This document shows positions 1 to 64,000 of a stretch of DNA of 64,000 bases, piece after piece (within the stretch, counting starts at the first letter, position 1; every line of letters starts with the position of its first letter). Source of the DNA: Psococerastis gibbosa. Taxonomy: Eukaryota; Arthropoda; Insecta; Psocodea; Psocidae. The position numbers and the translations under genes were made by a program. The DNA is taken from contig OZ020486.1 of NCBI GenBank assembly GCA_963971405.1, forward strand, positions 36,169,419 through 36,233,418, in the 5' to 3' direction. The notes under the pieces were generated by a model. That model made no database searches, was not told where the DNA came from, and saw nothing but the letters and a program-made list of their open reading frames with translations.

Positions 1-1250
1 CTACAAATAGTTGAGTGCAATTAGACAAAAACCTCGGATTCAAGGGACAGTCCATGAATATTTATAAAAATTTTGAAAATGTTTAGTGTTAGTGTTATAT
101 AGAAAAATGTTTAAACAAATTTTTTGCCCGCTCTCAATTTTTAACGACAGGGTGTCCCAGCATAACTTCCTCTTTTTGTAATGCACGCCATTCGGTCGGT
201 GGATGTCGTAGCGAAGTGTTTATGGTCTCGTTCGAGAGGTGGGACTACACCCATTTGTCTTAGGCGTACATAGTTCCGAAGATCAAAACATTTAGATCAC
301 GTCCTCCATTCTCGATACAGTGAGTATCAGTGGAGCGCCGTAAGTCAAAAAAATGGAAAAGCCTCGGAATCCAGGGACAGCCCATGAATATTTATAAATT
401 TGTTTAAAATGTGTTGTTAGTGGTATATAGAAAAATGTTAAAAAAAAAAATCGCCCGCCCTCAATTTTTACCTACAGGGTGTGGCACCATAACTTCCTGT
501 TTTGTAATGCGCGCCATTTTGTCGATTTATGTCGTAACAGAGTGTTAGTGTCTCGTTCGAGAGGCGGGACTCTGTTCTGTCTTACATAGTTTTGAAGATC
601 AAAACATTAAGATCACGTCTTCCAATCTCGATACAATGAGTATTAGTGGAGCGCCGTGAGTAAAACAAAAATGGCAACCCTGTAGTTTAAAATTGAGAGG
701 GGGCAAAAAAAAATTTTAAACATTTTTTTATATACTAATTAAACACATTTTCAAAGTTTTTATAAATATATATTGACTGAATTCCGAGGCATTACCATTT
801 TTGTTTTACTCACGGCGCTCCACTAATACTCATCAACACATTTTCAAAATTTATATAAATATTCATGGACTGTCCCTGGATTCCGAGGCTTTTCCATTTT
901 TTTGACTTACGGCGCTCCACTGGTACTCACTGTATCGAGAATGGGGGACGTGATCTAAATGTTTTGATCTTCGGAACTATGTACGCCTAAGACAAATGGG
1001 TGTAGTCCCACCTCTCGAACGAGACCATAAACACTTCGCTACGACATCCACCGACCGAATGGCGTGCATTACAAAAAGAGGAAGTTATGCTGGGACACCC
1101 TGTCGTTAAAAATTGAGAGCGGGCAAAAAATTTGTTTAAACATTTTTCTATGTACCACTAACAACACATTTTCAAAAAATTTATAAATATTCATGGACTG
1201 TCCCTGGATTCCGAGGCTTAGCCATTTTTTTGTGTAATTGCACTCCACTA
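1..1250. repeat. Nested foldback (inverted-repeat) element
   Basis: The outer arms, about 1-345 and 829-1250, are long near-perfect inverted copies: the stretch with GGGTGTCCCAGCATAACTTC near 150 recurs reversed near 1100. Between them lie a second, diverged direct copy (about 351-668) and a shorter inverted copy (about 669-833). The repeating unit ends near GTGGAGCGCCGT followed by an A-rich stretch. No transposase frame is visible, so this is a foldback or MITE-type element in which one copy probably entered or duplicated within another. It ends 83 bp before an ebony exon. The family is not recognised. Confidence 0.75.
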
Positions 1251-1333
1251 AAAATTCACCACTAGTACATGAATATTCCTGAATTTATAAAACATATTCG
1301 ACATAAAGATTTTAAAACAAATCTTTTTTATAG

Positions 1334-4300
1334 AATCATCACAGAAAGTTTTTATGAAAAGGGCGACCTTGAAAGCTGGTTGGCTCCCGATGTCTACCGA
1401 GAAGACTATAGAGAACTAATCGATGCACTTTGGGACTCCCTTCTTCAGCAGAGATTGTCGTAAGTATGGGATAACGAATATAACAATAAGTGTATTTTTT
1501 ATTTTTCATTCGTTACTGTACGGTGTACATGAAAAGTCTACAATATTACATTTTAGGCGAATTTAACGTATTTAACCACGAGAAAATGTACTTGCTTACT
1601 ACTCCTTACTCAATCCAACGCCCGTCCATCCATGACTTCTCAGCCATTTGCTGATCCCAATGCATCAGTGACTCGAAGTATTGGTTATTATGATTTCGTG
1701 TAAGCCAGAGCAGTGGTAAGAGTGACAATGAAAAATTTCAATTTTTCAAGAGTAATTCACCGTAAATGAATTCAGTCAGAGCATTGTCATAGAGCAGAAA
1801 CTGGTGCGTCATTAGCAATTTCGCTTAAAGTATAGAATTGGTACTAATTTTAGTATTTTTGACGAAAAGACACCAAAGCTATCTTACAAATCTGACATTA
1901 AAATTAGCATGAAAACACAGAATGTAGGACTAAATGGACCTCTGTAAGAAAATGCTCGCGGCAAGCAAATCAAAAGAACCGGTCCGAGTTTACTCGAACA
2001 AGCTTTCCAATTTATCAAGTAGTAGCTAGAGAAAATGAGTAATTTCATGGTAAATAATTTTCCTATAATTAAATTTCCGATATCTCGGGGAGGGGAGGGG
2101 GGGGGGGGGTTGTCCACCTGACAAATAATGAGAAATAATTGAGAAATAATTTTTTTTGACGTTTTTTTGGAGTTTTTTGAAAATAAACCCCCCAAATTGA
2201 GTTAGCCCAAAATAAAAATAAAAATAGTCTCGAGGTATGATTTTTTTGAACCTATATGCAAAATTTCATCAAAATCGACTGATTAGTTTGCCCGGAAATC
2301 GACGAACAGACAGACAGACAGAGCGACAGACAGACAGACACTTTTTTGGGTTCCTGGGACCTGAAAACGTGTAAATTCGTTGAAATCTCGGAATCGAAAA
2401 TTTCGACCATCACAAAGCTTTTCTTATACTACGTATAAATTGGAAAGCAACAATGGTTGTTGACATCATTACGTCGATGGCTACATATGGCAGGCATTTT
2501 GATTTCTCTACAACAGAGACATTTGTACACGTAGTGTTTAATGATTTCAGTTATGTGGTGAAAAATGCTGAAAATGAAACAATTGCCGTCAGCCTAAGCA
2601 TGGATGGAAATGCTGAGCCTGAAGTCACAATAACAAGTAAACTCCTTACCATCTTTGAATTTCTGGATTATATTGAAGTTCCAATCAGGTAAAAATTAAG
2701 AGTGTTTAAGTTGATTAAACAATATTATGGTTTGCTCCAGCGGGCAGTGGCGCATTTATCGTGTATATGTGGTATAGAAGCAAACCGAGCCAAGTCCACA
2801 AATTTCTGAAATTTCTGAGTTTTCAGCACCGATGGATTCGTCTTCATGAAATCTATTCAATGAATTTATTATCAGATGCTAATTCGGGCAGCGTAAAACT
2901 AGTTGAAATATTGGGGTTAGAGGCATTTACAGAGGAATTACTTACAGAAAAATTAACTGCAGTGGACTTTGCCGAATTTGCTTTTATACCACTCAATATA
3001 TATAAGCAATATTTTCGTGAGGGGGCCAAGATCAGATTGCATGAGAGGTCACGAGACGACGTTGAATTCTACCAACCAAACCGCTCACTATTGAGCCAAG
3101 CATCTACTACATCTGGAAAATACTGCATTACAACAATTGACTAGTTAATTTCGTCTTACATTCCTCCATATTGGGGGGAGGGGGGCCTGGATTCTAGTCC
3201 TACTAATCTTATTGGCAGATGGTTGCAAAACGAGGAATCAAATGAAAGCAATGCAAAGGTAGGAACGCAGAACACGTAACATGGTTCATTTTTTTTTGGT
3301 TCTTGTGTAGGGCCTATACTAATACAGCAATTTTCTTGCTGCTGACATTAGCACCAGGAGTGCTTCTTTACAATAATTTTAATGTAAAATGCATAGGTAT
3401 AATATGCACCTATATATTAAGGCCCGGTACACACATATGATGTTGCCAGGAGCATAGTCAGATGTTTAAAATATGTAAATTATCATGAATAGGTAGATAC
3501 TAGTACCTAATCACTTAACTTTGATTGCTTGAGTGGATACAATTTTTCATTTTATTGTAGGGAAACCTCTTTGCCCAAGGGAACAAACCAAGTGATGCAT
3601 GGGTTTATGATGGGAACGGGATCGAAGGTCAAGGCGCAGCAAAATATTGAGCTCATGCTGTTTATGGAGCACGAAAACCTCAAACTGGCACGGCAAAGGG
3701 GTTTTGCAGGAATTTTTACAACAAACACAAGCCCCCTTACTCAGGTAGGCTAAATCATAAAATAGGAGGCTGGTTTCAACATGTACCAACTTACAATAAA
3801 TAGGACGTGTCATAACTTAGAGTGCTTATAAATTTAATCATAATGATGTACTGGATACGTCATAGCCAATAAAATATTGTATATTTAATTAAAGAAAAAT
3901 GCAAATACTTGATGGAAAATGGGAATTCAGGCTGGTGTGCACAATTTTCCCGTGCCTTCACCTGATTACGACCATGAAAGCCTTTGTAAATATAGCATGA
4001 CGTAAGTAAATAGTTAGGTACGACGAGTTGTTTGTAACAATCTACAGTACATATTTTCTATTGACTACAGTCTGTGGGACTAAAGTCCTCTGGGTTGGCT
4101 TGTATTGTAAAGCCCCCAGCAGCCTGATCTTGGCGATTATAATACCGGTATTTATTTAAACCCCTGGTATTAAAAATGTAAACAAGATAATTTTATAATG
4201 GAAAGTGCTTTTCAAAATTTGTTTGCATACATTTTTAATATGCATGATGAATGAATGAATGAACTGAGCTTGAAGGCGGTGTAATTCAAAAATCACTTAC

Positions 4301-5336
4301 TCCCATGCACAGCCCTTTTGTGAAATTCTCAAATTTCTCAATAGAACGCACCATACCATACGATAAACAAGGCGAAACATGTAAACATATTTCTCAATAG
4401 TAAAAAAATTAGAAGGTATGTTTGCACAGTGTTTACATACATACATTACATACATACATTCTCATTCAGGTTCGAACAATATTTGACTAAAGTCTGAGTT
4501 ATATTGTACTACAATAACTAGAACTCCCTTCGTTGTCATGCCAAATGAAGAAATCTATGCTAAATTTGCTGCTACAAAATAGAGTTTACTATAAGTCACC
4601 ATTATTTTTATTGTATGTTTGGCATTATTTTGGCACTGGTAAATTTGACTGCAAATGTTTCACAGCCGCAGTCAGGCACGTGGCTTTGGGGCTGAAGCCG
4701 CCCCCCCCCCCCCCGAAATGTAAAAAAAAAAAGAAAAAATTCTTGCATTGTTCTGTTTGATGTTTCACTTGTGTTTTTTTCCCCCCCTCTAAAAACACTA
4801 AAACTGTGTTTTTGCATGTAAATTCTTAAACATTTCCGGGGGGGCGGACCCGCCGTTTTCCTGGGGGTATTCCATACCCCCTCGACCCCCTGGTAGTTAG
4901 CCCCTCCCGAAATAAAATCCTGGCTACGTGCTTGGCCGCAGTCATATGATGAAGCTATGAAATCCGGGCTGATGGGCTGTGGTAGATCCGTAATATATTT
5001 CCAAACGTTTCGTCAGTATTTGCGGTCCACACCTTCAGTTCGGAAATACCTACCCTTTCAGATCACAGCCTATTAGCCCGAATTTTAATCCGTCAACATT
5101 TCAAATTGGTAAATGGTAGGTACTGTAGGTACGTGACCATATATAGATCAGTGGTACCGTACCGTGTTGCATTAAATTTGTTGGTCTTGTTATTTCAGCA
5201 ACTAGGCACAGATGTTTACGATTACGAGGTACTCAACGACTTCCAGATCAATAAATTCACGGCTTCGGATGGTTCCAAGCCATTTGGCCGCGCACCTAAT
5301 AAAGACAGAGCTCAAGTATCATGGAAAGCACTGTAG
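1334..5336 (+). CDS. ebony: Ebony-1: beta-alanyl amine synthase, last four coding exons (5' part outside window)
   Basis: Exons are 1334-1459, 2551-2688, 3561-3744 and 5199-5336, each bounded by AG and GT, with phases 2, 2 and 0 and a TAG stop at 5334. They encode the C-terminal amine-selecting, GNAT-like domain of Ebony, which transfers carrier-bound beta-alanine to an amine such as dopamine or histamine in the cytosol. Recognisable pieces are KGDLESWL, NEPEV-like NAEPEVTI, FEFLDYIEVPIR, LPKGTNQVMHGFMMGTG, FTTNTSPLTQ and INKFTASDGSKPFG. All are close to my memory of Drosophila Ebony, much closer than the downstream copy. The adenylation and carrier exons must lie left of position 1. Introns carry a HINE, a poly-C MITE and an unexplained ORF. 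It probably is the conserved orthologue. Confidence 0.9.
1972..2449 (-). mobile_element. HINE-like (Helentron-associated) repeat, copy 1
   Basis: This is one of three copies in the window that share both ends. Read on the minus strand it starts with GCTTTCCAATTTATACG, holds a (CTGT)n-type microsatellite, and ends with an inverted copy ATAAATTGGAAAGC-like sequence, then a small hairpin (CGAG-TAAA-CTCG type) and GGTTCTTTT. Asymmetric inverted repeats plus a terminal hairpin and insertion between T residues is the Helentron/HINE pattern. No protein is encoded. It lies in an ebony-1 intron, 102 bp before an exon. Confidence 0.6.
2761..3144 (+). other. Unexplained 127-codon ORF inside an ebony-1 intron
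   Basis: An open frame fills much of the intron between exons 2551-2688 and 3561-3744. Its composition looks protein-like, with charged and hydrophobic residues alternating (for example LVEILGLEAFTEELLTEKL) and no low-complexity tract. I see no known domain and no splice sites that would join it to ebony. It may be a fragment of a transposon protein or chance. Confidence 0.2.
4673..4934. mobile_element. Poly-C hAT MITE, copy 1
   Basis: The element is flanked by an exact 8-bp duplication GCCGCAGT (4665-4672 and 4935-4942). Its ends are CAGGCACGTGGC and, reversed, CAAGCACGTAGCC. Inside are C and G homopolymer runs and AAAATCCTGGCTACGTGC. An 8-bp target duplication and C-A-start termini indicate the hAT superfamily, and the lack of coding makes it non-autonomous. 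It lies in the last intron of ebony-1. Confidence 0.8.
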
Positions 5337-8330
5337 CACACACATTGTACGGACCACAGCTAAGCTAAAGTTTATATATGGGAGAGGGAGAGAATGAGGC
5401 CGCTAAGGTGGGCATCTGGAGCTCTGTCGATGAAGCGACAAAAAGTTGCGTCGGAGATTAAGCTAGGGGGTTCTCGCCATAAGCCAAATACCGTTAATAT
5501 CAAACTATTAAGATTGCCTGGGAGCCAAGGCCAAGCGCGCAGAACTTACTACGCTGTATTCTCTCTGCCTGTTGGATTGTTCATTTGCCGATTTTTTTTT
5601 TTACCCTACCAAAGATCCAAAACGACGAATATGGCAATACTTTGCGTATGGTTAGGCGCCATCAATTATTATATTTTATTATCGTTGGAGTTGGAGAAAA
5701 TGTGAATGCCTCTTTCGTATAGGAAAGAGCTTATGGCTTGAGACCAGCTAATCAAAATATATTATGATTTTTAGTTTGGCGTCCTTTCTCCATGGCTAAA
5801 TGTACAGCCGGATTTTTGCAGATCCATTGATATTTCCTAAATATCTACCGACCAAGTCATGCATTTTAATGCTAAGTTGAGCCATGAAACGACAGTTCCA
5901 CTTTAATTTTCAGTTAAAGAACATCCAACCTACAATTTCTTTAATTCTCCTTAGTACTTTTAAGTACAAGTTTTATTGACCTAGCCTACTCTCTTCTTGG
6001 AATATATAATATTAGGTTTTCTTTTAAATGCTTCAGACCCTCTGCTATAAAGTATCTACCTTTAAATTTTTATATAAATAGTTAAACAATAAATAATAAT
6101 AATAAAATAACCGTGTATTTTTTATAAAACAATTTTTAACCAAGTACAAAATACAGTTGAAGTGCCCCCTCATGCCAGCGGCGTGCGAGGGTAGCACTCA
6201 CTACCTAACTATAGCCTACCTAATTCATTACTGTAATTTGTTGAGTTCGACCCTGCTCCATAGTCTTATAATTGTCCTGTATGTTGCTGTTCTTGTGTTA
6301 CTGTTGGTGTTGTCTAAAGGGGGGTACTTGTATTTGTTCATGTGTATGTCCTTGGTGAGTGCGTTGTAAAGAGTCGTTGCCTTGTATATAAAAACTACTA
6401 TACTTACATTATATCTCATTATCCAACATCATTTATGTACAGTAAATACGCAGGAATAATAATTATAGAAATGCTTATAGTATAGCCAATACTATTGAAA
6501 ATACAGTATACCCGTATTATGTAGGCATAGACAAAGACAAGTTTTTCCTGTATTTTCACTTTTATTACTACCTTATCAGTAATCATGCGGTTGTTTCCAA
6601 GTTAAAAATATTTTATATTTTAGTACGTAATTTTATGGCTTTATCAAATATATATTGTAACTAGTGCCTTTAGTCTATGCTAGTGCCTACCTGTAGTAAA
6701 GTTAATGTAAAGCTAGGTTACTAGGGACCTAACCCTACTTACTATCTAGATGCAGTAATGTATTGTTAATGTTGTAAATAAATTATTATAATGAAAAGAC
6801 CAACTTATTTCAATGCGGGAAATTACCTACCGTACTACCAAACTTATATACTTATATATACGTCAATCGGCCCACTACTTACTAACTGTTTAAATTATTT
6901 TTAAATGCAGTATCCATAATAAGAGAAATAATAATAAATTCAAATTATTTGCATAAAAACTCAATTTCAAACGAGCAACAAGGTTGCATAATTGCAAATT
7001 TGAAGGATTTAATCAAACTATTTGGAGTCATTGACCGCTGAGAGTAGTAAACACGTGGTTACTACGCTTCCGCATTACAATCAAGGCCGGCCATTACTCA
7101 TCCTTGTACTATTCATTCATACGAGTATAATCACATTACCAAGTCCTGTGTTGTCTCAACTTTTCTGCAGTTGTGCATTGGGGGTGAAGTAGGCAATACG
7201 TATATGCCTATGAAATCCCATTAGGGGGAGGGGGGATAAATAAAATACATAATGACTTTTTTGTTATATTAATAAGCCAAAAGGGAGGGGAGTGGCATCA
7301 AGTACTTCACAGGCCCGTGGGTGGGGGGGGGGGGATATCAATCAGGTTTTGGGTACGCAACGCAGGATGCTGTTAATTATTCATAAACTTTCCCGGGGGG
7401 AGACCCCCGAACTCGCCTGTTTCGGTTATTTTCTGTAAGTTTTACTCTAAAAAATCTTGACTTTACTCCTATCAAAATTCGTACGACCCTATTAGTTTAG
7501 GCCAAGTTTTTCACTTTTGTTCCCTGGGGGTCCTTTACGTAAGTTTACATCGTATATATAAAATATAAACCTCCCTCCCCTAAAGTGCATCCTGCACTTA
7601 CCACATGTTCCAATATTTGGCGGTGCCGTCCAGGATTCCTTGCCGAGACATTTCTAAGAGTGGTGGGAATGGCTCCTCTTAATCGAAAACGTATGAAGGC
7701 ATGGAAATCTAGTAGAAATGAAACGAGCAGCGCCTTGATTTGAAAAATGAAAGCGAGGGAGGATATCCGAATCAATGGAGAATTTTCCTTCAGAAAATCC
7801 AACATCTGCCAGGATGTGATGGACGTGGCGTATTCCCAGCATAATGATACTATGGAGAGGTGCAGTTCATATTTTAGTTTTCGCGAGTGGCAACCATGTT
7901 GTAGAACTTCAGCACCATAAGGTAAGAATGGAGATACGCCTCGCCAATCACAGAGCATGAATAAGGCCATTTATGTTGCGCTGCAGGATCCAATGAATGA
8001 AAGAAAATTGTCTCTATTATTAATATGGGCGAATTTTAGGCCTTTCGGCCTACTCTTACAATTTACCCATTAATTAATTAATCCATTGAAAATTGGCTCA
8101 ATTTAAAATATAAAAAAAACAGCCGAGGAAACCGGCAGGCCTATAACTGCAGAAGCCAACATCAGCACTCTTGGGCCAGCTAAGTATTGTTCTTTTATTT
8201 ATTTATTTATAAAAACAAAAAATACTCTAGTCATATTGTTCACTAGTTAAGAAATTTTGGATTTTTAGTCAAAATTTTCAGTGTTATATTATTCATTTTA
8301 TTGCCCTTATCTTAGGCTATTTAGTTTCCA
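5337..8330. other. Spacer between the two ebony genes
   Basis: No intact gene is visible. The stretch holds AT-rich sequence, GC-rich hairpin repeats near 7200-7410 of the CCGGGGGGAGACCCCCG type also seen near 16.5 and 57 kb, poly-G tracts, and the decayed coding-like piece at 7603-7920. It must hold the ebony-1 3' UTR and the ebony-2 promoter, but I see no motif that places either. Confidence 0.4.
7603..7920 (+). pseudogene. Decayed coding-like fragment, unrecognised
   Basis: One plus-strand frame reads sensibly for about 100 codons with a single in-frame TGA near 7739. It includes GFLAETFLRVVGMAPLNRKR, MKAWKSSRNE, SNICQDVMDVAYSQHNDTME and FSFREWQPC. The amino-acid make-up and sustained frame suggest a former protein, host or transposon. 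I do not recognise the family. The minus-strand ORF over the same bases looks like its shadow. Confidence 0.3.
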
Positions 8331-11300
8331 ATGTTTCCAATGTCAAAAAGCCACAAGCTTTCAATTTTTCATGGCAAAAGGTGGCCTCTATATAAACCTG
8401 GCGAACCCCTTACATTTGACAGAATTTTTGAGCACACTGTGAAGTCTATGCAAAGCCTGAATAACGGTGAAGAAGTTTCACCAATACATGACGTAAGTAG
8501 ACAAGGCCGTAGCCAAGGGGGTTCAAGCCCCCCCCCCCCCCCCCCCAATGAAATGGCTTGACACTAGATAGAATCGGATTTTGAGAGGAAAAATAAAAAC
8601 TACTACCGGTATGCAATATTCAATTAAATTTATAATCCCCCCCCCCCCGAAAAAAGTCCTGGCCTTGTAAGTAGAGTATAGACTACCCAATACGAACTGC
8701 TTGTACCAGTAAATACTTATTCTATGCTTTGCTTTGTACTGAATACTGACAATGGTACGGCTGTGCGTCGATTGGCCAATATAAGTTTATATTATGAACC
8801 TATTGAATTTACTATACCGGTGCATTTAATATATAATAATATAATAACAATGACTGCGGTTATCGATAATTTGTATTCATCATTTCCTTGGTGTAACTTC
8901 ATCATTAACATTTGCATGTACAGATAAGTTATGACACTGTAATCCAGCGTTTACGTTATCTTTTATAATAGCCTATTTTTCATGCATCTAACATAAAACA
9001 TGCAGACGCAATATGCTATAACCTGCTGTATTTCATAGGCTGTTTTTAACATTACTACCCCATACAGGGGCGAAGGTAAATGAAGCAAGTTATTAATCGA
9101 AATTATACGTAGACTATAGACTAAAACGTAATATTATTTTCTTAGTTATGCACATTTATATAGTGAACTGGGATTTTCGAAATACCGTACCGTCCTTAAA
9201 ATACATCTTACGCAGGTAAAATTGCTTTATAATAGTATAAGCTAAGAGGTGTCGTTACAGAAGAAATAACCTGAACTCTTATTATTCTTCCGCTTCTAAT
9301 CTAGGGCGTCTTGGTATGTGAGTGCACCTTGATCGACATCTGCCTGGATCATTCTCGGCAGCGTCATCATCGGTCTTCTCCTGTTTCCTAGGACCACATT
9401 CTCCTCAACCTTTTTCAGTAGATGAGTCTCCCCTCACCTTTAGACATGTCCAACCCATAATAGGCGTTTTTCCCTTGAGAGAGACTTCGACAGTTTCAAA
9501 CTCAACTCCCTCAACCCACCTGCTATTGTTATGACTATTAGGATGGATGTAGTCTATGCCTCTGTTGTTGGGTCTTTCAGATTAAACTTCAACCTGGAAA
9601 CCCTGTTGTGTACTACAAAGACCGAATAATCCCAGTAGCTCAACTGAATAATGAAGCCAACCAGTTGGCCCGAGCTATTCTCGACAAATACCCCAGCATC
9701 CACTGCAATAGGGACGGTGACACTCTAATTATTCTGGAAATGCCGCGCTGCCCTGAACTGGTGGCGGCCATGTTTGCGGTGTGGAAGTTAAAAGCAGCTA
9801 TTGTCATTGTCGACGAGTCATTTCCAGATCAACGAGTGCAACATATATTAAATGACTCCCAACCAGCTCTAATTATCAGCAATTACAGTGCGTATATAAA
9901 TACAATGATTATGCATAAATCAGACACCCCCAACTATACGCGTTTTTTTTTCAAAGTCGAATTTCTCGTGACATATCGACCAATAAGAGTAGAAGAAGTA
10001 ATCCTCTACATGTTTATACATACTGTTCGCCCAGAAAAGTTTGCAAATGCACAAAAGAATTTCCCGTAATGCCTTGGCAAGTCCCGCCTCTCCATGTAAA
10101 TTTCCTATGCTGCATTTTCAAATCAGATAGAACTACTTTGCATGTGTTTGTATAAACAAAACTTATGGGGGTTCCATTCCAAATTAAATACATTAATGTC
10201 ACAAGTGGACATTGATTATTTATTTAGCTGAAATTGTCGATCTGTTGCACTTTTTACGAATTTAAGACTCCAATGTCAAAATTAAAATTAATTTTTTCGG
10301 AATGTTAGTTAATTGTCTTCAACTACTGTAGCAACGTTAGTGGAACGGTTTTATGGTCATCATAGAACAAAATCAAAGCAATATTTATTGTTATAAATAT
10401 TATTAGTGCGTTTCTTGAATTTGAGAAATTTATAAACTTTTCTACTTACTGTACTGTATTATAAAATGGATCAACTTGAAAGTAGACAATTAACGTAAGA
10501 GCGTTCAGGCCACAGGAAGAGTTTCATACCAATAAGGGTCTCATCAAGGTATACAATGCGCTTTCCTTCAGACCTGGCCTTCCGGATTCGTTGTAAATAC
10601 CTATAACGCCAAGAACGGGTGCGTGGCGACTCGACCAAGACGTTATTTTTTCTTAAACTTCTTAAATCTGCAAAGCATTCAAATTGTGACTGCTTTGTTT
10701 CTAACGCACTTCTGATGCGTGTATACATATATAATAGGCTAGTCTCTTTAGTAACTTCAAGATGTGTTGTTGGTTTGGTTGTGTTTTTTTTTTATCTTAT
10801 TGCGTAATAATAATAATAACATAACAAAGAAAAACATATTCACAATGAGTTCTGATGCGAGTACTAATTGATTACATTGATTTCTTTATATTATGGAAAA
10901 GTCTTTAATAGAAATATTGTATCTATCAGACCAAAATATTAATATTAGCAAATTGAAATTCATTTCTCTTGGAACTACTTTTCGTGTTTGATAACTACAG
11001 AGTACAGATTGTAAATTTACCTGAAGTGAAGACGTCTAGTGATAAATACGCGGAGGCTCTCCTTGGGCATTTGGTAATGATCATGAAGCTCTAATATTGG
11101 TTTTCGTAGGGTGTCTAAGCTTAACAGTCAGCAATCATTCTAGGATGAAAATACATAATTATGTCGTTCCTCATCATACTTTCATCACATTCGTCGAGAT
11201 CGCGTAGTAGGCTATTCTTGACGTCTTTTTTCCTTTACATTTTTGTTGATTTTATACCTCGACGGACTCCTTGACTTATATCAGAATTGAAACATATCTG

Positions 11301-14300
11301 ACAATAAATCACTGATATAACTTTAAACTTCACCCCTCTTCCATAAATAGTTCGCAAAGTTTATAAAAGCATCATTCGGGCTTGCTAGTGAATTTGCTTG
11401 CCTTACCAAACGGTTTATGCGGAAATGATGCTTCAGTCTCATTGCTTTGGCTATTCATCTTCCTCTTGCTAGGCCTGCTTCCTTTGGGAAGACTTGCCAC
11501 TCATTTCTGTGGTCCGAATGCTCTTCACGTATAGTGTACAGTATAGTAAGAACTTTTTATTTAAATTTCTCAAATTCAAGAAACGCACTAATAAGATTAA
11601 TAATAACTATAAATATTGCTTTGATTTTGTTGGATGATAACCCTGAAACCATTCCAATAACGGTGCTACAGTAGTTGAAGACAATTAACTAACATTCAGA
11701 AAATTTTAATTTTAATTTTGACATTGTATTCGTTAATTCGTAGAAAGTGCAACAGATCGACAATTTTAGCTAAATAAATATGTCCACTTGTGACTTTAAT
11801 GTATTTAATTTGGAATGGAACCCCCATAAGTTTTGTGTATACAAACACATGCAAAGTAGTTCTATCTGATTTGAAAATGCAGCATAGGAAATTTACAAGG
11901 GGAGGCGAGACTTGGGAAGACATTACGGGATATTCTAATGTGCATTTGCAAACTTTTCTGGGCGAACAGTAGTATGTAACCGGAGCTAACACCGTGGGCC
12001 AATTTTTGAACGGTGAAAAAAATGTCAAGATTCGCGCCTTCAAAAACTTCGCCCAAAAGCTCCGACTACATACTATATTACTATGTATCAAAGTGTCAAG
12101 GAGTATTTATACTACTTCTTCTACTCTCATTTATAGCTCTAATAATATAGGTATAATCATTATTTAATTTTTCACAAAAACGCATGGTGGGGTTGTCCGA
12201 TTTTCTCTTATCAGCCGATCTCCACCGCTCCCCAAAAGTTTCATTGTCCACTAATGTCATAAGTTCTACCTGTTGCACAAAAGTACAATGTTTTATCATA
12301 GAAGATAAGCTACTGACGAAACAGACTACAACTGTACAAAGTCAGGTGGCTATTAATCATATTAATCATTAAATGAGTCGTTTACACGCTGATACCGCAC
12401 CTCGGACTATGGGAATACGACCAGCCCCTCCTTGCATATTGGTCCGAATTCCTCCATATACTTACTTATGCAACCATGTTAGCACCCAAAAGACTCGTAA
12501 CTGTCATAAGTCATGCTTTCGCATGTTTCATTGGTAAGTTTTTCCCAGCTTGTCCATTGTCACTTGTAGCCGGCATAGGTTGAAATCGATAAGATATACC
12601 AGTTTGCCAATGGTCAAAAATGCATACGGAAACAATACAAATAATGTCCAAAATCCGTGAGGTTTTGGCAGTGGACTAAGACCCTGCATAGGTCTATAAA
12701 ATATTTCCTTCAAAACAGTTTTAAAATTATTTTTTAGGTAGGTATCAGTAGGAGCATGGCCGCGCCCAGGGGTGTGGTCCATGGGGTCCACCCCCCCCCC
12801 CAAATAAAGTTTTTTATTTAAACCTGTATGGTTTGATGAATTTATCCATTAATTCATGAATAAATTGCGTTTAAAATTTTTTGGACCCCCCCCCCCCCCC
12901 GAAATCAAAATCTGGGCACGGCCTTGTGTAGGAGGGGACCCTTTAGGACGAGCCTTTGCTGGGCCCCCTTTCACTATACTGTATATACTTAAGTATTTTT
13001 AACCATGACTCCAGATTCGAGATTCCAGATATAATTAGTGAAAAGTCGTAGTCTAGAATATAGGTCGGCAACCCATGGCTCGCGAGCCACATTTGGCGAT
13101 TTGGGCACTTGGCAATGGCGCTTTGGCAATGCTGTAATATTTTACCATTTTAAAAATAAGAAAGGAAAAAAATGATTAAAATAGTACCTACTAAAAAAAT
13201 AAAAAATATAATTTGCTATAAAATTTTTAAAAATGGCGCCAAAATATTTTCATCAATTTACTCTGAATTGAGCAATAATGAGTGGCTTGAAAAATTTTAC
13301 TTTATGGTTGATCTGACTGACCATCTCAATAAGCTTAATATTAAAATGCAAGGTGCAGGAAACAGTATCGCATTTCTATTTGAAGAGATCACTGCTTTTG
13401 AACAGAAATTAACGATTTTCGCATAGGATTTAGGAAAGAAAACATTTGTACACTTTTCAAGTCTAAAGTCATATTTAATAGAGAAAAAAAATTTGGACGT
13501 TGGTACAAAATATTTTATTGAGACAAGTGAATCTATGAAGAACGCATTTTTGAAAAGATTCAAGCAGTTCAGGCAAATTAAGAATACATTTTATTTTGTG
13601 ATACGCCGCCTTGACGCTGCCACTGAGGATCTCAACTTCGCCCCCCCCCCTTCAATATTGACGTTAGCTCATTTGAAATGCAACTTGCTGAATTGAAACA
13701 TAAGGAAATTTGGAGGGCCAAATGCGAAACTTTGGAAAAGGATTTGGAAAAATTAGAAAAAGAAAAATGTGAGCTGAGAACTGCCCATCAATGGACGGCT
13801 TTACGAAATCTCCAAAAGGAAGACGAGATTATTTTTAAAGCATGGTCAAGTCTTCCAGACTTGTATGGACAGCTGAAGAAATATGCTTTTGGCATACTTT
13901 GAATGTTCGGTTCCACAAATTTGCGCGAACAGTCATTTTCACAAATGAATATAATTAAAAACAAGATTAGGAGCAAGCTGAGCAATGCCCATTTGGAAGC
14001 TTCCATGTCCCTCAAATTGTCCACGTACAACCCAGATATTTCGGCGTTGTCAAATGAGATGCAGAGTCAAGTATCCCATTAGAGTGATTTTTTAAAAAAA
14101 GTATAGAAATATGTCTTTTTTGTATCAGCTTACCTGTTGTAACTATTGTATTAAAGGTAGATAGATAAAGCTCAAACTGTGGTAGCTAAAAAACCTTCCA
14201 ATTCGCAAGTTCATTCTGAAAATGTTTCTAAGGTAAGCCCCCCCCCCCCACTCGGAGTTTTAGATCCGTTGGCGCTTTGGAAAATACTCAGTTCAAAAAA

Positions 14301-17300
14301 TCGAGAATTTGGCTCACTTGCACCAAAAGGTTGCCGACCCCTGGTCTAGAACACCAATGACTGTGCGTGCACCACAGATAATAGATTTTCGTTACAATAG
14401 TTTCGTTTTCCGAACGCACCTAACGAGCTATGTGAAGGAAAAATTGAGTACCGTGTAGGAAAGCATGCGCCATAGAAGAAAAGAAGTGTGCATATCCATA
14501 AAATTGCAGAAACTCACAGTGGTACAGTTCTATAATACGTACGACTATGTAGGACAGCTGGCCACGTCTTTTTCAATAGCTGGTCATAGGAGACGTCACA
14601 GGCTGCACTAAAAATTTAAAAATATGTACATTTTGGAGAGGAAGCAAATGACCCATCTCTCCAAAGCAGAACTCTATATACCATTATGACAATAATTACA
14701 CATTTCGAAACGTACGATATGCCTCTTTGCAGTAACCAAAGACCGCTATCCGGGAACGCATCCTACTGTGTCATATACCGACCTCAAATCTAACGCTGTT
14801 CAAATGTCCGTAGAAAATTTGCCCCCAGAAACAATTTGGGGTGGAAATGTTCCAGAATTTGATAGAGTAATGGCTGTGGTGTACACGTCAGGAAGTTCTG
14901 GAACTCCTAAAGGTAAGCAATGATGTTTTAATTATTAATTATTTTGCCCCGGCAAGGTTCGAGTCCTATCGGATTGAGCTTTTTATTAATACCTTATTTC
15001 AGACCTTATGGCAAACACAGGCTGAACCTCTCTTTCAATTCCTGGTCATACCGTAAGTTGACTTCCAGCAGTGTTTATAGACAAATAGCAAAGCATGCAT
15101 GAACCTTCATTATATATCTACCACTTTCGCATAGAAAATGATTGCGGCCAATCAAACACCAATGCATGTCACCAGCCAAAAAAAAAGAAATAAACAGGGA
15201 TGTCGCTTGAACTCGCAATGGCAGCAAGATATAGCTTATGGATTTTTACACAAAAGAAGTCCATTACATGCATGAATGAATAAATGTTGCTATGTGTAGA
15301 CACTGTACTCAGTATGTGTATTCACTGTGTTGGTATAATAGGGAAAATGGGAAATAGAGAAATAGCTCAGCATGAGGGTACCTCCACCAACTACAGAAAT
15401 AGAAACTAACTTACCTCCTAAGTAGGCTATCTTTGCCTTTGGCTATTAACTTATGAGCATCTGCTGAAGTCCACCTCTTGGCACATGTTAATTTCATTTT
15501 CTTCTTGTTTTTTTTATTAATTTCAGTCGCAGAGCTCATTTTTGAAATTAAATAAAAATAAAAAGCAAAATTTAAAATCCTACCGACAACAAATATTCCC
15601 ACTTTATCCAACTCCTAGGAGTTGAATGTTGTGAAACACGTTTCCTTATGGCATCACTTTTCTAATCGAAAAACTGGAGCTCTATTTTTCCATTTTCCCT
15701 CAGTTTCCTACTTTCCCTTAGGGTAAACCCAACACAGTGAATAACCCTAATCGTCGATTTAAATGTATTTAAGGAGTGAGAGTTCTTCATCGCAACATCT
15801 TGACAAGAATCAAGTGGGAATTCGTTAATTTTCCGTATTCAGAGGATGAGCAAGTTGGGCTATTCAAGCAAAATCCAACTTTCCTAGATTGGGGTCCTGA
15901 GTTGTTGTGTCCCTTGATATCAGGAAAGTCACTCGTAATTCTGACGCCATTACAAGTTGCTGATGTAAATGAGTTTATCAATATTTGTGAAAAATTCAAG
16001 GTAGGTACCGATAGCCTACCGTTACGATACGTATAGGAGCACCATCATGGACGAATCCACAGCGGGGGGGGGGGGGGGGGTAAATGTAGTAAATCTAAAT
16101 AATTTATTAGACTCTAATTTAATCGATATCGATAATACATTTTTAATATTTAATTCCAGCAATAAGACAATTAGAGACAATTTATGTACCCCAGGCCACT
16201 AGCCCGTGTGCGGCTTAACGTTGGATACCTATCTATATAATTATGGGCCTAGACGACCAGGAGCAGAGTTGTTTTGTTTTAAACAGTTTGTTTAAAACAA
16301 GCTGTTTTAAACTAGTTTTACACAAAATGAAAAAAAAACAGATTGTTTAAAACAGACTGTTTTAAACTAGTTTTAAACTCGAATAAAAAACAGACGTGTT
16401 TAATTGAAATGAATGTTATAGTTAGATAAAGTTATATTCTTTGCGTCCAAAATCCAAGTGCTACTGCACTCAAAATGCGTAAAACCCCACTATTTCAGGC
16501 ATGTTTTTCAAAAAATTTCAACCGGGGGCCCGGCTATTTTCATCGCCAGTGAAATCTAAACGTTCCTACTATCAAAATGCGTACAATCCCACTATTACAA
16601 GCCGCATTTTATAGAAATTTCACCCGGAGGAGACCCCCGGGCCCCAGAGACGGACGCAGCGACCGGCACTGTGGGCAATTGCCCCCTCCCCTCGGGAAAG
16701 CAGTTATTTCTTTACGTCTGAAATCTAAGTGTTACTGCACTGAAAATGAATAAAACCCAACTATTTCAGGCATATTTTTAAAAAAATTTCACCCGGGGGA
16801 GACCCCCGGACTTCACTCGTTCGCAATTGTATTAATTGCCTGTAAAATCTCGAAGTTAATGCTATCAAAATGCGTAAAATCAAACTATTTCAGGTCTGTT
16901 TTCTCCCCCCCCCCCCCTTCAGGTCTCCCGAACCCTCTGGCTCCTACACAAAGGACACTAAGGCCATTAATTTAAACTGTATGTATGAGAACGGTTCATT
17001 GGTCATGGCTTCATGGACACGGCAAAATCAAACCACATGAGAATTTTTCTCTGAATAATCCAAATTATAGCTACATTCAGAAGCCCGTATTCTCTAACAT
17101 GATGCTTTACAGGGGCTATGAAATCCTGTCCCACTGCGGCAATGGAGATAGTACTGGACTTCCCACCCCTCCATGTTGCAGTGGAAACTGCAACCAAAAT
17201 GGCATTATTAGGAGTGGAAGGGCAATTGAGAGACTCAGCCTCTCTGACTACGTCTGACCACTGTCTGGATATGCCAGGCGATAGAATCCATTCTAAATAC

Positions 17301-20300
17301 TGTTTTAGGAGGGAATTCGAAACTATATTAGGGACAATGAAAGAATGCTGCGAATCAGTAGGAATTCTCAATAGTCACACAATCAAGTGGTTTACTGATG
17401 GCTCTAGGCTAGGAAGTACAAAACCAAGAACAGACCTTGGCGTCTTTGGTCCTGGGGTTAAATATCTGGAGTCTCTTGGGGAGACAACTATAGTCTTGCA
17501 GATTCTGCAATGAAGGTGCGGAGGACCTGATGCGATGCGATGCGATGCAATCGCACGAAGAAGAGCAGCATGCTCGGGAAGCTTGCAGTTACATGTAAAA
17601 GACCTACCACTTCTGAATCCCCTCAAGATCCTGGCTCTCCTGAGGGAGATAGGCCTCTCGAGAAAGTGATGTAGATACTTTGTTGCAGGGGGCACAACAG
17701 GCCAATAGGCTTAAGTGTACACAGGTAACACCTGTACCCCAATTAATACAATAAAAAAAAATGAGAACGGTTCTCCCCCCTTCGAAAACCTATCGTTACG
17801 CCACTGAGCATTGCTATTATAATCTTTCGTGAACTTGTCAGGACATTTTTATTTTTTGTTTTAATGAGAAGGGGTGAAGGGCGAGGCTACTGGAAGACTT
17901 ACAGATTTACTGGGTTTAAAAAAAAAAAAAAAATTATTAGTGGCTTAGCCCCCCCCCCCAGACTTTTTGAGATTTTCCGCCAATGTATAAGGGGAGGGGG
18001 TATAAAAAACTGGACCAGAAAACCCCCTGGCAACATCCAGAATCATAATCTGCAAACTTTTCTGAGTTGAAAACTATTTTCAGAATGCGGTCTGATATTT
18101 TGCATACTCAACTACCTATAGCGTCTGCACTATCTGCATTGTACAAGCCACGAGGCTGCCTCGTGGCTCGAACCTTACACTCTCTATATTTATTTTATTA
18201 TTATGTAATTATTTTTATGCCTGTTCACTCTTGAACAGAGGATGCCAGATTGTCAGGTCGAGCGAGTTCCAAAACTGCCAATTGGGGGTTATTGACTACA
18301 ATATACGTTATGCTATATATCAAAATGAAGAGGAACATTTCTTCATTACATTGCACTTAATGCAGAAAATGTTCAATGAGCTACTCCGATTGGCCCTTAA
18401 AAATTAAATGTACTTGCGCTTGCATATACTGTAGGCTGTGGCTGACGTGAAATTAACGCAAAATCACTTTATCAATGCTGCTGTCGCAAAATTAAAAAAA
18501 AAAACAGTTCAAAACTAGTTTTAAACAGAGTTTTAAACTAGTTTTAAACAGTAGATTCATTTTGTGTCTGTTTAATTGTTTTAAACAAAGAAAACAGTTT
18601 AAAACAATGAAAAACAGTTGTTTTGTTCAAAATTAAAAAAAAACTGGTTTTTTCCAACCCTGACCAGGAGTCGGCACAATCTGAGGACACTGCACTGCTG
18701 ACTCAAGGCGTCAGCAGCACAGCTGCAGGTGCATGAGAACGAGAGCAGTCAGTCGAGTCTTATACAGGTCTAGTCAGACCATCATACGCGCTTTTTAAAA
18801 ATATTGATTTCGCGCGGTTGAACTTAAGTATATATTCAAATACTATTTTAATTATACTATAAACTAAATACTTATATGCTATAAGCTAAATGTTTATGTT
18901 TATAATTAACTACAATAAAATAAAACGAATGGTTCAATATGAAGTCGTCATTTGCTTTCTCTGTTTGTTTTGCCCCACAACTACCCCTCCCCAAATGGGC
19001 TGGAACCGTCCCAGCACCCCTGCACCTAGTCTAGATATTAGGTCGGTTATCTTTTTTTATAAAGGTTAATCGCATACAAACAAGTTGATGAATGCATCCG
19101 ATCGACCTCATCATTCAGTCGCCTCTGTATAAGTTAGTAGGTACTTGTGTTGAGTTACGGCACGTCTCTGATCACATGGCGTGTAGAGTACAACCTCGCT
19201 ACCACCTGGACACCGAAGTCGATTTATTAAAATACTCGTATATTATTTAAGCCCCACATACATAAGCTGCGATTTCATATGGGTTATTAGTAGACTATAG
19301 TCTGTATTATTGTAAAATTCGAATAATTATTAAGTCAAGCTACCAAGAAGGTACCGTCGAAAGAGCTAATTTTAATTTACATAAACATATACTTTGGTTT
19401 AAGTAATAGACAGTGACTATAGTGTAGCTGGCAAACTTGAGCCCTAATCAAATGCAGGCCGAAATTCTGATACAAACTTATAGGACAAGTCTACCTGATT
19501 TTATTTTATTTTTATTACAGTTTGAAAGGATTATGATGGTGCCGACATACATGCAATCTCTTTTACACTGCCTTGAAAGGTCAACAAAGTTACATTCGAC
19601 AGATCAAGTAAGACACGAAATTTTATTGTTCTCATACGATATTTTATCCTCAAAGATTTTAAGAGGGTGCTGGCCGTAAACATTGGCCACCCCTGGAACA
19701 ACCCAAATTAGGTTGGTTTATAGTTTTTGCTTGAGTTATTAATATTTAAAGTTACAAAGATTTGGTCCACTCAATTGCTAGAGGACTATTTTATACACCC
19801 TGTTATAAGGTGTTTTTTACTTTTGTTGGTATAATTTTTTCATGAATTCGATAATTGACCAAAACTAAATAACTCGTCGTAGTACTATGCATGGAATAGT
19901 CCTCTATCAATTGAGACGATCAAACCTTCATAACGTATTAACTTTAAAAAAAATATACACAAACCAACCTGTACAGCCAGCATCCTCTTAATAGGCGAAG
20001 CTTGAGGCCCAATCGGAGCCGTCCCCTCTGGGGGGAATTTTTACGGTAATATATATGCCTCATAAGACTTAGTGTTGTGTTTAGTGCACTTCTCTGTCAA
20101 CCATGGGTTAGATCCAGAATTTGAAAAATCAGACATGAATAAATTACTCTCATAATTTTTAAATTATTCCAGGTGAAAATAAGGCGCATGCCAGATCTCA
20201 AAATATGTTTTTCAACATCAGAAACTTTACACGTCTGCCTTGCCCGAAAGTTTTACGAATATTTCCCAGAAGACGAAGTGACACTGTTCAATTTTTTTGG

Positions 20301-23300
20301 AGCAACTGAAATGACCAGTGACGTGCTCATGTACAAAGTGGAAGGCGTCAAGCTGCTAGATTCCAGCATTCCCATTGGTGGTATGCTTATAAGTTATAAC
20401 CCTGGGACATTGAAGTTGGACCACCTTGCATTTCAGCAGTGATAATTTTTTTTAATGTTATTTTTCATAATTCTCATCACATAAGAAAAAACTACATGTA
20501 TATGGGTAGATAGAGGCGTCATTAATCGAAATAAATAATGAACTATGTGCCTATACAATTTTTAAAATGACGGTTGAAGAGAACACTTAGAGGATAATGC
20601 CTAAGTTGGACAGATTACTTTTTATAAGTTTTATAAGTCTTATAGGAGTAAATTGGTTTGAACAGCTTACGATTTCTTTGTACACTTGTACCGTGGATCA
20701 ATTGCGGGGCAATCTATGCAAGCATTTGCCAGTTCTAATAAACCCCAAGTCTGGAGAATTTGCGCTTTTAATCATTGTTCTTACAGGGCAAGTATTTGAT
20801 AACACAATAGTATACCTCCTTGACGACAACCTGCGGCCTGTTCTTGACGGAGAAATGGGGGAACTGTGTGCATCTGGATTGAACATTTCAGGTGGCTATG
20901 TGGGGAAAAAGCGCGATCAACTCAAATTCATGGACAATCCGTTCTCCACAGATCCCGGTAACTATAAGGGGTGCTCTCATACCAGTGGTAAAATGGGAAA
21001 AGGAAAACACAAGTCAAAAATAATAAATATATAAACATAAAATACAATGGGAAATTTGTATACAGTAGGCTACCATTATTTCAAATTTTTTATATCGATG
21101 TATATTTTCTTTTTCACTTTGCCACAGGTGGGTGAGTACCTTAGGCTACGTTATGCTCCACGTTAGCGTTTAGATGGCTATTCCACTTGTCAATAATCCG
21201 TCATTTATGTTTCAATAATTTTGATGAGATTTTTTTACTCTATATAAAAACATCTCAATTATTGAAGCACAAATGACGAATTATTGACAAGTGGAATAGC
21301 CGCCATATGCAAGAATGAATTTAGGCATTTGCAGTATCTGTTGTGTTGAATAATGCCGCTTTAAAATGGAGCTTAGCGATCATGGAACGTGCATAAAAAA
21401 TTTGGGTGTTGAATCAATTAAAGACCAAAACAGCACAATTTTTAGTCTTAGGATAAAGTAAATTGAGTAGGATAGGTGCACAAAGAAAATAACTCACATT
21501 ACCGTAACTTGTCACTTGATGGCTAAATTCCGCATCTAGGCTTTCCTCAGAAAACAGTTCTTAAAGCCCTGAGAAGAAAATACAAAATAATTGTTTTCCT
21601 AGTTGTTGCATTCCTCAACATCACCTATTCCCCTAGTAGATATACGCATAGCATTTTACTAATAGGGGTATCGTATTCACTGCATTTCAATTTCCCTAAG
21701 GGAAAGTAGGAATAGAACTCCAGTTTTTATACGGTAGAATAATAATAAAATGTAATTCAAAACATCCCAACTACTTGGTTGGGTAAACTGAGCTTGGGAA
21801 ATCGAAAACGCCAAACGGCCATAGGCCTATTTGCTGTTGTTTTGCATTTGAATTTTGGTTTTTATTTTTATTTAATTTTTAAAAAAATGAGCTCTGCGAC
21901 AGAAATTAATTAAAAAAAAGAACCGGTCCGAGTTTACTCGAACATGCTTTCCAATTTATAAATTAGTAGATATAGACATGTGTAATTTCATAGGAAATAA
22001 TTTCCCTATGGTTAAATTTCAGACCCCTCGAGGGGGGGTCCACCTCAATTTATATTAAAAACCCCTTAAACCTGAATTGCATATTCTGGAACGAATAGAC
22101 CAATACATTGTAACAGCAGTAACAATGACACATGGCACGTAATGCATTGGAGCGGGAATTTTCCACAATTTCTCAAAAAAAAAAATTTTGCACAGAAGCA
22201 AATATTTTTTGGGAATGCAACCTGTCCGTTTTTGTTACCCTATTGAACACCTATAACATACCTGAAGGTAGAAATCATCGATAGAAAGGTTCCACAGAAA
22301 ATATATTTTTTAGTCATTTTTCATGAAAATTGAGTTATTTTTATTTTTTTACCCCCAAAAGCAAACTATCAAGCGGCAAGCGACCCCACACATTTTGTTA
22401 ATTTTGATAACGACTATAATATATGTGAATTTAAAAGAAATCGTTGGAGCCGTTTTTGAGAAATAAAATTTTTTAGAAGCTTTTTTTTGGAGTTTTTTGA
22501 GAATAAAAATTGAATTAGCCAAAAAATAAAAAAAAATTGTCTCGAGGTATGATTTTTGTGAACCTATATGCAAAATTTCATCAAAATCGACCGAGTAGTT
22601 TGCCCGGAAATCGATGAACATACAGACAGAGCGACAGACAGATTTTCGTAAAAACCACTTTTTTGGGTTCCTGGGACCTCAAAACGCGTAAATCCGTTGA
22701 AATCTCGGAATCGAAAATTTGGACCATCACAAAGCTTTCCTTATACTACGTATAAATTGGAAAGCAAAATCAATGGAAATATATGGCATAGCCTGAGCCT
22801 GAGCATATAGCCTACTATTGAAACTCATGGATACTAGTTGAAAATACATGTCTGCCATAGATCATTGCACGATTTACCGGACTGGAGACTACGCCAGGTA
22901 TGTGGGCGGGGCCGTTTATCACGAAGGGAGAAAGGATTCCTTGATCAAAATACGGGGACACCGTGTGGATATTTCGGAAGTAGACGCAGCTGTTGGAAAA
23001 GTGAAAGATGTTGATAAATTCTGCACGTTGTGTTACAAGGCTGGAGAACCTGAACAGGTACGGTGAGACATTTCTATCGGTTTTTGAATACATAAATAAA
23101 TATTTTTGTTTTGTTCCATTACTGCCAGCCAACCTAGCGGAGTTAGGGCTGTAAAGCCCTCTCTTATACACTCATCTAGGAAGGCCCGGGACAGCCTGCT
23201 TTAAATGCCCTCCGAAGCATGGCCAGAAAACCTTTTGGGCGAAAGTTGGAGTCTTGAATACATTTGAAGGCTCAGAATAATTATTATTGCTTTGACCCAA

Positions 23301-26300
23301 CCAAACCGATTAATGAGTATAGAAAATCATTTATCAGGACAAGTAAAGTGGTGGCACAGACTCCGACTTTCACCCGAAAGGTTGTTGTTATCGAGCCCCA
23401 CACTTCCCACATTTTCTGGCCATGCCTCGGAGAGAATGTTAAGCAGGCGGTCCCGGGGCCTTCCTAGTTGAGTGTATGAGAGGGCTTTATAGCCCTAACT
23501 CCACTGTTTGACGTAGTAGTAGTAGAAAAGTCAATATTTATTATTTATTTACTATCATGACATCATTTATTCATATTATAAGAGCAACTCTGTCCATCCT
23601 TCAGACAATCGAATATTGGAGGGAAATTCCACAACCCTTGGAATCGAATAAACGTGACTTAATCCATGATTATTAATTTAATATTAATACTTTCAGAGTC
23701 TCCTGGCATTCGTTACAACGAAACAGACATCAGTCGACGCTCAAGTTATCGAAGAGGAACTGGGGGAAGCGCTGCCATCTTATATGGTGCCTTCAGTCAT
23801 AATTGTGACAGATATTCCTGTATTAGTCAGCAACAAAGTAGACAGACAAAAACTTTTGAAACAACACCACGAAAATCGTATAAAAGGTACAAACTAAGAC
23901 TAGCTTTGAAATCGATTGGGAAAGCTTCATGGCAATAGTGTAATATTATTTAACAAAGTGCTAGTTGGACTGTGTTAATAGTCATTAAACCCAGGTCCCT
24001 AACAGTCATCGGTCAATTTCAATCGGGAGAACGATAGTTCGAGTCCTAAAGGTGATCGCATTTACTCAATCATTCAGTCCTCAAGACTAAGCCTGATGAT
24101 GGAAGTAGCACCCACTCCCGAAACGTCGCCCCCTCCCCTGACAATGGGTTCCACCCTAATTTTCCCATGACTGAAACCCCTGCCTCTCATGACTATTAAT
24201 GCAACAGGCAGTGTAAGTCGTACTTAACCTTTTTTAAATAGCTTTGAAATGGGCTATTGTAATACATCACATTTTGTTTTCTTGTTTTTTCCTAGAAGCT
24301 GACACTAAGAAGGATTTTGACTTTAGCGGGATACCGTCCGAGAATCATGAGAAAGCAAAAGCATTGTTCGAGACGTTGGTGACATGTCTAGGGGACAACT
24401 TAAAGGGGAATCTCAATGGCACAACAAACTTCTTCAAAATTGGTGGAAGCTCTCTCAATACCATCTTGACAGTCTCCAAACTGAGTGACATTGGATACAT
24501 TATCCGTAAGCACATAATTCAATCATTTTTTTTTGCATAGCTAAAATAGGTCCGTATTGTTATAATGATAAATTATGCATTGAAACTGTAACTGAAACTG
24601 AATTGAGACTTCCCGTTGATAAGGATCCACAACTGGCCGAATGGAACGAAAGAAACCTAACTAAGCGGAGGGTTATTGCTGTGATTTTTTTCAGCCATCG
24701 AAGACTTCATCAATGCAAGAAACCTATCGGAAATAATTTCCGCCATGCGAAAATTCAATGTTACGGAAGCCTTCAGTCTGTTTGACTTGGCGGAAATGCA
24801 CAATAGGACCGGTTATAACTATGAACCCGTAAAAGAAGAGCACAAAGGAGTCATTATTAAGTAGGTTCATTTTTTAAGACATTTTACTTTTAGAAATCAA
24901 GGACTACCATTGGATTCACACTGTAGACACTGTACAATCAGTTCAGTTCAGTTCTAAATGCATTGCGCTATTCATACAGTATATTGATTTAATGCTATGT
25001 TACAACTTAATACAAAATAATAATTGAGAATATTAACTAGAACTTTCACCGAGCGTTTTCTTTGTTTTTGTAAGGAAAGTTATTAATTAATTAATTAATT
25101 AAATCATAAAGCACATTAATAGAGCATGAGTACATGTGTCTGTGGTTCTAAAGTTTAAATAGCGCACTTTGGTGCACGCAGGTTCTTATAATCCGTACAT
25201 AACCGTCACATTAGCGTAATAATATAGGAAGGGATGAAAATAATAATTCAGAATAAGAAAATGAAATACTTTTAACTAAAACACGGTCAAAATGGTCTGA
25301 CAAAAGAAATACAACCTGGGGAGATCAAATAGTATTTTTAGCCAGCCTGCTGCTAATGAATACGAAATTCCAGAGCTTGGGGTAGCTTTAATCTTTCTAT
25401 GAATTTTCTAGGTTTGGAGCAAAGATTATGTCAAGTAAACTAGGCCAGGTTATTAATTTGGAATTAAGCACTTCACTCGTATTATCAAAAAAAAAAATTA
25501 AAAAATACATATCCAATCTAAATCATTTTTCTCCTTTCAGAATTATCAGTCAGGCATTCTCAAAAAAATCTGATCTAGAGAAGTACTTTCCAGAAGAAGA
25601 GGTTATTGTCGATGACTACGTCAACATTATCAACCTTTGGTGGGCCGTAATGCTAGAAGACAATATTTCGTAAGAGTATTACAATTACATATTTAAATAA
25701 TCCTAAGTTGTGCCACAATCTTTTCTTAATTAAATATGTAATGCAGTGGCCCCCTGAGAACAATCGCAGAATTTTATAGCGCCAGTGTGAAATTTATTAA
25801 CCAACAAAGGAAATTACCATGACAACAACTACAAATAGTTAAGAGCACCTAGATGAGCACGAAGAAGAGGTCTAAAGAATAAATAAATAAATTAAACACG
25901 ACATGAGTAAGCGAGGCGTGTGTTCCAAGGACAGCATAGATATCCCATATGCGCAGTTTGGTGCATTTTAGGCACAAAACAGCCCGGTGGCCTAAACTGA
26001 ATAAGGAAACCCAACAATAGCTTGGCGGTGGTTCAATTCAACCGTTTATGTTTAAGGAAAATGTAGTGGACGATGCTACGGCATGACAATGACCGTGGGT
26101 TCGAATCCCAACAAGTCCAGATTTTTTTAGATCCTCATTTCATGATTTTAGTTATAAACAGGTTGCCTCTTCAACCTTAGCATAGTGTCAGTATTATATA
26201 TCAGTATAGTATATCCCACAATAATATTATATTATATTATATGTATACAATATATTATATTGTATATAATGTAGTGGAGTACTACCATATTAATAATTGT

Positions 26301-27802
26301 CAGCCTGAACTGCTCACCAACAATATTATACTGCAGTTTTATTTCTTATATATTTTGTGTCTTCTCACAGAGTATTTATATAAATAAATAAATCTCGACT
26401 ATTTGGTCTATTACTAAGCCAACCTAGCGGAGTTATGACTATAAAGCCCTTTCTTAAAACTCAACTAGGAAAGCCCGGGACCGTCTGCTTTACATGCCCT
26501 CCGAACCATGGCCAGAAAATGTAGCAAGTGTGGTACTCGAACCAGCAAACTTTCGGATGAAAGTCGGATTCCGTATTTACATATTGTTTATAATTACTTA
26601 TTTAACCCGTAGATTTGTAACGAAAAATTCCAAAAATGAAATAGTCGCTGCTACAATCAATGTCGATTTTTTCAATTGCCCGTCTTACGAGCACGTGGTA
26701 AGGGGAAGAGCCAGTCTCATAATCCATGAGTTTCTATCCTATTTGGAAGAGCCATTCAGGTGTGTTTTTCAATTGAAGAATCTCAGATTCTCAGTAATAT
26801 GTTATAGCCCGGTGACCCGCCAAAAGATAGCACATCATCGAATGGCAATCAAAAAGTAGGCATTTAATCAATTATTTTGTGTGCAGTTTTCACTTGGTAA
26901 CGCCATTTTAGGCGAATCTAATTAATGCAACGGCATATAAAATATTTAAACTCTTTTATCTATCATTAATGAAAGGTATCAAATTGTCTTTTTTATTTAT
27001 TATCAGTTGCAGCGACTTATTTCAAAATGCTGAAAAAATTTTCTACTGTTTTATGGGAGCAACGACAGCAGACCTGAGCCCAATGGAGAACATCGAAGTT
27101 TTCATTCACATTGAAGAAACTATAGTCAAATTGGCCCAAGAGCGAGGGTACAAAGCAATTTTCGCTGTCAATGTCAGCCCAATAACACAGGTTGGTCTGA
27201 GCAATTTTGTATTTGTACAGGTGGGCTTAAGAGTATACATCCCGTAGGGAATTGGAATTTATTTTATATTTAATTAACTAAGAAAGTTATTAAAGATTTT
27301 GCTCATTTGTACGCATCACATAATAAGGTATTTTTAATTTTCGAAAATGTAGTTTTTTCATAAACATGATTATAATTTATAAACCATAACTTTTCACGTA
27401 TAATAGATACTACGAAGAAACTACAATTTCGAAACTTAAAAATACCTTATTATATTAAGCATGAAGTAGTCTTCAACCACTTAAATGGGCCAAATCTTTA
27501 TTAACTTGCTTAGTTAATTAAATAAAAAGTATTAAATTTCGGGCTGCCTATTCCCTACGGGCTGTACACTCTTAAATTTATTTTCATTTTTCTATTATTA
27601 CTAGAAAGATTCTCAGTTAGGTACACAGTTATGATGGAACTTCTTGTTCTAGCAACTAGCAGTGGATGTCTTTGGGCACACCATTCTTCGCGACTACCAG
27701 GTAAACAAATTCGAAGCGTCTGATGGTTCTAGACCGTTTGAAGCTGCCCCCAACTCATCTAGAGCCGTCGTCACTTGGAAACAATTGCAACAATCAACAT
27801 AG
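8331..27802 (+). CDS. ebony: Ebony-2: complete divergent beta-alanyl amine synthase paralogue, 15 exons
   Basis: Exons: 8331-8492, 9581-9887, 14733-14912, 15774-16000, 19521-19607, 20173-20380, 20787-20957, 22861-23057, 23697-23886, 24296-24505, 24695-24860, 25541-25669, 26613-26759, 27007-27190, 27653-27802. All junctions keep frame, giving 904 residues, close to fly Ebony (about 880). Adenylation domain, about residues 60-580: A3 YTSGSSGTPKG, A4 region FLDWGPELL, A5 NFFGATE, A7 YRTGDYA, A8 KIRGHRVDISEVD, A10 NKVDRQKLL with its lysine. The carrier domain has GGSSLN, keeping the phosphopantetheine serine. The C-terminal amine-selecting domain ends NKFEASDGSRPFEAAP. Its last four exons match ebony-1 in phase, and the third-last pair in length (184 bp), but it is far more diverged. 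It probably activates beta-alanine or a similar amino acid; the accepted amine is unknown. Introns are packed with transposons. The ATG at 8331 is the first in the exon; the next Met is three codons on. Confidence 0.92.
8493..8672 (+). promoter_or_regulatory. Duplicated 5' splice donors of ebony-2 intron 1
   Basis: GTAAGT occurs at 8493, directly after the GAC codon ending exon 1, and again at 8667 because a MITE duplicated the site. Use of the first keeps the reading frame into exon 2 at 9581. Use of the second would include the MITE, whose frame reads a proline run and then stops. Confidence 0.7.
8502..8667. mobile_element. Poly-C hAT MITE, copy 2, at the ebony-2 exon 1 donor
   Basis: The ends are CAAGGCCGTAGCC and, reversed, CAAGGCCAGGAC, with poly-C runs between. 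An exact 8-bp duplication TAAGTAGA flanks it (8494-8501 and 8668-8675). The left duplication is part of the splice donor GTAAGT that starts at 8493. The final G of the element plus the right duplication recreates GTAAGT at 8667. Confidence 0.88.
10023..11969. mobile_element. Tc1/mariner-like element with about 450-bp inverted repeats
   Basis: The element lies in ebony-2 intron 2. Its termini CTGTTCGCCCAGAAAAG face each other and are flanked by TA at 10021-10022 and 11970-11971. The left arm (to about 10460) and right arm (from about 11530) are long inverted copies, seen as mirrored ORFs sharing YLIWNGTPISFVYTNTCKVV. The core keeps only a transposase fragment. Long arms and a TA target fit the Tc1/mariner superfamily. 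Confidence 0.75.
10471..10728 (-). pseudogene. DDE transposase fragment (Tc1/mariner-like)
   Basis: The minus strand encodes SWRYRYLQRIRKARSEGKR followed by IVYLDETLI. This resembles the segment around the first catalytic aspartate (YLDET) of Tc1/mariner-type DDE transposases. The frame ends soon after, so the rest is lost or too degraded to see. It sits inside the long-inverted-repeat element and is its likely transposase relic. Confidence 0.65.
12755..12926. mobile_element. Poly-C hAT MITE, copy 3
   Basis: The ends CATGGCCGCGCCCAGG and, reversed, CAAGGCCGTGCCCAGA enclose two C runs. The flanks AGTAGGAG (12747-12754) and TGTAGGAG (12927-12934) agree at seven of eight bases, as expected for an aged hAT duplication. 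It lies in ebony-2 intron 2. Confidence 0.75.
13059..14343 (+). mobile_element. hAT transposon relic (GTF2IRD2-like transposase)
   Basis: An exact 8-bp duplication GTCTAGAA flanks the element (13051-13058 and 14344-14351). The ends TATAGGTCGGCAAC and, reversed, CAGGGGTCGGCAAC are typical hAT termini. Inside are transposase pieces: FYFMVDLTDHLNKLNIKMQG near 13300, then a coiled-coil-like stretch and the C-terminal dimerisation region LREQSFSQMNIIKNKIRS near 13920. The frame is broken by stops and a C-run, so it is not functional. It lies in ebony-2 intron 2. Confidence 0.85.
15500..15735 (-). repeat. Dispersed repeat, shared with 21690-21915 in inverse orientation
   Basis: The stretch with CAGTCGCAGAGCTCATTTTT and the nearby CTACTTTCCCTTAGGG recur reversed at 21848-21915 and 21690-21712. 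The two copies lie in different ebony-2 introns. No ends or coding region are clear, so the family is unknown. Confidence 0.5.
16430..16925. repeat. Degenerate repeats with CCCGGGGGAGACCCCCGG hairpins
   Basis: Three or so diverged units repeat the theme AAAATGCGTAAAACCCCACT, then TTTCAGGC, then a T-run and a C/G palindrome around GGGAGACCCCCGG. The same unit occurs near 7380-7480 and 56680-57540. The spacing is irregular, so they are related repeats rather than a clean satellite. Confidence 0.55.
16998..17760 (+). mobile_element. 5'-truncated LINE with RNase H domain (I/R1-like)
   Basis: A 13-bp duplication ATGAGAACGGTTC flanks it (16985-16997 and 17761-17773) and it ends in an A-rich tail, the marks of LINE retrotransposition. 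The protein pieces include TAAMEIVLDFPPLHVAVE, KMALLGVEGQ and KWFTDGSRLG, the last being the RNase H start. It is nested inside the hAT element at 16264-18662. Confidence 0.8.
19663..19987. mobile_element. piggyBac-like MITE, TTAA-flanked, copy 1
   Basis: TTAA sits at both sides (19659-19662 and 19988-19991). The ends GAGGGTGCTGGC and, reversed, GAGGATGCTGGC match with one change, and further inverted similarity runs inward (CTAGAGGACTATT against AATAGTCCTCTA). There is no coding region. It begins 56 bp after ebony-2 exon 5. Confidence 0.75.
21176..21300. repeat. Palindromic MITE, GGCTATTCCAC type
   Basis: Two arms of about 55 bp starting GGCTATTCCACTTGTCAATA face each other around a short AT-rich loop. 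The terminal GGCTATTCCAC is shared with the MITE at 33096-33311, suggesting one family. It lies in ebony-2 intron 7. Confidence 0.7.
21916..22766 (-). mobile_element. HINE-like repeat, copy 2 (longest)
   Basis: It has the same ends as the copies at 1972 and 45832: the minus-strand start GCTTTCCAATTTATACG and end hairpin followed by GGTTCTTTT. Shared internal text includes TTTTTTGGGTTCCTGGGACC and GATTTCCGGGCAAACTA. It lies in ebony-2 intron 7, about 94 bp before exon 8, and is not coding. Confidence 0.6.
23127..23253 (-). mobile_element. tRNA-derived SINE, copy 1 (partial)
   Basis: On the minus strand it reads TTCTGGCCATGCTTCGGAGG, then the body ending CTCCGCTAGGTTGGCTGG. The tRNA-like head is mostly missing. 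It forms an inverted pair with the SINE at 23344-23505. Confidence 0.65.
23344..23505 (+). mobile_element. tRNA-derived SINE, copy 2
   Basis: The head GGCACAGACTCCGACTTTC leads to a B-box-like TATCGAGCCCC, then the body TTTCTGGCCATGCCTCGGAG and the tail AGGGCTTTATAGCCCTAACT. The match to the other copies is clear across the whole length. It lies in ebony-2 intron 8. Confidence 0.7.
26413..26575 (-). mobile_element. tRNA-derived SINE, copy 3, just upstream of ebony-2 exon 13
   Basis: The minus strand reads head GAATCCGACTTTCATCCGAA, B box GGTTCGAGTACC, body and tail GCTAGGTTGGCTTAG. It ends about 37 bp before the exon at 26613, so it lies where the branch point of intron 12 would be expected. 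Confidence 0.75.
27231..27571. mobile_element. piggyBac-like MITE, TTAA-flanked, copy 2
   Basis: TTAA flanks both ends (27227-27230 and 27572-27575). The arms GAGTATACATCCCGTAGGG and, reversed, GAGTGTACAGCCCGTAGGG match with two changes, and the inner parts are largely inverted copies. It fills most of the last ebony-2 intron. Confidence 0.78.
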
Positions 27803-28136
27803 AAATGAGAAATGCCAGGTAGTTCTTGTCTTAGACCCATTAAACCCGTATAAAATATACATGAGATATTTGATTTAGTATGTTTTTAGTGAACTATTTT
27901 AAATATTGAAACATTTTTTTCGTCAGTAAAATCTAACTTTCAGACATAACATACATTAGTTTGGAACTACAATACTACTAGTTAAAAACTTGTTATTTCG
28001 TTAAACAAAACCAATATCGTCCCATGCGGGCGTTTGGTATTAAAAATGTAAACAAACCAATTTTGAACAGATTTCAGGGCTCTGCCGTCCTAATGGTAAC
28101 CTCTAGTTCAAGACAATTCTTTCATTTTTTATTTAA

Positions 28137-28420
28137 TTTAAAATTTGGACAATGAAGAACTTCAGAACTGCTGTATAAAATTAAAAAGAAAAGAAAAATA
28201 ATATCATTGCTTATTATTTTATATTTTATAATTAATTGGGACACAATAGAAGACAAGACATTCACACTACTCTGCCCAGGGCATTGAGAATCACTTCTGT
28301 ATACAATTAAAAAGAAAGAAAAAAAATGGGTACTTATTATTTCATTTTCGACATTTAATTGGGATACATCAGTGGACAAGACATTCACACCACCCTGTCC
28401 AGAGCTTCGAGAGTCACTAC
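28137..28420 (-). repeat. Tandem duplication of the SNRPG 3' end
   Basis: The stop-codon region of SNRPG (TTAATTGGGATACAT to about 28420) recurs at about 28235-28310 and more weakly at 28140-28190. The middle copy still reads VILNALGRVV then stop, against TLEALDRVV in the gene. The units are separated by A-rich AAAAAGAAAG stretches. Confidence 0.7.
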
Positions 28421-30904
28421 GGAGTTACCTCGTACAACAATCATTCCGACGTTGCATTTGGAGCCGTCTTTACAGTGTTCCAATGTCTCATCCAGGACTA
28501 GGTTCATGAAAGGATCGAACCCACGGAGGATGCCTGTTACTTGTCTATCCCCATTTATTTTCACTGCAACCAAATTTTATTCAATAAACAATAACTTTTG
28601 GCCATAAATGTAAAAGTAATAATAAAAAAAGAAAAATCAATCATAAAATTATTTTGACACTGGGAAAGAAGAACTTAATAATAATAATATAACAATTCGT
28701 GTATTTCTAACATGATTGACATAACAAATTATTTTGTAATTTTGCAATGGAAACGTTTTGCACAGACAATTGAGAAGCTTGGTTACAAACGTGGCCAACT
28801 CCATTTTTTCACAAAATGGGGTTTTGATCCGACCTTGCAGAAAATTTTAATGTCCACCTGCACGTTGTAAAATAAAGTGACAAAAGCAGCCAGATTGCCC
28901 ACAGTAGCGCTGAGAAGTCAAGGGTTAGCTATAAACTTAATGCAATTTTCAACAGAAAATCCGCTCTCCTGAAAAATTCTACAACTCGGAATTGGCCATG
29001 CTTGTAAACAGCCTCCTCATTATTTTAAACGTATTTAGCAGCCTGTATGACTTCAAATTGAAAGAAATGAAACATGTTATTTATTCCAATTCATGACTAC
29101 AGAATGCACATGCATTTAAATATTCATGAAGCTGAACACCGTGTTTTCATTTTTAAATTCCTGTACCGTACTTGTGATAGCTTCTATCAAGCGGAATTCC
29201 AAGTAACTCCGTTGTATGCAATGGGAACCCGTACCAGAGAGCTACACTAACTGTAGCTTAACCGTTAAATAGGTCAAATAGACTCATTATAAATGGATAT
29301 TATGATGCATTAGGGCCCATTTAAATAAAGTCAAGGAACTTCAAAAACCTACCGTACATGTAAACTTGGGTTTTGTTTACAGTCAGGTTCTGAGTTGCTT
29401 CATTTAATCTATATAAAAAAATGACAACCGGATACACAAAACCTGGTTGTCACAGTCTCGGTCACAGTTGATCATCCACTTTTTGGAATGGCCCAACAAT
29501 GAAACACCATTTGAACAAAATTAAACCGAAAGATTTTGTTGGCTTTGGTAGATTGTTGTGGGTTTTAAGTTAAGGATTGAACTGAACAATATCATGTAGA
29601 CGTTAGCACACAGCAAGGTCCAGGGTTCGAATCCTGCTCTCCTTCTTTCCCTTATTTACCGCCTGCAGAAGTTAACTCGTAATCACGTATCATTTCCATT
29701 TTCCAGAGTTTTACTTTACTACTACTACTTTACCTTGTGGCAGTGAATGTCCCTAAAGAAATGCTTAAATGATTACTTCAACAAGTACCTCCTTATACTG
29801 TACATGCAACTTGAGGAGGGTTCTAATAAAACTTACGTGACATTTTCTTGTCCATGAATCTGAAAAAATAATAAGGCATAATTTTAATTCAATGCAATAA
29901 TAATGATTGCAATCAATGCCCTAATGACCAATCAAATACCCTCGTACTCAACAGGAAACATGTTTAACTATATTTCAGTAAAATCAGACAAATTTTGTCT
30001 CCATTAGCACCGCAACAGAGATGATTTTTTACAGAAATGGTGATGGGGCGTGCCCGTAATTTATCAGGATTTTGCTCATTATCTGCAGCCTGCAGGATTA
30101 TTGAACTTCTTTAACTTTGTGCTCAACAATATACAGTACATGGTATCATTCTGTCCAGGTTGTCATTAAACCGATTCGAAGAGTATTGTCAAAAAATTTA
30201 ATGCAAAATCCTGCAGTGGAAAATTGGAAATGCTTAGGAGATAGGTTATACTACAAGATAAACTCCAAAGCGAAATTTCATTATTACAAGGCTCTTAGGC
30301 AACAAGATAGACACGGTTTAAAAAGGTACACAAATTCCTAAGACCTAAGTCCATTACATGGTCCGCAAAAAATTCCTCCTCACCAAAGAACTTATATAAT
30401 ACACTTCTCACACAAATATTAACTTGAAACCCATCATGTGAATCATAGATGGCGTAAAAACTACAAGTCAGGGCAAGTGAAGATGTAAGTTAAATTTATT
30501 ACAATTTATCAATGAACAAGAAAAGCACTTTTGCGAGTGCGAAAAATTTCGGACTACACCAACTCCTTATTGGTAATAGGTTGTCGTCAATGTAAGGCAC
30601 TTTACACCTATCTAATATAGAGCCCTACTACAATGTAATCAATACTGTGGAGTAAACAAGTGAGGACACATGACAATGTGGATGGGGCTTTTTGTTGTTT
30701 CGAATGGTCTCCCTTCTTCCTGGGGAACTCCGGTCAAAGACAGCCTGTTTATTTTGCGACGGCCTTGGCTCTGGAAAGGCACAGCTGAATACATAATTAA
30801 AGAGCTGAAAACGTTTGACAGTTAATTTGTTCCCTTTGACTTGTATAAAATGCAGGCCTATTATTAACTTACTTTTTCAACTCGGGAGGATGAGCTTTAC
30901 TCAT
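28385..30904 (-). CDS. SNRPG: Small nuclear ribonucleoprotein G (SmG)
   Basis: The exons on the minus strand are 30904-30873, 29859-29837 and 28563-28385, with proper GT and AG junctions in phases 2 and 1. They give 77 residues starting [18 protein letters not shown] and including [15 protein letters not shown] (Sm1) and [13 protein letters not shown] (Sm2), ending LEALDRVV. Human SmG has 76 residues with the same start. SmG is one of seven Sm proteins forming the ring on U1, U2, U4 and U5 snRNA for pre-mRNA splicing. The middle exon is only 23 bp. The gene is tail to tail with ebony-2, 582 bp apart. Confidence 0.96.
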
Positions 30905-31674
30905 TTTAATTCAGTAAGCGTGAACTTGCTAAAATGCACCGACTTCAAAACAGTTTGTTACGCCGCATATATAACCAATCTTGGTTAAAAACAGACAGGG
31001 TCCAGCTCCATGTTAAAGGTAGTATTTTTATTTGTTTACATATGGCGGATCTTGACCGCGTGACCTGATTATTTCATAATAGATACTGGAGACTGCGCTA
31101 GTGTCGCGTTTCCGCCTTAACCACCAAAAAACAAACCTTCATTTTAAATTAATTTTATTTTGTTTATTTAAATAATAACTAAATGCTCATTTAAATATTC
31201 ACAATTTACAAAGCATTGAATTTGTTCACATAAACAATTTAGTTGTTAATTAATTATTGAAAATAGTGCTGTTAAGCACGTAGTAAGAAACACACAAACA
31301 TGGCTGATTAACTAAGTTTCTTTTATTTTCAGATAAAATGTAGCCTGAAGTTTAAAAATTGGTCGTTGTTTATAATAAATATATTTAAATTTATAAAAAA
31401 ATTAAATGTGCTTCGATAAATAATTTAAATGTAATTAATTATTTAAAACAGTGCTTTTGACTTTCGTATTCAGATTATACTTCATAATAAATCCTGTAGT
31501 CAGCGCTGCGGGCGGAAATACTGTGAGCGCTATCATCTGGACCATCTAGTTACTTCTTTATCTAAAGTTAAAAACTTGGGAAATGGGAAAACTCAAAACT
31601 AGCGGCTTGTCGTGGAAGCAGAATAAATTGAGCGCGTTATTTACAAATCTGACGACTCATAGTTTGAAACAGTT

Positions 31675-31915
31675 TTATAGTTCTAACTCATTTGCTTCCA
31701 TTTTAAAATTATTGCTCAAGCCTCCAACATACGGACGATTCTCGCAGTCGCGATTTGGCAGATTTTTTTTGTTGATTTCGGAAACTGGCTTGGAGCCGAG
31801 CGCACGAAGTACACGGGTTTCCCCTAAACACGCCATATAATAGAAATCTTCTGAAGTAGTTTCTTTGGGTAATTGGGTTTGTACCAGCCATTCATCAAGC
31901 GTCCAAGCCCTATTC
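31675..31915 (-). CDS. Unrecognised coding-like terminal exon
   Basis: On the minus strand an acceptor TTGCAG precedes an open frame from 31915 to a TAA at 31675. It encodes about 80 residues including NRAWTLDEWLVQ, EDFYYMACLGETRVL, GSKPVSEINKKNLPNRD and ENRPYVGGLSNNFKM. The text looks like a real globular protein tail. It lies between NDUFB5 and SNRPG on the same strand. It needs two bases of a split codon from the exon before it, as the NDUFB5 exon at 34026 would supply, but it could equally belong to another gene. I do not recognise the protein. Confidence 0.45.
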
Positions 31916-32579
31916 CTGCAATGGAAATGACATCAGCAAACCGCGACTAAGAGAATTGTATTTTTAATTAAAACAGAGAAGTTAATGCTTTAAGGCAGTT
32001 ACCGGTTCATAACATCGCTTTTGATTTTTAATGAACCTCTTGCAATCGTTTAAAATGGCACCGTATCTTATTACTAATTATAGCCTAAGATAATTTTTTT
32101 CCTTCCTATGATAACATTGTGGGATGTAGCCTAGTTTATGTAATTATTTTTTGTGCTACTGATGGTTGATATTATATTCTAAATATTTAGCTTTATTTCT
32201 TTGGCATATAAATCCATGACGTTTAACCAATATTATATTATATTAGCTATAGAGATCCGGAGTGAAATGGTGCAAATATTTTGATTGGACATTATCCGTC
32301 CATGGCCAAGTTGCTTTCAATAGCAACAATTTCAGTTTTTGTCATGAAAATGAACGAACAAATGGAAGTCTATTATTGAAAACTCATCGCTTCTACCGCA
32401 ACTACTCACGAACAATTTCTCCAGATGACCATGGTAATAGGTCGCCTACTCTACCTAGTTGTTTTTAATGGCTACATCACGTTCAATTAATTATCTGCTC
32501 AATTTACAACAAAGTTTATTATGATACACACCGAAAAGGCCCTGGTCATACAACTATCGAATATAATTGGTACGCGCAT

Positions 32580-35500
32580 TTAGCTTCCAAGCTTGAGCTC
32601 GTATTCTTCAAAGTATTGCTTATTGTGTCTTGCATATTTCACGATTGCTGGACGATAGTACCAGGATTGGTAATCAAGGCGCTCCGCCATTTTCTGCTTT
32701 ACCTCCTGCTCAAGTTGCCTGGAAATAAATTCATTAATGATTGCATTAAAGTTCATAACGAGCAGTTTCGTCTCTGACAGGCAAAATCGAATAAAACCTG
32801 GCTAAAATATTCAATCAGGCTTTCGGGAATAAAAAAATATTTTTCTATACAAATTCCTATACAAATTCATCAGTTGTGAAGGTTCTATACTGTTTAGGGT
32901 ATTGTCTATTGAAATATCAGTCAGTTAATTTTGCGTTCATGAGAAATAAAGAGTGAATAACCAATTCCAACCTAACCGAAGCAAATGAGGAAATAAATTA
33001 TAACGGGGTGGTGTGGTAGTCCCGTGGAAGTGGCCAATTGGTGTTAGTGAAGGCCTCATGTTACATGTTAAAATTTAGAGTAGCATTTCTTCTAAGGCGG
33101 CTATTCCACCGACCTCGTTTTGCAAGTGCAAGTGTATGACGTGGTAGCAGACATCATTAATAAGTCTCTACCATATTATAACTTAATTTATAATAGATAC
33201 GTTATTTATCTACATTATAGTCTCCTTAAAATATGCCAGAGACTTACTAATGATGTCTGCTACCACGTCATACACTTGCACTTGCAAAACGAGGTCGGTG
33301 GAATAGTCGCCTAATTGAACAGATATTTTTCCAAGAACGATATTTCTTGTGAAAATTGACTTGTACTAAAAAAAACGCGTTTTTAGAATCCGTCCTATAA
33401 CCAAGTACAGATGCCAGTCTGTCTAGCTATTTGCGACCATACCATGCTGATAGCATAGCAAAAGACGGGGCAAAAATGGCACCAATTCAAGAACCCCAGT
33501 TTTCACTAACACACTGCAAGAATACTGCTGACAGAGTCCTGCTTCAAGAATGGATACAGAGATGGAGGGTTTCCTCCACAGGTAGAGCCCTGTACGCAAT
33601 ACAACCGAAGCCGGCTTCAGCAGTACAGTATCGCGGGATAAGCAGAAGCGTTGCATCCTTTGCTGCTAGAGCAAGAACAGGCCACATTACTACCAATGAA
33701 TACCTACACCGTTTTCATCTAATCGAATCTCCAGTATGCCGTGCATGCGGTCTAGCTACATTAAACACTAGAACACATACTCCTGCAGTGCTCGGCCCCA
33801 TGCACACTACGGAACAAACTACGGGATCAGGTTGGACAAAAGGAGGGCGCACATCAAAAGATCCTGTGCACGCCGAACATGTGGGCACTAGCGTCAAGGG
33901 CATTTCTGAGACATCAGGCAGTCGGCATCACCTGAGCTGGAAGCCCTGTACCAAGAAGTAAGAAGTAAGTTTGCGACCAATATTCATATTGAAAATAGAA
34001 TATAATTTTATGTTAACTGACCTACCTCAACTTGATTGCTTCCCGCTCTTCATAAATATAATGACAGAACTTTTCATATTCCTGCTGAGGGTTGGCTTTT
34101 ATGTATCGTGCGATGAACCTAGTAATAGGGTGCTGTAATGAAAAAAAAAGTATGAATTTAAAGATGATAATAAACTTATAAGATTTTATAAAATTATCTT
34201 TGTAATAATTTATATTTAGGACAAATAACGTAAACTTAATTTTGAGGGCTAGGATGAATGGAATAAAATATTGCCTGAGGACCGACTCCCCGCACCTGTC
34301 TCTTTTGCCAAAGTGGAATTCGTCGGACAGTAATTAGCGAGAAAAGTTTCCTTTAAACCAATGGTGATTATTTTTAATCTTCTGGGATTAAAAAATATCA
34401 ACACAAAATCATTTTAGAATAGAAAGTCTTATTAACATTTGTTTTTCTTTTACATTGTTAACACCAAGAAAAGGTTAATACTATACGGAATAGTAGGCTC
34501 ACTGGTCAATTGACTGTTGGTCAAAGCATAGCTAAATAATGCCAGAAATGTATTTACCCGGTAATATTCCCAATGTTTTGGTTCATAATCTTCAGGTATG
34601 GGTGCAAGAGTAGCTGGTCCAATAAAAATGTTAGTGTAGGTGATAACGCCAATAATCGGGATGGCACCAACCATGAAGTAGAAGTGTACCAAATCCTGTA
34701 AAGAAATACAATTTTATTACTCGATAATCCTCAAGACATGTAGCGTAGAGGTACGGACTCTGACTTTCATCTGAAAGGTTGTTGGTTCGAGTCCCAAACT
34801 GGCTTTTTCTGGCCATTCTTCGGAGGGCATGAAAAGCAGGAGGTTCCGGGCCTTCCTAGTTGAGTGTAAGAGAGGGCTTTATACCGCTAGGTTGGCTTAG
34901 TAATAGAAACAATAAAAAGTCCTTATTTATTTATTTATTTGTTTTATTTATTTAATCATAACAATAATAGAATCAGAGAGTAATTTTTCCTGTACTGTAA
35001 AGGGTGATTCACACCACCCATCCATATTTCGATTATTAGGAGGAATTTTGAGAAGAGTTAAACAATTTGATGACTAAGTCGGGGTCGAATTAACTCATAG
35101 TCGAATTAATTTTTTTTCAGGCGGCTGGAAATGGTTATTTTTCAGGCCTTCAACTACTTATGAACTTCAAGGTACATTAAATTTTTATTATTATATAATA
35201 AAACGTGTAGTTTTATCAGGCTGCAGAAATATTTTGAAACCAGGATAAGTGAACAGCGGCCAAAAAATACACAAAACGCGAATTAAAAAGATGTGCCCTC
35301 TGTGAAGGTAGCACATCAACCTAAAGGAGCACCAGTAATTATTTCAAAGTTATACATGAATTAAAAATGTAGAAATCGAGAAAACTATTGTCCTTGTTAT
35401 ACAACAAATCAGTGTTCAGGTACAGGTTCGTTAATTGTTTAAAATACAGAAGCTGTGTTGTCAGGTGCGCTGTGGATCTTATGACATACAGGATGTAAGG

Positions 35501-36083
35501 ATTTGAGTGAGGAGCTGCTTGAAAAATGTACAGGTGTGGACCAGTTCAAAATGAGAGTAAAAGGAGGGACAGAGAGAGCAGCTTATGAAATGTTGAGCTC
35601 TACGCGAAATCTAGCCGAAATCAAGAGAGCCCGCATCGGGTGGCTACAGCACTTGGAACGAATGCCCAAAAATAGGGCAACAAGAGCAGCCTTACACAAG
35701 GTGCCCCAAGGGAGACGAGTAGGACGACCACGGATTGGTTCGCTGGATGACGTCGAGGTGGATCTGGTGCCCTTTGGCGTCGATGACTAGCGAAGGAGAG
35801 CGGGTGAAAGTTACATAAAGTAACATAGGTCCAGTTTAGGCATGTTGGCAACATCGCTGGCCATGCGACAAATAGTGCAGTCGTGAAGAGGTCCATCGAT
35901 CCTTTCGGGTTGTTCATCTTGCATATTGACATAGATATCAAAATATCTTGTAGGCAGTGCAATTTCGTAATATTAATAATTCCAGCGTACTTACCTTGAA
36001 TTTGTCCCATTGCCAATTGCTTGGTGTTATCGCGAATGTTTTAGGGCCGTGACCACTGTGCCGCACTTGTGAAAGAGCCAGAT
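32580..36083 (-). CDS. NDUFB5: NADH dehydrogenase (ubiquinone) 1 beta subunit 5 (SGDH), first exon not found
   Basis: The minus-strand exons are 36083-35995, 34695-34558, 34132-34026 and 32718-32580, all with GT/AG borders and matching phases. They encode RHSGHGPKTFAITPSNW, then a membrane segment FMVGAIPIIGVITYTNIFIG, then the family signature PEDYEPKHWEYYRHPITRF, and a charged tail ending YELKLGS. NDUFB5 is an accessory subunit of mitochondrial complex I in the inner membrane. The first found exon starts in phase 1, so an upstream exon with the start and targeting peptide is missing. I could not place it right of 36083. The introns hold three mobile-element remnants. Confidence 0.93.
33010..33090. 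repeat. Dispersed repeat shared with 44495-44590
   Basis: TAGTCCCGTGGAAG, then AATTGGTG and GAAGGCC.CATGT.A.ATGTTA, occur in the same order at both places with small indels. No ends are clear and the family is unknown. Confidence 0.5.
33096..33311. mobile_element. Harbinger-like palindromic MITE (TAA target)
   Basis: Arms of about 74 bp beginning GGCGGCTATTCCACCGACC are near-perfect inverted copies around a central AT-rich loop. TAA flanks both sides (33093-33095 and 33312-33314), the TWA duplication expected for PIF/Harbinger. It lies in an NDUFB5 intron. Confidence 0.82.
33405..33970 (+). mobile_element. LINE 3'-end fragment
   Basis: The frame 33431-33961 carries FAARARTGHITTNEYLHRF followed by SPVCRACGLA. 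This is the region between RNase H and the C-terminal zinc knuckle of non-LTR retrotransposons. The reverse transcriptase is absent and the last part drifts out of frame, so it is a dead, 5'-truncated copy in an NDUFB5 intron. Confidence 0.75.
34741..34903 (+). mobile_element. tRNA-derived SINE, copy 4 (best preserved)
   Basis: TAGCGTAGAGGTACGG (A-box-like) and GGTTCGAGTCC (B box) give a tRNA-like head. The body TTTCTGGCCATTCTTCGGAG and tail GCTAGGTTGGCTTAG match the copies in the ebony-2 introns. It sits just upstream of the NDUFB5 exon at 34558-34695, in the adjoining intron. Confidence 0.78.
35480..35830 (+). mobile_element. LINE C-terminal fragment
   Basis: The frame at 35503-35790 ends ARIGWLQHLERMPKNRATRA, then GRRVGRPRI and DDVEVDL. 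This is the classic tail of many non-LTR reverse transcriptases (RW-GH-RM followed by GRP). Only the tail remains. It is in an NDUFB5 intron. Confidence 0.8.
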
Positions 36084-36721
36084 CTGAAACCAACATTTTC
36101 CATATTTTTAGTTCTTTTAGGCTAACCCATTTCAAAAAAACACTTGCCGTCACTATTTCAATTTTAATGCTCAGGCTATTTGCTAGTAAAGAAAACAACA
36201 ATAACAACAAAAAATAGACCCTTCATTTAGTGTGACGTATCGCTCGTTTCCAAAGATTTACGGTAGATGATAGACAGCTGATTGTCGGCATTGGCGATAT
36301 AAATTCTTCCAAGCACCTTTAGGTAGGTAGCCCTGTCACCTATAGAAAATGTTTGGGGTCGGATGAAAAGTAAGCTGAGGCTAAGACCATTTGGACAGTG
36401 GGTGACCTGAAGACAAAATATGGCAGTTTTAATGATCCTGTAGAATGGCAGAAATCGGTGGCTCAATCAACCTTGGTCCATGACCCACCAAGGTGGGATA
36501 GATGGCTTCCAATGAGACTACAGAGCTGTCAAAAAGTCAAGGGAGAAGCTTCCAAGTTCCGAGAATGAATCGCAATTGTGGTTGTTGCACGTACTGACTA
36601 CTGATCGAAGATTTATGAAATAAGATTGTCTTGTGAATAAATGTTTCTTGTACTGTGTCTATGTTTTAGAAACTGACTTTAATAATTGTCGCCGATCCGT
36701 GAAAGTTAATAATGCATCATA

Positions 36722-37086
36722 ATGTACATCAACATAATTATTCAGAAACACAGTCACCATGCAAGACATGCCGGAGACCTTTCAGTCACAGCAGCCAGGC
36801 TGACATCCCGACTGCGCAGTCCACGAGCCGCAGGCATCCGCATATATAACGCTCTACCAGAAGCCATGAAACAGGAACCTACGGCTAATGCTTTCAAGAA
36901 AGCACTAACTAACTTTTTGATGCAACGAAGATAGTACAATCTGAAGCAACTTTGAAGCTACCTATATTTATTTATTTTTTTATATATTTCGTATTAGGAC
37001 GCTACATGACTGTGCTCAATGTCTGATTGTTATGGTTATAACATGTAACAAAGATGGGCAAATACACTTTGATTGATTGATTGATC
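36722..37086 (+). mobile_element. LINE (CR1/Daphne-like) 3' end
   Basis: The frame includes RLTSRLRSPRAAGIRIYNAL, then PEAMKQEPTANAFKKALTNF, the typical extreme C-terminus of CR1/Jockey-group LINEs. It is followed about 140 bp later by a (TTGA)n end near 37065-37086, as in elements with a microsatellite 3' end. Confidence 0.75.
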
Positions 37087-37696
37087 ATCTTACTACATTC
37101 TTACCTTCCTTCTACTTTAAAATGCGTCAGTTACCTGTCTCTTCGTATGCGCCTATAATAATAATCACAATCAGTTTACTTGCAGGCAAGCATTCCAATT
37201 TCCATTGGCAAGTAACTTGGAATGAAGGTAAGGTACCACTACCTACTGAACAAGTTTCATTGCAAATAAATAAATTACCTTTGGATTTTTTGCATAATAA
37301 TTCCCTACCAGTATTGATTTGCTGGATAGGTGATTTTAAAACACAACGGCGAGCAATTGAACTCCACACCACCACCATTTCAATTATTTTTCAATTCAAT
37401 TTCAATATTTTTATTTTCTTCTAGATAGTAAATATGGCGTCTGTCTACTGCTTTTTTTTATTATTGTTTTAGCGATCTAGTGGTGGATTTTCGAACTAAA
37501 AATACTTTGTGGCAGTAACGCAACTTGAATTGCGCCAAAATTTAAAAATGTTTCTTTCCTGATCTGATATTCCATAAATAGTAAATGAATGGTTTGGTTT
37601 GGCCATAACGCTTCCACTCCAAAATAACGTAATTTTAAACATTTTAGAATTGGATCCATAAGCATAGTAAGAGAACATTGCGTCCTCAGACGGAGG

Positions 37697-37954
37697 TGTT
37701 GAAATAAATTTTTTAAATTATAATTTTTGCTATTTCATAATAAAATAATAATAAAATTAAAAATAATAATAATGAAAATAAATATTAATTTAATAATATT
37801 TTTGTTTGTCTATGACATTGTCTGTGACACTGTTTAGAGTTTACAATGTTTTTTTTACTTCCTTGCTACAAAGATGGCGAATACACAATATTAATTCAAA
37901 GTGTGATATTTTTTTATCTATAAATTTAAAACCGATCCAAGGCATAACCCAACA
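37697..37954 (+). repeat. 5' LTR of the copia element
   Basis: It starts TGTTGAAATAAA and ends CATAACCCAACA. It is AT-rich and appears identical to the 3' LTR. Confidence 0.93.
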
Positions 37955-37968
37955 GGTTATGGGCCCAG
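37955..37968 (+). promoter_or_regulatory. Primer-binding site, half initiator-Met tRNA type
   Basis: GGTTATGGGCCCAG lies directly after the 5' LTR. It is complementary to the anticodon arm of initiator tRNA-Met, as in Drosophila copia, which primes with a 5' half of that tRNA rather than its 3' end. Confidence 0.8.
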
Positions 37969-38083
37969 ATAAATCGGGAAACCAAGATGTTCCGTAAAAT
38001 CAATTAAAAAGAAAAATTAAAAATAATAATTAAAATTGTCGCGTGTGCAAAGTGCTTGTGTAACCTAATCTTACCAGTACACC

Positions 38084-41000
38084 ATGCACGAAGACGTAAA
38101 AATTGAAAAATTAAATGGTCCAAACTACCTCACGTGGAAATTTCAAATAGATGTCATCTTAAAATCGATATATGCGTACGACATTGCAACCGGAACGGAA
38201 CCTTTACCAAGTATCCTTACCAAGGATAAAAAAGATGATACATCGTGGATAAAAACTGACATAAAAGCTCAACGACTAATTGTAACCTCAGTGGATAGCA
38301 GCCAAATTGTGCATTTACTAACATGTACAACATCAGCCGGAATGTATAAAGCATTAAATGATCTCTACAATAAGGACACTCATCAACAAAAATGTTCTCT
38401 TCTAACGGATTTTTACAACTTTAAATTGGAAGATGTCAACAAGGGAATTGCTGAAATAAAAATAATTATCCATAGACTAGCTTCATTGGGAGAAAAGTTA
38501 ACAGACGAGATGGTTGTAACAAAGATTGTATCTTCTCTTCCCGAAAAATTCAACGCCTTCAGAAGTGCTTGGGAGTCAGTCACTGCAAAAGATAAGACGC
38601 TTGCCAATCTTTTTTCTCGCCTTCAATTAGAGGACGAACGATGTGGAAACAACTCAGTAGCATTCAAAACACTAGCCCAAGGTAAAAGTACTCTATCTAA
38701 TTCTAATTTTAAAAATAAAAATGAACTTTTCTGTACGTATTGCAAATTAAGAAATCATAGGATTGAAAAATGTTTTAAAAAAGCTAGAGATGAAAGAAAT
38801 ACGCTTTATTGCGGAATTTGTAAAAAGAGGAATTCGCACCGATCCTCAGAGTGTTTTTTCCGTAACAGAAATAGAGAAAATGGTGACAGCAATAATAATA
38901 AAGTTTTTTTGGTATCTAAAAATTCCAATTACTTTAATAATAATAAAAGTATTAGCTTAGCTGTCGATAGTGCAGCAAGTAAACATTTAGTTAATAATTT
39001 AAATTGTCTTGAGAATAGTAATCCTGCAATATCAAAATTCAGTTTAGCAAAAAAGAATGAATCCTTATTTGGAACGGCCATAGGAACATTAAAGAGTGAG
39101 AGTGTGACATTAAACAATGTAGTTTACGTACCGGAGTTATCTCAAAATCTTCTTTCTGTTAAAAAAATCACCGATAAAGGTGGGTTTGTATTATTTTCAA
39201 AAGGAAACGTAGAAATTATTAATTCAAAATTCGAAACTGTCATGGAAGGTAAAGAAAATAACGGTTTGTTCGTTGTTAATTTAAAATATGGTAAAAACCA
39301 AAATTTAAAAAATAGAGAAAATATTTTTTCTGTGAATGATTATGACGACATTTATGAATGGCATAGAAAATTAGGTCATATTAGTTTTAAAAATTTGCAA
39401 AGACTTGCAACAATGTCAGATGGAATAAAAATAACTAAAAATTCTTTAGATATTAAAAATTGTGAAATTTGTATTAAAGCTCGACATGCTCGTGATCCCT
39501 TTAGTGGAAATTTAAAGCGTGCTACTCGAATGCTCGAAATAATTCATAGTGACGTCGAAGGTCCCTTTGAAATTGAATCTATTGATCAATGCAAATATTA
39601 TGTATCAATAATTGATGATTTTACGTGTTATAGTGAAGTACATCCTATAAAAGCAAAATCAGACGCAGCAAATGTTATAAAAAATTTTATTTTGCGAGCC
39701 GAAAATGAAAAAGGTTTAAAAGTATGCAGATTTAAATGTGACGGTGGAGGTGAATACCTGCCATTAAAACAATGGTTTTATAATAGAGGAATATTTTTTG
39801 ATGTAACTGCTAGTTATAGTCCTCAAATGAACCCTCGTTCAGAAAGATTAAATCGGACAATTACTGAAAAAATAAGAAGTTTACTCTTTGATAGTAATGT
39901 TAATAAAAATTTATGGAGTGAAGCGGCTAAGACAAGTTGTTTTTTACTTAATCGCAGTCCAACAGTTAATAGCAAGGCAACGCCTATAGAAAATTGGACT
40001 GGAAAAAGACCAGATTTAAAAAATTTAAAAATTTTTGGTTCTGAAGCTTATGCCAAAATTCTACCTCGTGTTAAGAAGCTTGATGAAAGATCAAGAAAAT
40101 TGATATTCGTTGGTTATAATCATAATGGTTATCGTTTGTTTGACCCAAACATTAAAAAGATTGTTATTTCTAGGGATGTTATTTTTCCTGAAAACTCACT
40201 TAAAATTAAAAATAAGCTAAAACCTGAAGAAATGGTAAAACTTGATTTTAATGTTTCAGAATTTTTCAAGGATTCAGAGTCTGAATCAGACAAGCACCAA
40301 GTGAGCCCACGTAGAGTCAATGAATCTGTGGAGGAAATAATCAGTGAAAATGATCCTGACGGTGAGTCTGAATCAGAACCTGAAACTCCAAAGGAATACC
40401 CTTATAAATTAAGAAGTAGAATTAATCTACGGAAACCTGCTACACTTGATGATTGTGAAACTAATTTAACTGATCTATTTGATGATAGCGTATATTTAAC
40501 GTTTGAAGAAGCCGTAAAAGGCAATGAATGTAAAGAATGGGTAGATGCTGTAGAGAAGGAGAAAGAATCGTTGATTTCTAATAAAACTTGGATTTATATT
40601 CCAAAAGCAGAAGCTGAAAATAATAAGATTTTGACTTCTCGCTGGATTTTTCGCAAAAAAGATAATAATACTTTTAAAGCCAGACTCGTTGTAAGAGGTT
40701 TCGAACAAGAAAATGGCATAGATTTTACCGATATATTTAGTCCAGTGGTAGATTCAAATAGTTTACGATTGTTATTTGCTTTAGCAGCAAAGAAAAAAAT
40801 GCTAATTGCTTCATTTGATATAAAATCTGCATTTTTAAATAGCGATCTTAATGAGAAAATTTTTATGCATATTCCGGAAGGATTTAAAAACGCTAAAAAC
40901 AAAGACAAAGTATGTCTATTAAAAAAGTCATTGTACGGACTTAAACAATCTCCAGCATTGTGGAATTCTAAGTTGAATGATTATTTATTATCGATTGGTT

Positions 41001-41980
41001 TACAGAGATTAAAATCAGATCCTTGTATTTATTGTAATACTGATAAAAGCTTGATAATTTCAATTCATGTTGATGATGGATTAATAATAAGTAAAAATGA
41101 ATTGATGTTGAATGATTTTGTAAAAAAGCTAAGCAAACTTTGCGAAGTTACCTATAACAAAGACATAAAGAAATATGTAGGTATTGAAATTTTGAGAACT
41201 AAAGCTGGTATAAAAATTAGCCAGGAGAAATATGTTGAAAACATGCTTAAAACTTATAATATGTCGGAAGCAAATTCTGTTAAAACTCCAATATGTAATC
41301 AAAAGTCAGATAACAGTAAAAATATATCCTTTCCATACCGCGAAGCAGTCGGTAGTCTCTTATATTGTTCTACTAAAACACGACCAGATATAACTTTCAG
41401 TGTGAATTATGAAAGTCGTTGTATTGAACCTAAAACTGATAATGTTTCCGATGTCAAAAGAACTTTAAGATATTTAAAAGGTACAAAGAATTTAGGAATA
41501 ACTTATAATGGTTCAAATTGTAATAAACTAATTGCATATTCAGATGCAAGTTACGCAGATGATGAAATATCTCGGAAAAGTACCACAGGTTTCGTGATTT
41601 ACTATTGTGGCGGACCTGTAGCTTGGTGTTCAAAGAAACAAAATATTGTAACACTTTCCACTACTGAAGCTGAATATATAGCAGCTGCAGAATGTCTAAA
41701 AATGTGTTTGTTTTTGAAATCTTTAATCCAGGAATTAACTGGTGAAAAATTGGAAATCTTACTATTTGTTGATAATACTAGTACAATTGAAGTAATGAAA
41801 ACTGGTTGTGGAAAACGAACAAAGCACATAGATGTAAGATATAAATTTATTACTGATCTAGTAAAGAACAAGGTAGTAGAAGTAAAACATGTTCCAAGTA
41901 GTGAACAAGCAGCAGATATTTTTACAAAAGCTCTACCTAATTCTTCATTTGAAAAGTTTAGAAAAATGCTTGTTGATTAA
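38084..41980 (+). CDS. Copia-type gag-pol polyprotein of the LTR element
   Basis: A single frame encodes 1298 residues. The parts in order are gag (about 1-210), two zinc knuckles (about 215-262), protease around LAVDSAASKHL (about 290), integrase from its zinc region WHRKLGHI (about 425) through the core (about 480-650), reverse transcriptase (about 850-1100, with YGLKQSPALW and HVDDGL) and RNase H around AYSDASYADD (about 1150-1290). The order is that of Ty1/copia. The element is recorded here as a recent fossil. Confidence 0.95.
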   Translation: MHEDVKIEKLNGPNYLTWKFQIDVILKSIYAYDIATGTEPLPSILTKDKKDDTSWIKTDIKAQRLIVTSVDSSQIVHLLTCTTSAGMYKALNDLYNKDTHQQKCSLLTDFYNFKLEDVNKGIAEIKIIIHRLASLGEKLTDEMVVTKIVSSLPEKFNAFRSAWESVTAKDKTLANLFSRLQLEDERCGNNSVAFKTLAQGKSTLSNSNFKNKNELFCTYCKLRNHRIEKCFKKARDERNTLYCGICKKRNSHRSSECFFRNRNRENGDSNNNKVFLVSKNSNYFNNNKSISLAVDSAASKHLVNNLNCLENSNPAISKFSLAKKNESLFGTAIGTLKSESVTLNNVVYVPELSQNLLSVKKITDKGGFVLFSKGNVEIINSKFETVMEGKENNGLFVVNLKYGKNQNLKNRENIFSVNDYDDIYEWHRKLGHISFKNLQRLATMSDGIKITKNSLDIKNCEICIKARHARDPFSGNLKRATRMLEIIHSDVEGPFEIESIDQCKYYVSIIDDFTCYSEVHPIKAKSDAANVIKNFILRAENEKGLKVCRFKCDGGGEYLPLKQWFYNRGIFFDVTASYSPQMNPRSERLNRTITEKIRSLLFDSNVNKNLWSEAAKTSCFLLNRSPTVNSKATPIENWTGKRPDLKNLKIFGSEAYAKILPRVKKLDERSRKLIFVGYNHNGYRLFDPNIKKIVISRDVIFPENSLKIKNKLKPEEMVKLDFNVSEFFKDSESESDKHQVSPRRVNESVEEIISENDPDGESESEPETPKEYPYKLRSRINLRKPATLDDCETNLTDLFDDSVYLTFEEAVKGNECKEWVDAVEKEKESLISNKTWIYIPKAEAENNKILTSRWIFRKKDNNTFKARLVVRGFEQENGIDFTDIFSPVVDSNSLRLLFALAAKKKMLIASFDIKSAFLNSDLNEKIFMHIPEGFKNAKNKDKVCLLKKSLYGLKQSPALWNSKLNDYLLSIGLQRLKSDPCIYCNTDKSLIISIHVDDGLIISKNELMLNDFVKKLSKLCEVTYNKDIKKYVGIEILRTKAGIKISQEKYVENMLKTYNMSEANSVKTPICNQKSDNSKNISFPYREAVGSLLYCSTKTRPDITFSVNYESRCIEPKTDNVSDVKRTLRYLKGTKNLGITYNGSNCNKLIAYSDASYADDEISRKSTTGFVIYYCGGPVAWCSKKQNIVTLSTTEAEYIAAAECLKMCLFLKSLIQELTGEKLEILLFVDNTSTIEVMKTGCGKRTKHIDVRYKFITDLVKNKVVEVKHVPSSEQAADIFTKALPNSSFEKFRKMLVD

Positions 41981-42073
41981 ACTTTTTATTGTATTTCTAT
42001 ATAATGAAGGAATTTTATTTTATTTTACTAAAAGTTTGGAATTTAATTATTCATGCAAAAATTAAGGGGAGGA

Positions 42074-42331
42074 TGTTGAAATAAATTTTTTAAATTATAA
42101 TTTTTGCTATTTCATAATAAAATAATAATAAAATTAAAAATAATAATAATGAAAATAAATATTAATTTAATAATATTTTTGTTTGTCTATGACATTGTCT
42201 GTGACACTGTTTAGAGTTTACAATGTTTTTTTTACTTCCTTGCTACAAAGATGGCGAATACACAATATTAATTCAAAGTGTGATATTTTTTTATCTATAA
42301 ATTTAAAACCGATCCAAGGCATAACCCAACA
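42074..42331 (+). repeat. 3' LTR of the copia element
   Basis: It appears identical to the 5' LTR. The purine-rich stretch AAGGGGAGGA just before it is the expected polypurine tract. Confidence 0.93.
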
Positions 42332-42378
42332 GGAGGAAGTTAGGCCCATATGACAATATATATATAGGCTATTATGTT

Positions 42379-43165
42379 TCCAATATAGGGTTTCTCTCGT
42401 GACTTCGTGGAAACGAAACAATGTGTACAGTATTAAAATCAAATAAATTTGCAAAATTTTCACATGAACAGATAGGCCTATATTGTTAAAAGTTAAAAAA
42501 TTAAAAATCAGTTACAGCTGTTTCGGTGTTACACCATCATCAGTTTAACAAGTTTCTACCTGACATTAAGCTCTAAACCATGGGAAGGGGGAGGGGAACA
42601 GTTGCAGTCAGGTCGAGGAGTGGGGAAGGATGTATGAAAGTTATGTCATTTACCAGATTACAACCATTGTCAATGCTTTTTTTTATTTCAACACACTCTA
42701 TTCTGTCTAATAGCTTCCCCTTCCTGCAGTCATGTAAAATTATAAAAGCTGAGAATTCCGAAGTATGTCCAGAGGTAGTTAAGTGTTCCGCGAAAGCTGA
42801 GTCGCAATCTTGTTTACCAACTGCCCTGCGGTGCTCGTTGATCCGATTTTTGAAGTTGCGGCCTGTTTGGCCAATATAAGTAACATTACAGTTATTGCAG
42901 CACAGTTGGTAAACACATGACCTTCTGGAATTCTCAATTATAAGTCCTAACAGTTAATAAAAATCTTGCCTAAGTTAGACATGGTCGAAAAAGAAACAAT
43001 CTTGCCAGTAGGTACTTCGTTCTACTATTCTCCCTACCTTGAGACTAATATCACCCACGTACGGTATCTTAGTATATTGTCTGGTCTCTCTACTTTTTAA
43101 CTTTTAACAATATATATGTTTATGTGGAAATTGTGCAAACGTATTTGATTTTAATACTTTACACA
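42379..43165 (-). mobile_element. Penelope-like element 2, 5'-truncated, with inverted ends
   Basis: A 15-bp duplication ATAGGCTATTATGTT flanks it (42364-42378 and 43166-43180). The minus strand encodes IPYVGDISLKVGR, a diverged join, then a GIY-YIG endonuclease part YIGQTGRNFKNRINEHRRAV and FAEHLTTSGHT. Arms at about 42422-42498 and 43092-43165 are inverted copies. A 43-nt extension (42379-42421) lies between the left duplication and the left arm. The reverse transcriptase is lost. It lies close beside the copia element. Confidence 0.85.
42505..42550 (-). ncRNA. Hammerhead-ribozyme-like core in Penelope-like element 2
   Basis: The minus strand reads CTGATGA, then TGGTGTAACACC, which folds as GGTG/CACC, then GAAAC. 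This is the hammerhead core order, known in Penelope-like elements. One extra base lies between CTGATGA and the stem, and I find no strong stem I, so activity is doubtful. Confidence 0.4.
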
Positions 43166-43555
43166 ATAGGCTATTATGTTGTTCTGTGGGTAGGCCTATC
43201 GCAGAGGTTTCAATTTTTTATGTTGTTACATACCTAACAACAATTTAGGGCCACAGAGTACTTATTTAATTTTTTAGGAAGCCTCTACACAAGCAGGAGA
43301 ATAATAATTAGAGAAAGGAAGACATTGAAAATTGACGGGAATGGGGTTCGAGCCCCAGTCTCCACCATTCCTGTTCTTGTTCATTTTTCCATGTCTTCCT
43401 TTCTGTAATCTATGTCGGGGACAACGTAGCAACTAACTTAGTTGGACAAAGGTGAGATGTGCACTAGTGGTGCACTAGAGTTCCATATAGGAGAGGTGGG
43501 ATACTCGAGGACGGTAAAAATATTTTTTGAGTCTTGGGGACACCTGCAACCGAAT

Positions 43556-44112
43556 CATGGCGATTTAGGATTATTATAATACCGCGCTACCGGGGTTTAT
43601 TCAATAGTTTTAAACAATTGGGTTCGATGGCATAGTGGTAGCTTGTTCGTAGGTACTTGTGCGAGTCTCTACACATCATGCGATCGGTGACCTGTTGTAA
43701 TTCAACACAGGTATTACCTACCGAGGCGACTGAAGAGGTTATTCGGATACATTTGTATCATTGAATTGTTTGTATGGGAATAATATTTTTATAAAAAATT
43801 AAAATAAAATAAAAAATGCGCGGGAAATTCAAATTGATAAATTAATATTTTTGGTGAGGTTTCAATTTTTTTTCTCCCTTAGATGTAAGCACATTACTTA
43901 AAATTCTTATTATATATTTCAAAATTCTACCTGTACATTTTAATGTTTACTAGTATTTCCTTCAATTATTACACAATGCAACTATTCTCTTGTATTCAAA
44001 TAATTTGAATTTCCCGCGCATAGTTTTAACACTGTCACGTGGCACATTGCTACTGCGGTATTAGAAAGAAACCCTGGTATTATAATAATTCCAAATCGTC
44101 ATGATCGGGCTA
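43556..44112. repeat. Nested inverted repeats, including a MITE at 43816-44021
   Basis: ATGCGCGGGAAATTCAAAT at 43816 faces its reverse copy ending at 44021. Outside them, GATTTAGGATTATTATAATACC near 43561 faces GGTATTATAATAATTCC near 44083. Between the outer and inner arms, near 43618-43760, is a tRNA-like stretch GGCATAGTGGTAGC. The layout suggests a small MITE inside an older inverted-repeat element. Confidence 0.55.
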
Positions 44113-45032
44113 TGGTACGTTTGGAAGTACGCTTTCAGAACGACCAAGACTGAACAGCCTAGATTCTACTGCTTCATCATCTGACTATGGTTGTGTAAGC
44201 CTTTTGCAATTATAGGCTATATTGAAACAGTAGAGGTTAGTAGGTAGTAGGTACTGAACTAATGGAACATTCTATATATAATATATGCCTAGTATTTATA
44301 CGATAATTGACAACTATAGCTTTCTGAATATAGTGCCGCAGTTCTCCTGATAGCAACAATATAATTATGCTTCTGAAACTAGGGCCTAGTAGTGAAAAAA
44401 CATACCTTGCAAGCAAGATTTTTTGAGCATTGTGATACATGATGTAGGGTAAATTATTGAATTTGATTCGTACAAAAAACTATTAGATTGATAGTCCCGT
44501 GGAAGGAGTTCAAGAACTGTGGCAAATTGGTGCTAATGAAGGCCACATGTCATATGTTATATGCATCGAATTTTAAAGGAGCATTTCTGTTGTGGTTGAG
44601 TGCTGGCTATACGCTGCTGGGACTAATGATACGCCAACTAATAGCGAAACACACAGATACCTGACATAATGAGTAACCAGAAGAACCTTGCGTAAAACCT
44701 CAGATTATTATATGATGCGAGCCGGGTTTCAATAAGCCAGACTGCTAAAGAGGAGGATGCTGTCTTCTTCCAGAGTCTTTGTTCATGGTCTCTCCATTAT
44801 ATTTTCAATATTCTTCTTTTTTCCACATTTCATATTTTTGTTCTGTCCATAAGTGCACCATATTTCACTTCCGTAAAAGGTGTAACGGATTTAGAATATG
44901 TGAAGAAATGGCGGGAGGCAGAGTGGCCATGCGCAAGCGCAACTGATATTGATAGACAAACTTAAACTTGTAGAAGGTTGCTTCTTAAAGAGTAAAGAGA
45001 AAGTTTTCCGTTCAAAGATTTTTTAATTATTA

Positions 45033-45221
45033 ATGAACGTATGCTATTCCATTGGAAAGGAATGGAGTAGGGAGTACCCCTTGGCCCGCCGCGCCGCTGC
45101 CTACGGGCCACCCCAGCTGAAGCAGGGAACTAATAAGAACAAGATGCTAGAAGTATGTAAGACCATGGACCTCCAGTTCTGGATCCACCTGCCTACTACA
45201 AGAAGAGACATTGATAAGAAG
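45033..45221 (+). CDS. Possible exon, unrecognised
   Basis: The frame reads GKEWSREYPLARRAAAYGPP, QLKQGTNKNKMLEVCKTMDL, then FWIHLPTTRRDIDKK and a GTACCT donor-like site at 45222. The bases are more GC-rich than the surroundings and the peptide looks real. No partner exon is visible and the family is not recognised. It could be a transposon or host exon. Confidence 0.3.
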
Positions 45222-45831
45222 GTACCTATTGCAATTCATATATATTTAGTATATCACAGCCTGCTGACATTTCATTTATCGTACATAGTAATAAACATGT
45301 GAAGTGTATTTAAGTATAGTATGTTAGACATTTTTTAGATACTGCCCATTGGAAGGCAGTGTTCTACGTAGGTAGTTATTATACATACAAGGGATATTCA
45401 TCTAGCTATTGAGATGGCGACTAATGTTAGACTTTCCGAAAATTTCTTCACAACTTTTCATTTCATGACCCCCTGAGCCTAAAACCACCCTCCGTTCAAA
45501 ATAATATAATATATACATGTACAGTATATCGATTTTAGGAAACACTCTAACTTCCGTAAATATTAACTGATTTGTCTGATTTTGATGAGACATGGCACAA
45601 AAATTGATCATATAATTGTCTTGATCGAGTTCGTTAACCAGCTAGATCCACTATTTAGTTACAAGATGGCGGCCGGTTGAAACCTTATATAACTCATATC
45701 TGTTAATATTGGTCGCAGAGGAATGAATTAAAATTTGACTGAAGCCCGTATTATTATCTACAATAATGGTGATCAACACTTTTAACGACAAATCAACGAT
45801 TTCAAGATGACATCCAGACCCAGTCAAAGTA

Positions 45832-46631
45832 AAAAGAACCGGTCCGAGTTTACTCGAACATGCTTTCCAATTTATCAATTAGTAGGGAGAGAAAATGAAT
45901 AATTTCATGGTAAATAATTTTCCTACGGTTAAATTTCGGATATCTCGGGGGGGGGGGGGGGGGGGGTGTCCACCTGACGTCACTGGAGGTGAGGTAACCT
46001 CAATATATTTAAAACACATTACAACCCAGTAATAATGGCAGGGCAGGCAATTCATTTCAGCGTGAAGTTTCTATCATTTTTTCAAAAAAAATTTTTGCGC
46101 AAAAGCAAATAGGTTTTTGGGAAAGCCAACTGTCCGGTTTCGTTGCTCAACTTAACACCTAAAACATGCCTGAAGGTAGAAATCATCGATAGAAAAGTTT
46201 CGCAGAAATATTATTTTTTAGTCATTTTTCATTAAAATTAAGTTATTTTTATTTTTTTACCCCCAGAAGCAAACTATCAAGGGGTAAGCGACCCCCCGCA
46301 TTTTATCAACATTAAGAACGAATAGAATATATGTGAATTTAAAAGAAATCGTTGGAGCCGTTTTTGAGAATGAAACCCCCCCCCCCCCAAATTGAGTTAG
46401 CCCCAAATAAAAAAAATGGTCTCGAGGTATGATCTTTGTGAACCTACATGCCGAATTTCATCAAAATCGACCGAGTAGTTTGCCCGGAAATCGATGCACA
46501 GACAGACATTTCGTAAAAACCACTTTTTTGGGTTCCTGGGACCTGAAAACGTGTAAATCCGTTGAAATCTCGGAATCGAAAATTTCGACCATCACAAAGC
46601 TTTCCTAATACTACGTATAAATTGGAAAGCA
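45832..46631 (-). mobile_element. HINE-like repeat, copy 3
   Basis: It has the same ends and core as the copies at 1972 and 21916, with a long G run near 45950 and a C run near 46378. It lies in the gene-free right half. Confidence 0.6.
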
Positions 46632-47312
46632 ATAATTTAATAAGTAAAAGTTCATAGTCGTCATTGTTTGGAACAAAAGAGTATTTTGTGTGTTGATGTT
46701 GTGGTCGGGAAAATAATGAAGTATTTTTTATTACGTCATATGTACATAGCTTAGGTAGCGTAGAGGAAAAGTAGAGTCTGCGGAATCTCCCTACACCTGA
46801 CCGGCCAAAGTCGAAAGGGATTTTTTATAAACAGACTTCGGTTGGCGCTTTAAAAGCTGTTTTCCTTACTAGTTAATGTAAACTGTCCTCCTTCTGCATT
46901 ACTTCCGATTACTTCTTTTTCCCCTATCTCTTGTTAACACTAAGGACCTCTGACAGTTAAATTGGAGCCTCGAACTCTGAGAGGTAAGAAATTAACGAGA
47001 GCACAATCAACCAGCGGGGGAACTCTATGGAGACTATTTTAAGTCTCGTTGGAGGTTGTCGCAGACAGGCTATACGTCTTATTAATCATGTTTCACTTCC
47101 ACGAAGTCACTGAAGAAACTCTTTCATGGAGGCTACACTGACTTTAGGGCAAGCCTATGATCACACTTGTTTAGATTGCTTGCTGCTAGGCATAGGAGCT
47201 TTTTCATGAGCTAGGCGGAGGGCAAACCATCCACCAGCTACCTGTGTCTTATTACTGACCATAACTTTTAACTCGGTCTTCCGGGTTTTTGCTATCTCTT
47301 CTTTACATATAA
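46632..47312. other. Gene-free stretch with a Penelope-type terminal motif
   Basis: No gene is visible. At 47097-47110 it holds TTCCACGAAGTCAC, the reverse complement of the 14-mer fixed in the terminal extension of both Penelope-like elements, flanked by TTCA and TGAA that could pair. It may be a relic of a third element end. Confidence 0.4.
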
Positions 47313-47804
47313 GGGGTCTTCACAGTGTTGGTGTTATCGAGTTAGATGTGCTATCCAAGTTAACACACAATCGTGAGTGTACCTCGGGAGTGAGTTATCA
47401 TGCTATATTTAACAGGGTAAACAACGTGGTAGTAGTCAGACGTTCGTGGCATCGTTTTAAAGAAAGTGGCAGAACTCTATTCTAGTGCCACATTTGTTTA
47501 TATTTTTTGTTCATTATGGTTATTATAATTTTAAGTATTTACGGTAATTGCTGTGACAATAGATTATACAAATAAATTTAAATACTACATTTTAAACGCG
47601 TTTTTCAAATCAATCAACAAAACAAAGATGGCGGCGGTCAAACCTGAGCTATCGATCGCATCGCAAGCTAAATAGCACGTTAACCAACTTGAAATAGGGT
47701 TTAGGATAGCACGCTAGCTAGCTTGGTTACCGGTGTGTTAACTTAACTTGATATAACACACTTAACTAGGTATAACTCGATAACACGAACACTGTGAAGA
47801 CCCC
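47313..47804. mobile_element. MITE with 31-bp inverted ends (GGGGTCTTCACAGTG)
   Basis: The ends GGGGTCTTCACAGTGTTG and, reversed, GGGGTCTTCACAGTGTTC continue into GTGTTATCGAGTTA in both. The flanks both read TATAA, so the target duplication is about 5 bp or less. The interior is not coding. The superfamily is uncertain. Confidence 0.72.
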
Positions 47805-47814
47805 TATAATATAA

Positions 47815-48180
47815 TAGTCCCACCTTTTTCACGACCTTGAATTGTTTTTCTAATGATACCGTATCAAAAGCCTTCTCAAGATCGATAAATGCGACACAAG
47901 CATTCTTGTTTTTCTTTATTATTATTATTTTTTTTTTCGAAATTTGTCGTAGAGCTAATATTGTCCATTACAATATAATACAATCTATACTACAAGGCAC
48001 TTTTTGAAGTCATCAGGTATCACCCCCGAGTCGTAGGCGTTCGATATCATTTTGAAAAGAACTGATTTGTTTGCTTCTCCGATGTTCTGATGAATCAATT
48101 CAGCAGAGATCTCGGCGTCAATACCAGGTGATTTTCTGGATTTAAGTTTTTGTTTTGTTGCCTCATCTTATTCAGATCAG
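47815..48180 (-). mobile_element. LINE reverse-transcriptase fragment
   Basis: The minus strand reads KSPGIDAEISAELIHQNIGE and AYDSGVIPDDFKK, then after an AT-rich insert CVAFIDLEKAFDTVSLEKQF. These are the N-terminal and first catalytic (FID-EKAFD) parts of a non-LTR reverse transcriptase. The gap from about 47910 to 48000 breaks it. Confidence 0.75.
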
Positions 48181-49743
48181 AGTATGCTGTAAGGACTACC
48201 GGAAACCCGACCGGGTTCGTTCTAACAAAAATGAGGCAATCACATTCCGGGCATGATTAAGGACAGGAAGGCATACTTATCAAATATAACAGACAATAAT
48301 TCAACAAAAATAATAATTTTTAATGTTACAACAACTTTTATTAAATTTAATCAACATTTAAAATACAGTACGGTACAGATTACAGTTATAGGCCCACCAC
48401 AACAGATATTGATCAGTTTTTGGGTAACTAGAAAACGGCTGATTGAGACCATCATATTTGTATAATGTAATTTAACTCGGTGCATAGAATACAATAATTT
48501 ACAGCTTACAGCATTTACCAAAATATGAAAAGACACCAACTGTGTTTATAAATACTGTGAAAACCTAAATTTTAACGGCTCTAACTGTATATTTAACAAA
48601 TAAATGTACAATTTAACAAATCAATGCATATGTAAAAAACTACCGTAAAAACTGGTCATAGGGGTGAAAAGGGTCAAAACTTAAAACTTGCTGCCCCGAC
48701 GTTTTAGATGTCAAAGGTTTGAAACGAAAGATATTCTAATGGACAACTTGGATATCGTAATGAGACCATGTACGCTACGGTGGCAGATGTTATGCCCCGT
48801 AATAAATTCTCCCAACACCCGAAATACATTCATTTCAATGGCAACAGTGACATGAACAAGCCCGGCCGTAATTTCCTACAACATTTTTACATGGTAATTT
48901 TTTTCTTATCTCGAAAATTCATGGGGAAAAAAGTATTTGACCACTTGAAATAATTCCGGTATTCAAAGGGTTAAGGTTCCACAAATAATATAAAAGTTAG
49001 AATATTTTGTTAATTTTTTGTTTTATTACCATTTTCCAGACGAATTCTTGTTAACGGAAGACAATACGGAAAATTGATACGTTTTTTTTTTTTAAAATAC
49101 CAAAAAACAAAATAACAAAAACCAAGACCACCCTAGTAGGCAAAGACAAACCACAGTGTAGGCCTAAATCAGTTATTTTTCTAGTTATCGAGCATAGTTG
49201 CATTAGTTGGACGACAGCAACATCGGGCAAACACTCCTGCTAGGAGGACGGTTTGGGGGAACAGTTGTTTTTACAACCTTGGCAAATTCTGAGCTAAAAA
49301 TTTCAAAGCTTAGCCCATTTTTTAATGGGCAACTTAAATTGGAAAAATACGAGACATTAAACAACACCAATAAATAAATAAATAAATATACATTCGACAT
49401 TTCCCATTGATCATATTTTTCTGGTATAAGAGCGGACGCGAGCATAGGCTAAATGTTTTGATATGCTTGCTAATTGCACAATTGACTGCCTTTTTACCAT
49501 GTTCATTAAATTTTTCCAAAAGTGCACAGTAATTGTTATGTTACCTTAGTTCTCATTATCTCGTAGGCCTAGACATTTATTTTATTGTTTTTAAATGAAT
49601 TTAAGCCGAAAAAAATCTGGCTACGGCACTGATTGGATGTACTGCTTTCCAAATTTGAAAATATGGTCAGCCTACACGTAGGGCGCGGACTCAGGGGAGA
49701 TTCTATGTCAGTAAATTTTATGGTCACCAACCCAGGTGGTCTG
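48181..49743. other. Gene-free stretch with a piggyBac relic
   Basis: The stretch is AT-rich. Apart from the piggyBac-like piece at 48765-48870 and a hAT-MITE-like end CTGGCTACGGCACTG near 49617-49631, I see nothing that supports a gene. Confidence 0.4.
48765..48870 (+). pseudogene. piggyBac-like transposase fragment
   Basis: The frame reads ETMYATVADVMPRNKFSQ, then KYIHFNGNSDMNKPG. This resembles the piggyBac domain segment in which a short helix (IMSRNRF-like) is followed by RFIHFNDN. It is too short to place further and is a dead scrap. Confidence 0.55.
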
Positions 49744-52700
49744 CAGGGCCGTGCCGTCCATTGAGGCAATGAGGCAGCCGCTTCAGGCGCCACGCTGCGG
49801 GGGGCGCCAAATTGGACAAAAATGTATCCTAAATATACCTTCTAGATTTTCTTTTTATTGAAAACAAAAATTTTAAATATTGACATGAATGCAATATAAA
49901 AAAGAATAAAATTTAAAATAATTGTAAAACTCAGAACTAAACAAACTATTTCAAACTTTTTGGCGGCTTTTCAGTCGATACTCGATAGGTAAGTGTTTCT
50001 TGTTTACGCGTGTCGCGTGGTATCATGTTTGTTTACAAATGGCGCTTGGTTAATTTTTAAAGGCCCAAATTGGTGTTTTTTTATTTTCTTGCGAAAAATA
50101 TCTTTGTGTTAAATTTAAATTTAGCTTCCTCCCCTAATACTCTGCCCTTCCCAATGCCCCAGTGACTGGTGAGTGCTTTCCGACCCCGTTGGGCTGACTT
50201 AAATACAAAGTACAAATCCTCTATACAGACGCCGTGGGTAGCTTTTGTGAACAATTACCTTACCTAGCTACATACTGTATAAAGTATAACTTATGGTAAG
50301 TAAATTTGAGCAGTAGGCTACATATAGTATATGTATTTATTTATGTATGTAGCTATGCTATTGCATATTTCAGTGAAGGAAGGGTAGCGCGTTTGCCTTG
50401 TACACTACAATAGCTAATTTATTTACTGTAAGTATTTAGGCATTCATTGCCATGGTTGCCGGTTTCCATTGGCTAGTATCTGTACTGTATGTGTGGGTGT
50501 GCATGCACTATGCACGTAGAGCTAAAGCCTAAACTAATGGATGGATTTTGATCAAACTTCACACATATATTAAGGGACACGAGCACAAAACAGAAGGATT
50601 GCAAATTTCACTGCCCCCAAAAATCAGGTTTTCAATTTTTTTTCCTAAAAAACGGCTCTAACGATTTTGATTAAATTTTAAGAGATGTTAGTCATAAAAA
50701 TCAATAAAAATACCAAAGTCACTTCCTCCAGAAAATTTGTGTAATTCAGAAAATAATTTATTTCAGTGCAAGCATGTCAGAAAAACGTGGAAAATTGTCC
50801 GGATATCAGAACAAGCTAAAACGACAGAAGAGAGAAGAAGAAAATATAAAGTTGAGTAAAGCTATGAAGGCCTTCACCAGCAACAATAATTCAACCGAAG
50901 AATCGCCTGTGATATTGAATTGTCACGCATCCGAGCCGATAAATGATGATACACCATCGGGACCATCCAGTTCTAACGAAGTCTCTGAATTAAGTTCTGA
51001 CCCAGCCTTATGGGGATTTTCAATTACTTCGGCAATTCGTCAAATATTGGTAGAAAGGGGCCCGCAACAAGTACGACAATTCCAATTTCCAGCCAACAGC
51101 TCAAAACGTAGATTTGTAGCATCAAATTATGAGATGGTTTTGCAAAATGGCGAAGTTGTACAAAGAAATTGGCTCATTTATTCTGTTTCAAACGACTCCG
51201 TGTTTTGTTTCTGTTGCAAACTTTTTGATCAGTCAGACGTCTCTCAATGGCCAAAAGCAGGCTTTTCCGATTGGCAGAATATTGGCAGAACCCTCAAGTC
51301 TCATGAAAAATCGAAATACCACAGGGATGCCTTTCGAAAATGGAAAGAATTTAACTCAAGATTGCGGATGAAAAGAACCATAGACGATGAGTACCAACGA
51401 CTTACTGAAATGGAGATTCAGCACTGGAGAGGAGTCATTAAAAGAATAATTTCTTTAATTAGGGCGTTGGCAACGCAATGTTTAGCTCTGCGAGGATCAA
51501 ATGAACATTTGTTTGCCGAAAATAACGGAAACTTTCTTAAATTTATAGAATTTCTTGCAGAGTTTGATCCTGTTATGGAGGAACACATTAGAAGAGTTCA
51601 AAGGGCATCAGACAAACCGTCTGTTACTTATTTAAGCAACCGTATACAAGATGAATTGATTCAATTAATGGGGCAAACTGTTTTAGAAAAATTTTTGGAA
51701 TTAACAAATACAGCTAAGTATTTTTCAGTGATAGCAGATTGTACGCCTGATGTAAGCCATACTGAGCAACTGTCCTTAACAGTAAGAATTGTTACCCTCA
51801 ACAAAAAAATTAAAAAGTATGAAATTCATGAATTTTTCGTTGGGTTTTTTGAGGCTACCAATTCGACTGGTGAAGCTTTGGCTGAGCTTATTCTGGCGCA
51901 TTTAAAGAAATTGGGATTCACGTTGAAGTGGTTAAGAGGTCAGGGATACGACAATGGCGCCAACATGAAAGGAGTGAGAAAAGGTGTACAAAGTCGCATC
52001 CTTAAAAATTATCCTCGAGCTTTTTATGTGCCATGTGCAAATCATACTTTAAACCTTGTTGTAAATGATGCGGCTTCATGTACCTTGGAAACCACATCAT
52101 TCTTTTCTACCGTACAAGAACTATATAACTTTTTATCCGCTTCTACAAAGCGTTGGGAGGCCTTAAAAAAACATGTCACTCAGTTGACTATCAAACCCTT
52201 GAGTGCTACTAGATGGTCTAGTAGAATCGATGCATTGAAACCACTGAGGTATCAACTAGGCGATGTGTATGACACATTGATAGATATCATGGAAGATGAA
52301 AGGACTGACGAAGAGGCTAAAGTAAGAGCTAGAGGGTTGGCTAGAAGCATTAATAATTACAAATTTATCTGTGGGTTAGTTCTGTGGTATAATATTTTAT
52401 TTGAAGTGAATGTGGTTTCCAAGTTACTTCAATCAATTACAATAAATCTTTCGGACTGCGTAACACTTTTATCAGAGACAATTAACAGGATTCAAGCATT
52501 TAGAGAAGCAGGGCTGGAGCATATAAAAATTACAGCCAACGAAATCGCAGACGAAATGGAATGCAATAAGGAATTCCCTAAAGAAATGGAGGTAAGGGCC
52601 AGAAAAAAAAAGCGACAATTTGATGAAAAAGCAGAAGATGAACCTTTAAATGAAGAAAAAAAATTTGCTGTAAATTTTTTTTATTATATTTTAGACAAAA

Positions 52701-53510
52701 CCATTACTTCATTGTGTGAGCGATTCCAACTTCTACAAAATCATAGTAAGAATTTCCAATTTTTATATGATATCTATAAAATTAGAGATATTGATGACGA
52801 AACTCTTGAAACTTTTTGTAAAGAACTTGGAAATATTTTAACAGCTGACAATGAATCTGATATAAATGGAATTGATTTACAAGATGAGTTGCGTGATGTG
52901 GCCCGTTTATTGCCTAAATCCATGAAGCCTTTAGACACTCTCAATTATTTAGTGGAAAACGAGTTGGAACCGTTGTACGCCAACCTAATTGTGGCCTTAC
53001 GAATACTCCTCACCCTGCCCGTATCTGTTGCGAGTGGGGAGAGGAGCTTTTCAAAACTGAAAATAATTAAAAATTATTTAAGAAATTCTATTAGTCAACT
53101 GAAACTGTCCAACTTAGCTGTAATATCGATTGAGTCTGGCTTGGCCGCCACTCTCGACTATACTGATTTGATTGACGAATTTGCCAAATTGAAAGTAAGG
53201 AAAGTAAAATTGAAGTAGCCTAATATTGTTAAAATGTACCATTATGCCAGTAATTACTTTCCATTTTATGAGGAGTTTCATGAAGAACTAGGAAAATTCT
53301 TTTTTATAACTTCAATGCGTAATAAATAATAAATTTTTCTCGATGAAGATGGTTTTGTTTTTATTTGGGAAATATATTATGTACCTATGGTGCTATACAT
53401 ATATTATATATAGGGCCTATACACTATATACGTATATATAATATATGCATACAAGAGGGCGCCATTTTCGAACCTTGCTTCATGCTTGAAAAATCCACGG
53501 CACGGCACTG
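49744..53510 (+). mobile_element. Autonomous hAT transposon (ZMYM1-like), apparently complete
   Basis: An exact 8-bp duplication GTGGTCTG flanks it (49736-49743 and 53511-53518). The ends CAGGGCCGTGCCGTCC and, reversed, CAGTGCCGTGCCGTGG match at 14 of 16 positions. The 3767-bp element carries one uninterrupted 814-residue transposase. Ends, duplication and frame are all intact, which suggests recent activity. Confidence 0.93.
50774..53218 (+). CDS. hAT transposase, ZMYM1-like, 814 residues
   Basis: It has a lysine-rich start, a TTF-type zinc finger around SVFCFCCKLF (about residues 145-185), a DUF4371-type catalytic region with IADCTPDVSH (Asp near 321) and GQGYDNGANMKG (Asp near 391), LSATRWSSRI (about 475), and a C-terminal dimerisation region with VASGERSFSKLKIIKNYL (about 750-770). 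Such proteins cut and paste the element through its inverted ends. There is no intron. The start at 50774 is the first ATG of the frame and precedes a basic stretch, as expected. Confidence 0.93.
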   Translation: MSEKRGKLSGYQNKLKRQKREEENIKLSKAMKAFTSNNNSTEESPVILNCHASEPINDDTPSGPSSSNEVSELSSDPALWGFSITSAIRQILVERGPQQVRQFQFPANSSKRRFVASNYEMVLQNGEVVQRNWLIYSVSNDSVFCFCCKLFDQSDVSQWPKAGFSDWQNIGRTLKSHEKSKYHRDAFRKWKEFNSRLRMKRTIDDEYQRLTEMEIQHWRGVIKRIISLIRALATQCLALRGSNEHLFAENNGNFLKFIEFLAEFDPVMEEHIRRVQRASDKPSVTYLSNRIQDELIQLMGQTVLEKFLELTNTAKYFSVIADCTPDVSHTEQLSLTVRIVTLNKKIKKYEIHEFFVGFFEATNSTGEALAELILAHLKKLGFTLKWLRGQGYDNGANMKGVRKGVQSRILKNYPRAFYVPCANHTLNLVVNDAASCTLETTSFFSTVQELYNFLSASTKRWEALKKHVTQLTIKPLSATRWSSRIDALKPLRYQLGDVYDTLIDIMEDERTDEEAKVRARGLARSINNYKFICGLVLWYNILFEVNVVSKLLQSITINLSDCVTLLSETINRIQAFREAGLEHIKITANEIADEMECNKEFPKEMEVRARKKKRQFDEKAEDEPLNEEKKFAVNFFYYILDKTITSLCERFQLLQNHSKNFQFLYDIYKIRDIDDETLETFCKELGNILTADNESDINGIDLQDELRDVARLLPKSMKPLDTLNYLVENELEPLYANLIVALRILLTLPVSVASGERSFSKLKIIKNYLRNSISQLKLSNLAVISIESGLAATLDYTDLIDEFAKLKVRKVKLK

Positions 53511-53726
53511 GTGGTCTGGTCCATTATTTAAATATATTTTCAATTTCCAAAGGGGATGTATAAATGCCTGTCGTTTGGCACATTCCCCTTGTTAGTCATG
53601 CTTCAATTGAATGTTCTTGTTCGGTATTGTAATGTTATTTACTCAACTGCAAGTCGTTGTTTGGGAGACACCCCGCAAGGTTGCAACCTTTTCAGTTTGT
53701 TGGGTGGCCTGGGTAGGGTGGACGCA

Positions 53727-53800
53727 GTGTTGCCAGATGCCCCACATTTCCGCATTTTTGGGGTCCAATCCGCAATCCGCATTTTTTTTTTCGGGGAACT
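53727..53800 (+). repeat. hAT-like 5' terminus, solitary
   Basis: CAGTGTTGCCAGATGCCCC followed by CCGCATTTTTGGGG and poly-T looks like the 5' end of a hAT element of the CAGTGTTGCCAGA type. No matching 3' end or target duplication was found. The decayed transposase tail at 58.0-58.8 kb could belong to it, but the link is a guess. Confidence 0.4.
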
Positions 53801-53933
53801 CTAAAATACCACTTTCAAAATTTCTCCTCGTGGAATGATTTTATATGTTTAGCTTCCTACAAAGAATTTTTCAATTTTCAATTAGGTTTTAAAAAAGGCA
53901 GATATTACATTTTCCGCTATTTAGGCGACTATT

Positions 53934-54050
53934 CCACCGACGAATTTACTTCATTTGTGATTTGAGATTTTTTGCTTGTTTTGTTTTAAGGAGACTATTA
54001 TGTAGATACTTAACTTATCTATTATAAATTAAGTTATAATATGGTAGAAT
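53934..54050. repeat. Partial MITE of the GGCGACTATTCCACCGAC family
   Basis: It starts GGCGACTATTCCACCGAC after TTA. Its loop AAGGAGACTATTATGTAGAT is the reverse complement of the loop of the MITE at 33096-33311. The right arm is missing. Confidence 0.6.
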
Positions 54051-54513
54051 GGGAATGGCACTTCTTATTTCTTAACAATAACATCTTGTGAACTTGGGAA
54101 ACTGACCTTGGAAATTGTAAATTTGTAAATATAATAAATAAATTGCTGGATTATTTGAGCCCACCCAGGGGCGTATCACGACCCCTAAGCAAATTATTGT
54201 TAAGGAAGTTTTTATTCTAATTTCACAAATTAGATACCGTAGATTAAAATTCGAGGTAAATAATAAGGAACTAAAAAACTTAGAGAAAATAGGGAGACCA
54301 ATCATCCAGTGAAATTTGTCCGAGCTTTGGAAGCAGCTGAAGTTTTTATTGTAATCCCATAATATAGATAGCTTAAAATTCGAGGCAAAGGAAATATAAA
54401 ACTTAGGGAAATTATAGGGGGACCAGGGGCGTAAAGTTTGCGGGCACGGTCCATCTTGCCCCCAGGCCCGGGCCTAGGGGGTGGCAACGGCGCAGCCCCA
54501 AAGGGCGCAAAAT
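54051..54513. other. Gene-free stretch with a diverged direct repeat
   Basis: Two units of about 100 bp (roughly 54195-54300 and 54340-54425) share TTAAAATTCGAGG, AAACTTAG and AGGGAGACCA or GGGGGACCA. No gene is visible. Confidence 0.4.
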
Positions 54514-54621
54514 TCACCCTGTCAATCATAGTGAGATTCTCCAAAGTGACTTCGTGGAACTTCATCATACTTATAATTGTAGAAAGAATGAGACGCAACT
54601 GATCCACAATAAAATATATTA

Positions 54622-54655
54622 AACGTGACCGGTTTCGGTAAAATACCATCATCAG
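54622..54655 (-). ncRNA. Hammerhead-like core, left inverted copy of Penelope-like element 1
   Basis: It is the reverse-strand copy of the motif at 56151-56185: CTGATGA, a short hairpin GGTA/TACC, then GAAAC. Confidence 0.4.
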
Positions 54656-54942
54656 ACATAAACAAATAAATGAAACACGCCTTTATATACATACCAAGGA
54701 GGGGTGGGGGATACAATATTAATTGGTAGGAGGTGGGCGGGGTTGGGAACATAACATTAGGAGTGGGGAGCAATTTTGGAAAATTATCTCGTTGGTTAGA
54801 TTTTCGTTATTGTGTAAAGCTTTATTTATTTCTATACTCTCTAACCTATCGAGAATTTTTCCCTTGTTAGAACAGTGCATCAGCTGGAAGTTGTCAAAAT
54901 CGCAAGTATGGCCATTGTCGTGCAAGTGATTGGCGAACACCC

Positions 54943-56087
54943 TCAAACTTCTTAAGTTGATTTTAGATCAAAATTACTTTCAGTTTAATAATACTTTCTA
55001 TAGTCAAAAATCAGGTTTAGCCATGGGCTCGTCTTTGTCCCCTCTTCTAGCGGAAATTTTTATGAATCATATTGAAACCAAATTATTTCAAACCCCCACA
55101 CCTTTGTTAGGACATGTCAAACTTTGGAAACGGTACGTCGACGATATCTTTGCCATTTTTAGGGGTTCTCGTCGTCAACTAGACAGTTTTGCCAGTATTC
55201 TCAATGATCTTCACCCTAGTATTAAATTCACCATGGAAATTGAAGTTAACAACTCCCTGAACTTCCTAGACCTCACAATTACTAGATCAGATACTGCCCT
55301 CCTTTTTAACATTTTCAGGAAACCTACACATACGGACACGGTGATTCCAGCGACGTCACACCATCCCCCGGCTCATAAGGCAGCAGCGTTCCATGCGATG
55401 TCTCACAGGCTTCATAACGTCCCCATGTCAGCAGAACACTTCAGGCAGGAAAGGAACACTATTCTAGAGATCGCCACTAACAACGGTTATACCCAGGAAT
55501 TCGCGACGAGGATTATCAGGAAACATGGATTGAAGTACATCGCTCGACAAGTATACGCGGGCCAAAATATGACGAAGGAGGAACACCGCTACTTGAAGAT
55601 TCCCTACATAGGAGATATTAGTATTAAGATAGGTAGATTGTTAGAACAGTACATCACTAACAGTAGGGTTTCATACACTTGCCCTCCTAATCTAAGTAAA
55701 CTGCTCATGAATTGTAAGGACAAAGTTGACAAGTTTAGGATGTCGGGTGTGTATAAACTCAGCTGTAAGGATTGTGACGCTAGCTACATTGGTCAATGTG
55801 GACGCAACTTCAGAGATAGGTTGAACGAGCACCGAAGGGCAATCGGTAAAAACGATTGCAATTCGGTGTTCGCCAATAACTTGCACGACAATGGCCATAC
55901 TTGCGATTTTGACAACTTCCAGCTGATGCACTGTTCTAACAAGGGAAAAATTCTCGATAGGTTAGAGAGTATAGAAATAAATAAAGCTTTACACAATAAC
56001 GAAAATCTAACCAACGAGATAATTTTCCAAAATTGCTCCCCACTCCTAATGTTATGTTCCCAACCCCGCCCACCTCCTACCAATTAA
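54943..56087 (+). CDS. Penelope-like reverse transcriptase (partial) and GIY-YIG endonuclease
   Basis: The frame reads LAMGSSLSPLLAEIFMNHIE and KRYVDDIFAIFRG (reverse transcriptase motifs, with YVDD as the catalytic pair), then SLNFLDLTI, IPYIGDISIKIGR and the endonuclease CDASYIGQCGRNFRDRLNEH, ending at TAA 56085. About 380 residues are present; whole Penelope proteins are near 800. Any in-frame residues before 54943 come from the inverted copy, so no true start exists here. Confidence 0.9.
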
Positions 56088-56150
56088 TATTGTATCCCCC
56101 ACCCCTCCTTGGTATGTATATAAAGGCGTGTTTCATTTATTTGTTTATGT

Positions 56151-56185
56151 CTGATGATGGTATTTTACCGAAACCGGTCACGTTT
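56151..56185 (+). ncRNA. Hammerhead-like core, 3' UTR of Penelope-like element 1
   Basis: CTGATGA is followed by TGGTATTTTACC and GAAACCGGTCACGTTT. The stem II equivalent is GGTA/TACC and a two-pair stem III with a GTT cleavage triplet can be drawn. One extra base after CTGATGA and no clear stem I make it a degenerate or atypical hammerhead. Confidence 0.4.
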
Positions 56186-56248
56186 AATATATTTTATTGT
56201 GGATCAGTTGCGTCTCATTCTTTCTACAATTATAAGTCACCCTGTCAA

Positions 56249-58002
56249 CATTTCATTTTCCTATGGGTTTGAAGCACTCTAAAAAAAAAAATCTAAAAGT
56301 AAAGAAGACTAGAAATAATGGAATAATTTAAATCGGAAATGAAACGAACTAAAAGAAAATTGGAAAAAGCGCCGAAATTTACTTGTGGCATGACTTTTTT
56401 GGGTACAACTTGAATTTTTGGCTCTAGTAAAAAGGAGGCCAGGGGCGCATTTTGGACGAATTTTGTTAACCTTGTTTTAAAAACTACTCAAATGATTTTT
56501 TGAAACGGGGCGGAAAAACTGATTAGAAATGAATTTGAAAAGATTAGAGAAGCAAAGACAAACAAAAAATGGCTTCAACGACTGGAACGCAGCCTTGTGA
56601 AAAACTGAGAATTAAATAAATCTCGTACGGTCAGATGAATATGCGTCTTCCTCTGTAAATTATAAACATTACTGCTGTTAAAATCATACAACCTCACTAT
56701 TTCAGACCTATTTTTAAAAAAAAAATTCCCCCGGGGAGACCCGGTTTGGAGCAATATGAATATGCATTACTTTCCAAGCTTTCCTGCTGTAAAACCCCAC
56801 TGTTTTGCACCTAAATTTTCAAATTTTTCCCATGGGGGCGACCGCCGGGCCCCCTAAGCTTCCTTCGGTTAAGTGCAATAATATTTTTATGAATAATCAT
56901 TCTTTTGTAAGCTTTGTAAAATCCATAATTTACTGTTGTTAAAATGCGTAAAACCCCATTATTTTGCACTTAAAATTTCAAATTATTCCCCGGGGCCCTC
57001 TCTTTGGGTTAAATGCAATAGCCTATTATTTCTATACTATCTAAACCGTCGTAATGATAACATTACGGTTTATTCCGCATATCCACAAAATATTATTATA
57101 TAGCCTGTATTCGCACCGAGGCTAAAACCTCCAATAAATTGCCTATGTTATCATATATACGAGTAACACCATAACCAATACATTAGATACAATTGAATTC
57201 CCAAGAAATAAATGTACACTAGATAGAATCAGTCGCCACAGCCACCCCCGAAAAAAAAAATCCTACAAGAGGCATTAAAAGAAGGAGGGCGCAAATTCTT
57301 CAACTTGCCACCAGCGCTAAAGTACCTCGGCCCGGCACTGCTTGCCCTCCCCCCCCCCCCAGCCTCGAGCATTGTAAGGCGTGGGTTCATGTCTCCCCGG
57401 GCCCCTTGGCAGCAATATGAATATAAGCACTCCTTTGTTAGTTCTGCAAAATCTTCAGCTGTACTTTACTACTATTAAAATGCGTAAAACCCTAATATTT
57501 TGCACTTATAATTTCAATTTTTCCTTATTCTGCCTGATGACGTCATAAAGTCAACTTAGTTTCGCCCCCGCCATCATTCTAAAACTTTACGTCTCTGAGG
57601 GGGACCATCATGGTTATTCACGTTTGGTAGAAAACTTGACATATGGATACCCCATTCTCTGCCCTAAGCTTATTCAACACAGAAAACTATTGGTGTAATT
57701 GGTAGGCTATATCGTCGCTGTTCTTGCAAAAGGCCTTATGTCGAGGCACCGCAACCATTCAGGAGGCGAAGAAACCTATCTAATTTCTATTATTACGGGA
57801 GTGTAGCTCATTTTATTATCTCATGCTATTCTAAGTAACATACTTTTCTTAGGAGGCCTACTCAAGAAATAATTCAGCACTGTAGTTAAAATTAACAGTG
57901 ATTGATAGAGCGATACCCCACATACGGCCTATTTATTGTAAATTAAGATCTGGGTTAGACTAACCTGCACCTCTTCCTGTCCAAAAAATATACAGGCATT
58001 TT
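56249..58002. other. Gene-free stretch with GC-hairpin repeats
   Basis: From about 56680 to 57540 several diverged units repeat AAAATGCGTAAAACCC, then ATTTTGCACTT, then CCCCGGGG-type palindromes, like those at 16430-16925. A poly-C run lies near 57350. No gene is visible. Confidence 0.45.
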
Positions 58003-58839
58003 TTGAAAATCCTGTCAATGAAGTTTATTTGTGGTTTATACACTCTGCAAATATTTCAAGAAACCACATTGCGAATGAAAAGAGAAGATATTTCTGCCAG
58101 TGAAGTGTCAATGAAATATGCAGAATTGAAAGCAAAGTTAGTTGCCAGAAAAAGTTGCATGTTTTTGCCTCAGATGACAAAGCAGAAAATTTCTGAATTA
58201 GTTGAGCAGGGTGATATCACCTTTGAAGAATTTCAGGTCAGTGTGAATGATTTTTACACTAAATGTATAACATATTTAGATTCATGGGCTGACAGCTTTG
58301 AGGGCGCGGAGCATTTTTCTTGGATTAAAAAACCAAAGGACTATGTACTTGAGTGGCAATCGGTGGAAGAGTCAGCCGAATTCATAAATTCTTTGCTTCC
58401 AAATAAAATAAATAGTGACCAGTTGTTTGATGAAGTAACTCTAGTAAATACAGCTTTGAAGAAAATAAAACAAGACATGGATGAAGAAAGAGAGAGGCAC
58501 AAAAAAGAAGGTAAAAGTGGTGACTTTGCTGAAATAACTGGAGCTCAACTGTGGATGCAAGTCAGCAAATTATTAAACTCAGCCGACTCAGTGTACAAAC
58601 TTTGAAAAGGTAGCTGAGTTTGCGCTCTACCTGCGGCAGTGGAAAGAATTTTTTCCCGGATGAAAAAATTGTGGGCCCCAGACAGGAACCGGCTTCAGGT
58701 CGAAAAAGTGAAGGCGCTTCTAAGCATCAAAGTTAATTGTAAGTTATCCTGCTCAGAATTTTATGAGCTCATAAAAAACAATTCTGAATTTCTAAAAAAA
58801 GTGCTCTCGTCAGAAAAATATGACTGGCATTGTGATTGA
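58003..58839 (+). pseudogene. hAT transposase C-terminal relic
   Basis: Frame 58003-58605 gives KQKISELVEQGDITFEEFQ and EHFSWIKKPKDYVLEWQSVE. After frame changes near 58600 and 58630 it continues PAAVERIFSRMKKLWAPDRN, then NNSEFLKKVLSSEKYDW and a stop at 58837. The VER-FS-M and SSEKY-W pieces are typical of a common hAT dimerisation tail. The N-terminal half is missing or unreadable upstream, where the frame also slips near 58020-58060. Confidence 0.8.
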
Positions 58840-59803
58840 ATTAGCCTACAATACGTCAATACATAATGAATTTAATCGAGGTATGATTATTTCTTTTATT
58901 TGTGCTTAATTTAAGAGAAAAATTCCTTCAAAATTAATTTTACACTACTTAGAATGCATCTTACGAAAGATTAATTGTACACGGGAGAGAATGAGATTTT
59001 GAAAAACAAATTTCACTAGATAGAATAGAACTTTTTGATAATGTCCGTATTTTTGCTTACGAAATTATGGCAACCCTAACATTGCCTGGCAAATGTAGCT
59101 CGCACAAAATCCAAATCAGCCATCGCCCATCAGGCCATGGCTGGAGCCGCCCCTGCTGCAAAGGGTCCCCTTATATTTAGTGACCACACAAAGCCTCTAC
59201 CTGTAACCCCATGTATAGAATAGTGTTAAATGTTTAGCTTGTAAGGAATTTAATCTTAGTGTGTTAGATTTTAAGTACAATAGTTTAAGGTTTTCGACTT
59301 TTTGCAAATAAAGAATTTAGTCTCTCTGAACAGTGTTACCAGATTGGGCGGAATTCCGCCAATTGGGCGGGTTGAGACGGTCATGTGGCGGGCAAAATTT
59401 TAAAACGGCGGGCACCCGCCAATTGGGCGGGTTCGCGCCCTTCAACTGGCGGGTATCGGCGGATTTTTTCCGATTCTAAAAATCTGTAAAAAAATTCAAA
59501 ACCTGCTCAACTAAAAAAAAAAATTAAATTTTCCGCCAAGTTTTCAAAGGTACCACCATTGGAGACGTTGAAGGACAAAAGTGGTGTCATGTTGGACAAT
59601 CGATATTCGATAATCGATACGACATTCGCAAATCGCCCGCATCACATGATATTTTGTTTGTTGTTCTTGTTTGTCACTTTGTTGATTTTGATTTTTCTGT
59701 AAATCTGTACATGGACCTCGTGGCTTGTGCTTTTTTTTATTAATTTCTCTTTTATTTTTACTTAATTTTGCATTTGCAAATTGCAATTTTATAAAGATTA
59801 AAG

Positions 59804-62800
59804 ATGCCTAAATCAAAGGGTTCCTGGGCGAAGTATGCGAAACATTATAACACCAACTGGGAAAATGAAGCTCAATTTAAAGGTAAGACCGATTTGATAT
59901 TTGACAAAACTTTCCTTATTCATTTGCTGTATGTAGTATGTACCTTTTACATAATACCTACATACCTACTTTACCTAGGGCTAGTAAATCAATATATTAT
60001 CCAGTTAACAATTAGCAATGTGTCGGATTCGTCAATAGTACATGTTAGTGCATAAAAACAAAAGTTATACAATACATAATGATAATAATTAATGAGCATT
60101 ATATTATAAAATTCTGAGCAAAGCTCTTCGTACAACAGGAAATTAAAGTAATTAATGTAATAGACCTAAATATAAATTATATAGCATTAGATAGGCTAGG
60201 TGTGATGGTCATTCTTATATTAAATTGGTTGCATAAAATTCATCAAGTGAGTAGAAAGCATTATCTATTAAGTATTTTCGCAATATCGCAATATTTCTTC
60301 ATATGATGACTTTCTTACATGACTCGGTAAAACATTAAAAATGCTTTAGTATCTCGTAGTCTCATGTGTACGCGAATGGTGGTGTAAATGAAAAATATGA
60401 CGTTAAGTAATAGAAAAGGAAACATTGAAAATTAAGGATGACACGGGTGAACTTAACTTTAGTTGTGGAAGGAATAGTATTAAACCGTAGTAGATAGTAA
60501 AACGTACCAACAACGACCCCAACCGCGTATATATGTAAATGGCCAATTCTCCGTGAAATCGGTGAATTATGCTGAAAAAAGGCAAAAGGGTATGGTTCAA
60601 TTAAATTTGGTAAAAATTGCCAGTCAAAATCATCAAATGGTCTTTGACCCACCATGGTGGGATAGACTGTGTCAATAATTAATAAATACCCCAAACACCT
60701 ATTAAGTAAAATCGAGGAATTATGCAGAGAAAATTAGGTTTGGCGGATTCTAAGAAACATTTCTTAAATACTGAAATCAAATCGATTTATAATGTAGACA
60801 AAGGTAATGTTTACCCATATTGATCTGATAACCTGTCATTAATGTTTATTGGTCGTGTTTTTTTAGGTTGGCTCTCACGGGCACCTGATGATTTAATTGC
60901 AGCGGGACGCGGAGAAGCCTTCTGCACATTGTGCAAATCAACGATTCGTGCACAAAAAAATGATATTAAAACCCATGCGGATTCAAAAGGACACAAGTTA
61001 AAGTTAGAATCATTAAATAAGACGAAACAAAGCACGTTGTCTTCATTCGGTAAGTTATTCGTAATATTTAACGAATTAACTTTAAGCTGGTGATAAGCCT
61101 ATTTAGCTGCTCTAAATAATTCTTAATTTTGATTTAAATTCCTTTCAAAATTTGAGAAAACACATTTATGAGGAAAGGCAATAGTACAATAATTTGTTTG
61201 AGAATCAATCTCCTGTGAAGAAATACTTACACCTAGGTATAGACAATTAACTAATATTATTTTAAACATTTGCCAAATATGATGAATTGAAGCTCAGGAA
61301 TTTATTCATCACAAAATTGGTCAAATTTCATCATTTTATCTCTTTTGTAGGCTATACATGTATAAGATCACAAAATTCCATACTATACGCCTGATAATAA
61401 ATTGATAATAATAATAATTGATTACTGCATAATGATTGAATGAAATTTAAAATATTATACCAAGTACTATTTTCACTAAATTGATTAAACGCTCAAATTT
61501 AGGAATGTCGCTGCAAGTCCAAAATAATCACAGTTTCGTTTTACAAAGCAAACAGTACAATATTATCTAGACTCATAGTTTCACAGTACACGGTTTTATT
61601 TTTATAAAATGCTATATGTAATAATTTAAGTTTGCTTTGTAACAACAATTGTTTTAATTGTTTTTATTTAAAACAATGCTATTACTAAACTAATAAAAGT
61701 GATCCAGGGCAAAATTTATACTCTTCTGAGTGCCGAGTGTATTTTTTATATACATATATGCCATACTCTAAAATAATCATTTTTTATTTTTAATAATGTT
61801 CTAAAATTAATCAATTTGGATAAGTGTAAAAGAAACAGTTTTAGTGGGCCTAATTATATTATTATTTTTTTTAGTGACTTCAACGAAGGCAGAGAAAACC
61901 AATGATCTTCGATTGGCTGTTTTTATAGCCAACCATTCATCTACAAGGGCCATTGACCACCTTGGGGAGATGATAAAAGACATGGGATCGGGCAGCAGCT
62001 TATCAAATTTGCGCCTGCACCGGACTAAATGCGCCAAGCTTATAGAGAACGTCATTGCACCGGCACTGTTAGAAGAAGTCCTGCACGACCTCGGCAACAG
62101 GCCGTTTTCGATAGTTATCGACGAATCAACGGATATTGGCTGCGAAAAATATATGGCGTACGTAGTTGTTTATTTCAGTGTGGCTGAAAACAGAATTATC
62201 AGCCACTTCTTGGGGTTCCAAGAAGTGGAGCGGGCCACAGCTGAGGACTTGTTCACAAATTTTGTTAATTTTTTTACCGCAATGAAAATTGACCTGGCCA
62301 ACCTTATTGCCATTGGCACAGATGGGGCCAGCAATCTGTGCGGGGTAAACAACTCTTTATACACCCGACTAAGGGAGAAATTGCCTGATTTACAACTTAT
62401 AAGGTGCGTTTGCCACTCATTAAACCGCTGCTCTCAGAGGGCTTGCGAGGAGCTGCCAACAGCCCTTGAGTTTTTATTACGAGAATCAAGGAGCTGGTTC
62501 TCGCACAGCTCGCTGAGATGCAAGGCATATAAAGATGTATATGCCTTGATAAATGACAGCAAAACACCGCCTAAACTTACGGCTTTATCGGCCACAAGAT
62601 GGCTGGCCCACCATTCTGCGGTTAAAAGAACTAGCGAGCAATGGCTGGAGTTAAAAACATTTTTTCAAATGGTGGCCAATACAGAAAAATGTTACACGGC
62701 CAAAACGCTTTCACAAATGTATGCCAATGAGGCACATTACTTGTATTTACTTTTTTTAAGGCAGGCTTTGAAAGATATCACCGATTGTAATATTGTTTTT

Positions 62801-63712
62801 CAAGCCAGCAACTCTGACCCTAGCAACGTATACCGGGATTTAAGGGGGTTGCTACTTTCATTTGCGCGACGCATTTTTAAGCCCGCGTATTTACAACATA
62901 GACTTGACGCCAGCAAGGCAAAGGGAATGTTGGAAGAGGCCGACATCAACGCAGTGGGCTTCGCAGTTGAGAAAGCAGGAAACTGTTTTGACAACAGTTT
63001 ATTGGAGCTCACTGACGTTGATTTCGGCACAACATTTAGTGAGCACGCGAAATCATCCAAAATTGGACGCGCTGAGTTGAATACTGTAATGGAAAGATGT
63101 TGCAGGTTCATGCTTGTGTTGTGCAGAGAATTAGTACAACGCATGCCTGGAAATGTTGCAATTATCCAGGGGTTACGGCATTTAACACCATCCGCGGCCT
63201 TATCTCTCAGCAGGGCACCATTTGTAGACTTACCCTTAAGTTTGGCTGGCAAAAATCGCGACATGGACGCCATAGAGAACCAGTGGCGATTGCTTGGAAC
63301 GATGACTTTGGCAGACATCGTTCCTGGTGTGCCTGCTCCGGGAGTCACTATGGGAAAATTTTGGGCTAGTGTCGCGCAAATGAAAAATGCTGGAGGGCAG
63401 CTCATTTTTAAAGATTTATCTGACTTCGCTTTGAGGGCACTTTCATTGCCGACTAGCAATGCAGTGGTGGAGAGAGTATTTTCTGTAATGGGCGTAGTTA
63501 AATGCAAATTGCGGAACAGAATGCAACTGTCCATGTTGATTGCAATTCTACGTATTCGGCTATACCAGCAGGTGCGGGGAGACTGTTGCAAAGAGTTTTC
63601 CCCCACCCAAAAAATGTTTGAATTATTTACTTCAAAAATGTACAGCGATACAATAAATGAACAAGATGTTTCTGGAGAATCGATGGATGAAATTATAAGT
63701 TGGTTAGAATAG
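59804..63712 (+). CDS. hAT transposase with BED-type zinc finger, 3 exons, 699 residues
   Basis: The exons are 59804-59882, 60867-61049 and 61875-63712, joined in phase 1 twice with GTAAGA and GTAAGT donors. The N-terminus SKGSWAKYAKHYNTNWE leads to a zinc finger GEAFCTLCKSTIRAQKNDIK followed by a His-x5-His. The catalytic part has VIDESTDIG and IGTDGASNLCG, then LSATRWLAHHSAVKR, and the dimerisation tail LPTSNAVVERVFSVMGVVK. The whole frame is open, so it is either an active transposon or a domesticated gene. The finger and body resemble proteins often annotated as SCAND3- or ZBED-like. No host gene symbol is justified. Confidence 0.88.
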
Positions 63713-63718
63713 TAAGTA

Positions 63719-64000
63719 GGATAAATATTTCAATACCCTTTTTAACCTTTAATTTTCTTGTGTACATAAGTTATGTTTCTGTAATATGTAATGGTCAATT
63801 TATTGTTTTATGGCGCAACCTGGCCGAATGCCTCCGTCTTTTTCCGGGTATGTGTAAGTGTAATAGTAAATTGGATAAATATTTCAATATCCTTTTTTAA
63901 CTCATAATTTTCTTGTGTACATAAGTTATGTTTCTGTAATATGTAATGGTCAATTCATTGTTTTATGGCGCAACCTGGTCGAATGCCTCTGTCTTTTTCT
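63719..64000. repeat. 154-bp tandem repeat after the hAT gene
   Basis: GGATAAATATTTCAATA starts at 63719 and again at 63873, and the text between repeats with few changes up to the window edge. At least 1.8 units are present. Confidence 0.8.

Follow-up and report, generated by a model that had tools for sequence, protein, structure and literature searches.

A tandem pair of Ebony-type genes in Psococerastis gibbosa, the second with a diverged predicted amino-acid pocket

RESULTS

Gene layout of the locus

The window analysed here, a stretch of DNA of 64 kb, is part of contig C3 of the 409-Mb genome of Psococerastis gibbosa. Two Ebony-type genes, ebony-1 and ebony-2, lie in it next to each other, head to tail and on the same strand, with 3003 bp between the stop codon of the former and the start codon of the latter, as calculated from the exon coordinates (Table 1). 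The ebony-2 gene is complete (8340-27802): its 15 exons give a CDS of 2703 bp including the stop codon and a protein of 900 residues, all 14 introns are of the GT-AG type and no in-frame stop occurs over the 900 codons. The first 11 exons of ebony-1 (897 residues) are located 5′ of the window and the last four at 1334-5336.

Exon models were obtained by spliced protein-to-DNA alignment guided by an intronless relative from the same genome (C12, see below), and reproduced the exon coordinates proposed for both genes in the initial annotation. With the C12 guide alone, exons 13 and 14 of ebony-1 were misplaced; they were recovered once ebony-2 joined the guide, and their boundaries are thus not independent of ebony-2. 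A guide-free comparison of open reading frames had matched the same open frames of this ebony-1 region with ebony-2.

Table 1. Exons of ebony-1 and ebony-2 located in the window
Gene	Exon	Content	Coordinates	Strand	Basis
ebony-1	12	amine-selecting domain	1334..1459	+	spliced alignment
ebony-1	13		2551..2688	+	spliced alignment, ebony-2 in guide
ebony-1	14	184 bp	3561..3744	+	spliced alignment, ebony-2 in guide
ebony-1	15	stop codon	5199..5336	+	spliced alignment
ebony-2	1	start codon	8340..8492	+	spliced alignment
ebony-2	2	A domain	9581..9887	+	spliced alignment
ebony-2	3	A domain	14733..14912	+	spliced alignment
ebony-2	4	A domain; pocket positions 235, 236, 239 at 15884-15898	15774..16000	+	
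ebony-2	5	A domain; pocket position 278	19521..19607	+	
ebony-2	6	A domain; pocket positions 299, 301, 322, 330, 331	20173..20377	+	
ebony-2	7	A domain	20787..20957	+	spliced alignment
ebony-2	8	A domain	22861..23057	+	spliced alignment
ebony-2	9	A domain end; A10 lysine 23835-23837	23697..23886	+	
ebony-2	10	carrier domain; serine 24451-24453	24296..24505	+	
ebony-2	11	carrier domain end and amine-selecting domain start	24695..24860	+	
ebony-2	12	amine-selecting domain	25541..25669	+	spliced alignment
ebony-2	13	amine-selecting domain	26613..26759	+	spliced alignment
ebony-2	14	184 bp	27007..27190	+	spliced alignment
ebony-2	15	stop codon	27653..27802	+	spliced alignment

An apparent repeat within ebony-1

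Two stretches of 9644 bp inside ebony-1, at -14731..-5089 and -4888..4755 in window coordinates, were found to be 99.99% identical and separated by exactly 200 N, the second reaching into the window. An internal duplication of about 9.6 kb covering ebony-1 exons 6-14 was considered and rejected in view of this identity and of the 200-N gap between the copies. The repeat is probably an assembly artefact, in which overlapping contig ends were left unmerged at a scaffold gap, and the window carries the copy from the second contig. In gene annotation, such an unmerged overlap would appear as a false duplication of exons 6-14.

Domain composition and membership of the Ebony family

At E 0.01, Pfam detected in ebony-2 an AMP-binding domain (175 bits) and a PP-binding domain (19.5 bits, just below the cut-off of 20.8), and no other domain at this threshold, a canonical condensation domain included. 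The eC domain was compared with the Drosophila Ebony eC structure 6DYM: ebony-1 scored 231 bits (E 1.6e-67), ebony-2 132 bits (E 3.4e-37, covering residues 73-283 of the 286 supplied) and C12 81 bits, with identities to Drosophila Ebony of 52%, 38% and 28% respectively. By its sequence, ebony-1 is assigned to the canonical Ebony type. We then examined the adenylation motifs, which, together with the carrier serine, had been described as kept in ebony-2. This holds for A3, A5-A10 and the serine (residue 625, in GGSSLN), whose patterns all matched, but the A2 region is altered and A10 is without its glycine, the lysine being retained. In ebony-1, the A8 pattern failed, with SR instead of GR.

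Drosophila Ebony (6DYM and four further PDB entries) has the same single-module A-T-eC layout, and the eC domains of both ebony-1 and ebony-2 align with nearly all of 6DYM. P. gibbosa differs from it in having a tandem pair of genes and, in addition, two intronless relatives, in the eC domain of ebony-2, with the 38% identity given above, and in an ebony-2 amino-acid pocket unlike that of ebony-1, a comparison made within the genome. The other single-module animal NRPS-like enzyme, ACSF4-U26 or AASDH, also has an adenylation domain; its C-terminal part differs from the Ebony eC domain, while the C-terminus of ebony-2 matches the Ebony eC structure. This AASDH adenylation domain is described as beta-alanine-activating in the relevant passages of an animal NRPS survey, which also present Ebony as a single-module insect enzyme and flatworm NRPS as clustering with it (PMC10531068). 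The flatworm enzymes, Sm-NRPS of Schistosoma and planarian nrps, are likened to Ebony by description and use beta-alanine; they are reported to make beta-alanyl-tryptamine, a reproductive signal (PMC11214079), which shows the Ebony enzyme type to be able to switch partner and role. Ebony-2 is a further member of the known Ebony family, possibly with a new specificity.

Other family members in the genome

Two whole-genome protein searches, with 35 and 36 candidates scored, recovered the same four family loci: ebony-1, ebony-2, C12 and C14. No further Ebony-family locus was present among the scored candidates of either search. C12 (C12:27576429-27579194) is one intronless frame of 889 residues, counted from a chosen Met, with A-T-eC composition and 44% identity to ebony-1. 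Its alignment with ebony-2 extends over 896 columns with 39% identity and 642 bits, which excludes a chance likeness. C14 (C14:23268596-23270413, minus strand) is also intronless and consists of an A domain only (588 residues); about 4.5 kb on its 3′ side revealed no trace of a carrier or eC domain. The absence of introns suggests that C12 and C14 are old retrocopies.

Origin and age of the tandem pair

The initial annotation had noted that the last exons of the two genes share their order and that the last three introns have phases 2, 2, 0. This was borne out, and the agreement in fact extends to 14 of 14 intron phases (0,1,1,0,0,1,1,0,1,1,2,2,2,0), the ebony-1 model being partly guided by ebony-2. 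Five of the 15 exon pairs are equal in length, and in each of the remaining ten the difference is a multiple of 3. A pair of equal 184-bp exons, placed third from the end in the earlier description, has the correct length and is in fact the second-last. The two proteins share 46% of residues overall (A domain 50%, carrier region 39%, eC 39%). Estimates by eye of about a third for the amine-selecting exons and over half for the last exon came close to the measured values of 39.2% and 26 of 45 residues. Adjacency, common strand and the shared intron phases support the proposed tandem duplication, and the data are best read as a DNA-level duplication of an entire ebony gene together with its introns. 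The 14 introns of ebony-2 and its lack of a stop rule out a processed or broken copy.

We used as outgroup one Hymenobacter NRPS, the single confirmed case of 245 pattern matches in a bacterial genome scan. In the resulting A-domain tree, ebony-1 and ebony-2 grouped together with a FastTree support of 0.999. The AU test on this domain rejected nesting of C12 or C14 with ebony-1 (0.002 and 0.012 respectively); joining ebony-2 to the intronless pair was rejected by AU (0.018) but not by KH or SH, and an outermost ebony-2 was not rejected (AU 0.28). The eC tree conflicts with this placement: it favours a pairing of Drosophila with ebony-1 and of C12 with ebony-2 (support 0.889), the alternatives not being rejected (AU 0.06 and 0.29). 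Long branches may mislead the eC tree. For the Drosophila Ebony A domain we used a provisional sequence, and the results are given as a lead only: in the A-domain tree Drosophila branched outside the four copies, whereas with the domains joined it was placed next to ebony-1. Of six topologies examined with this provisional sequence, AU rejected one for the joined domains and none for the A domain. The lineage-specific duplication proposed in the initial annotation is a possible reading of these weak and conflicting trees. Among the open-licence papers listed by literature searches, none reported a duplication of ebony in an arthropod, which is weak evidence of absence, and the pertinent passages of PMC11736145 and PMC2763885 contain nothing on such a duplication.

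Evolutionary rate and selection

With C12 as outgroup, unique changes numbered 142 in ebony-2 against 92 in ebony-1 (p 0.0013); with C14 they numbered 93 against 46 (p 8e-5), and 53 against 25 at positions where C12 and C14 agree (p 0.002). Thus ebony-2 evolves faster than ebony-1.

To examine selection, a codon model was fitted to a star tree with three branches, or with four where C14 was added for the A domain. The ebony-2 branch gave an omega of 0.018 over 883 codons with omega = 1 rejected (2dlnL 27.4), dS being saturated. By domain, the four-branch test of the A domain gave a 2dlnL of 26.5 against omega = 1 for ebony-2, and the weaker three-branch tests 10.1 (A) and 4.3 (eC). For C12, too, omega = 1 was rejected (2dlnL 13.8); for C14 the rejection was weak (2dlnL 5.6). 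Since branch estimates of dS reached up to 40, the ebony-2 omega is a rough value, ranging from 0.018 to 0.134 depending on the data set. Purifying selection on ebony-2 is supported within this one genome, with the qualification that synonymous sites are saturated. The intact frame of 900 codons, the motifs and the omega below 1 are in line with the earlier view of ebony-2 as an apparently working gene.

The amino-acid pocket

Pocket positions were assigned by GrsA numbering. The ten-position codes read VDAVVSYGDK for ebony-1, VDSIVSFGDK for C12, VDAIVSIGDK for C14 and LDPMFTFSDK for ebony-2, the four copies being aligned column by column over the nine positions preceding the lysine. At these nine positions, ebony-2 differs from ebony-1 in seven (V235L, A239P, V278M, V299F, S301T, Y322F and G330S), C12 in three and C14 in two. 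Identity to ebony-1 over the whole A domain is nevertheless alike in the three copies (50%, 47% and 50% for ebony-2, C12 and C14 respectively), so that the change in ebony-2 is marked where the amino acid binds. The Fisher test gave p 0.037 for this contrast, a post hoc value since the nine positions were picked after seeing the data.

Asp236, Asp331 and the A10 lysine are retained in ebony-2, and Asp236 is found in ebony-1 as well. The canonical beta-alanine code has Asp at 236. Where C12 aligns without gaps with LgrA, whose domains take alpha-amino acids, the Asp of the A4 motif is shifted by one position towards the C-terminus, and its column is common to all four copies; such a shift would fit a beta-amino acid substrate. 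A published beta-alanine code was found neither among the papers listed by the literature searches nor in the relevant passages of PMC12305651.

The pocket change in ebony-2 moves weight from a new amine, as proposed in the initial annotation, to a new or altered amino acid. The amine domain of ebony-2 is no further diverged than its counterpart in C12, and the standout change lies in the acyl pocket. From these sequence comparisons, a changed amino acid appears at least as likely as a changed amine; the eC domain of ebony-2 has also diverged, so a change of amine is possible too. The bulkier residues in the ebony-2 pocket could also do no more than weaken the A domain.

Proposed function of ebony-2 and alternatives

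In insects, Ebony determines the colour and hardening of the cuticle and removes histamine and dopamine. By homology, the A domain of ebony-1 would activate beta-alanine as an adenylate and load it onto the carrier serine, and the C-terminal eC domain would pass the beta-alanine to dopamine or histamine. We favour, with a probability of about 0.6, the reading in which ebony-1 is the canonical enzyme and ebony-2 a tandem copy under selection, encoding an A-T-eC synthetase with changed acyl preference or activity. Its intact frame of 900 codons, its motifs and an omega of less than 1 would reflect selection keeping a working single-module A-T-eC synthetase, whose amino-acid pocket appears rebuilt around the retained Asp236. 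The most likely product would be a related beta-amino-acyl amine, made with altered acyl preference or activity and perhaps in other tissues.

A more far-reaching version, which we hold to be rather unlikely, is that ebony-2 no longer acts on beta-alanine but on a different beta- or omega-amino acid, from which it would make an as yet undescribed aminoacyl-amine, with the two intronless members beside it, one of them a stand-alone adenylating enzyme. At the opposite end, ebony-2 might perform the same chemistry on beta-alanine and biogenic amines and differ mainly in expression, a regulatory subfunctionalisation with relaxed constraint on the pocket. Retention of the searched motifs, of Asp236, Asp331 and the A10 lysine would agree with this, and beta-alanine is small and could still fit a tighter pocket; but seven changes in nine pocket positions, compared with three and two in about equally diverged intronless copies, make unaltered chemistry a doubtful account.

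A new amine partner combined with the same amino acid, acquired through the diverged amine-selecting domain, was the version put forward at the outset. The 39% eC identity between ebony-1 and ebony-2, and the 38% identity of ebony-2 to the Drosophila eC compared with 52% for ebony-1, point in this direction, as does the coupling of beta-alanine to tryptamine by an Ebony-like flatworm NRPS, on the sections cited above (PMC11214079). This eC divergence is however in proportion, C12 also sharing 39% with ebony-1, and it is the A pocket that has changed sharply; we consider this version improbable. Less probable still is decay, in which a formerly functional ebony-2 is losing its adenylation activity. 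Its faster rate, altered A2 region and pocket, and weak carrier score would be expected of such a copy, but not the absence of stops and frameshifts in 900 codons at saturated divergence, the 14 intact introns or the omega below 1.

As far as sequence comparison allows us to judge, the gene duplication is real, though of a rather common kind, and its most interesting point is the apparently rebuilt ebony-2 pocket. If the favoured reading is right, ebony-2, as an additional copy under selection and with such a pocket, would constitute a natural experiment separating the roles of Ebony. It could also make a new aminoacyl-amine signal, comparable to the beta-alanyl-tryptamine of flatworms.

Repeats and other elements in the window

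The last intron of ebony-2 contains a repeat of about 350 bp (27227-27575) that matches both strands, i.e. is palindromic and MITE-like, and has at least 82 genomic matches, a count that covers both strands and includes the repeat itself. Another repeat family is represented at 1908-2460 (ebony-1 intron 12), 21891-22807 (ebony-2 intron 7) and 45786-46654 (beyond the genes). No Rfam family was detected in the window at gathering thresholds.

A Copia-type gag-pol open frame of 1303 codons occupies 38069-41977, and two frames resembling hAT transposases by Pfam lie at 50708-53215 and 61811-63709. The frame at 54930-56084, presumably Penelope-like, has reverse transcriptase and GIY-YIG matches, both below Pfam cut-offs; a GIY-YIG fragment at 42576-42953 on the minus strand is above the cut-off. 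Among five contig ends sampled, two consisted of the TTAGG repeat throughout, two did not, and one read N at both ends of the sampled stretch; the TTAGG repeat is in keeping with an arthropod. Tandem repeats of about two copies each are located at 28167-28418 (123-bp unit) and 63708-63999 (155-bp unit).
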